From: Sphaerolaimus hirsutus
Taxonomy: Eukaryota; Nematoda; Chromadorea; Monhysterida; Sphaerolaimidae
Assembly: GCA_964036195.1 (NCBI GenBank)
Contig: OZ038459.1
Span: forward strand, 2,601,206 to 2,665,205
Direction: 5' to 3'
DNA length: 64,000 nt
Shown: positions 1 to 64,000 of the stretch, piece after piece
Layout: each line of letters begins with the position of its first letter
Numbering within the stretch: the stretch's first letter is position 1
The notes under the pieces: generated by a model
Database searches by the model: none
Seen by the model: only the letters and a program-made list of their open reading frames with translations
What the model was told of the DNA's origin: nothing
Program-made: the position numbers and the translations under genes

Positions 1-881
1 ACGCATGAACTAGTGATTTTGGAGGTGAAAATCTATATGTATAGGTATGAAAAATAGCGATTTTGAGCGTAAATTGGGGTATCGTTTCTGAAAAATCGCT
101 CCAGATAGCTGGGCGATTGGGGGGGGGGGGGGTTTAGGGGGTAGTAGCCCAAAATTTTGCCTCCGGGATAGATAATCGCTGGGCGGTTTGGGAGGGGGGG
201 GGGTAACCCCCCCCCATTCGAGACCCCTGTCACTAGGGTTGATTTCATTGCATGAATTACGGAGTTGGCTCGCATGTTTATGGAGCTAAATTAACCCCAT
301 TCATTCATACCCCCAAGAAGGGGGGGGGGCTAAAAAATAAGATGCCAACCAAAGGCAGCCGTGGAATCTTCTACATGGTTCTTTGTTGTTATGCGAATTA
401 CTAATTGAATATATGCTTGTAAAAAAAGTTCTTTCCTATTCTAGAACTTTCTTTGAGTTGGGAGTTAGGAAGAACTTTCATTCCAAACTAATAAATATTT
501 CATAAAATTTAATTATTGAATCTTCTAGATGGGTCTTTATTGTATGTAAATGACTAAACATTCAATAAAATTCAATGTTTATTAAAGATCAAATCTTCTA
601 GATGGTTTTTTGAAGTATCGAACAACTTGATATTTAATCATAATTAAACGTGGCAAATTACTGCGAAGGTAAAGCTAATGAAATCGGATACGATATCTGA
701 CTATTTTGAGCGAATTTTAACTTCTAGATACGGTATGCACATTTCTAGAAAAAAATATTTTTTTACATAGAAGAGTTAATGACGACACAAAATCATGGCA
801 TTTTATTTATAAATAAATCATCATAATTATGAATTATTTTCCCGCATTAAACATGACAAACTATCTAGAAAATAGATACAA
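1..881. other. Downstream of TBCE: repeat fragment and AT-rich sequence
   Basis: Positions 1-229 are the inner part and right end (TTCGAGACCCCTG) of the CAGGGGTCTC family. The rest is AT-rich with repeated TTCTAGATGG words (about 528, 595) and no coding signal. Confidence 0.6.
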
Positions 882-993
882 TTAAGCGGCACTTATTTTG
901 ATGACATCACCATTTTGAACTGAATAGAAGCGGACTTGCCGGAGATCATTTTCCAATTCAATTTCGTTGACATCACTTTCTCCACAGGACAAT
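882..993 (-). CDS. TBCE: TBCE exon 11: C terminus and stop
   Basis: Acceptor ATCTTTCAG. Encodes LSCGESDVNEIELENDL followed by RFYSVQNGDVIKI; stop codon TAA at 884-882. This is the closest match to vertebrate TBCE in the gene. Confidence 0.95.
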
Positions 994-3900
994 CTGAAAG
1001 ATGAAACAATGGATTTGATTATATTGCGGCACTGTGGAATTTTTATGCTTTGAAATGCATAGGATAAAAAATAGAGAAATTTAACCCAACTGGGGTCAGT
1101 CCCAAGCCCTGTAAAGTGTAGAGTCAAGTGTCAAATGTAAAGTCAAATGCAAAGTAAAGAACAAAAAAGAAAAGATTTTATTACTGAACTTTGCATGACA
1201 ATTAACGCTTTACTTTGCATTAGACTTTACATTTGACACTTTACTTAACACTTTACAGGGCTTGGGATTGGCACCTGGTGGCAGTCCAGCACCCTGTAAA
1301 GTGTCATGTGAAATGGTCAAACGTGCTAATCAAAATAAAAAGATAAATTCATTACTGGATTACGCATGACACTTGACAAATGTGTATAATATTTTGCATG
1401 CCAGTTGAAACATTACACTTTAAAGGGTGCGGGACCGCCACCCGATCTACCATCTGAGTGCAAAGTGGGGCGATTGGGGGGTCAGGTGGCAAAAGTCAAT
1501 ATCTGCTTGCGATAACCAGAAACCTGGCAGTCTGCCAACCCATCGGCTATCCCACCAAGACACGCACCTCATGGAAACCTGGCTGGGATGCCTCGCCTTG
1601 ACATGCCTAGCCGCCAAGGCGCGCAGCCGCCCCACCGACATCCCGTCGGGTATGCGCACCACTTTGTGCGGCCTGGCGCCAATTCCACCGGTGGACAAGT
1701 GGCCAGAAAAGTGGCAAGTGACAAGTGGGTCTAAAAAGTGATCGGATTGGACGCTATGCGATAAGTGTTTGTTGCCGTATTTTGATAAATTAAGTCTGGT
1801 GGAAAATTGCGCACCATTTCATAATGGTATAATAAAGTATAATTTTTTGTGGATTTTTTAGTGAAACGGGATATGGTAGATATCGTTGTAAAGTGTGCCG
1901 TTGATGGATTTTAAGTGGGAACACAGATTTTTTTGCTGACAATACGCGAAAAGTCAACTTCCGCAAGTATTTCCGGCAACAGACAGATTCACCAGTCGTC
2001 TGACCTACCTACCACCCACCACTTAGCACTTGACACTTAACACTTTTCTTGTCACTTGTCCATTGGAGGAAGTGGCCCCTGCCGGACATGTGCAGCGTGA
2101 CGGACAGCAGGTGGTCCTTGAGGGTGTGCGAACCGACGAGACTGCGTGTTTCCGCACTTTCCGCCGCCCCGTACACTGCGGAAAGGGGGTGCGGATTGGG
2201 GAAATGGATTTTTTAAAATTTATTTTTATAATTGCGGTCCGACCAGTATACCTGCAGACGGCTACTACTTGCAGAGTGTTTACTTGACCGGGGTAGTACC
2301 AGTGACAACGGTATATATTTAGAATTTTCACCGTTCCGGGGGTTGGATAAATAGTAAATGGCTGAAAAATTGCGGGTTGGGGGGGGGGGGGTCGTGGGAG
2401 TTCAATATATAGGTGTTTTCAAGTTGTAGAAGGAAGAAAAGTGGTAAAAGTAGGTGAAAAATAGCTCAAAATAGGTATAGCTCCGGAAAGGTAGATAGCT
2501 GGGCGATTTGGGGGGGGGGGGTTCGGGGGATAGTAGCAAAAAAATAGCCTCCGGGATAGATATATATCTGAGCGGCCTCCGGGATCATTCAGGCCTATTA
2601 CGCATGTAAACCCATTACCCGCAAACCCCCCCCCCCCATTCGAGACCCCTGACCAGTGGTACAGAGTCAATTAAGCCACTGACCTTCGACCAAAGCGGCA
2701 TATCTGGGGTGGTTTTCAGTGAACTCTGGTAAATTTTCACCTCGTGCAGCCCAGTTGGCGCCGTAGCGCGCTATGTAATCGATTTCTGCGCCTCGCCGTT
2801 CAGCGGGACTCACCTGAATTGGAATGACGCCCAAAACTTGTGGGAAAAAGTTTGTCAAGAAACACGCACTGAAATTTGAGAATGTTTTTTTTCTACCGAA
2901 ATTCAAAATTTCGTTTGGATACTCGCCAATGAGCTTCGAAGGCATTTTAGAATAGGTGATTTTTGGCTACTACCCCAAAAGACCCCCCCCCACAGGGGTC
3001 TCCTAGGGGGGGGGGCTGCCCCCCCCCCAAATCAGCCAGCTATCTATCTATCCCGGAGGCCGCTCAGCTATCTATCTATCTCGAGGCAAAATTTTTGGCT
3101 ACTACCCCCAAAGACCCCCCCCCCCAAATCGCTCAGCTATCTATCTATCTGGAGTGGTTTTTGAGAAATTTTGCCCCAATTTTCGCTCAAAATAACCAAT
3201 TTTCGCATCTTTTTATAGTTTTTCACCTTCAAAATCGTGCTTTCCGGCTATATACATGGTTATATACCTATTTTTAGCCATTTTATACCTACTTTTGCCT
3301 ACTTTTAACTGATTCTTAACGATTTTTTTCCCCTTTCTGCCTTCTTAACCTTGAAAAAGCCTATATATTGTGCCCCCGCCAGCCCCCCCCCCCCAGAAAA
3401 ATTTTTCAGCTATCTATCCCTCCGGAGGAGCGATTTGCTATCTATCCAGCCCCAGCGAGGGCCAAAATCCTGGAGACCCCTGCCCCCCCAAATCGCTCAG
3501 CTATCTATCTATCTGGAGTGGTTTTTGAGAAATTTTGCCCCAATTTTCGCTCAAAATCACCAATTTACGCACCTTTTTATAGATTTTCACCTTCAAAATT
3601 GTGCTTTCCGGCTATATACATGGTTATATACCTATTTTTAGCCATTTTATACCTACTTTTGGCTACTTTTAACTGATTCTTAGCGATTTTTTCCCCTTTC
3701 TGCCTTCTTAACCTTGAAAAAGCCTATACATTGTGCCCCCGCCAGCCCCCCCCAGAAAAATTTTTCAGCTATCTATCCCTCCGGAGGAGCGATTTGCTAT
3801 CTATCCAGCCCCCGCGAGGGCCAAAATCCTGGAGACCCCTGCATTTTGATAATGTGTGGACGGAAATTGAAAATCACTCATTACAATAAATTCAAAGCTG

Positions 3901-6900
3901 ATCTACCAGTTTTCGAACTAGCGTCCCTGGGGCCATTCCCAAAACAAAAACCCGCTCAAAAATGGCACACACCTCGACCCGATCCACAAACTTCAACGTG
4001 CCCACTCTGGCGATGACCAACTGCCTGGAAGTGTCGTTGTTGAACAGGTTGAGCACGGGGTTGCCGAGGACGACCAGGCGCTGCAGCTTGGGCAGCCGGT
4101 CCAGCGCGCTGATGCTCAGCCACTGGAAAAGTTTTGGTATACTCGCAGGATACCGCAAAGTATGTGAAGAATGCTACCATAATTTAATGATAAAATATTG
4201 TGATAAATTTTGTTAGTCAATATTTCATAGTAAAAAACGAAATATTACAGTGAAAAAAACCCGTATAATTTTGGTTCATTGTTCAGATGGTTTCCTTACT
4301 ATACTTATTACGATGTTTGCCGAGTATATCGGTTTTTATTTATGACAATTTTATAGTTGACAACCGCAACTTCGAAAGTTGATAGATTTGCTTGCAACAC
4401 ATTTCAGTTTGGCAGAATAACGAGTCCCTGAATTAGTTTATCGAGATGAAAAATCACTCAGTATGGTAATCTCAACTGTGTTCAATGTGTAGGGCCGTAT
4501 CCAGGGGGGGGGGGCGGGGCTTCCCGGGGTGAGTCCAGAAAGTGACCGGAAAATGCGACTTTTTCTATGTCAGCGTAAAAATTTTTGCGCGCAAGCGCGC
4601 AATTTTTCACCAGACATAATATCTGAGACTGTGGCCGCAAATCGCTAGAAATGCACTCAATGGTGTACTTTTTGCTGTATTTGTATGTATATTTACATAC
4701 TTATACAGCGTTCCATGGCTCTGGCGCCAACGCCAATGGCGCCATGGCGTGTCGCCTACTATTGGCGCCAGCGCCATAGCGCCATTTTGCCACTCTGTAG
4801 GCAAAATTTTAGGGGGGGTTGAGCCCCCCCCCCCGTTCGCCGGCATCCAAGGACGTATCCAGGGGGGGGGGGCTGCAGCCCCCCCGTTCCCGGGTGAGAC
4901 CGGAAAAAATCGAGGAAAATGCCGTTTTCGGTACTAATTTCCAAGGTGCTACATAAAAATTTTGCGCGCAAGCGCGCATTTTTCCACCTTCCACGGGAAT
5001 TATTGGAAAATCGGCAGCTGTACCCTCAAATATCTGTAAAATAGGTTGAATTTCGTGCCCATCTCTCCATATGTATGTATATTTACATAGATATCAGCGG
5101 TTCATGGCGCCAGCGCCAACGCCAATGGCGCCATGGCGTGGCGTCTACGAATGGCGCCAGCGCCATGGCGCCATTCCGCTACTATACAGGTAAAATTTTA
5201 GGGGGGGGGGGCTGAGCCCCCCCCCGTTCGCCGGGCTCCGTAAACAAACAGCCCCCCCCGCTCAAAAATCCTGGATACGTCCCTGCCGGCATCCGTAAAC
5301 AAGCAGCCCCCCCGCTCAAAAATCCTGAATCCTCAAAAATCCCTGTCAATGTGTTTGTGAATTTGACATTTACCGAGTGCGGGACTGGTCGATAAGTTAT
5401 CTAGTACATACACACCGTTCAGAGCTCAAGTAATGAAAAAAAAAATAAACTGACATTTTCAATGCGACATTTATGGATGTACAACTCTTCCAATTGTGGC
5501 CATGGTGAACTGCACAAATCACTATTTCCATCGTGACTTTGATCCAAATCAATTTTGTCCAACTGAGTTCTGGCTAAATTAAGTGATTTTAACCTGTAAA
5601 TAGCGATAGAAACTAGTCTTAATCTGCGTCATGTTGCAAAAAAAATATAGCATGCAAAAAATAAAATGCGGTTTATACCTTTGCAGCCAAGTCAATCCCA
5701 AAACATCTTCCCAGCGCTGAACAGAAATACCTTCCAGATCCAATGTGGTGATGTTGTTGAAAAATTGAGCATTTTCCTTGTTCACAGATATCCGAGAGAT
5801 AGGATTTCTACTGAGACCAAGTGTGTGCACGGAACGAAAGACTAGAATTATATTATCCACCTGCACTTGTTGTTTTGGAAAATTTGGGCTGGTATTTGGG
5901 TCGAACAGTATGATTTTTTCAACATCGATATATTTTTCAAAACTTTCGATATCGAACCTCGATCAATTTTGAACCCACTATATAATTCAGGGACCAATTC
6001 AAAAAGTGGAGAAGTGAAATGGTCAGAATTTTTTTTACATCTCAACTTGCGGAATTGGGTGTGAAAATTATGTGACAAAAATTTGCAAAAATACCTAGTC
6101 AATCAGTACTAAACTTTTTACCAAACTATACCTCTTTCCAGGTATCGATTCCACATTCATTCAATACAAGTATGGTAATTTTATCATTGTGATCAGAGGC
6201 TGTTTCACACGGATATCGACTGGAGATCGGACTCATACTATTTTTCCTGCAATACTCAGGACAGTAAGAAAAAACTGTCAAATGCAAATTAAAGCCGGAT
6301 TTAAAAAACTGACGTTAAATTCAGTTCTCCAATTTTGGGAAGTAATCGCACAACATGCAATATCTCATCCCACTCAGTTATCAAATTGTCAGCTAAATCC
6401 AGTGCCCTACAATTGGCCAACTTGGCACTGAGCCAACTTTCCTCTTCCTGTACATCAGTTGACTTGTCAATTGCATAGGCAACGGAACATTTGTCCAACG
6501 CAATCGTACGCAGTTTGCTAGTGGCCGATTGAACGGAGGCAATATTTTGCATGCCCACCAGCTCGATTTGTTTGCTGCCCACGCAAATGTCTGTAAATTT
6601 GCATATACTCGCGGACATCACACTTAGTATGGAAGCCTACCATAACCCATCTGAATAATGACCCAAAAATTATACAGTTTTTTTCTCATTATATTTCGTT
6701 TTACGATGGAATACTCAATTACGAAATTTATTTATCACAAGATTGTACTCATGCAGTATAGTAGGGGGTCTTACAGTATGCACAAAAAGTCGTGTATCCA
6801 CAAAAACTAATGAATATTAAATGAATGGTGACTCATCAAACCAGTTCAAAATCCAAAAAGGTCAATTTCAAATTTAAACTCCACCCACCTGTGACCAAAT

Positions 6901-7463
6901 CTGCATCACGAGCAGAGTATCGTTCAATAACAGCCTCCCTCAGAGAACACCCGTAGCTGGCGACTTTTGGGGGTCGTATAAATGAACAACATGAGGTGCC
7001 AGCGCCGCGCCCGCTGAAAAATAAACCGTTTTTAACATTTTACAGGGGTAGGTTTTCTGACCCGACACGATTTTCGGGCAGCCCGATTTATTGCCTAGAA
7101 AAATAGTGGATTTGTATTTCATTTCGATTGATTTGTTTGGCGGATAACTGCCCGAAAGACTTTGAATGACCAAAAAAATCGTGTCAAATCAATTAAACTC
7201 CACGAAAAAAACCCTCAACCCTACTACCCATCCCACAAAAGCGAAATAAAATCACTCAAATTCCATCAAAAATACCTGGCCTCGAAATATCTCTTTCCTT
7301 GATGCGATCCATCATGTTTTCCCCTACTTGAATCGTCCCACTGAACACCCAGCCAAGTTCCTTTTGTACCCTCCACTGAGCCAATGAAACGTACTGTGCC
7401 TTTGTCCTGTTCCGTACCAACGGAAATTAAGCGAGAGTTTATATGGGGGTCTTTGAGGGACAT
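882..7463 (-). CDS. TBCE: Tubulin-folding cofactor E (TBCE), complete gene, 11 coding exons
   Basis: Cytosolic chaperone that, with cofactors A-D, assembles alpha/beta-tubulin heterodimers; it binds alpha-tubulin. Exons in transcript order: 7463-7276, 7013-6889, 6590-6314, 6246-6132, 5860-5679, 5593-5455, 4122-3973, 2813-2684, 2175-2088, 1672-1568, 993-882. All junctions are GT-AG and all phases agree, giving 1,611 nt (536 residues plus stop), against about 527 in vertebrates. Visible parts: CAP-Gly domain with GKHDG at residues 48-52 and SFIRPPKV; leucine-rich repeats over exons 3-7; the TBCE signature RRGAEIDY; and a C-terminal ubiquitin-like end with EIELENDL and RFYSVQNGD. Identity rests on my recall of vertebrate TBCE; no search was run. 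An acceptor-like CTGCAG lies 7 nt upstream of the ATG, so a 5' UTR intron is possible. Confidence 0.95.
1092..1434. mobile_element. Two adjacent copies of the introner family in a TBCE intron
   Basis: Copy A runs from GTCAGTCCCAAGCCCTG (about 1097) to CAGGGCTTGGGATTGGCACC (about 1274). Copy B runs from GGTGGCAGTCCAGCACCCTG to GGGTGCGGGACCGCCACC. Both have palindromic interiors with TTGCATGACA. They lie inside the intron between TBCE exons 10 and 11 and do not touch its splice sites. Confidence 0.75.
1568..1672 (-). CDS. TBCE: TBCE exon 10: start of ubiquitin-like domain
   Basis: Acceptor GCGCCAG, donor GAG|GTGCGT. It encodes RIPDGMSVGRLRALAAR, equivalent to LPGSMTIQKVKGLLSR of vertebrate TBCE. 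Confidence 0.85.
2088..2175 (-). CDS. TBCE: TBCE exon 9: segment before the ubiquitin-like domain
   Basis: Acceptor TCCGCAG. The donor AT|GTCCGG is weak; an alternative A|GTGACA lies 25 nt further on. I chose the first because only it is in phase with exon 10. Encodes LKDHLLSVTL, matching LKNQLLTLKI of the family. Confidence 0.78.
2334..2651. mobile_element. Partial CAGGGGTCTC-family MITE
   Basis: Contains the family's GGGTTGGATA, a tract of about 11 G, the GATAGATA block and the right end TTCGAGACCCCTG. Left end truncated. It lies in a TBCE intron. Confidence 0.6.
2684..2813 (-). CDS. TBCE: TBCE exon 8: RRGAEIDY signature
   Basis: Acceptor AATTCAG, donor GAAG|GTCAGT. It contains ERRGAEIDYIARYG and ENHPRY, two of the best conserved TBCE stretches after the LRR region. 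Confidence 0.93.
2993..3841. mobile_element. CAGGGGTCTC-family MITE with an internal 363-bp direct duplication
   Basis: Ends CAGGGGTCTCC and GGAGACCCCTG. The block starting AAATCGCTCAGCTATCTATC at about 3126 recurs at about 3489, and AAAAAGCCTATA at 3354 recurs at 3717, an exact 363-bp spacing. The two units differ at few positions. Confidence 0.7.
3973..4122 (-). CDS. TBCE: TBCE exon 7: last leucine-rich repeats
   Basis: Fifty codons, phase 0 at both ends. Acceptor TTTTCCAG, donor GAG|GTGTGT. It encodes LPKLQRLVVLGNPVL and LVIARVGTLKFVD, the LRR cap that precedes the RRxAELDY signature. Confidence 0.93.
4490..5345. mobile_element. hAT-like MITE with perfect 8-bp TSD, carrying a nested copy
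   Basis: Flanked by TCAATGTG at 4482-4489 and 5346-5353. Ends TAGGGCCGTATCCAGG and AAAAATCCCTG. Inside are GGCGCC palindromes and GCGCGCAAGCGCGC. A second copy of the same family is inserted at 4848-5285. Confidence 0.85.
4848..5285. mobile_element. Nested hAT-like MITE, 438 bp, perfect 8-bp TSD
   Basis: Flanked by CCGGCATC at 4840-4847 and 5286-5293. Ends CAAGGACGTATCCAGG and CCTGGATACGTCCCTG. Interior holds a long imperfect palindrome of GGCGCCA words. Confidence 0.88.
5455..5593 (-). CDS. TBCE: TBCE exon 6: leucine-rich repeats
   Basis: Acceptor ATTTACAG, donor AAT|GTCAGT, the same donor hexamer as exon 3. The peptide includes LKSLNLARTQLDKI and LEELY, continuing the LRR solenoid. Confidence 0.91.
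5679..5860 (-). CDS. TBCE: TBCE exon 5: leucine-rich repeats
   Basis: Acceptor AGTGCAG, donor AAAG|GTATAA. Two LRRs are visible (VHTLGLSRNPISRI and ITTLDLEGISVQRWEDV). The open frame continues upstream towards 6102, but phases and alignment length both favour a direct exon 4-5 junction. Confidence 0.92.
6132..6246 (-). CDS. TBCE: TBCE exon 4: leucine-rich repeat
   Basis: Acceptor TATTGCAG, donor GAG|GTATAG. It encodes ITILVLNECGIDTWKE, an LRR matching the KVLVLNQTGITW repeat of vertebrate TBCE. Ends in phase 0 and joins directly to the exon at 5860. Confidence 0.92.
6314..6590 (-). CDS. TBCE: TBCE exon 3: linker and first leucine-rich repeats
   Basis: Acceptor ATTTACAG, donor AAC|GTCAGT. 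The peptide has the TBCE-specific VGMQNIASVQS segment and the first LRR (ALDLADNLITEWDEI). It is the largest TBCE exon, 277 nt. Confidence 0.93.
6889..7013 (-). CDS. TBCE: TBCE exon 2: end of CAP-Gly domain
   Basis: Acceptor TTTTCAG, donor CACAG|GTGGGT. The peptide contains SFIRPPKVASYG and AVIERY, matching the end of the TBCE CAP-Gly domain and the linker after it. Enters with 1 nt, leaves with 1 nt. Confidence 0.92.
7276..7463 (-). CDS. TBCE: TBCE exon 1: start codon and CAP-Gly domain
   Basis: Starts with ATG at 7463 and ends with donor AG|GTATTT, carrying 2 nt of a split Ser codon. It encodes the CAP-Gly core, including TWLGVQWDD and GKHDGSH, the motif that binds C-terminal EEY/F tails in CAP-Gly proteins. 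Confidence 0.93.
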
Positions 7464-8087
7464 TTTTGGGCTGCAGGTCGGGTTTTGGGTGGGTTTTTAT
7501 TATTTTTTGTATCGGGTCATGTCTTGGCCTACGTCCAATTTACATTGGACATTACAGTATTGTACTTTGAGCGATTTTACCGCAATTTGTACTCAAAATC
7601 GCCGAAATGTGCTTAATTTTGCAAATTTCACCTTCATAATAATTTTTTCGTCTATATACCGTTTATATACCTATTCTCAGTTATTTTCGCCTATTTTTTA
7701 TATATTTATAGTGATGTCGAACTTCTGGTCGGTTGCCAAGTATTTCCTTTTTTTGGTGGTTATTATTTTGAGATTGGATTGGAATAAATTGAAGGAGAGA
7801 ATTGGTTTGAAAAATCGGAATATTGCATGGAGAAAATCTGAATGTGTGTATTTAAGGTCTTCATGTGTGGAAAATTCGCTTTCACGCATAGTCATTATCA
7901 TTGATCAGATTTCTCACCGTATCCTAAACTTAACTAATTCAAACCAATTCGCAAAAAGGAAAAATTTTCGCAGTGAGATTTCTTGAGGTGTTTCGGTTTA
8001 TCTTGCGAGTGTAAACAGAAACCACTGGAAAATTACAACCGAATTTCTCAACCATTTGAACTACAGTTTGGATATTGCTTGGTAAGA
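7464..8087. promoter_or_regulatory. Divergent TBCE/INTS1 start region
   Basis: The stretch separates the TBCE start codon from the candidate INTS1 start at 8088; the firm INTS1 exon begins at 8625. It is AT-rich and holds a degraded fragment of the CAGGGGTCTC repeat family around 7560-7710. Start codons facing away from each other make a shared promoter likely, but I see no diagnostic TATA or initiator element. Confidence 0.35.
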
Positions 8088-8127
8088 ATGGAAGGACGCC
8101 AGCGGGGTCGTTTGGCAAGAGCGGGCG
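8088..8127 (+). CDS. INTS1: INTS1 candidate first exon
   Basis: ATG at 8088 opens 13 codons (MEGRQRGRLARAG) and a G before donor G|GTTTGT. That phase joins correctly to the exon at 8625, giving a basic N terminus like that of vertebrate INTS1. No homology can be claimed over so few residues, and an unrelated open frame runs on the opposite strand here. Confidence 0.33.
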
Positions 8128-11100
8128 GTTTGTTAACGTTTTTGGCACTGGTCCAAATGTACTCAAATTGACTCTGCTCGTCATTGTGGGTTCTTTGGAC
8201 GATGGATGCAATTGCAATTAATTGAGAAGAGTATCTTCGATAGTAAAATATAATCATTGGGTTTGGGGATTCTTCGGAAGCATGAGTTTATTGCAAACGA
8301 ATACCACTGTCTGTTCAATGTCTTGTGATGATACAAGTTTTTGGTCGAAAGCAATGAGTAAATTGAGAATTATGCATGTATAATACACTGTGCGGACATC
8401 ACACTTAGTATGGAATCCTACCGTAACCCATGAACCAAAAATTATACAGTTTTTTTATCATAATACTTCGTTTTTACTACGGAAAAATTAATTACAAATT
8501 TTATCACAAGATGTTATTCATTAAATAAATGGTATTTAGGATTCTGCACATTTCAAATCACATTTTGTTTTTCAAATCACTTGAACAATGTGCTACATTG
8601 TGAATTGATTGAATTGTTTTCCAGCGCATCTGCCGGCTGGCGGGGAGTTCATGGCGCTCGGCGGCGGCACCAGCTCCGCCCGCTCCGGCACGCCCGAGAC
8701 CGCCGCGCCGCAGGTTTTTAAAGTTTTTTTGCTCTTCGTGGGGTTGGAATGTGCACCCCAATATAGGGTTCAAACGCATTTTTAACTGCACATAAGGTAT
8801 TATCATAAGATTTGCTCTATGTGGCCTAAAATCGTTATAAATACACTCAATGGTGTGCTTTGTGCTGTTTTTGTATCTAGTTTTACATACATACAGCGTT
8901 TCATGGCGCTGGCGCCAACGCCAATGACGCCATGGCGTGGCACCTACTAATGGCGCCAGCGCCATGGCATCATTCTGTAGGTAAAATTTTAGAGGGGGGG
9001 GGGCTGCCCCCCCCCCGCTCGCCGGCCTCCGTAAACAAGCAGCCCCCCGCTCAAAAATCCTGGATACGTTCCTACCGGAATTTATCGGAATCGGTATCCA
9101 TATAAAACCCTGCCCCAATATCAATTTCCAATATCAATTTTTTAATTCAGACTGGCGCATCGAAGCGGCCGGCTGCGAGTTCGGCGCTCGCTGGGCCGCA
9201 GAGAAAAATGACAAAAATTGATAGCGAAGCTTCGCTGCAGGCTGCGGCTATGTTTGTTTATTTTTTTCACCTGTAGTCATGTTGAAGTCATGAACTTTGA
9301 CAAAAAGCGATATACGTATTAAGTCGACATAAAATGGATATTTTTTGAAAGAAATCACTGCTTATAATGCTATCCCATGACTCCACAGTCATAATATGAC
9401 CACAATACATTGCCTGACACTTAAAATACACATAATTTTGCCTATACCCCCATTTTGGACGATTTAAAAAATCTGATTAAAGTTTTTTCAAAATCAATTT
9501 AAAAAATTGATTTGAAAAAATCAAGGCGTTAAAAAATAGATTTTCTTCCAACCGTACCTGTACCTATTTCTAGACATCAACTTTTTTCTATCTCACTATT
9601 TTTTCACCCAACCCAGTACTTTCTCCTTGCACAGCGCCGCCTCAGAGGCTGAAAGCACTTGGCAATCTTACGCGGTCATTTCCGATTTACACCCGTCGAC
9701 TTTAGTTTCGAGATTCAGGACCGCCGAGTCGAATTACAAAATATCGAAAGTGACAAAATACATTTGCTCCAGTGTGAAGGCTATTCAGGAGAAAAGAAAT
9801 AACGCGCAGAGTGAGCCGGCATTTTGGACCGGCCTTTATGCGATCGCTTGTTTGTTTACTTTTAATTTTTGGCGATAATTTGATTTTTAACGTATTTCAA
9901 CCATTTTATCGTTAATTCCGCCAGTTGCACACTGCCCAGAAATTTACCATATCTTAAAAAATAAACCAATTTTTTTATTTCAAACAATGTATTTCACGGT
10001 GATATTAACGGATAAAAAGATTTTGTCGCTTTATTCGTCAAAATATGGTACCATTCTCTGCAAGTTTTTCGAGTTATTGTCGTGTTTATATCGATAGTTT
10101 TGAATTTTGTGTCGTGTCGTCGACGTCGATTAGTTGAAGTGTCGACAAACTTCGTGTTGAATATAAAATAGATCGATCATTTTATCTCCATTCCATTCTT
10201 AGGCATAGACATCGAAAACTTAAAAATCATCGACTATACACCACAAAAAGTATATCGTTCCAACTAGGGTTGGCACTTGATTTTTTTAAACTGATTTTTA
10301 AAAAAAAATCTGATTTTAAAAAAAATCGCAGGGTGGAAACCGATTGTAATTTTAAAAAATCAAAATGAAAAATTTCTGATAGACTTGCACCAGGTATTTT
10401 GCAATTTTTTTGCGCGCAAGCGCGCAATTTCCAATACACATTACCATTGATGGTGTTTTCCTGGGTTTTGGGGCATTTTTAGTTTAAAATTGCATTTGCA
10501 TTTATTCATGCTACGGTGTAATATTAAGCTGTGATTTGCTAGCGTAGTATATGATATCCAGCCAATGTGCTCCCACATACTTCTACAGTGTGTATCCTCA
10601 CTGACAATGTATTAGTTTTTTCTTACAACTTTATTAAAGCACTATTCCATGCTGAAATTCACTTGAAGTTACGAACGTTCTACAAAAGGCGATTTTACTT
10701 AATAAGTCGATGTACATGGTCGGGCTGAAAAGTCCCCGGGCAGTGCTCGCCATTCGCGCTAGGGGTAAGCTACGGTTATAAAATTTTAACACGTTAATAT
10801 ATCAGGTGTTTTGAGTTTTCACCCAAAATTTCGCCCGTCTAGCTCCACCCATTGCGGAACTGTGGGGGTTACAATTTCTGTCATTTTGTACTGATGTACA
10901 AATGGTGCTCTAGCTCAACGCTGCTTTAAGTTGTGATCATGAAACTTTGGCTAGTGTAAGCCACCAGTGTTGGCAATGTGCCAGCACTAACCAACATTAG
11001 CTATGATATCATAAGCCTAGTCCATATTGCCATTACTGTCACTACTCTCACTACCAAATTCATCATTCTGCCTCTACAGTTGGTCAATACAGGTTAATAC

Positions 11101-14100
11101 AGGAAGCGTTTTTCACGCACACTGCTGTTGAACACAGGTAATGTGTCCACTACAGATTAGTAATGAAACACAAATGAAATTTAATTGACATAATAATTTA
11201 CTGCACATTTATAAACAACATTAAAATCACTGCAATACAACACGATCTCAGATGATCACCAAAAACATCCATCACAGTTCCCACATTTCTTGCACATCAC
11301 CCTGATCTGCATATTAATTTTACATTTATAGCAATGATGTTGATGAAAGTGTTGAATACTATCAGCACATTGCCAACACTGGTGGCTTACACCAGCCAAA
11401 GTTTCATGATCACAACTTAAATCAGCGTTGAGCTAGAGCACCATTTGTACATCAGTACAAAATGACCGAAATTGTAACCACCACAGTTCCGCAGTGGGTG
11501 GAGCTAGATGGGTGAAATTTTGGGTGAAAACTCAAAACACCTGATATATTAACGTGTTACAATTTTATAACCGTAGCTTACCCCTAGCGCGAATGACGAG
11601 CACTGCCCGGGGACTTTTCAGCCCGACCATGTAAAATGGATTTTTTTGAAAGAAATCACTGCTTATAATGCTATCCCATTACTCCACAGTCATAATATGA
11701 CCACAAAAGACATAACAATACATTGTCTGACACTTAACATACACATTTTTTCTCTACCCCCATTTTGAGAGATTTTAAAAAAATCTGATGTTAATTTGAA
11801 AAATCAATTATTATTTTTTTTAATTGATTTTTTTTAATCAAGGCGTTGTAAAAAAATTGATTTTTGTCCAACCCTAGTTCCAACTCTATTTTTGTCCAAC
11901 TTCACAAAACAAGGTAAACCAATCAACTCACAGCACACAATGCGGCCTACTACCAAGAAACGGTCCCGCAAGAAGCTATCATATCCCTACTGCGACCCGC
12001 AGTCTCCGCCCACTCGCACAGCACCTCAGCGCTGCACGGCGGCGTGAGAAACAGGCCGCCCATGTTTGGCACAGGGCCAACGGCGACTGTCAACGCCACT
12101 AATTGTGTTTTGGCTGCGAATTTGTTGATGATGGCTTATGAGAATGTGGACGAGTGGCCCAGCAGTTTTGTGAAGGTTGGTTTACTTCCGTATAGCAGAG
12201 GCGGAAAATGCGACACTTTGTTATCAACAATTAGACCTGAGGATTGGACACGCGTTGATGGCAGATATTTTGAAAATGAAACTTAAAATGTGATTTTGAA
12301 ATCAACATTTTGGAATTATCGACTTTTTGAGGTGTAGGTGTCTCATTTGTTTTGCAGGTATACATCGACGACGCGTTGAGTGATCGCACGTGGGTTGATC
12401 GACCAGACTGCAAAGCGTTTGTCAGCAACATCTTGACTTGTTTTGGTAAGTTTTAGTACTTTCTTAGGCCGCGTTTACACGTTTTTTTATGTGACGACTC
12501 GAGAACACTAACAAGGTCAATAAGTTGAGTAAAAAGGTTCCAAATTCATTAGAAAAAGTGGTCAATTGCACATTCTACCTAGGTGAATATGCATGTCAAA
12601 TTGCAGAATCGTGCTTGCAGCTCAACAGTTATAGACGTTTGAAGAGTTTTCCCATTTGTCGGACAGTCTTTAAGTAAGTAGGGTTTTGTTCATTGTCATC
12701 CTGTGACTACACATCACTGAGTAATGAATACCACTGACATTTTGTATTGAGTCACGACATTGAGAGAATGTTTGAAATAAAATTTTGTCGATCAACACAA
12801 TCCTTTGTATCATCCAAACAGTCTCCCGACAGCCTGCGACAACAGCAATTATTTTCCAAACGTTATGACTCTTGAGCTACAAGCATGATTTTGCAATTTG
12901 ACATGCATATTTGCCAAGGTAGAACGTACAATTGACGACGTTTTCTCATGAATTTGGAACCATTTTACTCAACTTTTTGAACTTTTTATTGTTATCGAGT
13001 CGTCACAAACAACGTAAACGCGGCCTTACTTTCTTCCATTTTTCCGGAATGGCGCAGCCAACAATAGGGATAATTTTCATTCGTGAAGCGCTGTGGATGG
13101 TGGTAAAAATACACCCCGAGTTATCTTTGATAGTCCAATCGTGTTCATCCTTAGCTCGAAATACCCCCTCGAATTACCCCCCTCTAAATTTGCTGGCTAC
13201 AATATTTAACCCCCTGGGGGTATTTCGATGAAATACTGTATCTGCCTGCAGGCACGCGCACCAGCGACACGCTTGCGAGCAACACGTTCGCACCGCAGTT
13301 CTACCATTCCGCTTCCCTGCCGCTGCCCGCCGACCACTCGTGCAATTTCAAAGTCTCCAACAGGTTTCAGAATTTTTTTTAAAATTTTACCTACCCCCTA
13401 GGGTTCAAACGGGACCAGTTTTTCGGACCGGGACCGGGACCAGAAATTTCCTAATGTCGGGACCGGGACTGGGGGGGTCGGACCCGGACCGGGACCGGGA
13501 CTGGCTTTTTTCAAATGTCGGGACCGGGACCGGGACTGGGGGGTCCGGTCTAGGGTGTCAAATTTCCGTTTCCGTTTCCGCCTTTCCGCAGGAAAATTTT
13601 TTACCCTTCCGTTTTCCGGCAGCCGAAAAATTTTTACCTTTCCGTTTTCCGGCAGCTGAAAAATTTTTACCTTTCCGTTTTCCGTTTTCCGGCAGCTGAA
13701 AATTTTTTACCTTTCCGTTTCCGTTTTTCCGGCCCATTTTTCCATTTTCCGGCTGAAAAATTTTTACCTTTCCGTTTCCGTTTTACCAGGCCATTTTTCC
13801 ATTTTCTGGCTTGATTTTCAGTTTTCTGGCATTTTTCCATTGTTTTTCCAATCTGTATTTATCTTCAAGTGGCTCATCCCATTGTGTTGTTTTTGTCTCT
13901 TGGAGCAGCATTGACAACTGGGATTTCAGGGTCAATGAAACAGGTGCTGTGAACCCAATTGGGTCATATGCTGACACCAATAATTTATTCAAGTTTCGTC
14001 TGGTTGGTGTTGTGATGCTGTCAATTTGAAATTTTGGTGTTGATATTGCCAGCATGTCCATTCGGTGATTTTATTTCATGCCCATTACTGCGACAATTTT

Positions 14101-17100
14101 ATTCACCTACGGACTCCTGTCGTTTTCTGCTATTTCATTCATGACTGATCTGGAGTTTGACAGCCATTCCCTCATGTTCATAGAACATTGGTTAAATAAA
14201 GCTTTGACTTTGTAATATAGTTCTAAAGCTTCAACTTCATTTGTGACACTCATGATGAAGTTATCGACGTAAATGTTGTTTATTATCATTGCCAACTGGT
14301 TTCGTTCCCCTTCATTTTCTTCATATTCATTCATGTTGTTTATTGTCACATTTAAATGGTATTTTATGACTGCTCCCAAAATTGCTGGGCTGCAGACAAG
14401 TCCAAACAGTACGCGTTTAAACGGAAGTACTATTAAGTTATTTTCAGTTACTGGTTTTGAGGCATCTTTCAGCCAGGAAAATTGTGTGTAGTCTCTAGCT
14501 TGGTCATGCAATCCTATTTGCAAAAATGCCTTTTCAATATCGGCAATTAATGCTAGATTGCCTGCCCTGAACCTCAGGAGTAGGCCGAGTGCTAATGGTG
14601 TTGCAATTGGTCCTCTAAAAAGGCACTCGTTGAAACTGGGCTTACCTGCCGACCCATCGTACACGATTCTGCATGATGTCGATTTGCCCGGCGTGATTAC
14701 TGGCTGGTGTGGCAGGTAATGAATCCCCTTGTTGTCTGTTTTGTCGTCACAGATCCCTTTTCTAGTTGGTCGTCCAAAAGTTTCCAGTATTGTTTGAATA
14801 AGTTTGGATCTTTGTTGAATCTTCTTATCAGTGATTTAAACCGCACCAAGGCTTCTGCTTTTCCCGTGGGCAGGTCACTGATACTCTCTTTATACGGCCA
14901 GTCAATATAGTATTGTTTGTTGTTGTTGTTGAATTTTATGCTATTTATTATCATCTTGTTGCAATGCAATGCAATGTTGTCATCAATTGCATAGGGGTCA
15001 TCAGTGATTCCCACTGCTTCTAGACTGTGAAATTGTTGTAGTGTTTCCTTTCCTATGGCCACTATGGCTACTTTTTGATGAGTTTTGGTTGGTTCAGTTA
15101 AGCTTGAACTACAAGTGAAGTTACAGGCATGATCCATAGTTGCAGAATGTACAGCTACCACAATCAAAGCCAAACAGGCAAACCTGCATGCAGGTTTTCC
15201 TTCTGCAAATTTGTCTATTACCGTGCTAATTTCACTTTATTTTTTTCCGTTTCTGTGAAAATTTTGCTTTCCGTTTTCCGTTTTCCGGCATTTCATTTTT
15301 CCGTTTTCCGGCTGACAATTTTTTTTTACCTTTCCGTTTTCCGCTGAGTGAAATTTTTTTACCTTTCCGTTTTCCGGCAGAAATTTTTTTTTACCTTTCC
15401 GTTTTCCGTTTTCCGTAAAGTGAAAAATTTTTACCTTTCCGTTTTCCGTAAAAAAATTTTTTTGACACCCTAGTCCGGACCGGGACTGGGATTTGCCGAA
15501 CCATGTACCAGGACCGGGTCTCGTTTTCACCCTATTGTTACATAATATCCAGCCAATGTTGTTCCACACACCTCCACTGTGTGAAGGAACACTCTCAATG
15601 TAAGAGCCTTTTCTTATAACATTATTCAAGCATTATTCCATTCACATCTTCACTTGAAGTCGTGAATATTTTATGAAAAGCAATGTATTTATGTAACAAG
15701 TTCGACAAGACACTTGTAACAACACCTAAACAGATTTTTGTGGCAGAAATCACCACTTATAATACTACAACATGGCTCCACAGCCATTATATTGCTATAT
15801 AAAAATATGACATCATAAAATACTGCTATTTGTCTGAAGTATTTACGTCTGACGTCTGTGTATATGTTGACCACATTGTGAGCTATATTTGGGACCTGTT
15901 GGAAAAAAAACATTTTATGTGAAACAACAATTCTTTAAACCCAGGTCATTGAAAAATACGTTTTTTTCCATGCCTTGTCGGGACTAGGGTTGGAAAAAAA
16001 ACGTTTTTTTTTAACTCGATGTTTTTTAAAAAAAAAAAAACGTTTTTTTTTAAAAAAAAACGTTTTTTTTAAAAGCTCCCAGATATGACCTAGTGTCAAC
16101 ATATATAGGTATATCAGACACTGGCAATACTCTGTGATGTTAAATATGACCATATAATGGCTTTGGAGCCATGGGATAGCATTATAAGTGGTGATTTGTG
16201 TCAAAAATATCCATTTTTCGTCGACATATCGTTCGTATATCGCCTTATAGTCGAATGTTCGTGACTTCAGGTAAAGTTTGGCACGGAATGGTGATCAAAC
16301 AAGGTTATAAAAGGAGGTTGTTACTTTGGGAGTGAAGTTACACACTGTGGAGGTACATGGAAGCACATTACCTCAATATTATATATTACAGCAACATATG
16401 TCGGCTTATTCACCCATGGTAGCACATAGAAATGGATGTTTTGATACTAAAAATGCAACAAAACCAATGAAAACAACCACCAATGTCAATTTGTGTGTGA
16501 AATTGCGCGCTTGCGCGCAAAAATTTTGCAAAATACCTAGTGCTTAGTACTAAAAATTTCGGCCGATGTTTTTTTTAAAAAAAAAACATTTCGGACGTCA
16601 TGTTTTTTTTTAAAAAAAAACGTTTTAAAAAAAAAAAAAACATTTAAAAAAAAACATCGGCCAACCCTAGTCGGGACCACTATAAAACTCCGGGACCGGG
16701 ACCGGGACTGGGGGGTCGGACCGGGACCGGGACTGGCTTTTTCAATGTCGGGACCGGGACCGGGACTGGGGTGTCGGGACCGGGACCGGGACCGCCCCAG
16801 TCCCGACTTTTTGCCGAACCATGTACCGGGACTGCGGTCCCGTTTGAACCCTACTACCCCCCCCCTGATCAACTGCATAAACAACGATCGCTTAAACGAG
16901 CCAAAAATGGTTAAAAAGTATGTACACTACTGAAAGTGTAAAAGTGAAAGTTACAAAAATGAGTGATTTTGAGTGGAAATCTTGTTTAAATCGCAAAAAA
17001 ATCTTTCTAAATAGAGGGAGCTCCAGGGTCGCTTTAAAACTTTTTTATAATTTTTAAAAACGGGTCCTTAAAAACACGTTTTGCCACCCCACCCACAGAT

Positions 17101-20100
17101 ACCCATCCACATCAAGCCATACACAAGCGAGTCTGGACTACGCTTTGGCTTGTCTCACTGCCCAGTGGAGTCGCGTGGGGCTCGCTAGCAAGGCGCTTTT
17201 CCGCACAATGGCGAACTTGGCTGGGACGCCCCATGTGAGGCACGCCGCCGCGGGGAAGTTGGACACTTGGCTGGCTCATACCAAGGTTGGCTGGCGATGT
17301 ATAGTGTTGGGAAATTGGTTTGCCGGGTCTTGGATAGGGCTGGGCAGGGGTATTCTAGATTTTGACCCTCCGGGGGGTTGGATAGATAGCTGAGCGGCCT
17401 CCGAGATAGATAGATAGCTGGAAAAAATTATTATCTTTTTTTGGGTGGGGGGGGGGGGTTTGCGGGGTTTTTATTAATAGGCTTTTTCGAGGTGTATAAG
17501 GAAGAAAAGGGAGAAAAATCGTTCAAAGTAGGTACAAAATTATTAGTTTTCGACATTTAGGCAGTTAACTGGCGTGTATGGGCCAAAATATCTCAATTAT
17601 TTCTACAACTAAATATAACATTCAAAATTGTTAATCGAGCACTTTTTCATATCGAAAATTGCCAGTGAAGAAAACGCCGTGAAAATACAAAGTACCCTAA
17701 AAATGAAATACCCCAAAAATCAACCGCAGTTGCAACGGCACGCGACCGACTTGCTAATGCACATAGTCGCGAATTTGGGCGAACCGCACGATGAAATGGA
17801 TTTGGAAGTGTTGCGCTCTATCACCAAGCTCAGGGCGCTCAAAACGAAACCCGTCCAGGCGCAGTTCGAGTCCGTTTTCCGGTTCGTGTCCGCTCACCAG
17901 TGTTGAACTTTTTGTACTCTTTGGTAATTTGCGACGCCACACGCGCTAGTTGACGGTTGGTGGTCGGTCAACTGGAAAATCTGTTTTTAGCATGTAATTG
18001 ACGATAATTCACATTTTTACCCATGTGCATCTAATAGAATTGACACACACGCAATAGTTATCTGTTTGCGTCGACAAAACGGCTCAGTTGACAACTGATC
18101 GACTGTCAACTGGTGTGTGTAGCCACAACAGTGTTTTTTTTATTTTCAGGGAAGTCGCCTCGCTGCACCCCGGCCTTGTCAGCGCGACCATGAAAATCGT
18201 TATCAACAACGAGTTGAGCGCTATGAGGGGTCCCTACAATTTGCCGATCATGCACATTTGTTTCGTTGCTCAGCCGGTTGCTGCTTCTCAGGTTTGTTTT
18301 AATGTGCCTACACACACTAGTTTTCACCGTGACTTCGTGTGAAAACAGAAATTTTTTCAAATGCAAATTAATGAACACGGTTGAATGATTTAATTCAAAT
18401 TAAATTTTAATTTTAATTAATGAAAGTTAAAGTTTGAAAATTTGTAAACTAAAACAGATATAACATAAAAACAGAGTAGGCTGAATGTCGCCATGTGGCC
18501 ATTTCAGTTTTCACACAAGTCACGGTGAAAACTAGTGTGTGTGGGGCCAATGGAGCAATTTTTATTTTGGGTTTCGCTTTCGAATGTATTTTTTTTCACA
18601 TTTTTTGCCGAAAGGTCATAAGAATTATGATATTTTTTTGAAATAAATGGACACCCATCGTGGAAATTATAAAAATTATGGTCCCTCGCTCAATGTTTGT
18701 TTAGTTATCAAACGCGTTGTGGTAGATTTTCGTTTGTAGTTCCGCAAAAATGTTCGAACGCTGAATGCACTGAAATATTTATTTTTCATAGTTCGAAATA
18801 TCGTTTTTGAAAAAAAAATTTTTACAGGTTACCAAAACCGTATTCATCCATGGTTACCAAAACCATCCACACACACACAAATTTAGGAATTTCGATATAA
18901 GATATTTTTTAGATTTTTTTTTTAATTTTTCGATATCTGTATTTCGATAAAAGATATTCAACTACAGTTGACGAAAATAATTCGTTATCGTCAACTCAAA
19001 TCTATTCAAAACATCCCCCAAAAGCACCCCCTCCCTCGCAGATGTTCTGCAGCACGTGGCTGGACTTGGTGCGCGGCAACGAGCAGTTCGCCGCCTCGCT
19101 GCGCGGCCTCCTACGCGCCCTGGTGCCAGTCCCAGATCCTGTAAAATGCCCTGTCAAATGTAAAATGTCATGGAAAGTGTCAAAAGTCATGTAAAATGCC
19201 CTGCAAAATGGCAACTCAGTTGCCATTTTGCAGTGCATTTTACATGACTTTTGACACTTTGCATGACATTTGACATTTCGCAGGGCATTTTACAGGGTCT
19301 GGCACTGCCCCCTGGTGCGCGAGTGCATGCGCAACGATTTTCAATTCAAACCGGTCGTTTTGGCGCTGATCGACACTTTGAGCGAGGTCGACAACGCCAC
19401 TTTGGATGTGAGATTTTTTTATTGGGTGGGGTTTTTGCGTCGGTTGTGCACCCTGTGCAATGTTTGGCAAGATTTTTGGGGGTCATTTTAAAATTTAGTC
19501 GACTCTTGGCAAACTCGTCTCTCGTTTTGAGAATATTTTTCGAAAATCCCTTTACTTTGTGTGAGACTGAACCAGGGTTATCGGCAATCGATATTTATTT
19601 TGAATTATTTTTTTATAGAAAATTGATATTTTATCCCTGTCACTGATTTCTTCGTCAAAAAAACGCTATCCAAACCCTCTTTCTGGCTGTACCATTAACC
19701 CCGGCAAATAATGCCGGTATAATATGAAAACGCAGTCATGAATTTGCAAATTAGATTTTGCACTATTTTTGGCAACATTCAAATTTTACCAATTTTCACA
19801 TATTTATTTTGTGAACACAGGTGAAAATTCTAAACCACGTGGTGGACTTTATCGTCTCGCTGTGCCTGTTGGGCATCACGCCGCAGATCCGTGAAGCTGC
19901 CTTGAGTAAAAGAGGTAAATTTGGCAAAGACTTTAACAATTTCACAAAATTTTATCTGAAGAATATGACGATGGTAACTGGCGTCCCAAAAATGGGGCAA
20001 TTTTTGGAGAATATGATCGAAAAAATCTCAAAACATCTCTTAGAATTAAATATATCTGTATATCTTTGTTAAATCATAACACATTTGGGACCGTTTGAAA

Positions 20101-23100
20101 ACGTTTTTGGAACGTTTTTTAACACTAGGTAATTGTTCACAACTGGTCACAACTTGACGTACCGCACTTTTCAGAATTACCATACCATTTCCAGTTTACC
20201 GAAAGATTAAAGGTTTACCGTACTGTACCGTTACCGCAACATAGAAATTTTCACCTACCGTACCGTTTACCGCAAGGCCGTACCGTTTGCCACCCTATCC
20301 AACCCATCGCAGACACAGCAACCTCTCAACAAACACTATACCGGTTCCGCGCGGACATGTGCGCCGTGCGAACGGCGGCTCTGCGCTGGATGCACGAGTC
20401 CGTGCCGCTCAAGTTCGTCTCCGGCGCCAAGGAGCACGCCGCGCCCCTGGCCAAGGAGCAGTTCAAAGCCGCCGTGGTGCAGGTGGCACTCACGCACCCT
20501 GGAAATGCCCTGTGGAGTGGTAAATGTGGTGTGAGGGGTCAGAAGTCATGCAAAATGTCCTGGAGAATGCAAAATGTCACTAGAAGTGTAAACAGTTATG
20601 CAAAGTGCCCTGGAAAATGGGAAGTTTGCCATTTTCCGGGTTATTTTGCGTGTTTTTCGCACTCCATGACATTTGGTATTTTATAGTGGATTTTACGTGA
20701 CTTTACACACTTTACGTGAAATTTGTGATTTTACAGTCCATTTTCCGTTACTGCAGACAGTTACATGACATTTGACACTTTACAGGGTATTTTACATTAC
20801 TTTAGAAAATTGCATGGCATCGGACATTTTACAGGGCATTTTAAACGTCTTCTGACACTTTGCATGACATTTGACAGTTTACATGTCATTTCACAGGGTG
20901 TGGGAGTGCCTCTAGCTGCTCATGCCAGACACGGGCACATCGCACGAATTGGTCCACGAATTGTTGGGACCCAACGAGATGGAAAGGGGGTGAGCGGGGT
21001 TGGCGTCAGGGGTCTGGAATCCAAAAATAGATGAAAATTTGCAATATGCTACATAATCAGTTGTTTCGTAGACCAAAATGGGGAAAAATGTATGGAAAAA
21101 GGCGATTCCGTGCAATAATTAATATGTAAAACGGCTCAATTTTTAGCCCACAAAATTAGATAAATCGTTGCAAATTTTGAGCTTCAGCAAAGGAATGGAG
21201 GGGGCTCGATTTTACCAGCTAGGGGGGCTGCAGCCGGCCTCCGTAAGCTAGCAGCCCCCCCCCGCTCCAAAATTCTGGATACCTCCCCTGGCTTTAGCCA
21301 TAGCTGGTCAACAAAATTACGAGTTGTAAAGAATTGATTAAGAACAGATCACGCGCACGTTCCCAAAACCCCTCATTTACCCCCCCCCCCCCAGCACACC
21401 CTGCTGAGCCTGGTGAGTTCCCTGCCGCTGGACCAAGACCTCCTTCTGACCATCCTGCGGCTGTGCCTGTCTGCCACGTGCGGCGTGGACCGCGGCGACG
21501 CCGTGGGCTTCATCGAGGAGTTGATCGGCCGCGCCGCCGCCCTGTCGCGCCACTGCAGCGAGCCCTGCGTCAAGCTCACCGAGCCCGCCAGGGTCGTGGA
21601 ACTTATGTTCTCGTGCTGTACTTATGTACCGCCAATTTCGCATCCGCTACCGGCTGGGTGAGGGTTTTTTAGTGTTTTTGGTGGCTTTTCCGGGCATCGG
21701 CGGGAAATTCCGCGGGTGGTCTGTGGCAAGGACAATCATTGTGACAAGTGACAAGTAAACCGAGCTGTGACGACTATTTTCATGGAGAAATTTGCCTCCG
21801 TGGAATTTGTACTTTTCGAATATCGAATATTTAAAATATGTTCAAAATATATGGGTACATATATACCGTATTGCCTCGAAATACCCCCCCCCCCTCGAAA
21901 TACCCCCCCCCCCCTAGGGTGGCAGAATTTACCGTACCGTACCGTACCGTACCGCATTTTTGGAAAAATTACCGTACCGTACCGTACCATTTACCGCATT
22001 TTAGAAATTTACCGTACCGTACCGCGTACCGCATTTTCCAAAATTTACCGTACCGTACCGCGTACCGCACTCATTTACCGCAGAAAATGCGGTAAATTTT
22101 ACTCAGATTGCCTTAAAAATGCACCTTAAAATTGACTTTAAAATGTGATGTTCTGCAAATTTTTTGCGCGCAAGCGCGCAAGTTTGACAACATTGTTTTG
22201 ACTGATTTGAAGCTCTTCCATTTGCATATGCAATATGGCTGTAACTCTTCATTCACATTAGTATTATGTGTTTTTAAAATCAAGCCATGCGCTTCAAATC
22301 GCACTGTAGGTGTTTTACATCACCCTCAATGTTTTGAGCTTAATTGTTGTAGGTACATATGTTTGATGTAGGGTAGTATACAAAAGGTAAGCAAAAGAAA
22401 AGTGAATGTTTAAATGAAATAACAACTTTGCTGTTGAATTGAAATCTGTTGCTTTGAAATCTGTGGCAAATTGAAATCTTATGGCTACACAGCAGGGGTC
22501 TCCAATGAGGGGTTGAAGTGTGTCCCCAAATTTAATTCATGGCTTATTGCCATATGCACTTATATACTTTTTTACCATTTTCACCTACTTTTAGCAATTT
22601 TTCACCCACTTTTAGCAATTTCTCTCCATTTCTTCCTTCTGAACCTTGAAAAAGCCTATATATTGAACCACTGCATTGTGGTTAATGTAATTCTATGTTA
22701 TCACACTGTTATTGTGTTCTTAAGTCCATAAACAAATTGCATAATTCAATTTAGTGTCAATTCATGAAGTAAAAGTTGTCTGTAGTCCGGCATTGGTACA
22801 TTTCTGACAAGCGAAAATTTACCGTACCGTACCGCGAACTGCACTTTTCAGATTTACCGTACCGTACCGTTTACCGCAAAATTGAAGATTTACCGTACCG
22901 TACCGTTTACCGCAAAAGAGAAAATTTACCGTACCGTACGGTTTACCGCAAGGCCGTACCGTCTGCCACCCTACGCCCCCCCCCCCTCGAAAAACCCCCC
23001 CTCAAAATGGGCACTATGAATTTGTGGTCCGGGAAATGCATAACAGACGTTCAAAACACTTACTGTGTTATGTTAGAACATATCGTTTATACCATCTACA

Positions 23101-26100
23101 TCCTTATATAAGGCTGTAAAAACTTATAAATGGTGGTTATTGTTGCATTTTTCACGATTTTCTCTCAAAATTTTCACTATGAAAAAATAAACCCCCCGGG
23201 GGCGTAACTCGAGGAATTACGGTAGTTATTTAAGCAAAATATCGCCATCGAGAATCTACATGGTCCCAACCCAACGTCACACACTACAGTTACACGCCGC
23301 CAGCCTTGGGTATCGTGAAAATCTATTGGAGCACTTGTCTGGCGGCCGCCACGCTAGCCGCCTTCGACCCGGAAAACACTGGCGCGCTGCTCACGGAAAT
23401 TTATCCATTTGTGGCCGCATTTATTGCCATGATGATTGTCAAGTGAGTTGTTTTTAAAACATAACTTTTTTTCAAAATTGTTGTTTGTTTAAAAAACTGG
23501 TGTCAATTCCGCGAGAAACCTTGAGTTGAGTAGTGAAAAGTAAAATGAGGAGTAGAATGAGAAGTTAGAAGTGAAATTTGAAGTAAACAGCGGACACGTC
23601 AGGTTTGGCACCCAAAAGTTGAGTCAGTGCGGGAGCCCATATCTCCAACTGTAGTGGGGGGATTTATTCAAAATTTTGAGGCCATATACTCGAAACCCCC
23701 CACTACAGCTGGAGATATGGGCTTCCGCACTGACTCAACTTGTGGGTGCCAAACCTGGCCTGTCCGCTGTTTATAATGAGAAGTGAAATGAGAAAGGTGA
23801 AGGTGAAGTGCAAGGACGTATCCAGGGGGGGGGGGGGCGGGGGGGGCTGCAGCCCCCCCCCCTTCTCGGGGTGAGACCCAAAAAGTCCCGGAAAATGCAA
23901 CTTTTCCTACATATTTTCCGATGGTTCTTAAAAATTTTGCGCGCGAGCGCGCAATTTCGTCCCCATGCATTGTATTTTCAGCGGATCGGCCCCTGTAAAC
24001 CAATATACTCGGAAATAAAACCCATTTTTGCGATTTTCGCTGTATATGTATGCATTTTGCATACATATAAAGCGGTTCCTGGCGCTGGCGCCAACGCCAA
24101 TAGCGCCATGGAATGGTGCCTTTGTATGGCGCTAGCGCCAAAACGCCTTTCCGTCCCTATATAGGGAAAAGTTTTAGGGGGGGGGGCTGAGCCCCCCCCG
24201 TTCGCTGGCCCCCGTAAACAAGCAGCCCCCCCCCGCTCAAAAATCCTGGATACGTCCCTGGTGAAGTGAGAAGTAAAATGAGACGTGAAAGGTTAGCTTC
24301 GCTTTTAACTTCTCAATTTTCGGGTCACTTTTTAAAATAATGATGGTTAACACAACCGAATTTTTTCAGCGATTTCAAATGGCCCCCGTTCACTTTGGTA
24401 GCCACCAGCGATGCAGACGCTGCATTCCGCGCCAGAGAGACACAGGTTACTTTTTTGCACTCAATTTCGCAAATTTTAAGAAACTTTAAGATAGCGAAGT
24501 GACAATTATTTTCATTTCAGATTTAATTGTCACTTAATTAGTTCATTTGAAACGTGACTTTACTTTTGACTTTTACAGAACGCTTTTTGGAACAAAATAT
24601 ATTTCAAACGGTTTCGGTTTAATCGGTTTAAAAAACGCCATACTTATCAGTTGCCATTTTCATATCAAATGAACTGGCATCAACAATTCCAGTTTACTCC
24701 CTGCGTTTCTGTTTATTCGACTACATTGGTCTATTTTTTCAGTTATTGGAGCTGGAACGTAGAAGGATAATCGAATTGGAAACGCACCTGGCACAGAAAT
24801 TGATCACGCGTGAAAACAGCCACCTTTTGGCTTTGCTTTGCGACTTGAACCCTACGTAAAGTGAAATTGCGAATTACCGTTCGAAATAACCGGTTCAACG
24901 CGCCGGTCTCGGTTCCGGTAAATCAGGAGTTCCGGTTCCGAGAATCCGCTCCAGACCGCGTTTACCGTTAACCGTTTACCGCAATTTTAGAAATTTACCG
25001 TACCGTACTGTTCACTGAATAATAGAATATTTACCGTACCGTATCGCTTACCGCAAAGCTGTACTGTTTGCCGCCCACCGCAGGGGGCCGCCGCGCCAGC
25101 CGCCCGATGAGATTTTGCAACATCTCGCCGCTCTGAATCGAAAATTTGAGTTGGGAACAAAGTTGTGCGCCTGCAGGAGCCCGGACTACTTCGTGCAGAT
25201 TGTCAAATTCAAGGTTGCTTTTATCGTTATCTCAATCACGGTCGTTTTAGAGTAAACAATAAATGTATGTGAGATGAATTGACATTTCTCGTGATGCATC
25301 AGTTTATTAACTCCGATAAAACTCGCGAGCCCAAGCGCGCGCCCGATTCCGATTAAACTAGATACTTCCTTGGTACTCATACATGGGTATGGTGCGCATA
25401 TAGACCCCATGTATATAAACCCGGTGCCCATGTAGACCCGGTGCGCATGTACGGTTGAACAACATGCGCACCGGGACTACATGGGCACCAGGTAGAAATA
25501 CATGGGCACTGAGCCTACATGCGCACCGAATTTACATGCGCACCGGCACAGACCCGATAAACACAGCCCCCCACATACCCCCCCCCCCAGGGCGCGGCGG
25601 CCGAGTCGCCCCGCTGGCTGGTGGAGCTGGTGCGCGAGGGCAGCGACTCTCTGCTGGGCGTGCTGCCGTGCGCGTCCGTGTGCCAGCTCCTGCTGCACGA
25701 CATGGCCGCGCTGCACGCCGCCGCCGCCGCACCGACCGATGAACACGATGAGGTCCTTGGGGAGGAGGAGCTTGTTGGGCAACATGTTGGACAGTGGTTG
25801 GTTTCTGGTGTGGTGGGTAGTGATGGCAAAAAGTTTTGAAGTCCTCGTTTTAGAAGAAGTTATTTAAACAAAATAAAATTTTTCAAAAGGCTGGAGGCGC
25901 GGGTTCGATTCCCGCCACTGGCAGTGCAAATTTTGCACTCTTTCTCTAGTTTCTAAAAAATATTCAATTTACCCATTTACCCAGAAAAACATTTACCCTT
26001 CCCAGGCCCCAATCCGAAGACCGTCGCTTCGCATCGGCTCCGATTTCGAGCAGCGGCGATGCACTGGGCCAACTCGCCAGACTGGAGAAGCGCGCCAAAT

Positions 26101-29100
26101 CGGGAGACGGCCCAGCCAACAAATTGGCCACTGGAAAGACTGTGGAAATGGCCACGCGGTCAGTTTGCTGGGATGGTTGAGGGTGCTATTTGTTTGTGTA
26201 TATTGAAATCGAGGTGGCTATGTATTTTACCCCTCAAATACCCCTTGAATTAACCCCCTAAACTCGAAATAGGTTTGAGCGAGCTTGGGGAAAAAAACCC
26301 TTGAAATACCCCCATGTCTGAGCGAGCTGAGGAATAAATTCCCCCCCCCCCCTCGAAATACCCCCCTCTGGAATGATGTACATGATGTATGCAATGTAAA
26401 TACTTCGTAAATCGCAATGTAATCGTCACACACCTTATAATTTAAAATTAATCACCAGACTCCGCTCTGACGTCTGGCCGGCTATCTCGACTGCAGAAAA
26501 CTGCAAATCGCAGTGCGGCGACCGGACGGAAGACACTTTCGTCGGTTTGCTAGCGCAGTTGGCGGCGGCAGCTTCGCACAGGCGTCAACTCGCAGTTCGC
26601 GCCGTGTATTTGGTGCTTGATCGCAGCGTCAATATTGAGGGTGAGTTTATGTTTTGATTTGCAACTGAGAGGGGTTATGTATCTCGAACTTTGACTCCCC
26701 CGGGGTTGGATAGATGCCAAATCGCTCTCTAAAGGGGTAGTTTTTTTGGAGAGTTCACCGGGGTTCGATATATAGGCTTTTCCAATGTGTAGAAGGAAGA
26801 ATAGCGAGAAAAATCGTTAAAAGAAGGTGAAGAATAGCACAATATAGGTATATAAGCACATAGTACAAAAATAGTTGAAAATAATACATAAAACAATGAC
26901 AGTGATTTTAAGGCGAAAATCTGTAAAAAGTTATGAAATTTATGGGGTGGGTTCAGGGAATAGTAGACAAAAATTTAGCCTCCGGTATAGATAGAGAGCT
27001 GGGCGGTTTGAGGAAAGGGTTATTACCCCCAAACCCCCATTCGAGACCCCTGTTTGTGGCACCTATTTGGAAAATAATTTGTTTATGTCACTCTTCACAG
27101 ATGCTCTGAACAACGAACAGAATCCGGCCTCTGATAAAGCAGCATTTGAACGGTGCTTGTTCGAGTTTTTCCCCCAAATTCAGTTCGCTGATAGAGATCG
27201 AACAATTGGTGTGTGAGATTTTTTTTTTTAATTCAAAAATCAAGTCGGTCAACCAGATTTTTCTATACAAATTTTGTTAAGCGGCGTTGACACTGTGACG
27301 ACTGTGACGACATAAATGTGATTTTTCAGTCATTTTTGTGCGATACATATGAAAAATTTTTCATGTGTGAAGCCTCTATTGATCATGACTTGATCAGCCC
27401 CACTGCCTAAGACAAACATAAAATTGTATACATTGCGTGTTCATGCACACTTCATAGATCACACTTTTTTCTTGTTGTCGGAGGTAGTCGCTGATTTGTT
27501 GTCGCCAGCGCCTTTAACGAGGCCACCGACAACGCCCCTGGAACAAATACAGCGACAACCTCCGACAACAAAAAAATTGTGTGATCTAGTGTGCATGAAC
27601 ACACAATGTATATAATTTAGTGTTTGTCTTAGGCAATGGGGCTGATCAAGTCATAATCGATTAAGGCTTCACACATGTAAAATATTTCATATACATCCAA
27701 CAAAAATGGCTGAAAAATAGCATTTTTTGTCGTCACCGTGTAAAAGGCGCCTTACACAATTTTTACAGAAAAAAAACGATTTTACAGGCAATACTTGCGT
27801 AGAGTTGGCCAAATGCACGGGCTACCAGACGGACCCGGATGTAATTTCGCTGTGTTTGAAATTTATTGAAAGCCATCTGGATATTCTGATCGCCGCCCAC
27901 AATGAAAGTGCCAAGGTGAAGGAGGGTGAAAATGATGCCAAGAGGGAGTCTGTTTTTGAAAAAGTGAGTGACTAAGTTGGATGGAGTTAAAGTAGTTTTT
28001 ACGATTTGTTTTTTCCATTTACCGAATTTGTCACTCATAATGTCAATTGTCACTTTACTTTACCACATAACTTGACACAACTTTCCACTGTTGTGACTTT
28101 TCCACCTGCGTAATGGCCCTAGCCACTAGTTGACAATGACACCAAATGTCAACCTGTTGCTAATTCAAAGCTTGCCGAGAATTGTTTCCACTTCGCATGA
28201 TTGTGTAGACATGTACTTGATGCTCGCCTTGTACACAGAACATAAATAGCGCGATATTTCTTTGAACACTACAGTTTCATCTGCAACATAATCGTGACTT
28301 GAATTGGGAAGCTTTGAATTGGGACGGGAACCAGTTGACATTTTCTATCCCTGGCAACTCGTGTGTAGGGCCAATCTGTCAACCACACTCCCCCCCCGTG
28401 CAGGTGGTCACGGAGCTGTCTGACCTGCTGGCGGACCGGTTCGCCATGCTGGACCGGCTGCTGCAGCGGGCGCCGGCGGCCGTGGAGTCTGCGCTGTGCG
28501 TGTGCGCCGCCTACATGCGCGTGGCCAGGCAGCCCAAGGGCGACGCCGTCGAGTGGTCCACCAGGCAGGACCAGGTTACCACAGGGGGTTGGGGGGGGGG
28601 GTTGTGGGGGGTTTGGGGTGGAGGGGGGAGTGATGCAAAGGCGGCTTTGAATTGAAATTGAGAATTTTCTGGGATATTTACATTAAAAATATCGAGAGAG
28701 AAAAATTGTTTTGATTTTTGTCAGGATTTTCCAGAGACATTCAATCATAAATATTGATTGTTTGAGAAAATTTCTACAAATATCAGAAAATAAAAAAATA
28801 TCGCACTTTTATTCATTTATATATTTTCCAGGGTTTTTTTCCACAGATTTAATTAGGTACACATTCTCAAAATCACCGTTCGATGGCTCCACACACACTA
28901 ATTCACATCGACACCAAATGTCAACTGATTCCGATTCCAATTCAAAGATTGAGCTCACGAAGCAACCAACGACGTTCAAATGCAAATTTGGAATTAGGAT
29001 CGGAACCAGTTGACATTTGGTGTCGATGTCAACTAGCGTGTGTGGAGCCAATGCCATCCACCCCAGCCGCACTCGGTCGCAGGTGCTGGTGGAGTGGCGG

Positions 29101-32100
29101 CAGGACGACCGCGTGCACCAGTCGGTCATGTCCGTGCGCTGCATCAGCGCCATGGTGCAGCTGCTCGCCGTCACGCCGCATTCGCTCCTGCGCTGGTGCC
29201 ACTCCCGCACCCTTGAAAATGCACTGGCAAATGTAGAATGTCTTGCAAAGTGTCTGAAGTAATGGAAAATGCCCTGCAAACCGAGCTGCCTTTTTCCAAG
29301 GCATCTTCCATGATCTTGGACACTTTGCATGACATTTGACAATATCCGTGTTTTGGACACTTTGCATGATATTGACATTTTCCAGAGCATTTTACATGTC
29401 TTTAGACACTTTGCATGACACATTGACATTTTCCAGGTCAGTTTACAGGGTCTGGGAGTGCCCCTGGTCTGTGCGCGGCCGCGAAGCCTGGGAACAGCTG
29501 ATCGTGACTTGGCTGGCGCCGGCGCCCAGCGCCTTTCTCATGGACACCATGGAGGAGGCGGAGCTAACCCCTGATTGGTTGAAGTTGAGAATGTTTAAGG
29601 TTGGTCGCCCAGGGGTTTGTAGGGGGTGGTTAACCCCCCAAATCGTCCATGTATTTATCTATCTACCTATCTGGCGCGATTTTTGGGAAAATTTTGCCCC
29701 AATTTTTCACCCAAAGTCGCTAATTTTCATACCTTTTTTTAGTTTTTCACTTTTAAAATCATTATTTCATTTGTTTGATTGCCTATTTTCTGCGATTTTG
29801 TGTACTATATATATTTACTTGTATGACTATTTTTCACCTGCATTTAGCGTTTTTTCTCTATTTTTTTCCTTCTATACCTTGGAAAAGTCTAAATATTGAA
29901 TTTCCGAACCCCCCCTCACAAAAATTGAGGTGAGTGCGAATTTTGAGGGGGGGTGGGGTTAAACGTTGTTTAAAATTTTTCAAACTCCCAGTACAAATTT
30001 GTTGTTTGTAACGTACGCAGACGTAGAAAAATGCAACAATCAGCATCATGTATATAAGTATGTAATTGGTATAAACCATGTTCTAACGCAGGGACGTATC
30101 CAGGATTTTTGAGCGGGGGGGGGGAGCTGCTTTTTTACGGAGCCCCGCCCCCCCCCCTCTAAAATTTTACCTACAGAACGCCGGAACGGCGCCATAGCGC
30201 CATGGCGCTGCCGCCATTACCAGGCGCCACTCCATAGTGCCATTGGCGTTGGCGCTAGCGCCATGAAACGCTGTATATGTATCCAAATCAACATACAAAT
30301 GCAACGAAAACCATGTATTAACGATGTTTTGTAGCTACAGGAAGCAATAAAGTGATAATGCTGCATGCATGGTGTAAGATGCGCGCTTGCGCGCAAAATT
30401 TTTGGAAATAGCTTGAAAAACTTATAAGAAAAGTTCCATTTCCCGCTATTTTTTTTGTCTGACCTCGGAAGGGGGGGGGGACTGCCCCCCCCCCGCCCCC
30501 CTGGATACGGCCTTGTTGTAACGTAACAAAGTCATGGTTTTTAACTGTTTAAAGTCATGTTCTGCATTGCCTGGATCACAAACCGCAGCTTTTGTCATTT
30601 ACGTCCTCTTTACACCCAATTTTTGTTTGAGGGTATTTCGAGGGGGGTTATAAACTCAGTGTCCATAGGGGGGGGTATTTCGAGGATATACTATAGCAAC
30701 ATTTCAGTGCGCGTCTGGGGACGAGCGTATCATCAAAGCTGCCGCCGATGAAGTCGACCTGCCCGTGCTCCTCGGCGCGCTCAAGTCCTTTTGTCTCACG
30801 CCGCCCGCAATCAGGTATTTTTGCACTTTTTTCAACTTTTTGTTTGTTACTTGAATAATATTTACAACTTGGGTACTGGTTTTTCGGGTCTTGATCGATC
30901 CCGCGCGCCGTATATCGTCATGTAAAATGTCACAAATGTTTACAAATCTGTCAAATGTCAATTGTCATGTAAAATGTCAACTGCTCACAAATTTGTCAAA
31001 TGTCAATTGTCCTGTAAAATGTCAACTGCTTGGTAAAAAGGGTTTATTTTCCCTTTCATTTGAAAAATTTGTGTGACAATTTTACAGTTTATCACGATCT
31101 CGACCCCTTTCGATCCCCTTAATGCACAGAGTGGTTCTGAGCTCGTTGGACAAACTTTGCAAGACCGGTTCCACGGAAGTTGCAGCTGAGCTGCGCAGCG
31201 CCATAGCCAGCGCCTTTCCCAAGCAGCTGGTGCCAGTCCCGAACCCTGGAAAATGTCGTGCAACATGTAAAATGTCATGTCAAGTGTGAAATGTCATGTA
31301 AAATAGGTTTTGGACGATTAATCGCATCTAATATCGACTATTTTTCATATCGAATATTCTATATCGACCATTTTTCATTTTGAATACCCAATAGGAAAAA
31401 TGTATCGATTTACGACATGACATTTACGCAGATTGCGGGTATCATATCGTCCTGACTCTAATGTAAATATTTCCTTTAACTGGAAATTTGACACTTGAAC
31501 TGGAAATTTGACACTTTACATGGCACTTCGCAGGACGCTTTTCATGACACTTAACACGACACTTTACACTGCCCGCGACACTTTCCACTTTTCGGCACTG
31601 TCGCTGGGCGCGCGGCCCGGCGGCGCGTACACGTTGCACAGGAGCTTCGCGCACGCCAAGCGCTTGCTGCTCGCCGGCGACACGTACCGCACCGGCGACC
31701 ACCAAGTGGGAGCCGCCTTTGAGCAGTGGGCCCTGGCCAATGGCGCCCTGGAGGGGGACACCCAGGGGGGTGCCGTCACTGGTTAGTGTGGGGGGTTTGG
31801 GGGTGGGTGATTTTTCGATTTGTTTTTATGGGGGTGGAAATTAACTTTTAAATCATATATTTGAACACCTTGAACTGTATTGCTTGTCACAAATTTCATG
31901 CGAAATGTCCAACGTTTAATGATAACATGTTTTCTCTATCTTTTTATTTTAATTGCCATTTCGCATGACACTTTACAGGGTGCGGGATAATCCTCCACCG
32001 CATGCTTGACATATAATGTTACCGTATTTTAAAATAGTCACATAAATTATTTTATGAATGGATATTTGGTCACATGATCAATTATTCACCAAATTGACCT

Positions 32101-35100
32101 ATAGTGAAAAAATTGTCATGACGACAAAATTATGTTACTTCTATATTCACTACATTACACTGTAAAGGCAATTCAGGCGCCTGTAGATAACTAGCAGGAT
32201 TCTCTCCGACCTTCGGTCGGGTTTTGTGGTTCTCTACAATTAATACCATTGGAGGAAATATGATAGTTTAGTTAAGTTTGCCCACATGCTAGGCATGTGT
32301 TTTGAAATGTGGTATGTAATGTACCAACAATAACAAGACCAATACCAAAGATGCAATGTTTTGGAATGGATTTTTTGTAAACTTCTGTAAAATGGTTGGG
32401 CAGTGTGCATTTTGTGTGGTATAGGTTTTGTGATATGATAGTGTGGTTTTTGCAAGGTGTCAAACTTTGTTGTTATCTTAAATTGGTTACATTTGTGCTT
32501 TGCTGTTCTTTTTGTGTTTGTAAATCCTTGTGGTATTAATTGTAGAGAACCACAAAACCCAACTGAAGGTTGGAGAGAATCCTGCTATAGGTACCCACTA
32601 CTCAGAGGCTTGCAAAAACTGACACCCCAGTGGGGACCCCCTCCAAATGGCATCACCCAGGGCACCCCCCAAAAGTCCCTGGGAACTGCCCAAAAATGGG
32701 ACCCCCTAGGGCCCCACAAATATGGCACCCCCTGAGGACCACCAAAAAATGGCACCCCTAAGGGACCCCCCAAAAATAGCACCCCCTAGGGACCCCCCAA
32801 AAATGGCATCCCCTGGGGACCCCCCAAACATGGCACCCCCTAGGAACCGCCACAAAAATGGCACCCCCTGGGGACCCACCCAAAGTTGGCTCCCCCTGGG
32901 GACTCTCCAAAAATGGCACCCCCTGGGGACCCCCCCCCCCCCAAATGGCACCCCCTATGGACCCCCCCCCCCCACAAAAAAATATAGCACCCCCCTAAGG
33001 ACCAACAAAAAACAGCACCGCTGGGGACCACCCAAAAAATTGCATCCCATGGGGACCCCCTTGAAATGGCACCCCCATATGTGCCTCCAAAAAATGGCAC
33101 CCCCTGGAGACCCCCCAAAAATGGCACCCCATGGGGACCCCCTCTAAATCCTGTAAACACAGCCCCTAGTTTGGAAACTCCTGTAAACTCAGCCCCTAAT
33201 TTGGAAACTCCCATAGACTCAGCCCCTAATTTGGAAACTCCCATAAACTCAGTCCCTAATTTGGAAACTCCTGTAAACTCATTTTCAGGTTTATGGTAAT
33301 GTAGTGTCAAAAAAGAATGAATATTTGAAATAATCGCTAGCATCAATCCACAAATGCATCAATTCACAATCTTCAATTTTTTAGCCCCAGGGGTTAGACT
33401 TAAAGGTTATGGTTATGTAGAGTAGAAATGGAGTGCACATCTCAAATCACTGCAATAAAAAACCCACAAATGCATCATTTCACAAATTGAAAGTTTTTGG
33501 GCCCAGGGGTTCATTATCAGGGTTTTAGTAATGTGGTGTAAAAATTGAGTGTATATTCAAAATCGCTACAATCAGAAACCCACAAACACATCATTTTATG
33601 ATTTGAAAATTTTTAGCCCTGGGGGTTCATTTTCAGGGTTATGGTAATGTAGTGTCAAAATGATCTGCATATTTCAAATCAAGGCAATCTAAAAGCCAGA
33701 AATGCATCATTTCACAATTTCTAATTTATTTTCAATTTTCAATTTAAGGCTTACAGTAATGTAGAGTTGAAATTGAGTCATTTCGAATCAGTGCAATTAG
33801 AAACCTGCAAAATGCATCATTTCACAATTTGAAATTTTTGGGTCTAGGGGTTCAATTTCAGGGTTTTAGTAATTTAGTGTCAAAATGGAGTGCATATTTG
33901 AAATTGCTACAATCAGAAACCCACAAATGCATCATTTTATGATTTGAAAGTTTTCAGCCCAGGGGGTTCATTTTTAGGGTTATGGTAATGTAGTGTCAAA
34001 ATGAAATGCATATTTCAAATGAGTGCAATCAGAAACCCAAAAATGAATGATTTCACAAATTGAAAGTTTTTGGCTCCAGAGTTTCATTTTCAGGGTTATG
34101 GTTATGTAGTTTTCAGGGTTATGTAGTGTCAAAATGGAGTGCATATTTCAAATCAGTGTAATCAGAAACCCACATTGAATCATTTCTCAATTTCTAATTT
34201 TTGAAGCCCTGGGCATATTTGAAATTGTTACACTCAGAAACCCACAAATCCATCATTTTATGATTTGAAAGTTTTTGGCCCAGGGGGTTCATTTTTAGGG
34301 TTATGGTAATGTAGTGTCAAAATGAAGTGCATATTTTAAATTAGTGCTATCAGAAACCCGAAAATGCATTATTTCTCAAATTGAAAGTATTTGGCCCCAT
34401 GGGTTCATTTTTAGGGTTATGGTAATGTAGTGTCAAAATGGAGTGCATATATCAAATCAGTGCAATCAGAAACCCAAGAATGAATGATTTCACAAATTGA
34501 AAGTTTTTGGTTCCAGAGGTTCATTTTCAGGGTTATGGTCATGTAGTTTTCAGGGTTATGTAGTGTCAAAATGGAGTGCATTATATATCAAATCAGTGCA
34601 ATTAGAAACCCACAATGCATCATTTCACAATTTGAAAGTTGGCCCCAGGGATTCAATTTCAGGGTTATGGTAATGTACTGTCAGAATGGAGTGCATATTT
34701 CAAATCATTGTAATCAGTAACCCACAAATGCATCATATCACAATTTATATTTTTTAGCCCCGGGGTCCTCACTGAAGGATTATGGTAATGTTATTGTTAA
34801 CTCCCATAAACTCAGCCCCTAATTTGACAAACACCCATCAACTCAACTCCCATAAACTCAGCCTCTAATTTGTAAACTTGTGTCAACAGCCCCTTATTTT
34901 TAAACTTCTGTCAACTCAACCCTAATTTATAAACACCCATCAACTCAACCCTGAATTGAAAACTCAGCCCCTAAAAACTCAAGTTCACCCCCTATACATG
35001 TGCAATTGCATTCTTGGGAAGCAACTTTGCCATCTACTAACCCTGTTTGTCAAGATTGTAACGTGTTTGTAAAGGGCATTTTGTACTAATAAATAGTGAC

Positions 35101-38100
35101 TGCATTGTGTGAAAAAACACACACGAATCGGGCAAAAAATGAGGCTGTGATTGTGCCCCTATCTTTTGCATTGAAGCATCCTTAGCGTGCAGTTCTCTCG
35201 AAATTGTATAGGTGGAGATAAATACCGTAATCAACAATATCATCAAAATCTATTTTTCATAACCTCAACACAGGTGAATCTGTAGTCCTTTCATCCGACC
35301 CCCCCTCTGCTGCGGGACCGGAGTCAGTTGACACAAAATGCAGTTTCCCAATGGCTGAATTGTCAACTCCACTGACGGATTTACTGGCTAGCGCGGACAA
35401 GGGTCAAGGCGGCGCTGTGATGAAACTTTTGCATAGAATTGCCGCTATGGTTGGCGGGTTTAAAAAATCGGATTTGTGCATTTTTGTGATCGCCTAAACT
35501 TGTGTTTCGATTTTTTAAATTTGTTTTATATAATTTATTTGAATTCGACTTTAAAATGCTTTTTCCAGTCGAAAAACGATGCCGATTGGAAACGAGTGGT
35601 CGATTGGCTTTGCATCAAATTGGACAAGGCTAGGAAAATTGGACATGTTGACGGGGACGATGTTTTGACCCAGATTTTGTCCGTGCTGTCGTGTAGAATC
35701 CAGGTCTGGTGCTACTGTTGAATTTGTTTTTTGATAACCATCTGTATTGTCAGCGTACTCACTATCGCTTTGAGCAAGACCTCCCTTGAAAAATTCCCCA
35801 GCGTCAACCATCTGCGGGAAAATAACGTATAAAAATATCTAGTTAGGCGCAAATTCCATGTGCATTGTTTTTGCAACCTTACACTGAAATTTACACCTGT
35901 ACATACTGGTTTTATAGTGTATAGGTAACACTAAAATCAGTAACGTATGGTATAATGTTTATGGAAAATTAACCCCCCCCCCCTTTGAATACGTCCCCCT
36001 TCGAAAAATCTCCCCATAAGAAACGTCTGACGAAAAAAAACTCCCCAGGGACATATTCATTGTTATACGGTATTTCAATAATTTTTCGAATATAACAGGC
36101 GTGGAAAAATAGTGAAAGCGGTAAACGACTGTTAAAAGCATGTTCCCGATTAATAGAAATGGGACAAATGAAGAGCAATGGGCTATTGTTTATGGTCTGC
36201 GAAAGATTAATTTCGATGACAATTGGCGTAGAGAAGAAAAAACCAGCTGCAGTGGAGAAAAAGCATACCAGTGACACATTGGAACCGGGTATGGTGTCAT
36301 TTTTTGGATGTTTTTTTTTTGAAAATGGCCCTCGTTGACAGCCAAAACTTCCGAAGCCGATTAGTATGTGTTGAACGAATTTGCGGAATTGGTCAACTGT
36401 TGTTGACGGAGATGAAAAATAGTGCCATTTTGGTGAACTTGTGTGAATGTTATCATATTTAGATAATTTGCAAATTTGGTGAAAAAAGGTGAATTTAGTC
36501 GAAAATAAAAAAATGCTCGTCCCGACCGTTCGTGATTCCGCGCCATAGATATACTTGGCAGACCGCAAAGTATGTGCAGAATCCTACCATAACTTAATGA
36601 ATCAAATCTTGTTATAAATTCGTAATTAGTTATCATATAGTAAAAACTAAATACCATGAGAAAAAAAACTGTATAATTTTTGGTTGATTATTCAAATGGG
36701 TTATGGTAGGTTTCCATACTAAGTGTGATGTCCGCAGAGTATGCATTCGAAGATACGCTGTCCAAGACCTATAAAAATGTCTTATAAAAATAACTAGGTA
36801 CATTTGCAGGTGAAATTGACGGGGAAATTGATCCCGAAGGGACTGCGACGGATAAAAAACCGGTGCCCTCTGAGCTGGCCGACAACCAGTCCAAGGTATG
36901 TGCTCGAATTAGTTCCCCTGCGATGCACACCCAGAGGCACCCCGCTTTGAAATACCCCCAGGTGTCAGTGGGAAACCCCTCGAAATACCCCCCGGCAGTC
37001 CCGCACCTTGTAAAGTGTAAAGTTGAGTGATAAATTTTAAAGTCAGAACGTTACCATCAGGAAACAAAAATTATCGCTGAACTTTTGATATTTTGCCTCA
37101 CATTTGACAAAGTTGTATGACATTTTGCACGGCATTATACACTTTGCATGGCACTTTTCAAGGTGCGGGACCGTCACTGGTCTGAGTGGGCTTGGGAATC
37201 CCCCCCCCTTTCGAAACACTATGCCACCTTTGCCAACAATGAGCACGTAAATAACAAAACAACCCACAGGGGAATAAATTAAAGCGGTGCACTGCCTGGG
37301 CTGTTTCATTGAATATAAATAGCTTTATGCGATCGATAAATCCAATTGAGTCGTCTACTTCTAAAAGTCGACAAGTCCAAAATATGAAAATTTGGAGTTA
37401 GGCCCGGAAACGTTATCTGGGGCTACTACCGCACATTTTTTTTATTTTCCATAAAATTTTTGACCTCACATGCCCATATGGCAAAGTGCCAAATTTGACA
37501 TTTTTGGGGAAAAATGCAAAAATTTCGGGCAAGAAATCGACAAGTCCACCTAGTTTAGTGCAAGAAGTCGACAAGTCCATTCCTCCGCTTCCTTTTTTAT
37601 GGGAAAAAATAGCAAGAAATGTGATATGTCCACTATGGACAGCTACTTCTAAAAGTCGACAAGTGCATCAATTGCCCATAAGGCAGCCTCGGCCTCCCCG
37701 GGAACAAAAATGTTCTCTAGTGCAAGTAGTCGACAAGTCCAATTCCCTCCCAAAAACAGTTTTGCTCTGAACGAATGGAAATTTATGGACACCCAATTTT
37801 TCACATAAAGGTTGAGAGCAGGGGCTGAAAATTTGACACTTTATTGTGAACATATGGAACTTAATGGGAAGCATGAGAGAGCCAAATTGGACACGCACCA
37901 CGGGCGTTGAATTGGGTCCGAAACTTAAAATGCGATTTACTCAAAATCACATTTTGTGGACTTGTCGACTTTTATAAGTAGGGGCCTCAATTGGATGTGT
38001 ACTTTCATTTGCCGTTTGAACCCTGTAACCCTCGTCAATAAATAAATAACTTTTACCGTATTTCTTCTAATAGAAGGGCGCCCTTCTATTTTTTCGTCAA

Positions 38101-41100
38101 CTTTTTTACCTGTCCCTCTATTGGAGATGCCCTTCTATTGGATACCTGCCCTTATATTAGAAGAAATACGGGAAATCACCTTTTAATTTCCCCTTTTCTC
38201 TGCAGGGTTCGTCTGTGCTGTCAGAAAATTGGTGCAAATTTGAGGGGCTGCTACACAGCCAAGCTGAAATGCTTTCTCAGTCGGAAAATTTATGTAGATT
38301 GTTTGAAAGTGGCACCGCCACGGCGCAGAAAGCCGCCGATTTAATGACGAAACACGCGCCGCTCGAAGTTTTGCACTCTGCGCTCGATATTTTGTTGGAA
38401 AAGAAAAGTGAAAGGTAAAATTTTGATTTTGATTTTTTTGTGGCTGTTTTGTGATAGGTCGGATGCCGCTGCGCACTTTGTCCGGTAACTGATCAGTGAG
38501 GAAACTGGACAAAGTTGTGAGGAAAAGCAAAATTTATAACGATATTGGAAGTGATCGGTGTATTTACGTCAGGGGTATCTTGAATTTTGACCCTCCGAGT
38601 GGTTGGATAGATAGCAAATCGCTCCTCCGGAGCAGGGTTGGCAAAATCTCAGAAAAAAATAAAAATAAAATAAAAATAAAATGGAAAATTTGAGAATAAA
38701 ATAAAATGGAAAATTTCAAAATAAAAATAAAAATTGTATAAAAATTTGAATTTTTGTAAAAATTTTGTAAAATTGTGTACAAATTCATATTTTTGTAAAA
38801 ATTGTATAAAAATTCATAATTTTTGTAAAAATTTTCTTTTCTTGCTTATGGTTCAACATGTTTATCCATGGAGCTGGATCAGTCCCAAGCCCTGTAGAGT
38901 GTCAAATGTCATATGAAATGTCATGCAAAGCATCAATTGTCATGACAAATGTTAAGTAAAGTGTCAATTGTCATGACAAATAACAATTAAAATGGCAACT
39001 GTCAAGCAAATTGTATTCAAATCTTGTTTTGTATCCAAATCTTGTTGTTGGTTTTGTATCCAAATCTTATGTCAACATTTGGATACAAAAAAAATGACCT
39101 GTATACGAAAACATAAGATTTGGATACAAAAACACAAGATTCGGATACACAATTGACAATTTGTTTGACATTTGAGATGTCAAATGACTCTTTACTTTAC
39201 AGTCATCATGACAATTGGCACTTTGCATGACATTTTACAAATGTCCACGCACACTACAGTACACCTTCTACTGAAAATGCAAACCATTATTATCAATTAT
39301 TGTTACTTTACACTTGCTACCTATTGCATGCAACTACTAATGCATGTAAGTTCTGCAAAGTAATGGAAAGATTTGTCACCCGTTTTTTTATGTTTAGGTC
39401 TAATTATAAAGTTTTTCTGGCCTTGCATGCAAGATTCTGATTTTTTGTAAAATTTCTGTACATTTTTGTAAAATTTTTGTAAAATGGTTCCATTTTATTA
39501 TTTTATTATGATTTTGGAATAAAATAAAATAAAATAAAATGAAACAAGAATAAAATACAAATAAAATACATTTTTATACAATTTTTATACAATTTGTATA
39601 CAAATGATTTTTATAAAACCAACCCTGCTCCGGAGGGATAGATAGCTGAAAAATTTTCTGGGGGGGGTTGTGGTGGTTCGATATATAGGCTTTTTCGGGG
39701 CATAGAAAGAAGAAAAGGGAGAAAATCGGGTATACAAGAGCATATAGTACTTAAAATAGCTGAAAATAGGCAGTTAGACGCATGAACCAGTGATTTTGGG
39801 GGTGAAAATCTATATATAGGTATGAAAAGCGATTTTGAGCGAAAATTGGGGTATAGTTTCTGAAAAATCGCTCCAGATAGGTAGATAGCTGGGCGATTTG
39901 GGGGGGGGGGGGTTAGGGGGTAGTAGCCCAAAATTTTGCCTCCGGGATAGATAGATAGCTGAGCGGCCTCCGGGATAGATAGATAGCTGGGCGGTTTGGG
40001 GGGGGGGTAACCCCCCCCCAACCCCCCCCCATTCGAGACCCCTGATTTACGTAGTTCTTATAAATAAAGGCAGGAAAAAATTCTTATCACGAAAACCTAC
40101 TTGTACAGGTTCCTACCCCCTGATCATTAACCCACCTAAAAATGCAACAAAAATAATGAAAACATAAAAAAATCCAAACTCCGCCCACCAGCACGTGCGC
40201 CACCAGCGTGCTATCGCTGTGGGCTGCAGCCAGTGAGCGCGTGTGTCTGCGCGAAGGGAGGTCTGCGCACAGCTGCCGTCTCGGCGGCGAGGACCCGCTG
40301 CAGATGCAAGTGCCGCAGCTCGTCGCCCTGGCTCAGCTGGTCGTGCTGCACTGTGAGTCTTTGGGCGAACTAGTTGACGCGGCGTCAATTCAGCTGGGTT
40401 GGCGGTTGACTTTTGAGTTGACTGTGTCCGAATGTTGAGTTGGATTTTGATTCGTCTGCATGGATGAAAAATAAGGAAGATAAAACATATTTTAATAGCA
40501 TAGAAATGTAATTTTGACACGCTCTCAGTTACAAATTCAATTGAGTTAAAAATATGGCTGTGTGATATTTGACAGGTGGACTCAGTGGCGTAGCCAGGAT
40601 TTTTGAGCGGGGAGGCGGACTGTATACGGAGCCCGGCGAACGGGGGGCGGGCCCCCCCACCCTAAAAATTGACCCCTGTAGTATGGCGCCATGGCGCCAG
40701 CGCCATTCATAGGCGCCACACCATGGCACCATTGGCGTTGGTTTTGGCGCCAAATACCGCCGTATATGTATGTATTTTACACACATAAACAGCGACGTGG
40801 TCATTTAGGGGTTTTGGACATTTTGATCGGGATTTGTCGCCCACGAAGACGGCGAGCTGAAAATAGCTATTGTGTGGGGGGAAATGCGCAAAAATTTTAC
40901 AGAACACCCTTGAAAATGTACTGAAAATCGCCGCTCCCGGCCACCTTCCATGTGTCGCCCGGGAAGGGGGGGCAGCCCCCCCCCACCCCCCCCGCCCCCC
41001 TGGCTACGCCACTGGGTGAACTGGGAACTTTTCGAAAGACCTCACTATCATGGGCAAAGTAAACTAAACGAGCACTATTTTTAGACATAACAACACATTC

Positions 41101-44100
41101 TCATTTCCACTTGCAGGCGAGCAGTCCCGAGATGAGAATGCCGTTTGGAAATATGCCAACTTTTTGGCGCGTGACGCCGCGCCGCCCGAGAAAACCAAAA
41201 AATTGGCCGCACATTTGGCTGAAGGCACTCTGCGCTCCACCGGCCGCACCGCTCGCATAACCGCTGCGCTTTTGTTGCAATTGTACTTTGAGGTTTGTAC
41301 CGTATTTCCTCGAAATACCCCCCCCCTTGAAATACCCCCCCCCTCGTTTGACCCCCCCCTCGTTTGACCCCCCCCCCCCTCTCGAGACCACTATGAAACA
41401 ATCACCCCCCCTCGAAATACCCCCCCCAAATTGAGTGTAAAGGGAACGTACATGACAATAACTGTAGTTTGTGTTCAGTGTACTGCAGAACACACGTTAA
41501 AACAATGTCGGTGTCACGTTAGAACAGTGTACATACCATCTACATACTAATATTAGTCTACATAACCTTATAAATGGCGGTTTTTGTTACATTTTTCGAC
41601 GTCTGCGTACGTTTCAGACGACAATTTCGTACTTGGTTTTCAAAAATTTCTTCTGAAACAATAACCCCCCCCCCTCGAAATACCCCCCCCCTCGTTTAAC
41701 CCCCCTTTTTTGGGACCACTATGAAACAATCACCCCCCGGGGGGTATTTCGAGGAAATACGGTAGTCAGTTTTGAGTTTGAAACATTTAGATTGTGTTCC
41801 ATTGCGGTCGCGCCCTAGTCAAAACTTTGGCACTTCGAACGACTGGAATTATTGAAAGATATTTTGATGAATTTGCGATTTGAATTTCAAAATCACGATT
41901 TTGGAAACGCCCTTTTCCCACTTATGTAACCAAAACGTTCCAATGTGTGGCCAAAATTTTCTGTGTAACTTGCGTCTTGCGACGATGTTTCGTTGTCCAG
42001 ATATAAATAATTTTCCATGGTTTCCAACAAAACTTTCCAATGTCGATAAATGTTTATAACACTCTATAAACTTGCTTTCCAGTGGCCGGACGCATGTCTT
42101 TTGGAAAAGAGCCAGGATTCGGATGTATCAGGTGCCGTTTTGCACGCAGCCACCCTTCAGAGAACTGTTGGAAAGATGCCAAGTTTTTCTCCTGTCAGGC
42201 CTTATGAAATTCCGTCTACTCCTCGGACCTCATGCTATGCATTTTTTTCTGAAGGAGACGTTCCGTCATAACATCATTGTTAATAAAATCAAAATTATTC
42301 CAAAAAAGTGACAAACATTCCAGGAAAAAAAACATTAACGACTACGCCTTTTCTTTTTAGAAAATTTTAATTAAAATTTGTGAAGGTGGGTGCATAAGTA
42401 TCATGCTGGCACGTTATCGACAAGGCATAAGTAATTTTGGACGAATACTTTGCTGCCCGCCGAGTATATTAACAAACTGATTTTTAATCGCTCTTATAAA
42501 TGTTTCGCAGATGGATAGAGTGCTTCACGAGGTCCTGTCAGAATATTTTGAGCAAATTTTGTCCGATTCAAGTGACGACCTAATAAATATTTTTGTATCG
42601 GTGCGATCTCTAGCGATGACACACCCCGTACTTTTTATGAGGTTTGCGGGAATGGAATTTTCTGTTTACGTCTACAGGGTATACTCGGCAGACATGATAC
42701 TATACAATGAGTAGCATGATGTCATATCATGCACGCTGTATCCAACCCGTAGAACTCTGTTTGGGTGACTCGTGCTTACGCATATACGGAATGAAACTAT
42801 TCAATTGTGCCCGCACAATTCAAACCCCCGTCAAAGTGTAGTTGAGTTTTTTGGCATGATGCCATCCAAGCGTCGTCTGGATCTGAATAAATACAAAGCG
42901 GGAACGTTTTCTGAATTCAAAATTTTGAACGTAACAAGTTTTCGTCAAAATGAATCGATAGCGTGTAACTTTTCTAAATATGAATTAGATTAAACGTAGG
43001 TAAACGTATAATCAAAAATTTGCAGCACCTATCGGCACAAAAATTGGAGTAAACGAGTGCGTAAAGAACAGCACATTTTTATTTTCCTTCTTACTATCTT
43101 TATATTTTCTTTTTTACCAAATTCCTTTCTCGTTCGCTCTACAAGAACAAAATATAACTTTCCAATTTTGTAGAATGAGATGTCCGTCGACTATACATAT
43201 TGACATATTCACGACCCACTGTGCACCGTTTTTCTACCGTATTTAAGATGTATCGCACTTCGCTGTTCAGTAAGATGTTGAATTTCATTGACGCTCAGCG
43301 AAGCGAAACATAAGTGGACCAAACCTGTGTAATATCATGTCTGCCGACTATACAGACATTACATTTTGCACTGCAAGTCTACCGATTTATATGTATTTTT
43401 CGTCGCAATACGTTGCTCTCTCTCGTCGTACAATATAGCACAGGATTTGCAACATGTCTTTTGCACTGAAATATGTATTATTCTGCAGTCGCTGGGGGGG
43501 GGGGGGGGGGACGCAACCCGTACCCTGTAAATTGTAAAGTAAAGATTTTATTGTTGAACTTTTGACATTTTGAATGATATTTGACAAATTTGTATGACAT
43601 TTTACATGACATTTGACACTTGACTTTACACTTTACAGGGTGCGCGACTGCCACCTGGTCAGTGGATGTAAGCTGCATTTTTTCATCCTCCTTCAATTTC
43701 AGGCAATTATCGTTGATAAACACAAGCCTGGACACATTCTCGGTCAAGCCTTGGCATATCCTGAAAAGATCAAATTACACGTTGGCATTGCGCCAACTTT
43801 TGTCCATATTCTATCTAGTCATTCCAACCAGCGAAAGGCACGCTGAAAACGCCAATTTCGAACGGTTTTTGGACGCAATGCTGTTGTTTTCCAAGGTAAT
43901 TTGGTTTGCGTGATTTTTCGGTTGATATTTTTTGGAACGGGAAACAGCGGTCGATATCATAGTGAGTAGATATATCGACTTCTTGTACCTCTCTGCAAGT
44001 AATTATGAACGCTCTGCAAGGATGCAACCCAGCTATTTATAATTGAAACAATAAGTTATTTTGGCGAAATATAATATCAGAAAATTTTTCAAAATGGGGA

Positions 44101-47100
44101 ATAATTTGATCGACATAAAAAATTAAGGAAAAATGATATTTTTATACATTTTTCATATAGTGGAAAAGCCTGGAGAAAATGTAAATAAATCTAAGATTTT
44201 GTGATATTGAAAAAGTATTAATCTCCCAAATTTTTTGATGCTAAAGAAAGACTGCAAAATTGCACTTGCCGAACGGGCACCTCTCGTATAGAACACGAGT
44301 GCCCTAACCACTAGACTACAGAGGCGGCTGGGCTCTTCACTATTAGGGGCTGACATGCTGCGTCGGCAATGCCCTTCACACTAACCATGTTATGCTTCAG
44401 ACAGATTTAATTATATCTTTTTTTGAGATATTTCATGAGATTATATTTTATTCTACATAGCATCACCCATTTTTCCACTGCGAGCTGGGGTGCACACTTG
44501 CAGAGAGAGAGAGAGAGTTCCAGCCGACATTTACAGTCGAAAGCGTTCACATGCCCCTACCCCCACCCTTCCCTCGCAGCGGCACGGGCTGCGCAGTTCG
44601 CTGCACCTGGACATCGTGTCGCTGGCGCTGTGCGCGTTCGGCACCTACCAGATGGACGAGCCGCACACGGCGCTGCTGCCCAAGCACTGGCTCCTGCTGC
44701 ACGCGCTCAAGACTCGCTACCCCGCGCTCGCGCACCTCGTTGATAGGATTGTGGACAGGTTGTTTGGGTGGAGACTCTCTGCGCATCTACGCTCCCTGCG
44801 CATCCAAACTCCCAGCGCATGTAAACTATCTGCGCATAGACTGCAAAATTGCACTCAGTTTTTACATGCGCTGGTACACCGTCGTTTTTAGTCATCTGTT
44901 TTTTTATGTGTGTATGCCAAGGGTTCGGTAGATTTTGACTTTGATAGACTGTTTTCTCGCGGGGTTCGGAAAGTGTCTAGCAATGTAGGTAGAAAGTAGA
45001 AATTGGAAATAGTTTACCCTAAATATATTTACTGAACCTACAACCTCAACATGGAGCATCCTTCCAAAAACCGAGTTGCCCCGCAGCGCCGCGCAGCCGC
45101 CGTCCTGCGACGCGGACATCTCCGACTTGGCTTCGTCCGCGACCACTTTCGAATCTGCGCAATTGTCCGCCGCTGACGGCGCTGCTGAAAATGGCACGGA
45201 CGTTTCGGCCCAGGTTTTTTAAAAAAATTTTGTCAATTTTTGTGGAAATTTCCTGAATGTCGTTCAGGGTGACTTTTCGATCAAAAATAGTTGTTTTCAT
45301 GTTGTTGCGGAAATCTGGGTATTTGAATGTTCGCCAAGTCATATATGTCAACATCAAATGCCGAATTCGATCATAAAACAAATCATAATGTAACCAAAAA
45401 TATATGTATTTTTTCAGGCGTTTTTTTCAAACGTTTTTAAAAAAAACGTTATCATTATATTACTATTGCTGGTGGTTTTCATTGGTTCAAAGTTCCATTT
45501 GTTCCATTTGTTCATGCTATTGTGTCATAATAAGCCGTGCTATGTTAGTGTAGTATATAATATGTTGACACATAACCATATCTGGGAGCTTTTGAAAAAA
45601 ACCCCGGTTTTATCTAAAAAAACGTATTTTAAAACGGGGTCGTTAACAAAAACGTTTTTCCATCCCTACTCACAGCGCGACGGGGGCGGCGGCACGTGGC
45701 CGCGCGTCGTGTCCAACCGGCAGCTGCTAGCGGCCGCTCTGAACGTGCCGCCGACGGACGTGCAGCCGGTGGCGAGCGCGCGCCTGCCCGCCGCCGCCGT
45801 CGAAGTGCGCCCCTGGGTGCTGCAGCTGCGGCGCTGCGTGCAGCCGCAAGTCCAGCCCCACGCCTTGGGCGACACCCTGCGCCAAATGCTCGACCAGGTG
45901 CCAGTCCCGCGCCCTGGACAGCGCCCTGGGGAGTGTCTAGTTCTATGTTGGGTCGAAGTGTCTAATGTCGAGCAAAATTCCATGCAAAATGTCATGTGAC
46001 ATAGTTTGACATTTTGCAGGGCATGCTGCATGACTTAAGCTACTTTGCATGAATTAGACATTTCGCACGGCCTTTTCCAGGGTGCGGGAGTGCCCAGATC
46101 GGCGGCCACAGTGTGCACGCGCTCGCGCCCGCCTTGCAGCTTGTGGTTGCCGTGCTTGAGGAGTTAGTCGATTTTGTACTCCGCCGTTGTGCATCAGCGC
46201 ATCATAGGTATTTGTAAAAAGCGTATTTACGTTTTCTCGAGTACTGCGCAAAGTACGCGTACTCACCTGTATGCGTACTGTTGATGGTCATCCCTAAGCA
46301 TGAAATCCGAGTGTCGATTACAATGAGATTGGGATTATCCCCCCCCCCCCCCGCAGTGGCAATTTGCCAGAATCTTGCCGCCGGCCGGCGCTGTGGCTGC
46401 TGCAGCGCTGGTTTGTCGCCGCGCAAAGTTCATCTCCATCTGATTTCCAACTGCACGCTCCGATTTTTGACGCGCTGCTCAAAGTTCTAGCGGAGCGAAA
46501 AGCATCTTCGTTGGTGAACGATGTCGTTGAGAGATTGCATTTGTTTGTCAATTTGGATAGAGGTCGGTTTTTTGGCACGCTTGTTTTTGTGCATGAAATC
46601 AGTGATGGTTTTTACTGTTTATTGAGGATGAACTATAATTCAGTTACCGTATTTGCCGGTATATTTTTCCACAGCTGGCTCTAACCTAAGGTATTTCGGG
46701 GGAGGGGGGATAATTCGAGGAAAACTGTATACCGTATTACCTCGAAATACCCCCAGGGGGTTTATTATTTCGCCAGCAAAATTTGAGGGGGGGATAATTC
46801 GAGGGGGGGGGTCTATTATTTCGCCAGAAATTTTCGGAAATTCCCCATACGCGGACGTAGAAAAATCAAACAATTACATCGATGTATATGTGTTTATACG
46901 CATATATAACTGTATATACACAAAAACCCTTCCCTAACGTCACTTAATCATCAGTTTTAACGTGTGTTCTGCATAGTACAGATCACAAACTGCGGTATTT
47001 GTCATGTACATTCACGTTACACTCAATCTTAGGGGGGTATTTCGAGGGGGGGGGTTTATTGTTTCCTCAGCCGAAATTTAGGGGGGGGTATTTCGAGGGG

Positions 47101-48066
47101 GGGGTTAATTCAAGGGGGGGGGGGGTTAATTCGAGGTAATACGGTATTTAGGTGAATACTGCAGCATAACAGTAGTATGTACGCTGCGTTCTCTAAAAAA
47201 AATTCAAATGCAATTCCAATTAATTTTCAAAAACATAAATAATTTCAAAGATAAGCTCGAATGTTTCTCATGACAGTGTGCGGGATTATTACCAGCAGGG
47301 GTCTCAAATGGGTTACCCCCCCCCCCCCCCAAACCGCCCAGCTATCTATCTATCCCGGAGGCCGCTCAGCTATCTATCTATCCCGGAGGCAAAATGTTGG
47401 GCTACTACCTCCTAACACCCCCCCCCCCCCGCCAAATCGCCCAGCTATCTACCTATCTGGAGCGATTTTTCAGAAACTATACCCCAATTTTCACTCAAAA
47501 TCGCTATTTTTCATACCTATATATAGATTTTCACAACCAAAATCACTAGTTCATGCGCCTAACTGCCTATTTTAAGTACTATATGCTCTTGTATACCCAT
47601 TTTGAGCTATTTTACACCTACTTTTAGCGATTTTTCTCCCTTTTCTTCCTTCTATGCCCCGAAAAAGCCTATATATTGAACCATTACAACGCCCCCCCAA
47701 ACCCCCCCCCAACCCCCCTCCCAACCCCCCCTCAGAAAATTTTTCAGCTATCTATCCCTCCGGAGGAGCGATTTGCTATCTATCCAACCTCTCGGAGGGT
47801 CAAAATTCAAGATACCCCTGATTACCAGTATTCTAAATCCTTTGTGCAGTGTCACCCAATTAACACAGGGAGCCCCAATAAATAGTGGGATTTTCCCCGC
47901 CAGTGTTAACGCAAGGTGGGGGTTTTAATCAAGCGGTCACTGTACACATTTGTGCGCAGGCAAAGCCAGCGAGCTGCTGGGCGCGGCGCTGTCGGCGGTG
48001 CAGCGATTGAAACTGCCGGCCAAGTCGATTTGCCTGGACCTGGGCTATAGAATCAGGTTGCAGTGA
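8088..48066 (+). CDS. INTS1: Integrator complex subunit 1 (INTS1), about 46 coding exons
   Basis: INTS1 is the large HEAT/ARM-repeat scaffold of the nuclear Integrator complex, which cleaves 3' ends of snRNAs and ends promoter-proximal transcription by RNA polymerase II. The spliced frame covers the family almost end to end: N-terminal GGEFMALG, VSATMKIVINNELSA, LLGITPQIREA, YWSTCLAAATLAAFDPENTG, GPPRQPPDEILQHLAALNR, PDYFVQIVKF, LTPDWLKLRM, a LFMRQLS junction and a C-terminal helical end. The total is 6,510-6,525 nt, or about 2,170 residues, against about 2,190 in human. Open points are the first exon, one 1-nt phase conflict at 20989/21395, and five introns made of a transposon family. The acidic linkers of vertebrate INTS1 are shorter here. 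The gene is conserved along its whole length without internal stops, so it is probably functional. Confidence 0.95.
8625..8713 (+). CDS. INTS1: INTS1 exon 2: conserved N-terminal motif
   Basis: Acceptor TTTTCCAG, donor CAG|GTTTTT. HLPAGGEFMALGGG matches the conserved HPPPGDFIALGSK of the N terminus. Exon numbers here assume the candidate first exon is real. Confidence 0.8.
8776..9081. mobile_element. Truncated GGACGTATCC-family MITE in INTS1 intron
   Basis: Has the GGCGCC palindrome, the G/C runs and the right end CTGGATACGTTCCTA; left end missing. Confidence 0.65.
9151..9251 (+). CDS. INTS1: INTS1 exon 3: basic N-terminal region
   Basis: Acceptor TAATTCAG, donor AT|GTTTGT. Encodes GASKRPAASSALAG and KRK-like basic residues in the low-complexity N-terminal stretch. 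Placed by phase (0 in, 2 out) and position. Confidence 0.75.
9290..9570. mobile_element. Truncated relative of the 10265-11876 element
   Basis: GAAAGAAATCACTGCTTATAATG and CACAGTCATAATATGACCAC recur almost exactly at about 11650-11705, and both end with (T)TTTTAATCAAGGCGTT. Only the right part is present here. Confidence 0.65.
9635..9849 (+). CDS. INTS1: INTS1 exon 4: first helical repeats
   Basis: Acceptor CTTGCACAG, donor T|GTTTGT. The peptide HPSTLVSRFRTAESNYKI followed by a VKAIQE helix matches the vertebrate VLPTVLLDEIEAAE region. The open frame runs on into the intron. Confidence 0.85.
10265..11876. mobile_element. hAT-like element, 1,612 bp, perfect 8-bp TSD
   Basis: Flanked by GTTCCAAC at 10257-10264 and 11877-11884. 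Ends TAGGGTTGG and CCAACCCTA, followed inside by AAAAATC/GATTTTT arrays. Non-coding; the core word ATATCCAGCCAATGTGCTCC is shared with other elements in the window. It contains a nested fold-back element. Confidence 0.9.
10715..11631. mobile_element. Fold-back element with ~290-bp inverted arms, TA target
   Basis: Starts CATGGTCGGGCTGAAAAGTC and ends with its reverse complement GACTTTTCAGCCCGACCATG. The arms stay nearly identical for roughly 290 bp (to the CCAACACTGGTGGCTTAC words). TA on both sides suggests a Tc1/mariner-type insertion. No coding capacity. Confidence 0.85.
11934..12175 (+). CDS. INTS1: INTS1 exon 5
   Basis: Acceptor ACTCACAG, donor AAG|GTTGGT. It contains EAIISLLRP and CVLAANLLMMAYENVDEWP, a close match to vertebrate LACNLLMAAYEEDENWP. 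The preceding 2-kb intron is mostly a hAT-like element. Confidence 0.93.
12358..12445 (+). CDS. INTS1: INTS1 exon 6
   Basis: Acceptor TTTTGCAG, donor G|GTAAGT. Encodes VYIDDALSDRTWVDRPDCK, matching VYIEDSLGERIWVDSPHCK; strong evidence for INTS1. Confidence 0.95.
12466..13026. mobile_element. Mutator-like MITE, 561 bp, perfect 9-bp TSD
   Basis: Flanked by TACTTTCTT at 12457-12465 and 13027-13035. Ends AGGCCGCGTTTACACG and its complement; arms are about 200 bp long. The left TSD copy starts 12 nt after the donor of INTS1 exon 6. Confidence 0.9.
13252..13363 (+). CDS. INTS1: INTS1 exon 7: linker
   Basis: Acceptor GCCTGCAG, donor CAG|GTTTCA. The peptide (TRTSDTLASNTFAPQFYH) is linker-like. The following intron is 3.7 kb and is filled by a nested transposon. 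Confidence 0.8.
13551..15472. mobile_element. Nested hAT-like element with TTTCCGTTTTCCGGC arrays
   Basis: Ends TAGGGTGTCAAA and TTTGACACCCTA; flanks GTCCGGTC and GTCCGGAC (7 of 8). Both ends carry tandem TTTCCGTTTTCCGGCAG-type repeats. The centre is a BEL/Pao reverse-transcriptase fragment. Confidence 0.87.
13783..15173 (-). pseudogene. BEL/Pao retrotransposon pol fragment (reverse transcriptase), decayed
   Basis: On the minus strand are the BEL/Pao blocks: a pre-RT segment with FHSLEAVGI; SFNECLFRGP; LLLRFRAGNLALIADIEKAF; VLFGLVCSPAILGAVI; YVDNFIMS at the catalytic position, where YVDD is usual; and a downstream YDPIGFTAPV. The reading frame shifts at an AAAAGGG run near 14756 and has gaps between blocks. 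No gag, protease, RNase H, integrase or LTR is seen, so it cannot be autonomous. Confidence 0.88.
15985..16669. mobile_element. Nested hAT-like element, 685 bp, perfect 8-bp TSD
   Basis: Flanked by GTCGGGAC at 15977-15984 and 16670-16677. Ends TAGGGTTGG and CCAACCCTA; subterminal AAAAAAACGTTTTTTT arrays. The core (CCATATAATGGCTTTGGAGCC) is shared with 49603-50311. Confidence 0.9.
17099..17285 (+). CDS. INTS1: INTS1 exon 8
   Basis: Acceptor ACCCACAG, donor AAG|GTTGGC. It encodes HAAAGKLDTWLAHTK, matching LLAVQKLEMWLQNPK. With the next two exons it covers the region of the family's conserved N-terminal domain. Confidence 0.9.
17345..17560. mobile_element. Truncated CAGGGGTATC-family MITE in INTS1 intron 8
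   Basis: Starts CAGGGGTATTCTAGATTTTGA and has the GATAGATAGCTG block and a run of G; the other end is missing. Confidence 0.55.
17730..17881 (+). CDS. INTS1: INTS1 exon 9
   Basis: Acceptor ACCGCAG, donor CCG|GTTCGT. Encodes HATDLLMHIVANL and ITKLRALKTKPVQAQF, matching PAQDLLMSVCMN and LIKIRLKPKVLLNHF. The frame stays open past the donor, but phase fixes the boundary. Confidence 0.92.
18150..18291 (+). CDS. INTS1: INTS1 exon 10
   Basis: Acceptor TTTTCAG, donor CAG|GTTTGT. VSATMKIVINNELSAMR matches LGTTIKLVIFNELSSAR, one of the best conserved INTS1 segments. Confidence 0.94.
18304..18552. mobile_element. Palindromic MITE with ACACACTAGTTTTCACC ends
   Basis: CACACACTAGTTTTCACCGTGACTT near 18310 is reversed and complemented near 18520. 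It begins about 12 nt after the donor of INTS1 exon 10. No clear target duplication. Confidence 0.7.
19042..19122 (+). CDS. INTS1: INTS1 exon 11, ended by an introner
   Basis: Acceptor CCTCGCAG. Twenty-seven codons (MFCSTWLDLV to RGLLRAL) match FLAMVFQDLL...ALLRE. The coding sequence is interrupted at CTG|GTGCCAGTCCC by an inverted-repeat element; together with the next exon the peptide length matches the family exactly. Confidence 0.88.
19123..19314 (+). mobile_element. Introner copy 1 (192 nt), intron of INTS1
   Basis: The whole intron is one inverted-repeat element: left end GTGCCAGTCCCAGATCCTG, right end CAGGGTCTGGCACTGCC. Nine bases, CCCTGGTGC, repeat exactly at 19118-19126 and 19310-19318, the expected target duplication. 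The GT of the left copy serves as donor; the right copy ends CTG. Interior is palindromic (CATTTTGCA / TGCAAAATG). Confidence 0.85.
19315..19407 (+). CDS. INTS1: INTS1 exon 12, after the introner
   Basis: Resumes at CCCCTG|GTGCGCGAG with VRECMRNDFQFK. Donor GAT|GTGAGA. No AG acceptor in the correct phase is available. The nearest AG that keeps frame (GCGCGAG) would delete three residues that the family has. Confidence 0.82.
19821..19914 (+). CDS. INTS1: INTS1 exon 13
   Basis: Acceptor GAACACAG, donor G|GTAAAT. VSLCLLGITPQIREAALSK matches AVSMMLGITAQVKEAGIAW. Confidence 0.93.
20313..20482 (+). CDS. INTS1: INTS1 exon 14, ended by an introner
   Basis: Acceptor CATCGCAG. Encodes CAVRTAALRWMHESVPLKF, matching AIQRDAVWWLHTVVPSISKL. 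Stops at CAG|GTGGCACTCACGC, the 5' end of a family copy. Confidence 0.9.
20483..20915 (+). mobile_element. Introner copy 2 (433 nt), intron of INTS1
   Basis: Left end GTGGCACTCACGCACCCTG, right end CAGGGTGTGGGAGTGCC followed by TCTAG. Splice sites are canonical GT-AG and preserve phase 0. The interior holds repeated TTTACATGACATTTGACA-type blocks. Confidence 0.85.
20916..20989 (+). CDS. INTS1: INTS1 exon 15, after the introner
   Basis: Acceptor CCTCTAG is a canonical AG made at the element edge. The peptide LVHELLGPNEMER fits the NWPPESDR region. Donor GG|GTGAGC leaves phase 2, which conflicts by one base with the strongest acceptor of the next exon. Confidence 0.8.
21395..21657 (+). CDS. 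INTS1: INTS1 exon 16
   Basis: Preceded by a run of 14 C and CAG. Contains SLPLDQDLLLTILRL, RVVELMFSCCTYVPP and LPAG; donor GG|GTGAGG. A tandem AG at 21407-21408 (exon start 21409) is in phase with the upstream donor and would remove five residues; the alternative is a 1-nt homopolymer error in either flank. Confidence 0.88.
21866..23222. mobile_element. ACCGTATTTCCTCGAAATACC-type MITE interrupted by another element
   Basis: Left end ACCGTATTGCCTCGAAATAC, right end GTAACTCGAGGAATTACGGTA, with poly-C/G tracts inside. It was split by the element at 21915-22973. Confidence 0.7.
21915..22973. mobile_element. hAT-like element with ACCGT subterminal arrays
   Basis: Ends TAGGGTGGCAGA and TCTGCCACCCTA. 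Both sides carry arrays of TTTACCGTACCGT. Flanks are poly-C, so the duplication cannot be checked. A CAGGGGTCTCC-type fragment lies at 22493-22680. Confidence 0.82.
23290..23442 (+). CDS. INTS1: INTS1 exon 17
   Basis: Acceptor ACTACAG, donor AA|GTGAGT. It encodes YWSTCLAAATLAAFDPENTG, matching YWKAWPLLLVVAAFNPENIG. The upstream intron carries nested MITEs. Confidence 0.95.
23583..23773. mobile_element. 191-bp fold-back element
   Basis: Arms of about 85 bp, TAAACAGCGGACACG...GAGATATGGGC, are nearly exact inverted complements. Located in an INTS1 intron among GAGAAGTGAAATGAG repeats. Confidence 0.75.
23811..24260. mobile_element. GGACGTATCC-family MITE, 450 bp, perfect 8-bp TSD
   Basis: Flanked by GTGAAGTG at 23803-23810 and 24261-24268. 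Ends CAAGGACGTATCCAGG and CCTGGATACGTCCCTG. Contains GCGCGCGAGCGCGC and GGCGCCA palindromes. Confidence 0.9.
24370..24445 (+). CDS. INTS1: INTS1 exon 18
   Basis: Acceptor TTTTTCAG, donor CAG|GTTACT. Encodes NDFKWPPFTLVATSDAD, matching NNYSYPPCTLTDEE. Confidence 0.93.
24743..24855 (+). CDS. INTS1: INTS1 exon 19
   Basis: Acceptor TTTTTTCAG, donor AC|GTAAAG. Encodes IIELETHLAQKLITRENSH and LLALLCDLNP, matching ILAFEGHLA...ITESSSLLLSQL. Confidence 0.93.
25084..25213 (+). CDS. INTS1: INTS1 exon 20
   Basis: Acceptor CACCGCAG, donor AAG|GTTGCT. Encodes GPPRQPPDEILQHLAALNR and CRSPDYFVQIVKF, near-diagnostic for INTS1. Confidence 0.96.
25591..25796 (+). CDS. INTS1: INTS1 exon 21
   Basis: A poly-C tract precedes acceptor CAG; donor GTG|GTTGGT. 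Encodes PRWLVELVREGSDSLLGVLP and CQLLLHDMA, matching PWLADLVQSSEGSLDVLP and CEFLLHDAV. GC-rich, unlike the AT-rich introns. Confidence 0.95.
25890..25950 (+). repeat. tRNA-derived SINE, 3' part
   Basis: GCGGGTTCGATTCCCGC forms a perfect T-arm (B box). It is followed by the tail GGCAGTGCAAATTTTGCACTCTTTC, shared with the copy at 44241-44340. The A box side is missing. Confidence 0.75.
26006..26158 (+). CDS. INTS1: INTS1 exon 22: linker
   Basis: Acceptor CTTCCCAG, donor CG|GTCAGT. The peptide is hydrophilic (ALGQLARLEKRAKSGDG). It matches the position of the charged, variable linker in vertebrates. Placed by phase and order. Confidence 0.82.
26459..26640 (+). CDS. INTS1: INTS1 exon 23
   Basis: Acceptor ATCACCAG, donor G|GTGAGT. 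Encodes HRRQLAVRAVYLVLDRS, matching SRVLAMKGLSLVLSEGS. Confidence 0.9.
26690..27054. mobile_element. CAGGGGTCTC-family MITE, diverged, in INTS1 intron
   Basis: Left part CGAACTTTGACTCCCCCGGGG, AAAATCGTTAAAAG middle, right end CCATTCGAGACCCCTG. Confidence 0.6.
27101..27208 (+). CDS. INTS1: INTS1 exon 24
   Basis: Acceptor TCTTCACAG, donor G|GTGTGT. Encodes FEFFPQIQFADRDRTIG, matching RDLPRLPLFDSVRSTTA. Confidence 0.88.
27279..27752. mobile_element. Long palindromic MITE, possibly Mutator-like
   Basis: Arms of about 220 bp; outer ends GCGGCGTTGACACTGTGACGAC and GTCGTCACCGTGTAAAAGGCGC resemble the 12466 element. The centre has TGTTGTCGGAGGT facing its complement. Ends 36 nt before INTS1 exon 25. 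Confidence 0.75.
27788..27963 (+). CDS. INTS1: INTS1 exon 25
   Basis: Acceptor TTTTACAG, donor AAA|GTGAGT. Encodes CTGYQTDPDVISLCLKFI, matching METDPQTISAYLIYL, then a charged linker. The upstream intron holds a 470-bp palindromic element. Confidence 0.9.
28404..28574 (+). CDS. INTS1: INTS1 exon 26
   Basis: Acceptor CCGTGCAG, donor CAG|GTTACC. Fifty-seven codons including VESALCVCAAYMRVARQ and VEWSTRQDQ, matching SDAVLSALLSIFSRYVRRM and YSWSESQDQ. Confidence 0.92.
28883..29052. mobile_element. CACACACTAGTTGACATCGACACC-type MITE
   Basis: Ends ATGGCTCCACACACACTAAT and the complement CTAGCGTGTGTGGAGCCAAT with inner CATCGACACCAAATGTCAAC repeats. It ends 30 nt before INTS1 exon 27. Related copies: 50555-50723, 51895-52058. 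Confidence 0.78.
29083..29195 (+). CDS. INTS1: INTS1 exon 27, ended by an introner
   Basis: Acceptor GTCGCAG lies just downstream of a MITE. VLVEWRQDDRVHQSVMSVRC matches VFLRWSSGETATMHILVVHA. Stops at CGCTG|GTGCCACTCCCGC. Confidence 0.88.
29196..29466 (+). mobile_element. Introner copy 3 (271 nt), intron of INTS1
   Basis: Left end GTGCCACTCCCGCACCCTT, right end CAGGGTCTGGGAGTGCC. CTGGT occurs at both junctions. The intron that restores the original frame without extra residues runs GT...CTG. Confidence 0.8.
29467..29599 (+). CDS. INTS1: INTS1 exon 28, after the introner
   Basis: Resumes at GCCCCTG|GTCTGTGCG. Encodes AFLMDTMEEAELTPDWLKLR, matching AFLVDTSEEALLLPDWLKLR; donor AAG|GTTGGT. Here an upstream AG (TTTACAG at 29452) is also in phase and would add VWECPW. 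Confidence 0.85.
30089..30515. mobile_element. GGACGTATCC-family MITE, 427 bp, 8-bp TSD
   Basis: Flanks TTCTAACG and TTGTAACG (7 of 8). Ends CAGGGACGTATCCAGG and CCTGGATACGGCCTTG; GGCGCC palindrome and GCGCGCTTGCGCGC inside. Confidence 0.87.
30708..30814 (+). CDS. INTS1: INTS1 exon 29
   Basis: Acceptor CATTTCAG, donor CAG|GTATTT. Encodes ERIIKAAADEVDLPVLLGAL, matching LRLVDAALQDLEPQQLLLFV. Confidence 0.9.
31130..31229 (+). CDS. INTS1: INTS1 exon 30, ended by an introner
   Basis: Acceptor ATGCACAG. Encodes VVLSSLDKLCKTGSTEVAA, matching SKLLQFLDQAVAHDPQTLE. Interrupted at CAGCTG|GTGCCAGTCCCG. Confidence 0.87.
31230..31606 (+). mobile_element. Introner copy 4 (377 nt), intron of INTS1
   Basis: Left end GTGCCAGTCCCGAACCCTG, right end CTTTTCGGCACTG followed by TCGCTG. 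GCTGG is present at both edges. The right end is the most diverged of the five; frame again requires an intron ending in CTG. Confidence 0.75.
31607..31781 (+). CDS. INTS1: INTS1 exon 31, after the introner
   Basis: Resumes at TCGCTG|GGCGCGCGG; 31601 (CACTG|TCG) is an equally framed alternative adding Ser-Leu. GARPGGAYTLHRSF matches GASGGQTFHSLL. Donor G|GTTAGT at 31781 or G|GTGCCG at 31769. No in-phase AG acceptor was found. Confidence 0.78.
32192..32587. mobile_element. 396-bp inverted-repeat element
   Basis: TAGCAGGATTCTCTCCGACC at the left is complemented by GGTTGGAGAGAATCCTGCTA at the right; arms are about 55 bp. TA at both junctions. Confidence 0.75.
32617..33290. repeat. Minisatellite: about 28-bp and about 30-bp tandem units
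   Basis: To about 33155, variants of ATGGCACCCCCTGGGGACCC repeat about 18 times. From about 33168 to 33290, GCCCCTAATTTGGAAACTCC repeats five times. Open frames of 141 and 168 codons across it are by-products of the repeat period. Confidence 0.88.
33290..34800. repeat. Satellite of about 115-bp units, roughly 13 copies
   Basis: Units share TTATGGTAATGTAGTGTCAA, GTGCATATTTCAAATCA and CACAAATGCATCATTTCAC with spacing of about 115-120 bp. After it, to about 34990, degraded CATAAACTCAGCCCCTAATTT units of the flanking minisatellite return. Confidence 0.88.
35274..35449 (+). CDS. INTS1: INTS1 exon 32
   Basis: Acceptor CAACACAG, donor ATG|GTTGGC. Encodes LTDLLASADKGQGGAVMKLL, matching LATLLSSPHGGALVMSM. 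It follows a 3.5-kb intron of satellite repeats. Confidence 0.88.
35569..35692 (+). CDS. INTS1: INTS1 exon 33
   Basis: Acceptor TTTTCCAG. Encodes DADWKRVVDWLCIKLDKARK. Donor T|GTAGAA at 35692 is chosen because it is in phase with the next exon; CAG|GTCTGG at 35703 is the stronger sequence but out of phase. Confidence 0.78.
36810..36895 (+). CDS. INTS1: INTS1 exon 34: acidic linker
   Basis: Acceptor ATTTGCAG, donor AAG|GTATGT. The frame reading EIDGEIDPEGTATDKKPVPS fits a linker and exits in phase with the next exon. Not conserved enough to identify alone. Confidence 0.72.
36991..37181. mobile_element. Introner-family copy inside an INTS1 intron
   Basis: Left end GGCAGTCCCGCACCTTGTAAA, right end AAGGTGCGGGACCGTCAC; interior TTGCATGGCACTT. 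Not at a splice site. Confidence 0.7.
37355..37987. mobile_element. Inverted-repeat element with AGTCGACAAGTCCA motif
   Basis: CTACTTCTAAAAGTCGACAA at the left faces TTGTCGACTTTTATAAGTAGG at the right. The word GTCGACAAGT occurs five times inside, all in one orientation. Confidence 0.7.
38054..38172. mobile_element. Small ACCGTATTTCTTCTAATAG palindromic MITE
   Basis: ACCGTATTTCTTCTAATAGA is complemented by TATTAGAAGAAATACGGGA. Only 119 bp; ends 33 nt before INTS1 exon 35. Confidence 0.7.
38206..38414 (+). CDS. INTS1: INTS1 exon 35
   Basis: Acceptor CTCTGCAG, donor AG|GTAAAA. Sixty-nine codons including WCKFEGLLHSQAEML and APLEVLHSALDILLEKK, helical repeats; placed by frame continuity. Confidence 0.82.
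38570..40044. mobile_element. CAGGGGTCTC-family MITE, perfect 8-bp TSD, with nested element
   Basis: Flanked by ATTTACGT at 38562-38569 and 40045-40052. Ends CAGGGGTATCTTGAATTTTG and CATTCGAGACCCCTG. Interrupted by the 995-bp element at 38633-39627. Confidence 0.9.
38633..39627. mobile_element. Nested hAT-like element, 995 bp, perfect 8-bp TSD
   Basis: Flanked by CTCCGGAG at 38625-38632 and 39628-39635. Ends CAGGGTTGG and CCAACCCTG with AAAATAAAATAAA / TTTTGTATAAAAATT arrays. It carries an introner-like core (CAGTCCCAAGCCCTG at 38880). Inverted relative at 61679-62714. Confidence 0.9.
40192..40352 (+). CDS. INTS1: INTS1 exon 36
   Basis: Acceptor GCCCACCAG, donor T|GTGAGT. SVLSLWAAASERVCLREG and QVPQLVALAQLVV match SLDFLWACIHVPRIWQG and QGPELISLVELIL. 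Confidence 0.92.
40583..41014. mobile_element. hAT-like MITE, CAGTGGCGTAGCCAGG ends, 8-bp TSD
   Basis: Flanks GGTGGACT and GGTGAACT (7 of 8). Ends CAGTGGCGTAGCCAGG and CCTGGCTACGCCACTG, the classic hAT terminus; interior related to the GGACGTATCC family. Confidence 0.9.
41117..41292 (+). CDS. INTS1: INTS1 exon 37
   Basis: Acceptor ACTTGCAG, donor GAG|GTTTGT. TGRTARITAALLLQLYFE matches SVLGRRCRDLLLQLYLQ. A TA-flanked MITE starts 6 nt past the exon. Confidence 0.92.
41298..41764. mobile_element. TACCGTATTTCCTCGAAATACC MITE
   Basis: Perfect terminal complement GGTATTTCGAGGAAATACGGTA at the right. Starts 6 nt after the donor of INTS1 exon 37; TA at both ends may be the target. Confidence 0.82.
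42083..42124 (+). CDS. INTS1: INTS1 exon 38: 42-nt exon
   Basis: Acceptor CTTTCCAG, donor GAT|GTATCA. Fourteen codons (WPDACLLEKSQDSD) match RPELRVPVPEVLL. The frame stays open past the donor; the boundary is set by phase 0 of the next exon. Confidence 0.72.
42511..42641 (+). CDS. INTS1: INTS1 exon 39
   Basis: Acceptor TTTCGCAG, donor AG|GTTTGC. Encodes MDRVLHEVLSEYFEQIL and LAMTHPVLFMR, matching LDGLIHRFITLLAD and LAVAHPLLLLR. Confidence 0.92.
43505..43662. mobile_element. Introner-family copy near INTS1 exon 40
   Basis: Left end AACCCGTACCCTGTAAATTG, right end TTTACAGGGTGCGCGACTGCC. It sits 40 nt before the acceptor of exon 40 but does not supply it. A run of about 18 G precedes it. Confidence 0.65.
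43703..43895 (+). CDS. INTS1: INTS1 exon 40
   Basis: Acceptor ATTTCAG, donor AAG|GTAATT. Joined to the previous exon it reads LFMRQLSLINTS, matching LLRHLPMIAAL; it also has LALRQLLSIFYLVIP and FLDAMLLFSK. Confidence 0.93.
44241..44340 (-). repeat. tRNA-derived SINE, near-complete head
   Basis: On the minus strand: A box TAGTCTAGTGGTTAGGGCAC, an anticodon-like stem CTCGT/ACGAG, a degraded B box, then GGCAAGTGCAATTTTGCAGTC, matching the tail of the copy at 25890. Stems are damaged, so it is not a working tRNA. Confidence 0.75.
44580..44758 (+). CDS. INTS1: INTS1 exon 41
   Basis: Acceptor CCTCGCAG, donor CAG|GTTGTT. Encodes SSLHLDIVSLALCAFGTYQM, matching SRHLAAFINKFVQFIHKYI. Confidence 0.9.
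45057..45213 (+). CDS. INTS1: INTS1 exon 42: variable linker
   Basis: Acceptor AACATGGAG, donor CAG|GTTTTT. Ser/Ala/Asp-rich peptide (CDADISDLASSATTFESAQ) in the position of the acidic linker of vertebrate INTS1. Phase agrees on both sides. Confidence 0.8.
45395..45671. mobile_element. Partial TAGGGATGG-type element before INTS1 exon 43
   Basis: AAACGTTTTT arrays, the shared core word ATATCTGGGAGCTTTTG, and right end CCATCCCTA at 45663-45671. The exon acceptor CTCACAG follows directly. Confidence 0.65.
45676..45897 (+). CDS. INTS1: INTS1 exon 43, ended by an introner
   Basis: Acceptor ACTCACAG begins right after the end of a TAGGGATGG-type element. Seventy-four codons including EVRPWVLQLRRCVQPQ and LGDTLRQMLDQ, matching EMAPYMKRLSRGQ and VEDLLEVLSDI. 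Stops at CAG|GTGCCAGTCCCGC. Confidence 0.9.
45898..46097 (+). mobile_element. Introner copy 5 (200 nt), intron of INTS1
   Basis: Left end GTGCCAGTCCCGCGCCCTG, right end CAGGGTGCGGGAGTGCC followed by CAG. Canonical GT-AG; phase 0 on both sides. Confidence 0.85.
46098..46207 (+). CDS. INTS1: INTS1 exon 44, after the introner
   Basis: Acceptor GTGCCCAG is a canonical AG at the element edge. Encodes LAPALQLVVAVLEELVDFVL, in the position of ILSFFSTNLQRLM. Donor TAG|GTATTT. Confidence 0.88.
46357..46562 (+). CDS. INTS1: INTS1 exon 45
   Basis: Poly-C tract then CCGCAG. Encodes CRRPALWLLQRWFVAAQSSS and VNDVVERLHLFVN, matching CCRNLAFSLALRSMQNSP. Donor G|GTCGGT. Confidence 0.9.
46646..47148. mobile_element. 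Composite ACCGTATTACCTCGAAATAC MITEs
   Basis: Several inverted ends (ACCGTATTACCTCGAAATAC, GAGGTAATACGGTA) with poly-G tracts, probably two copies nested or adjacent in INTS1 intron 45. Confidence 0.6.
47296..47820. mobile_element. CAGGGGTCTC-family MITE, 525 bp, perfect 8-bp TSD
   Basis: Flanked by ATTACCAG at 47288-47295 and 47821-47828. Ends CAGGGGTCTCAAATGGG and AATTCAAGATACCCCTG. The cleanest full-length copy of this family in the window. Confidence 0.92.
47960..48066 (+). CDS. INTS1: INTS1 last exon, C terminus and stop
   Basis: Acceptor GTGCGCAG. SELLGAALSAVQRLKLPAKS matches SAQISEALRILHMEAVM. Stop TGA at 48064-48066; the tail is about 15 residues longer than the vertebrate end. Confidence 0.9.
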
Positions 48067-48110
48067 TTCGAACTTGGGCGGACATGTGATTTCTGATGGT
48101 AATTGACTGT

Positions 48111-48467
48111 GGTGCCACGCACACTGGATGTCAACTGGTTTCGGTGTCAACTCGATTTTAGTTGTAAATAAGTCGCAGGACAGTTTTCAAGTGCGCATGC
48201 GGTAATGGCAAATCTTAATGGAAACCAGGTGTCCCAGTTGACATTGTCCCAGTTGACATCGGGTGTCATCGAATGTCAACTGCGCCGACTGGTTTCCATT
48301 GAGACTCTAGTTGATTTGTTTTGAAACCATATTTAAATCCACATGGCAATATGTATTCCTTTTCAACATTGTCATATGTAAATACACTTGAAAATTGTCC
48401 TTCTACCTAAATTGAATAAAAATCTAGTTGACACTGAAACCAGTTGACATCCAGTGTGCGTGGCGCC
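48111..48467. mobile_element. GGTGCCACGCACACTGGATGTC palindromic MITE
   Basis: GCCACGCACACTGGATGTCA at the left is complemented by TGACATCCAGTGTGCGTGGC at the right; interior GGTTTCCATT/AATGGAAACC. Starts 44 nt after the INTS1 stop. Confidence 0.75.
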
Positions 48468-48643
48468 TATCCATTTTCTAATGATCTGTTATGGAAATGC
48501 TGCTTTAGAAGTTTATACAGTCGGCACACTGTATCGCTCTGCTGCGGGTGTTGGTTTACATACGAATTCATTAGTTTGTTCAGGAATTGTGGGAACAGTG
48601 GCTTTTTTTATGGATGGCTAGCGACGTGAAAAATGTTTGTAAT

Positions 48644-49064
48644 TACCGTAAATGCTCTATTAGGACGACCCCCCTCCAATAAAGCGACCTCTCCAATAGT
48701 ACGACCCCCTTTGGCACGTTGTGTAAGTATAAAGCGACCCTCTCCAATAATCCGACCCCCTCCAATAATCCGACCCCCTCCAATAATCCGATCCCCAAAG
48801 AAAAATTAAAAAAAAAGAAAAACGATGTCGCAATCTTCGGACGCCGCTAATTGATATCGTTGAACCTGAATATTAAGTATTTTGCGAATTTTGTGGCTTT
48901 GATGTGATTTCCTATTGCTTTACGGTGCCATGCTCATACGCGTTAAATGAAAAGTTGAGTTGTTGAGTTTTTGAAAAATACAAACGACCCTCTCCAATAA
49001 TGCGACCCCCAAAAATGTGCTGAAACAATAAACCGACCGTCGCCTTATTGGAGCATTTACGGTA
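48644..49064. mobile_element. TACCGTAAATGCTC MITE
   Basis: TACCGTAAATGCTCTATTAG against TTGGAGCATTTACGGTA. Contains tandem CCCCTCCAATAATCCGACC repeats on both sides. Confidence 0.75.
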
Positions 49065-49602
49065 TGTTCGGAAAGCGTATATTGCTTTTTGAAATTTTGA
49101 GATGAATTTTATGTTTCCAAAATTTCTAGCCTTCAGAAAACCAGTAGAACAGATGTCTATAATATCACTCAAAATCTATGTTTTCAATTTCCAGCTAGAA
49201 ACTACAGCTGCACTGAATAATTATTTTCCGTACAAACCTATTACGAACTGTAAATACAAACTGTAATAATGATGTTCTATTCACAGCTGTAAGCAACAAT
49301 TTTTTGCTGTCTGTTCTGCATCAATGATTTTTTATTATTTCTGCACCGTTCATGCCCAGTTTTTTTTCCGTTCGTAATTTGCTTTCACAAGATCTACGTC
49401 TATTTGCGTTCTGCTGCCTTTTTTAGCTTTTTATTTGTCATTCTCGTTTCCGTTTGTTGGATTTTTTCTCAATAAAATAACAAAAGTGCTGGAACAATTG
49501 GGGAAATCTGTGTGCGTACTGTTTAGTCCGGTCGTTCTCTATACGTTTGCTTATTTTACGCAAATCAAATGGAAAATCGTTGTTGGCACGCTCGCTCATG
49601 GC

Positions 49603-50311
49603 TAGGGATGGAAAAAAGCGTATTTTTTTAACGGCCCCGCTTTTTTTTGAAAAAAGCGCTTTTTTTTAAAAACGCGCTTTTTTCGCTTTTTTCAAAAAAT
49701 GTTCAGACATTCCCTAAAAACCTCCCAAAGTTGGTTCTGTATCAATATATACAGGTATATCAGACAAGTGGCAGTACTTGTGATGATATATAGCCATATA
49801 ATGGCTGTGTAGTCATTGGATAACATGATCAGTTGTGATTTCTGCCAAAAAAATTTACTTTTTATGTTGACTCATTATGTATATCGCAGTTTGTTGATGT
49901 TTCATGACTTCGAATGAAGTTAGGCATGAAATAGTGCTTATAAATAAGGCTATAAGAGAAGGCTAATACATTGAGACAAATGTTCACCACTGTTGAAGTA
50001 TTTGGGAGCACATTGGCTGAATATTCTATACTACACTAACACATCACAACTTATTATTACATGATAGCATGCAGGGATAGAAGCAATGACACTAAAAATG
50101 CCACAAAACCAATGAAAACAGCCCCCAGTGGTAATTTGCATGTGAAATTTCACGCTTGCTCACGAAAAAATAGCAAAATACCTAGTGCATAAGTACAAAA
50201 TTTTTTGCCAGCGCTTTTTTTTAAAGAAAAGCGCTGGGACCCTAGCGCTTTTTTTTAAAAAAGCGGCGTTTTTTTAAAAAAAAGCGCTTGAAAAAACGCT
50301 TGCCATCCCTA
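49603..50311. mobile_element. hAT-like element, 709 bp, perfect 8-bp TSD
   Basis: Flanked by CTCATGGC at 49595-49602 and 50312-50319. Ends TAGGGATGG and CCATCCCTA with AAAAAAGCGCTTTTTT arrays. Its core is related to that of 15985-16669. Confidence 0.92.
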
Positions 50312-50318
50312 CTCATGG

Positions 50319-50530
50319 CGCCCACACACGAGTTGACACATGTGTGTCAACTCGTCTGTGTCAACTCAGATTTTGGCTTGGCATGTCGCAGAGCGATTTT
50401 ATTTAGGATTTATTTTTATTTAGCGGTATTTATTTTTCAACATTGCCGCATGTGCATTTGGACATGCCAAAATCTGAGTTGACACACACTGACCAGTTGA
50501 CGCACGTCTGTCAACTGGCGTGTGGGCCGC
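50319..50530. mobile_element. CCCACACACGAGTTGACAC palindromic MITE
   Basis: CGCCCACACACGAGTTGACA faces TGTCAACTGGCGTGTGGGCC; inner CAAAATCTGAGTTGACAC arms. Directly abuts the element ending at 50311. Confidence 0.7.
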
Positions 50531-50554
50531 GAATATTGCGCAAACTATATCTAG

Positions 50555-50723
50555 ATTGGCCCCACACACGCTAGTTGACATCGACACCAAATGTCAACTG
50601 GTCCCGTTCCTAATTCAAAGATTGCGTTTGAACGTCGTTCGTCCACTCGTCAGCAAGCTGTGAATCGGGATCGGCACCAGTTGACACTTGGTGTCGATGT
50701 CAACTAGCGTGTGTGGGCCCAAT
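50555..50723. mobile_element. CACACACGCTAGTTGACATCGACACC MITE
   Basis: Ends ATTGGCCCCACACACGCTAG and CTAGCGTGTGTGGGCCCAAT; 169 bp. Arms also contain CACCAAATGTCAACTGGT. Confidence 0.8.
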
Positions 50724-51044
50724 ATTTCATGTTGTACAATAGTTTCGTGATGCGCATTTCTGACATTGCACGATCTCCCTTGCGCACATTTGCCAGCGTG
50801 GCGTTAGCCAATAATCCCCAGTATTAGTCCAATGCACGCTGAATTACAGTTGCAATTACAAACTCATAAGTCAGCCTTGAAGGCTTTTTAATCCACATTC
50901 GCATTTGAATGAGGAGTCCGTCAACTGCTGTAAATCAAATCAAAATGATCCATACTGGTTAACTCAAATGTGTACATAACAGATTTATCAGTTTCAGAAA
51001 TTTCGGTCGTAAACTAGTGTGTACAGACACATTAGGTATTATAC

Positions 51045-51270
51045 CTGGGGCCAGTTCCGCAAAATGAGAAATGTGAAGTGAAATGGCAAAGACGAAGTGA
51101 AAGCTCTAAGGCGAACTGAATTGGCAAAAGCGAAGTAAAAAAATAAAGATAAAAGGTAATTTTTCTTCGCTTTTGCCTTTTCACTTGCCGTTTCACTTCG
51201 CCGTTGGGCTTTTATTTACTTCGCCTTTGTCATTCCACTTCTCACTTATCATTTTGCGGAACTGGCACCT
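51045..51270. mobile_element. GCCAGTTCCGCAAAATGA MITE, relative of the introner family
   Basis: Left GGGGCCAGTTCCGCAAAATG, right CATTTTGCGGAACTGGCACCTG. The terminus resembles GTGCCAGTCCCGCA of the introners but the interior (GAAGTGAAATGGCAAA) differs. Confidence 0.75.
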
Positions 51271-51331
51271 GTAGTGTTCATGTCGTTTGTCTATTTATAT
51301 GTGTATATTTTTTACTCACTTTGTAGGTAAA

Positions 51332-51674
51332 TACCATATATAAGACCCCCCTCGAATAACTCTCCCCTCTTGAATACCCCCCCCCCCCCTCTGGGTGAAG
51401 AATATCCTACCAAATTTACAAAAATGATCGATGAAAATACAAAATAATGTTAACGTATAGCAGCGACAGCATATACATAACGTGTACGCAGTGTATACAC
51501 ACTGTTTTGTTGTTGTTGAACTGTTAAATACCTGGATGACATGAGTGAACAGGATGCATTCATACAATGAATAAAGTCAAGTTTTCTGAGGAAAAAATAC
51601 CCCCCCCCCCCTTAAATAACTCTCCCCCCTCAAAAACTCTGACAAAAAGAGACTTATTCGAGGATATACGGTAT
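51332..51674. mobile_element. TACCATATATAAGACC / TACGGTA MITE
   Basis: Left TACCATATATAAGACCCCCC, right GGGGG-like interior then TTATTCGAGGATATACGGTA. Same general design as 41298-41764. Confidence 0.6.
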
Positions 51675-51894
51675 ATACATATTTACATACCTATTTATAA
51701 AGAATGTCACGTTTTTTGGGTTTTCTTCCGCGACATAAATCTGCGACATTTACGTCAGACAGCAAAAAAATCACAGCTGTTTCACAGTTTCGCTTGAACT
51801 TGAACTTTTGCTTTCTGCAGCTTGGTCAAAACATCAAAAAGCGTGGCGGCTGCAAGTTCTGGTCGTTTGGCGCGTCATTTCTGTTGTTACAGTA

Positions 51895-52058
51895 TTCCCC
51901 CGGACGCTAGTTGACATTGACACCAAATGTCAAATGGTGCCGATCCCGATTCAAAGCTTGCTGACGAGCCGACGAACGACGTTGAAACGCATGCTTTGAA
52001 TTGGGAACGGAACCAGTTGACATTTGGTGTCGATGTCAACTAGCGTGTGTGGGGCCAA
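51895..52058. mobile_element. ACGCTAGTTGACATTGACACC MITE
   Basis: ACGCTAGTTGACATTGACACC faces GGTGTCGATGTCAACTAGCGTG; 164 bp, same family as 50555-50723. Confidence 0.78.
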
Positions 52059-53536
52059 CATGCGATTAACTGCATGCTATGCTATGCGTTTTCTGAATGA
52101 AGCACTCCATCATGACGTCATCGTGGATAAAATGAGAATTGTTGAAAAACAATAATTCGGCCATGAGACGTAAATATGTAGTTTAGTTGTAGTCGGCTCT
52201 GGCTTTTTCTTGTAAAATATTTTTTTATGTGAAAGTGCGTTCATAAGTACCTATCATCGATTAAAACGTAAGTAGGTAAGTTTGTAGTAAATAGTTGATT
52301 GCTAAGTTTTATTTTTTGTAACAAGTTCAATCAAATACACACTACAAAAGCAAACGCGACACTGTCAATGTTTGGCAATGCGCCAGGTACAGTGAAAAGT
52401 ACATCGTTGGCACACTAGTCGACAAGTTGCGTACTGCGTTCAGTTGCGTACTAAAAACATACGTTTGGAGCTAGCGCCAAAGCAAAAAGTCGCATGGCGC
52501 TTTGAGTGCTTTTTGCAATTTTCCTGTGGCACTGTTCACCCTGGCCTATTGGGCCCGCACACACTGGATGTCAACTGAATTCGTGTCAACTAAATGTCAA
52601 CTGAATTTAAAGCGGGAATTAGAGCTCAGCGTCGATTTGACGTGAAATGATGACGTGGAATGATGTCAAAAAATTAATTACATGAGAACGGACAAAGATA
52701 CGGTGTTGTAATTTCAGAATAAGATTGTCCTGGTAATTGTTTATAATGTCCCAAAAAAGATTTGAAAAATATTGAGTAATTAATGTGTTATTAATTGTAC
52801 GTCAAAATTGCATCTTTTCACGTCAACATTTCCCGTCAAACATTTCACGTCAGAAACTTTTCACGTCAGCAACATTTCACGTTGCATGAAATGTTGACGT
52901 GAAATGTAAGTCGTCAAATCTTTTCACGTCAGAGTGTTGATGTGAAAAGATGTTTACTGATAAACATTTTACATCAAAAACATTTTACGTCAAGCTGTAA
53001 TTAGAATTTTATTTCTGACGTGAAATGAATACATAAAATATATTTTTAAGTGAAATGAATGGTAAAAGCGATTTAGTGTGTATATTATTTCTATTGTATT
53101 TGTAACGTTTCATGTAAATATTTTGGTGTAAACTCATTAGTGTATGTTTTTCATGTATTCATAGAAATGCACATTCCTGCGTCCCATTCTGTTGTAGATT
53201 GGCTGATTTTGATGCCTTTTAAGAATGTTGAGGTTTTGGGTCTGGGCTATCATGAATTGTCTTGGTTTGTTCAAATAATACCCCAGTCCCGAGATAAGAA
53301 GTGTCTATAAATGGGTGGTAATTTTGAATGGCCAATCTGCACATGGATTATGAAGCTTAATAATTCCGACATTTCGGGGCCAATTTGGATCATTCAACAC
53401 TTCAAATGATCAGGACAACCTGCAGATTCAATTTTTATGGCCGGATTAGTGATTTCTAAATTCTGTATGCCAATTTGACCCGGTTTTTAAACATGAAAAA
53501 TAATTTTCTTGAACATGCTATCATATACTCTAGACT

Positions 53537-54656
53537 AGTGATGGAATGGTGCCATTGCGCTGGCGCCATTTGCGGGTGCCACAAGACGCCATGCCATGGC
53601 GCCATTTGTGCTTGGCGCCCTTTTTCATGTGGCGCCATTGGCACCTGGCGCTCTTATTCGCGATGGGCACCATGGCCCCCTTTGCTCTTCGCGCCATTTT
53701 CCCGAGGCGCCCTTGGCACCTGGCACGCTGCTTCTGGCATGCCAACTTTTGACTGGAACAAGATATTGAAATAATGTTTGGGCCAGATTACTTCGTTTTG
53801 TCTCAAATATATGATAGAATGTTCAAAAAACGTCTTGAAAAATTAATAATAAAATATTTTTTCATGTTTTAAAAGCGAAATACCCCCCAAAAAACAAAAC
53901 GCAGAACAGAGGTAACAAATAATGACAGTGACAGAGTTTTTGCCGTCTACATAAACACCTTCCCGGTCACGTCCGGCACCCTATTTTTGATCGTACTTGT
54001 GACACACTATCTCCAGTTCTAGGGCGCGCCAGAAGCTGAAACTTGGGGGAGATATTGGCGCGACCCCCCTAAGTCATGCGAGATAGAGGGGGGTTGCGCC
54101 AATATCTCCTCCAAGTTTCAGCCTCTGCGGCACCCTAGAACTGGGTATAGGATGTGAGAAGTAAAATCAAAAAATGGGTGCCGGACGTGACCACAAAGGT
54201 GTTTACTTATAAAAGTCTATACAGTCTTATAAATGGCAGTTTTTCTTGCATTTTTCAACGTCTGTGTACGTTACAAACAACGATTTAGTAAAATCTACCC
54301 TCTCAAATAAGTACCCTCGAATAAGTCTCCTTGAATAAACCCCCTCAAAACGTGTTGACAAAAAAATAACCCCCTGGGAATAAAATATTCATGATAAGAT
54401 GAGTTTTGTGGCATGAGTCACCATCAGAAAAATGGTATCCTACGTTGCTCCTCTATAAATGCTTCTGTGATGATATTTATACAGGCTGAAACAGTGAAGT
54501 GTTTGTTGGCATCATTGTTTCTGGTGCTCTTTGGTGCCCAGCACCATTTATTTAGATGGCGCCGTGGCGCCATTTTCTCTGTCGCTATTTGGCGCCCAGC
54601 ACCAATTTTTTGAATGGCACCTGGCACCATTTTTACTGGCGCTTTTCCATCACTAC
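53537..54656. mobile_element. TAGTGATGGAA element with GGCGCC arrays
   Basis: Ends TAGTGATGGAATGGTGCC and GCGCTTTTCCATCACTA. Subterminal GGCGCCATGG-type words on both sides. A 260-bp palindrome sits inside at 53955-54210. Confidence 0.72.
53955..54210. repeat. Long inverted repeat
   Basis: CACGTCCGGCACCC and CTCCAGTTCTAGGGCGCGCC at the left are matched in reverse by GGCACCCTAGAACTGGG and GGGTGCCGGACGTGACC at the right, with GGAGATATTGGCGC facing GCGCCAATATCTCC at the centre. Confidence 0.75.
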
Positions 54657-54973
54657 TCACAGGTGAGTGCAGAAAATGTAAAGTATTGATTTTTACTTTT
54701 ACTCATAAGTAAACGTGAGTAAATTACTTTTGTCCCAGGAAAACATAAAATTGGGTATTTTTGAGAAATTTTGCCTGAATTGTCTCTCAAACTCACTAAT
54801 TTTCAAACTTTTAACCATCAAATTCACCATAGCTAATGTGTTTTTGTCTATGTTTATGCTATTTTGTCCCTATGATGCTTTTCTCACCTTTTTTTTCCTT
54901 TTCATCCTGAAAAAGCCTATAAAGAAATACGTTTTCTGTACTCACATATTTTCAAAAAGTATGTGAGTATACC

Positions 54974-56018
54974 CAGTGTTGCAAAAAGGTATTTATGTTT
55001 ACCCAAAAAAAACCATTATTCAGGTATTTATATTTGTGTTTATGTTTACGCTTTCCAAAAATACCATTTCATTTTGTTACGTTTTCCTGGCACAATTATC
55101 AGAGAAAATTAAAAAAATATGTTACATGGAACCGTATTTTATGACAAACGTAGTGTGTAATGATGAGTTCAACATGCTTTAACGTGAAGAGAGTGCCAAT
55201 TTCGCAAGTGGAGGCACATGTTTAAAATTTCACTGACTTTCGATTTTTTTTTTTCAATTGAAGCCCTTCAATTAAATGAAGCCCATTTATTTCACAAAAT
55301 ACCGAAATAAACCTGTAAACAAATGTGTGGGCCACATTATTGCGTGGGGGGATGGGAACTGGGGTGTCTATTGGATTCTTAAAATTTCAACCTGTTTTAA
55401 TCAGCACATTTAGAATGGCATTCAACCCCGCTGGAAAATCACTTTGTAAATATTATTCTGTCATCTAAAATTATAAAAATGTGACAACAGCGCATTTCCC
55501 GTATTTCCTCGAAATACCCCCTCGTTCAACCCCCCTCAAAATTTCCATTCTGAAAAAATAAACCTCCTGGGGGTAATTCGAGGAAATACGGTAAAGGAAC
55601 ATAAAGTGTCAAAGTTAAAGTAAGGTTCAGTTATAAAATCTTTTCTTTTTTTTGTTTTGATTGACATTTTACATGACATTTGACACTTTACTTTACACTT
55701 TACAGCGCTCGGGACCGGCACCTTCCGGTAACTATTCAATATACCAAACCCATCATTCTAAATTTAAGAAATATGTAAGCAGATAATGTCGGATGAGATC
55801 AAAGGAACATCTATAATATTGTAAAAACTGTGAAAACTTTTTCTCTGACAGCACTCGATAAAATTTTTACGTTTATGTTTTATTTTATGTTTTCCTAGGT
55901 ATTTAAAAAATTTATTTTTTAAAGTTTTAAAAGTTTTAGTATTTATACTTCTGAATTCTAAAAGGTATTTACATTTATGTTTACATTTTCCAAAAATACC
56001 TGTATTGTAACAACACTG
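54974..56018. mobile_element. hAT-like element, 1,045 bp, perfect 8-bp TSD
   Basis: Flanked by AGTATACC at 54966-54973 and 56019-56026. Ends CAGTGTTGCAAAAAGG and ATTGTAACAACACTG with GGTATTTATGTTTAC words at both sides. It holds two smaller nested fragments (55498-55727). Confidence 0.9.
55585..55727. mobile_element. Introner-family copy, partial, intergenic
   Basis: Right end CACTTTACAGCGCTCGGGACC and palindromic interior with TTTACATGACATTTGACAC; the left end is degraded. Nested in a 1-kb element (54974-56018). Confidence 0.55.
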
Positions 56019-57244
56019 AGTATACCAGTATTTTTTTAGGGGTAACGTACATGTGTTTACACAGTAATTAAGTATCTGTACTTATCGAGTAAACATAAAC
56101 ACGTTTTTACAACTATGGTAAGGTGATGGAAAAGCGCAAGAAAAAAGGGCGCCAAGCGCCAATGGCGCCATGGCACCATTCCTCATAAGAGCGCCAGGTG
56201 CCAAGGGCACCACGGAAAGGGCGCCATTCTGAAACAAAGCGCCAGGCGCCAGGGACCACAGGAAAAGGGCGCCAAGCGCCACTGGCGCCATGGCGCAGCG
56301 CGCTTTGGCGCCCTTAAATGGCGCCAGCGCCACAGGGTCAAAACACCTATAGTAAACCTACAAAAACCTACTGAAAAACCTGTCCAAACATTAATTTTCC
56401 GGTTTGGATTTGGCAGTTGAAAATGTGGTATGCAGAAATTTTCAGTTTCAGTGTGTGTGGCCCCATTGTCAAATCATCTTTATATCATTATATTGTCCAA
56501 TCTTCTCACGTCGAGATGTTGTCGGATCTTTTTACGTCAACATGTCGTCGGATCTTTCTACGTCAGATAGCTGTAATTCAAAAATCTTTTTACGTCAAAA
56601 CTTTTCGCGTCAAACATTCCACGTCATCATTTCACGTTACATGCTCAAGCTCTAATTCCGGCTTAAGTGATACTGTGATTTCAACTTATCTATCTGATAG
56701 AGCATAGTTAATTTTACATCATGACACTTCATTTTCATTGTTCCTGTTAAGTGTGATGCTTTTTACAAACTTCTTGTTTTATTCAATTGACACTGAGTTG
56801 ACGCGAATTTGCGATGTCAACTAGTGTGTGTGGGCCCAATCTAGCACCTAATCCAAAAAAATTAGGTCCCCAACTGTTTGCAGTAAGTAACTAAACAGTG
56901 CGCGACTCGCCATTATCTCGTTTTTCACTCCAATTAGGTATTTTCTTGTTATTTTACGCGCATTGCGGCCGCGCACACTAGTATAATACACCACAGAATG
57001 TTGGGAAACTCGTTAATCTCTTTTGAACGCATTTGAGTTTACTACGATCGATAATGTTTGATCGCCGTCAACAGTAGTTGACAGATTCCTCATTGTGGTA
57101 AACTCAAATGCGTGCAAAACAGATTTATGAGTTTCCCAAATTGCGACGGTGTACTAGTGTGCGCAGCGCCTTTCCAACACGCGGTCGTTTCCAGCCGAGG
57201 GTTTATTATTTTTCTCCAACTCTTTGAAACTAGTGATGGTAAAG

Positions 57245-58005
57245 CAGAGTTGTTAAAATACCGGTATTTTTGGAAAGCGTAAGCGTAAGCGTAAAGACAC
57301 TTTCCAAGTTTTGAGTATGGATACTGTAAGCGTAAGGTATTTTTAAAATACCTAGGAAAGCGTAAAAAAAAGCGTAAGCGTAAATTTTTTTTGAGAGAGC
57401 GCTCTTGCTATTGAGCATCGGAAAATACCCTTGCTTTCACATTTAGATCAATGCATCACAGATTCTGTTCATTTTTGTAAAGTGAATACTTTCACAATCA
57501 AGCTCTCAGCGACATTTTTTCCACTTGGTAGTCTGCTCTTTGATGTAGATGGCAACTTATGGACAGCGACACTCAATTCCTCCTCACCTTGTAACTCGGA
57601 GTTGGTGCTGTCGATGGCGACAACATCTTAGTCGGAATCCATTTGCACCCCCAAAATTCCTAATCTGAAGCCACGATATTGCAAAGCGATACAATTTTTA
57701 CCACACATTTGTATTTCGACACAAATTGTGCATGTGCCGCTATGTTCGGTGTTTTACTGCACACACGCAGTCATTTTTTTGGTACGCGTTGTCGTTCATT
57801 TTCATATTTGTAGTTTTACTCTTTTTCAAAAGCGTGAAACTGGACCGTGTGAAAAGTTTTTTACGCTTTTAGTATCCGGGTAAATTGGCCGGGAAAGCGT
57901 AATAAAGCGTACGGGTATTTTATGAAAGCGTAAGCGTAAGCGTAAGTATAAATACCCATTTACCCGGGTATTTTGGGTAAGCGTAAATACGCTTTCGCAA
58001 CTCTG
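57245..58005. mobile_element. hAT-like element, 761 bp, AAGCGTAAGCG arrays, perfect 8-bp TSD
   Basis: Flanked by TGGTAAAG at 57237-57244 and 58006-58013. Ends CAGAGTTGTTAAAATACC and TTTCGCAACTCTG. Both subterminal zones repeat AAGCGTAAGCGTAA. Confidence 0.92.
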
Positions 58006-60387
58006 TGGTAAAGGCACCGGTAAATATAGCACCGCACCGGCACCGGCGACAATGCATCAAAGGGGCACCGTGGTGCACTGGCAAAAAATGGCACCGGCAC
58101 CGTGTAGCATGCTTGCTGGCACCATTGCATGCTGACACCGCGTAAATAAAGAAATGTGCAGTGTAGTGCCATTGCTAGTGCCACTTGAAAAGATGGCATC
58201 GCACCTAGCATTGAATAAATTTGAGCGAGATTTATATTTAAAACATCTCAGAAAATATAAGATTTTCTGATATTTATATTTATTCCATGGTTTTCCAGAG
58301 AGATTTAATAATATTTTCTGTTTGAGAGATTTTCTGAGATTTTTAAAAATATCAGAAAGTCTCTCAAATTCTGATATTTATATTTTATCCAGGTTTTTGA
58401 GAGAGATTTGATTATATTTTATTCTCGAGAGATTTTCTGAGATTATATTTAATTATATTTTCCATTTTATTGATATTTTTCAATGTTAGTCACACCTAGC
58501 ATTCAAAAAAATTACCGATTTTTTGGCATATATATATATAAATATATCACTCCAAATTCAGAAGAAAAAATACATATATAAGTCACTCAAGGTCTTCAGA
58601 AAATATAATTAAAATACTGAAAAAAATAACTCTAAGCTCAAAAAAATCTCAAAAAATCACTTGCGTTTTATTTCAATTTCTAGCGATATTGTGGGCTATT
58701 GTGGGCTTAATTTACCATTTCCAAGCAAAAATCGCACTTGAATGTCCCGCAATCCATTTATTATCATTTCACAAGCAGTATTTATGTCATACAATATTTA
58801 ACAGGTGAAAATATCAAGCAAATATCACATCAGAAAAATTCAACCAACAACCTCAATGACAACTTCAAAAACATTTTGCACTGAACCTATAGTGCCTGAT
58901 TGTGGCAGTGGATGTTTGACTAAATACGTGCTCAGCACTATAGCAGTGCCAGGTATGCTGCGAAAGTTTAGTGTGAATTCACTTAGTTCACGCAATCATC
59001 TAGTGTCCTAAAAAGCCCCTTTTTTCAACAGTAAACTGTTCAACGGTGAGCTGTGAAAACTCAAGGCACATGGCTACATTTTTGGTTACATTTTGCCAAC
59101 ATTTTTGTGACACTAGTGGTACTGGTGTTGCCATGGCAACAGTTTTCCACAGTTGTTCCCCATTTTTGAAAACTGACAACATTGGTGGATGAAACCAAAT
59201 GTTACCAGTTTTCAAAAGTGGTGAACTGAGTTTTCAATTATTGTAGATCATTTTTGATGACATCAAATTGGTATTTTTGGTTCAATGTCATTTATTTTAG
59301 AAAAGTATGTTAAAAGATAATGAGATGCTTTGTAAAACGTGACAATACAATCCATAGTAGGATGACATACATAAAAAGTTACTAAAACAGTTTACATCTT
59401 TGTCACACACAAAATCAAGACTTAGTGATGGTGATGTTACCATTTGTCATCATTTGAGCTTTCACATTAGGTAAACACACTGGCAAACTAGTGACTTGCC
59501 AAAACCACGCCACTGAAATTCATGCCATTTGTGTAAACTGAGGATATACAGCATTCAATTGTGAAAAACTGGATGGTGAAATGTCACCAGTTTTCAAAAA
59601 GTCATGGTGAAAACTGGTGTGTGTGGGCACAATATTTACCTGCTTTGAACACTATTTTAACTCAATAATGCTCTACATGAACAGAGATTTTCTGGAGAAA
59701 ATCACTAGCAAAATTCTCTGCACAAATGACATGTTTTAGTCATAAAGCACAATTCTTGCACCACAATGTATCTAGTATGAGTGATTTTCTCAGTGATTTT
59801 TTTCGATTTCAAAAGTATATATAAATATATCATTCAGAATTTGAAAAAAATATAAATATATATAAATCACGGGTTATTTATATTAGGGTATTGTGATTTT
59901 CGAAAATATAAATCACGGGTTATTTTTCGAATGCTACTCGCACCGCACCGCACTTCTGCCACTCTTGAGAAGGGGCACCTGGCACCCTGGGTCTCCTACA
60001 AAAAAGGCACTGCACCGCACTGGCACTGGTGCCATTCCGAAAAATATGGCACCACACCGAAAAAGATACCACACCTGACATAAATTTTGGAAGTAATCAG
60101 TGAGTAGTTTTTTTATGGCTGCGCATCTAGAAATGCATTGGTATTTCAGTAATGAATGAGGTATTTAGAGAGGGCTTAATTAGAAAAAATAAGATAGCTC
60201 GTTTTTGGTACCTAATCATTTTGCTCGTTTGGTTTCGTTATAATGGTGTTATACCTTAGTTTTTGCGTCTCAAATTGAGATGTATTTGGGTGCCGCGTCT
60301 GGATGAACCCAGCAAAAAAAATTCACTGCATTTTTGATGGTTTTCGCTGGACAAATGACGCATATTGCTTGTAACGTTCGTCTGTAG

Positions 60388-61573
60388 CAGAGTTGTTAAA
60401 ATACTGATATTTTTGGAAAACGTACACTTAAATACGTTGCTCTGCGACACGTGATGTAAAAATTTGAGTTGACAAAGACAAGTCGAAGCACGTGCGTTAA
60501 CTAGTGTGTAGTGATGTAAAGGCACCGGGGCACCGGTGCCCCGGTGCTGGGCACCGAAGGGCACCAGCACCGGTGCTGGTGCGGTGCCATTGCAATCTTC
60601 AGGGGTGCCATGCCAGTGCCGGTGCCATTTTTTTCAGAATAGCACCGGTGCCGGTGCGGTGCGGATCCATTTTTTTGCCGGTGCCAAAGGTGTTAGCACC
60701 AGGGCAAAGTAAAAGGCACTGGGAAAGGCACCGGCCAAGGCTTCATGTGCTGTGCAATTTTGTCCATAGTATGTGCTTATTCATATTTCAAAAAACAGTG
60801 ATATATTTACCCAACTGTTTTTGCCTATTTTGTAAACCTCCCTATCAAAAAAATATACCTACTGTGAAATCCATTATACCCGATACATGATCTGATGAGT
60901 GAATCTAAAATTTTGTTGAATTTGAAATCATTTTTATATTTTATTTTTATCTTACTTTTTTGTTCAAAATTTGTTGTCAGTATATGACAGAGATAGTTCC
61001 ATTCTCTGTACAGCAACGACTCCGATCAGTAGACAATAGTGGCTATGGACATTGTAATGAATTAAATATTTTATCTTTCATTCGTAATCATTGTAATTAC
61101 TTCATAAAAGTGATTGCCACATCATTCTGATCATTTTAAGTGCTCAACCATCAAAATCGGTCGAAAATTCATGGAAATATGCACTTCCAAAGGTGAGACC
61201 ACTGAGAAACTGCCCGATATTTACTTCAGAAATTCCAGCCCGGTGCGGTGCCTTTCGGTGCCAGCACCGGCAACCCGCCGGTGCCCTTCGGTGCCGGTGC
61301 CATTTTTTCCAAAAGGCACCGGTGCCGGTGCGGTGCTGTGCCATTTTCTGGCCGGTGCCCCAGGGGGGCCAGGTGCCCTTTTCATGCGTTGGCAAAGGTG
61401 CCGGTGCGGTGCGGTGCCATTTTTCCCGGTGCCTTTAACATCACTACTAGTGTGTGGGCGGACATAAAGTTTTTCGTTTTCCAGTCAGTATCCAGGTATT
61501 TTAAACGGGAAAATGTAACAAAATGGAATACCTGGGTATTTCGGAAAAACGTAAATACGTTTACACAACATTG
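60388..61573. mobile_element. Outer CAGAGTTG element split by a second element
   Basis: Left CAGAGTTGTTAAAATACTG, right AAATACGTTTACACAACATTG; flanks GTCTGTAG and GTGTATAT only partly agree. Interrupted by 60509-61446. Confidence 0.65.
60509..61446. mobile_element. hAT-like element, 938 bp, CACCGGTGCC arrays, perfect 8-bp TSD
   Basis: Flanked by CTAGTGTG at 60501-60508 and 61447-61454. Ends TAGTGATGTAAAGGC and GCCTTTAACATCACTA. Both sides carry GGCACCGGTGCCGGTG arrays. Confidence 0.92.
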
Positions 61574-61678
61574 GTGTATATTACCGAAAGATGGCAAATA
61601 GGTAGACGGCTTGTAATGGGTAAAATGTTAAATGGACAAAAAAGATAAAAATTCTTGTTGTACAATTTGGTACACCAT

Positions 61679-62714
61679 CAGGGTTGGTTTTATAAAAATC
61701 ATTTGTATACAAATTGTATAAAAATTGTATAAAAATGTATTTTATTTTTATTTTTTTCTTGTTTCATTTTCTTTTCTTTTATTTTATTCCAAAATGTAAA
61801 TAAAATAATAAAATGAACCATTTTACAAAAATTTTACAAAATTTCTACTAAAAATCGAATCTTGCATGCAAGGCCAGTAAAATGTTATCATTAGATGTAA
61901 ACATGGAAAACTATCAAGTGAAATTTTGTCATTACTTTGCAAAAGTTGCATGCAGTAGGTATTGTTAGCTAGTTAAAAGTGTAAAGTTACAATTATTGAT
62001 AACAATGGTTTGCATTTTTGGTACAATGACTACTGAAGTGTGCAGGGTGTGAAATGTCATGCAAGTCAAGTGTCAATTGTCATGACAAATGTCATGCAAA
62101 GTGTAATTTGTTCATTCAAATCATCAAATATTTTTGTATCAAAATTTTATGTTTTTGTATCCAAATCATTTTGTATCAAAATTTTATGTTTTTGTATCCA
62201 AATCATTTTGTATCAAAATCTGATGTTCACATAAGATTTGGATACAAAAACAACAACAAGATTTGGATACAAAACATAAAATTAGGATACAATGTGCTTA
62301 ACACTTGACACTTTAACTTATATTTGTCATGACAATTCACACTTTACTTTACATTTGTCATGACAATTGACACTTTGCATGCCATTTTACATAACATTTA
62401 ACACTTCACAGGGCTTGGTACAGGCCCCAGTTCCCAAAACAGACAGTTAGAAACTCAAGCAACACAATAAAAATTTTACCAAAAAAAATATGAATTTTTA
62501 TACAATTTTACAAAAATTCGATTTTTTATACAATTTTACAAAAATTTCACAAAAATTCGATTTTTTATACAATTTTACAAAAAAATTACAAAAATTCGAA
62601 TTTTTATACAATTTTTATTTTAATTTTGAAATTTTCCATTTTATTTTATTTTATTCTTAAATTTTCTATTTTATTTTTATTTTTTTATTGTTATTTTCTG
62701 AGATTCTGCCAACC
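61679..62714. mobile_element. Inverted relative of the 38633-39627 element
   Basis: Left CAGGGTTGGTTTTATAAAAATC equals the complemented right end of the other copy; the right part ends GAGATTCTGCCAACC. Flanks TACACCAT and CACACCAT (7 of 8). The same introner-like core (CACAGGGCTTGGTACAGG) is kept inside. Confidence 0.85.
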
Positions 62715-64000
62715 CACACCATCTTCCCATATGTCTTCCCGTTCACATTCGCACTTACCTACCGTAATTCTTAATTTGTCAATTGCTAGCGGTGAAATGC
62801 ATGCATGTCCCCTAAATAACTTTTTGTATAGCAACGTCTAGGCTTTTTTGACCCATTAATACTTGAGTAGCTTCCTAGTTGAACAGTTCCTCAACTTTCG
62901 TGAGTTTGCTGTCTGTTCACTTTTTGGAAACGTGCATGTTTACTTTATTGTGTCTCTGTTTGATATCAAAAAATGACGTGTATTTTAATCAGACGCAGTG
63001 ATAAGATTTTTTGTAGACTGCCGCGCCGCTTTTTATCAGTTTTCCCGGGTCGAATTTGTCTGTTAACAAACAATTTTTTTATCCTGATAGATGTTTCCGG
63101 GTGGCATACCTTACCTACATAAATTTGCTTGCGATAGAAAATAGGCTATTTTCGCGCAAGATATAAACACCAGAAACCTTACTTGAGCATCAAAGAGCGT
63201 TTATTTGAGCATGCTAGATAAACTTTACTTAAAACCTAGTTGACAACCGAAATTTCCGAAACCGATAAATCAGCTTTCAACGCATTTTAGATTACCGGGA
63301 AAAGGCTAATGTTGACTGATTGAAAATGATTTACTCCGGTAAACTCGAATGTGTTCAAAACATATTTTTTAGTTTCTGACATCTCAGGTGTAATTTTTAA
63401 TTGGCCGAATTGGTCACAATCACAATGAGCCATTTTTGAACTCAATCAGCAGCAGTTGACCGACTCCCCATTCCGGTCAACTCAATTGCGTTTCAAACGG
63501 CTTCATCACATTCAAAAATACACTCTGTCAACTAGCGTGTCACGGGCCCAAAACGGCAGTGAAAGTGACGCGTTCGCAGCGCATCGACGCATGTCGACGT
63601 GTAGGGCCCATCCATGCCGAACCGCGACTGCACAAACTACAGCCGCGGCGGCGGCCATTTCAGCGTCCTTGTGCCGCGGCGACCTTGCGCCCGGTCGGCC
63701 GTCTTTGCATCTTGATTCATTCCCAGATTCGAAAGTCTGGCACCTGCGGTCGCCCCCCGGTCGCTGTGGGTGGTAGTGTCCCGCTAGACATCTTGGTGTG
63801 GGAGACATCTCTAAAGGGAGTTTTCTAAAGGGATAAATCTTAGGTTTTGGATCTATGGGAAGGGATGATCTAGTCTGAGATTTGGTGCTCATGTGGGTTT
63901 TAAAAGAACTTCATTGCCAATGTGATTATATATTTGCATCAACAGTTTTTACATGGTATCATGTACTGTCAAAAAATAAGTGAAAAAGTTCCATGATTCA

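Follow-up and report, generated by a model that had tools for sequence, protein, structure and literature searches.

The window, a stretch of 64,000 nucleotides from the nematode Sphaerolaimus hirsutus (contig OZ038459.1, positions 2,601,206 to 2,665,205), carries exons whose spliced query matches INTS1 proteins (E 2e-51, 26% identity). Nine INTS1 proteins were matched, six of them with vertebrate names, and no close INTS1 was found among the candidates scored. The region is interrupted by five introns with similar ends (I1 to I5), for which the coordinates given in a preliminary description proved correct upon comparison with the window sequence. All five had been placed in INTS1. This holds for I1 to I4: in PDB alignments, human INTS1 spans I1, with a one-residue gap nearby, as well as I3, where the human chain shows a gap of six residues at the junction, while I2 and I4 are flanked by INTS1-matching exons and their junctions lie outside the alignments. 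The exon bearing I5 (45703-46208) gave no useful match to INTS1 or any other protein searched, so that the INTS1 placement is supported for four introns, but not for the fifth. Around all five elements, the reading frames are otherwise unbroken, as had been stated.

19123-19314, plus strand: intron I1, element GTGCCAGTCCCAGATCC...GGGTCTGGCACTGCCCC followed by a right CTG; would be GT-TG when joined at the duplication; an AG in frame lies at +9
19120-19122 (left CTG) and 19312-19314 (right copy), plus strand: target duplication of I1, 3 bp
20483-20915, plus strand: intron I2, left CAG and right TAG; would be GT-AG
29196-29466, plus strand: intron I3, left CTG and right CTG; would be GT-TG, or GT-AG via an in-frame AG at -18 or -30
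31230-31606, plus strand: intron I4, left CTG and right CTG, right end degraded; no in-frame AG from -60 to +45
45898-46097, plus strand: intron I5, left CAG and right CAG; would be GT-AG; the gene of this exon is a candidate only

All five elements are copies of a single DNA transposon family with terminal inverted repeats, in agreement with the preliminary description. Both termini are found in four of them, and the right end of the element at 31230-31606, the copy previously called diverged, is badly degraded. The I1 element is a nearly perfect palindrome (98-nt arms, 90% complementary), with a predicted RNA fold of -150.7 kcal/mol (z -20.9). The outer ends of the family's element are unlike, with GTGCCAGTCCCGCACCCTG at the 5' and CAGGGTGCGGGACTGCCCC at the 3' side. 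At up to 3 mismatches, GTGCCAGTCCCGCACCCTG has nine matches in the window (0.00 expected from 100 shuffles), five of which are the left ends of the five introns. The remaining four belong to the copies at 1278-1441 (both ends), 36992-37177 and about 43512-43653; hence, the family is not limited to the five introns. The copies and related elements elsewhere in the window are the following:

1278-1441, minus strand: family copy, left CTG and right CCG; coding score under the threshold
1095-1272, minus strand: related element with TCAGTCCCAAGCCCTG-type termini, abutting the 1278-1441 copy
36992-37177, minus strand: family copy whose GTG end lies on the minus strand; on the plus strand, the flanks reach a coding score of 8.3 when joined, which makes an antisense exonic copy possible
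43512-43653, minus strand: family copy, GTG end likewise on the minus strand; the left end is degraded and the start position approximate
51050-51266, no strand assigned: related element, termini GCCAGTTCCGC, flanks resembling CTGG

The presence of these elements beyond the five introns would be expected if ordinary old introns had simply been invaded later by transposons. Yet, all five intronic elements extend to both intron boundaries, with the CWG copies located exactly at the junctions, and an invasion of this kind is very unlikely. A genome-wide search for the family, as suggested in the preliminary description, gave 4,729 matches to the 19-nt terminus at up to 2 mismatches (control: 2), a number of ends rather than of elements, since the right and left ends are alike at all but 2 positions.

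The target site that becomes duplicated is 3 bp long, CWG (CAG or CTG), and lies inside CCWGG. Among 90 exact left ends, 63 are preceded by CWG (CAG 36, CTG 27) and 27 are not, and position -4 is a C at 49; genome-wide, the left end with CAG has 58 exact matches. CAG/CAG or CTG/CTG pairs are seen in 26 of the 46 copies with good right ends (copy L059:4553 counted here as CAG/CTG). Direct repeats with a CWGGT core had been reported earlier, but the duplication shared by the sampled copies comprises merely the 3 bp of CWG. An 8-bp duplication typical of the hAT superfamily was also considered and discarded: I1 shares CCCTGGTG on both sides, whereas I2 to I5 and the sampled copies share only CWG.

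The left repeat copy had further been thought to supply the GT donor. This cannot be upheld for I2, I4 and I5: all five introns start with GTG, but the spliced exon after the left CWG continues with CTG (I2), GGC (I4) and ATC (I5), so that the GT is the element's own there. The right-hand CWG copy, on the other hand, would indeed be the 3' boundary and sits exactly at the junction. Zero-offset joins at the CWG copies were obtained for I1, I2, I4 and I5 in a scripted join search, and separately for I3. If joined at the duplication, CAG insertions would give rise to GT-AG introns (I2, I5) and CTG insertions to GT-TG introns (I1, I3, I4). That three of the five would have TG in place of AG at their end had not been remarked on before.

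The expected enrichment of the family at coding junctions was confirmed in a sample of 88 loci, corresponding to 90 of the 100 exact terminus matches listed (two loci hold two each; ten listed places were left out). In these loci, 96 left ends with up to 2 mismatches were reduced to 72 with a right end within 1.3 kb and to 62 with an assignable right trinucleotide, and removal of the mirror image of a symmetric element (L082) left 61 scored copies. The codon model was built on 25 of 27 exon pieces from the INTS1 region (1,192 codons), four of which stem from the unconfirmed 43-46.6 kb stretch, and was applied with a threshold of 4 that was chosen after the scores were seen. It assigns 33 of the 61 copies to sense coding sequence and 2 to antisense (binomial p 4e-8), or 27 versus 2 of 54 once paralogues are collapsed. 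The corresponding control rates are 33 of 704 for strand-positions from the sequence flanking these copies within their loci and 6 of 400 for a portion of the window. In a rougher scan, for which the terminus criteria were relaxed and the join was fixed, 21 copies were sense and 5 antisense among 62 orientable ones. Three of these five (L012, L059, L075) are sense with the finer join, and L077 and the window copy 36992-37177 are left as possible antisense exonic copies. I3 and I4 stayed below the coding score in the rougher scan because of the fixed offset and a degraded end. Phase 0 prevails among the sense coding copies (25 of 33).

At the protein level, a Pfam match across the join was obtained for eight of ten junction peptides, two of them below the Pfam cut-off; these ten were chosen by eye among the sense frames that span a junction, 82 in total from 47 copies, and the domain scan was confined to sense frames. 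A second set of ten yielded one such match, below the cut-off, and no credible Pfam domain in the other nine, whose coding status thus depends on the codon model. PDB alignments cross the junction gap-free in a cGMP-dependent kinase (PKG, L033; CTG/CTG, E 2e-19) and in an mGluR3 (CAG/CAG, E 1e-23), and in a cholecystokinin-type receptor (CTG/CTG, E 1e-13) with no gap near it.

Introners are recognized as similar introns that match one another up to the splice boundaries, a pattern found for the five introns of the window and for 33 of the 61 sampled copies. Judged from sequence, the five introns are very probably introners that consist of short non-autonomous CWG-duplicating (NuwaI-type, PIF/Harbinger-related) DNA transposons. 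Frame continuity and the sense bias of the sample support the original proposal that transposon copies inserted into coding sequence would behave as introns, and from these two observations we infer that the elements are spliced at the RNA level.

In Paramecium, internal eliminated sequences are mobile elements in exons that are excised from DNA, not RNA. The exonic elements described here could conceivably be removed in a similar manner, i.e. by a precise somatic DNA removal that leaves one target copy, in which case the identity of the acceptor would be irrelevant. The 3-bp duplication at the boundaries and the occurrence of both CAG and CTG in coding sequence would be in line with such a process. 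It requires, however, neither an orientation nor a GT start, and a GT-first orientation is not expected for the Paramecium sequences, whereas sense copies outnumber antisense ones in exons by 33 to 2 (in the rougher scan, 21 to 5) and GTG begins all five window introns. Moreover, the elements are present in the assembly. Somatic removal is thus very unlikely, and the sense bias rather argues for an RNA-level process that requires GT first.

For the splicing of introners, the following scenario can be envisaged. The element would insert at CCWGG, thereby duplicating CWG. In sense orientation, the upstream exon would end with the left CWG, and the first bases of the element, GT, would act as 5' splice site, while the right CWG copy would become the 3' splice boundary, so that splicing would give back the exact reading frame that existed prior to insertion. 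A CAG target would then result in a standard GT-AG intron, and a CTG target, hit by the same element, in a GT-TG intron that may be tolerated initially, with some copies perhaps changed to AG later. Copies with CTG on the left and CAG on the right stand at 5 versus 0 in exons, a difference too small for significance and counted after the CAG/CTG copy L059:4553 had been reclassified as CAG/CAG by eye. The donor GTGCCA looks weak past +3, which, together with the strong hairpin of the intron RNA, could hinder splicing. Chances appear about even that one family mass-produces both GT-AG (CAG) and true GT-TG (CTG) introns, with a single base of the landing site setting the 3' splice site and TG introns that would work from birth, some of them turning into AG introns later under selection. 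Along with TG acceptor use, we infer the source transposase and the recency of the gain.

Alternatively, the elements may be introners whose CTG/CTG copies either splice at canonical AGs close by, gaining or losing a little sequence in frame, or simply damage the gene, so that no TG acceptors would be involved. In-frame AGs are available at +9 in I1, -18 or -30 in I3, +21 in PKG, +6 in L010, -12 in L038/L039 and -9 in L059, and the six-residue human gap at the I3 junction would make extra residues there unsurprising. Furthermore, TG acceptors are rare in well-studied animals: in the fly, 23 of approximately 60,000 introns are annotated as GT-TG, and a similar alternative splice exists for 22 of these (PMC4528330). 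I4, however, has no AG in frame within the range given above, and GT-TG is therefore the sole close in-frame solution there. Likewise, splicing at the AG at +21 in PKG would cost 7 residues in a region for which the TG join yields a gap-free alignment to human PKG, in-frame AGs seem, by eye, no more common near CTG/CTG than near CAG/CAG sites, and CTG/CTG boundaries are kept in three paralogues with diverged elements (L057, L058, L059). For the CTG/CTG copies, this alternative appears plausible but less likely than not.

With regard to their origin, the introners resemble the NuwaI group of PIF/Harbinger-type transposons (PHIS superfamily), which is described as generating 5'-CWG-3' duplications and occurring mainly in animals (PMC4482050). 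The family described here also duplicates a 3-bp CWG (63 of 90 left ends), and DDE_Tnp_4 transposases occur in this genome. The word "intron" is absent from the text of the NuwaI paper (PMC4482050). DDE_Tnp_4 (PF13359) has at least 163 matches (best E 1e-14) from 150 scored of 306 candidates; the corresponding genes are of at least two kinds, and exon pieces joined by hand for L089 and L090 match it at 3e-19 and 1e-16, respectively. A second gene, with a Myb/SANT domain, is also characteristic of the group; reading frames on the opposite strand are located upstream of the transposase. No autonomous element with introner termini was found in the stretches searched here: the termini gave only weak partial matches in L089 and L090 and none in 3.6 kb over the upstream part of another copy, stretches that stop before the element ends. 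The terminus start GTGCCAGTCCC beside a CWG duplication on a full-length PIF/Harbinger copy would identify the source transposase.

Introners have been described as DNA-transposon-like introns that recur in many copies and originate within exons (Gozashti et al. 2022, PMC9860276). A type from Chrysochromulina brings its 5' splice site, takes the 3' splice site from a 4 bp duplication and has no TIRs (PMC9860276). The division of labor between element and duplication would be the same in S. hirsutus, but the elements here have TIRs and duplicate CWG, and a base of the target would determine AG or TG. In that survey, introners are reported in only two animal groups, and its accessible part mentions GC and GA 5' sites, but not TG 3' sites (PMC9860276). 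GT-TG introners are already known from Micromonas, where the repeat-element introns IE-B and IE-D (25 and 6 members) are phase-2 biased and no cause for TG is given in the accessible text (PMC3879977). GT-TG boundaries would be common to both systems, yet here they would be confined to CTG copies, if joined at the duplication, and follow from the CTG target; moreover, phase 0 prevails and GT-AG sister copies exist. In larvacean tunicates, introns that do not follow the GT/AG rule are numerous, above all among those gained recently (PMC13326754; for Oikopleura, PMC3879977), but neither a CWG transposon nor a target-set TG acceptor is described in the available portion of the former paper, and 7 of 12 ordinary INTS1 exon pairs checked here closely fit GT-AG. 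Recently gained introns in fungi contain PIF/Harbinger sequence as well, as one of several transposon classes, with no splice-site mechanism described in the accessible sections (PMC8476143). Among the matches listed, no paper was found to connect introners with elements that duplicate CWG; a 2025 survey on the sources of introners reportedly exists.

Introners have been reported in few animals, according to the accessible text of PMC9860276, and they bear on the question of how transposons acquire working splice sites. The sequence suggests a likely answer for this family: the element carries GT, and its preference for CWG would provide the acceptor, which is perfect in the case of CAG and otherwise CTG. 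If the TG acceptors are real, the 3' splice site machinery of this lineage would accept TG at large scale, and new GT-TG introns would represent a natural intermediate of intron birth. The many natural pairs, in which the same element is combined with an AG or a TG acceptor, may then bear on the strictness of the AG rule, the maturation of new introns and the question of which transposons become introns.

The five element introns were read directly in the window, and the positions assigned to them in the preliminary description are correct. The plus strand of the window carries INTS1, and spliced pieces of this gene match human INTS1 (PDB sequences); the spliced query matches INTS1 proteins with E 2e-51 at ~26% identity, and none of the 7,997 candidates scored was a closer relative. 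Weak similarity to the INTS1 R3 domain extends to exon 42511-42651 (E 8.5e-4, below cut-off). The placement of all five introns in this one gene holds for the first four; membership of I5 is only putative, since its exon (45703-46208) has no match at a useful level. The frames of 43703-46561 likewise gave no useful-level match to any Pfam or PDB sequence. The 64-kb window lies on contig C15 of the genome assembly (348 Mb, 762 contigs).

Features of the window
900-7500, minus strand: frames that we take to resemble tubulin-folding cofactor E (CAP-Gly part 7269-7496, C-terminal part near 885-1080)
13786-15236, minus strand: frames presumably resembling a retrotransposon polymerase
19123-19314, plus strand: intron I1
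20483-20915, plus strand: intron I2
29196-29466, plus strand: intron I3
31230-31606, plus strand: intron I4
45898-46097, plus strand: putative INTS1 intron I5
43703-46561: exon-like frame run (AIIVDKHKPGHILGQ..., DIVSLALCAFGTYQM..., RVVSNRQLLAAALN...), carries I5

As judged from the window and 88 loci elsewhere in the genome, the element extends from GTGCCAGTCCCGCACCCTG to CAGGGTGCGGGACTGCCCC, with ends that form inverted repeats except for the outermost bases (GTGC versus GGGG, read inward). Its 19-nt terminus, with up to 3 mismatches, occurs 9 times in the window versus 0.00 times in shuffles; the genome-wide count of 4,729 refers to termini. The sampled copies were taken by exact terminus from contigs C1-C9, which biases them toward well-preserved copies. 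The RNA of I1 folds into a single hairpin (-150.7 kcal/mol, z -20.9) whose base lies close to both splice boundaries, and that of I5 reaches -103.4 kcal/mol (z -7.5). At window 1095-1441 two related elements adjoin and have one CTGG site in common, as would result from insertion of one at the target copy of the other. Further palindromic or inverted-repeat stretches at 53952-54205, 10713-11633 and 62061-62409 apparently belong to other families.

The trinucleotide before 90 exact left ends (88 loci) is CAG in 36, CTG in 27 and another in 27; C occupies position -4 in 49 of the 90, and G directly follows the right copy in 22 of 40. Hence, the target is CCWGG and the duplicated part CWG (CAG or CTG). 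A zebrafish Harbinger reportedly has the target CACCWGGT. The 46 copies whose right ends are well preserved fall into the left/right classes CAG/CAG (18), CTG/CTG (8), CTG/CAG (6), CAG/CTG (2, one being reassigned by eye afterwards) and other or unassigned (12).

This duplication bears on the origin of both splice sites. All five introns start with GTG, and the preliminary description derived the GT donor from the left repeat copy. That derivation fails for I2, I4 and I5, whose exons lack GT after the left CWG (the spliced-exon bases there are GTG in I1, CTG in I2, GTC in I3, GGC in I4 and ATC in I5). From these bases, the GT of I2, I4 and I5 can only stem from the element, barring later change of the exon. 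The right duplication copy does form the 3' boundary, as had been proposed: TAG in I2, CAG in I5 and CTG in I1, I3 and I4. For I1, I2, I4 and I5, a frame-keeping search put the join exactly at the duplication (zero offset). With the same script, trying GT-AG only, 7 of 12 pairs of neighbouring ordinary exon pieces could be joined no more than 3 nt away from the expected edges, 4 only with larger offsets and 1 not at all; ordinary introns here can thus be GT-AG, which is not proof for all because the exon-piece edges are rough.

Insertion into coding sequence was also scored for copies elsewhere. A codon model, built from 25 exon pieces and applied with a threshold picked after the scores were known, classed the joined flanks of 61 copies as sense coding in 33, antisense in 2 and neither in 26; with paralogues collapsed (n=54), the figures are 27 sense versus 2 antisense. 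The median length is 187 nt for the 33 copies that lie at coding junctions. As controls, flanks of the same loci reached that codon score at 33 of 704 strand-positions, and window 53-64 kb did so at 6 of 400 positions. A second scan with looser termini and a cruder fixed join (363,660 bases, 69 copies scored) gave 21 sense and 5 antisense among 62 orientable copies; three of the five are sense under the finer join, and one (L077) is antisense both ways. The fifth, at window 36992-37177, has a minus-strand GT end and joined flanks that score 8.3 as coding on the plus strand; it is possibly an antisense exonic copy, or the score arose by chance.

Of 10 hand-picked junction peptides, 8 have a Pfam match that runs across the join. 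Ten further peptides yielded a plausible match for a second mGluR junction only (0.0017, below cut-off). In alignments to PDB sequences, a cGMP-dependent kinase (PKG; GVGGFGRVEL before the join, V after it) is ungapped at its CTG/CTG junction (E 2e-19), a cholecystokinin-type receptor contains a CTG/CTG junction (E 1e-13) and an mGluR3-like CAG/CAG junction is continuous (E 1e-23).

Pfam spans at junctions
Receptor: 3e-10
GBBH-like: 9e-5
ALIX: 1e-17
Tudor: 1e-6
mGluR ligand-binding: 3e-14
RCC1: 3e-8
Kinase: 1e-5, below cut-off
CBF: 0.002, below cut-off

With paralogues collapsed, the exonic copies comprise 13 CAG/CAG, 6 CTG/CTG, 5 CTG/CAG, 1 CAG/TAG and 2 others, so that joining at the duplication would give a sizeable share of these introns a TG end. 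Alternatively, splicing could use an in-frame AG nearby. Such sites exist at +9 in I1 (costing three residues), at -18 and -30 in I3 (gaining six or ten residues, opposite a six-residue gap in the human chain), at +21 in PKG, +24 in the receptor and -12 in a lectin-like pair; for I4, none occurs from -60 to +45. Furthermore, the paralogues L057, L058 and L059 keep the CTG boundary despite diverged elements between, right terminus included. Considering these alternatives, the I4 case and the conserved boundary, use of a TG acceptor appears likely, although not proven. The exonic excess of CTG-left/CAG-right (5) over CAG-left/CTG-right (0), too small to test, fits a TG to AG change after insertion; below the coding threshold both directions are present (CTG/CAG 3, CAG/CTG 2).

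Some copies differ at their right ends. L057, L058 and L059 have one insertion in common but unlike right termini (GGGACTGCCCC versus GGGAGTGGCAC), as if one palindrome arm had been copied onto the opposite arm. In the lectin-like pair (L038 near 1453, L039 near 1490), a 13 nt exon sequence, GTGCATCCACCTG, flanks the element on both sides in place of the right terminus.

Regarding the source, passages of PMC4482050 give CWG duplications as the defining mark of the NuwaI group of PIF/Harbinger-type transposons. The genome holds at least 163 DDE_Tnp_4 matches, which score and structure divide into at least two groups; introner termini were not found on the elements examined, over stretches short of the element ends. 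One transposase gene (L090, C4:18195500-18199700) contains, at 306-497, a related element with the terminus GTGGCAATCCAAAGCCCTG, flanked by CTG (303-305) and CAG (498-500), and its reading frame runs on across the element (...SYPL before, DDSSDED... after). The element is apparently an intron of a PIF/Harbinger transposase gene. Thirteen DDE_Tnp_4 matches among those listed have an L090-like score, and three others are near identical over the 5' parts compared. In the larger group, represented by L089 (C15:673800-678600), most full-length matches listed contain 3-5 TGA codons, probably owing to an intron within the matched stretch.

Introners, i.e. introns born by insertion of repeat elements into coding sequence, are already known to arise from transposons, including a type with a 5' site of its own and a borrowed 3' site, according to parts of PMC9860276. 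Excerpts of other papers describe GT-TG introners in Micromonas (PMC3879977), many non-canonical introns in larvacean tunicates (PMC13326754) and gained introns in fungi that can contain PIF/Harbinger sequence (PMC8476143). As far as the literature searched shows, and allowing that a 2025 introner survey may already cover this species or this type of element, the new aspects are an introner source that duplicates CWG and a rule by which the target base would lead to an AG or a TG acceptor.
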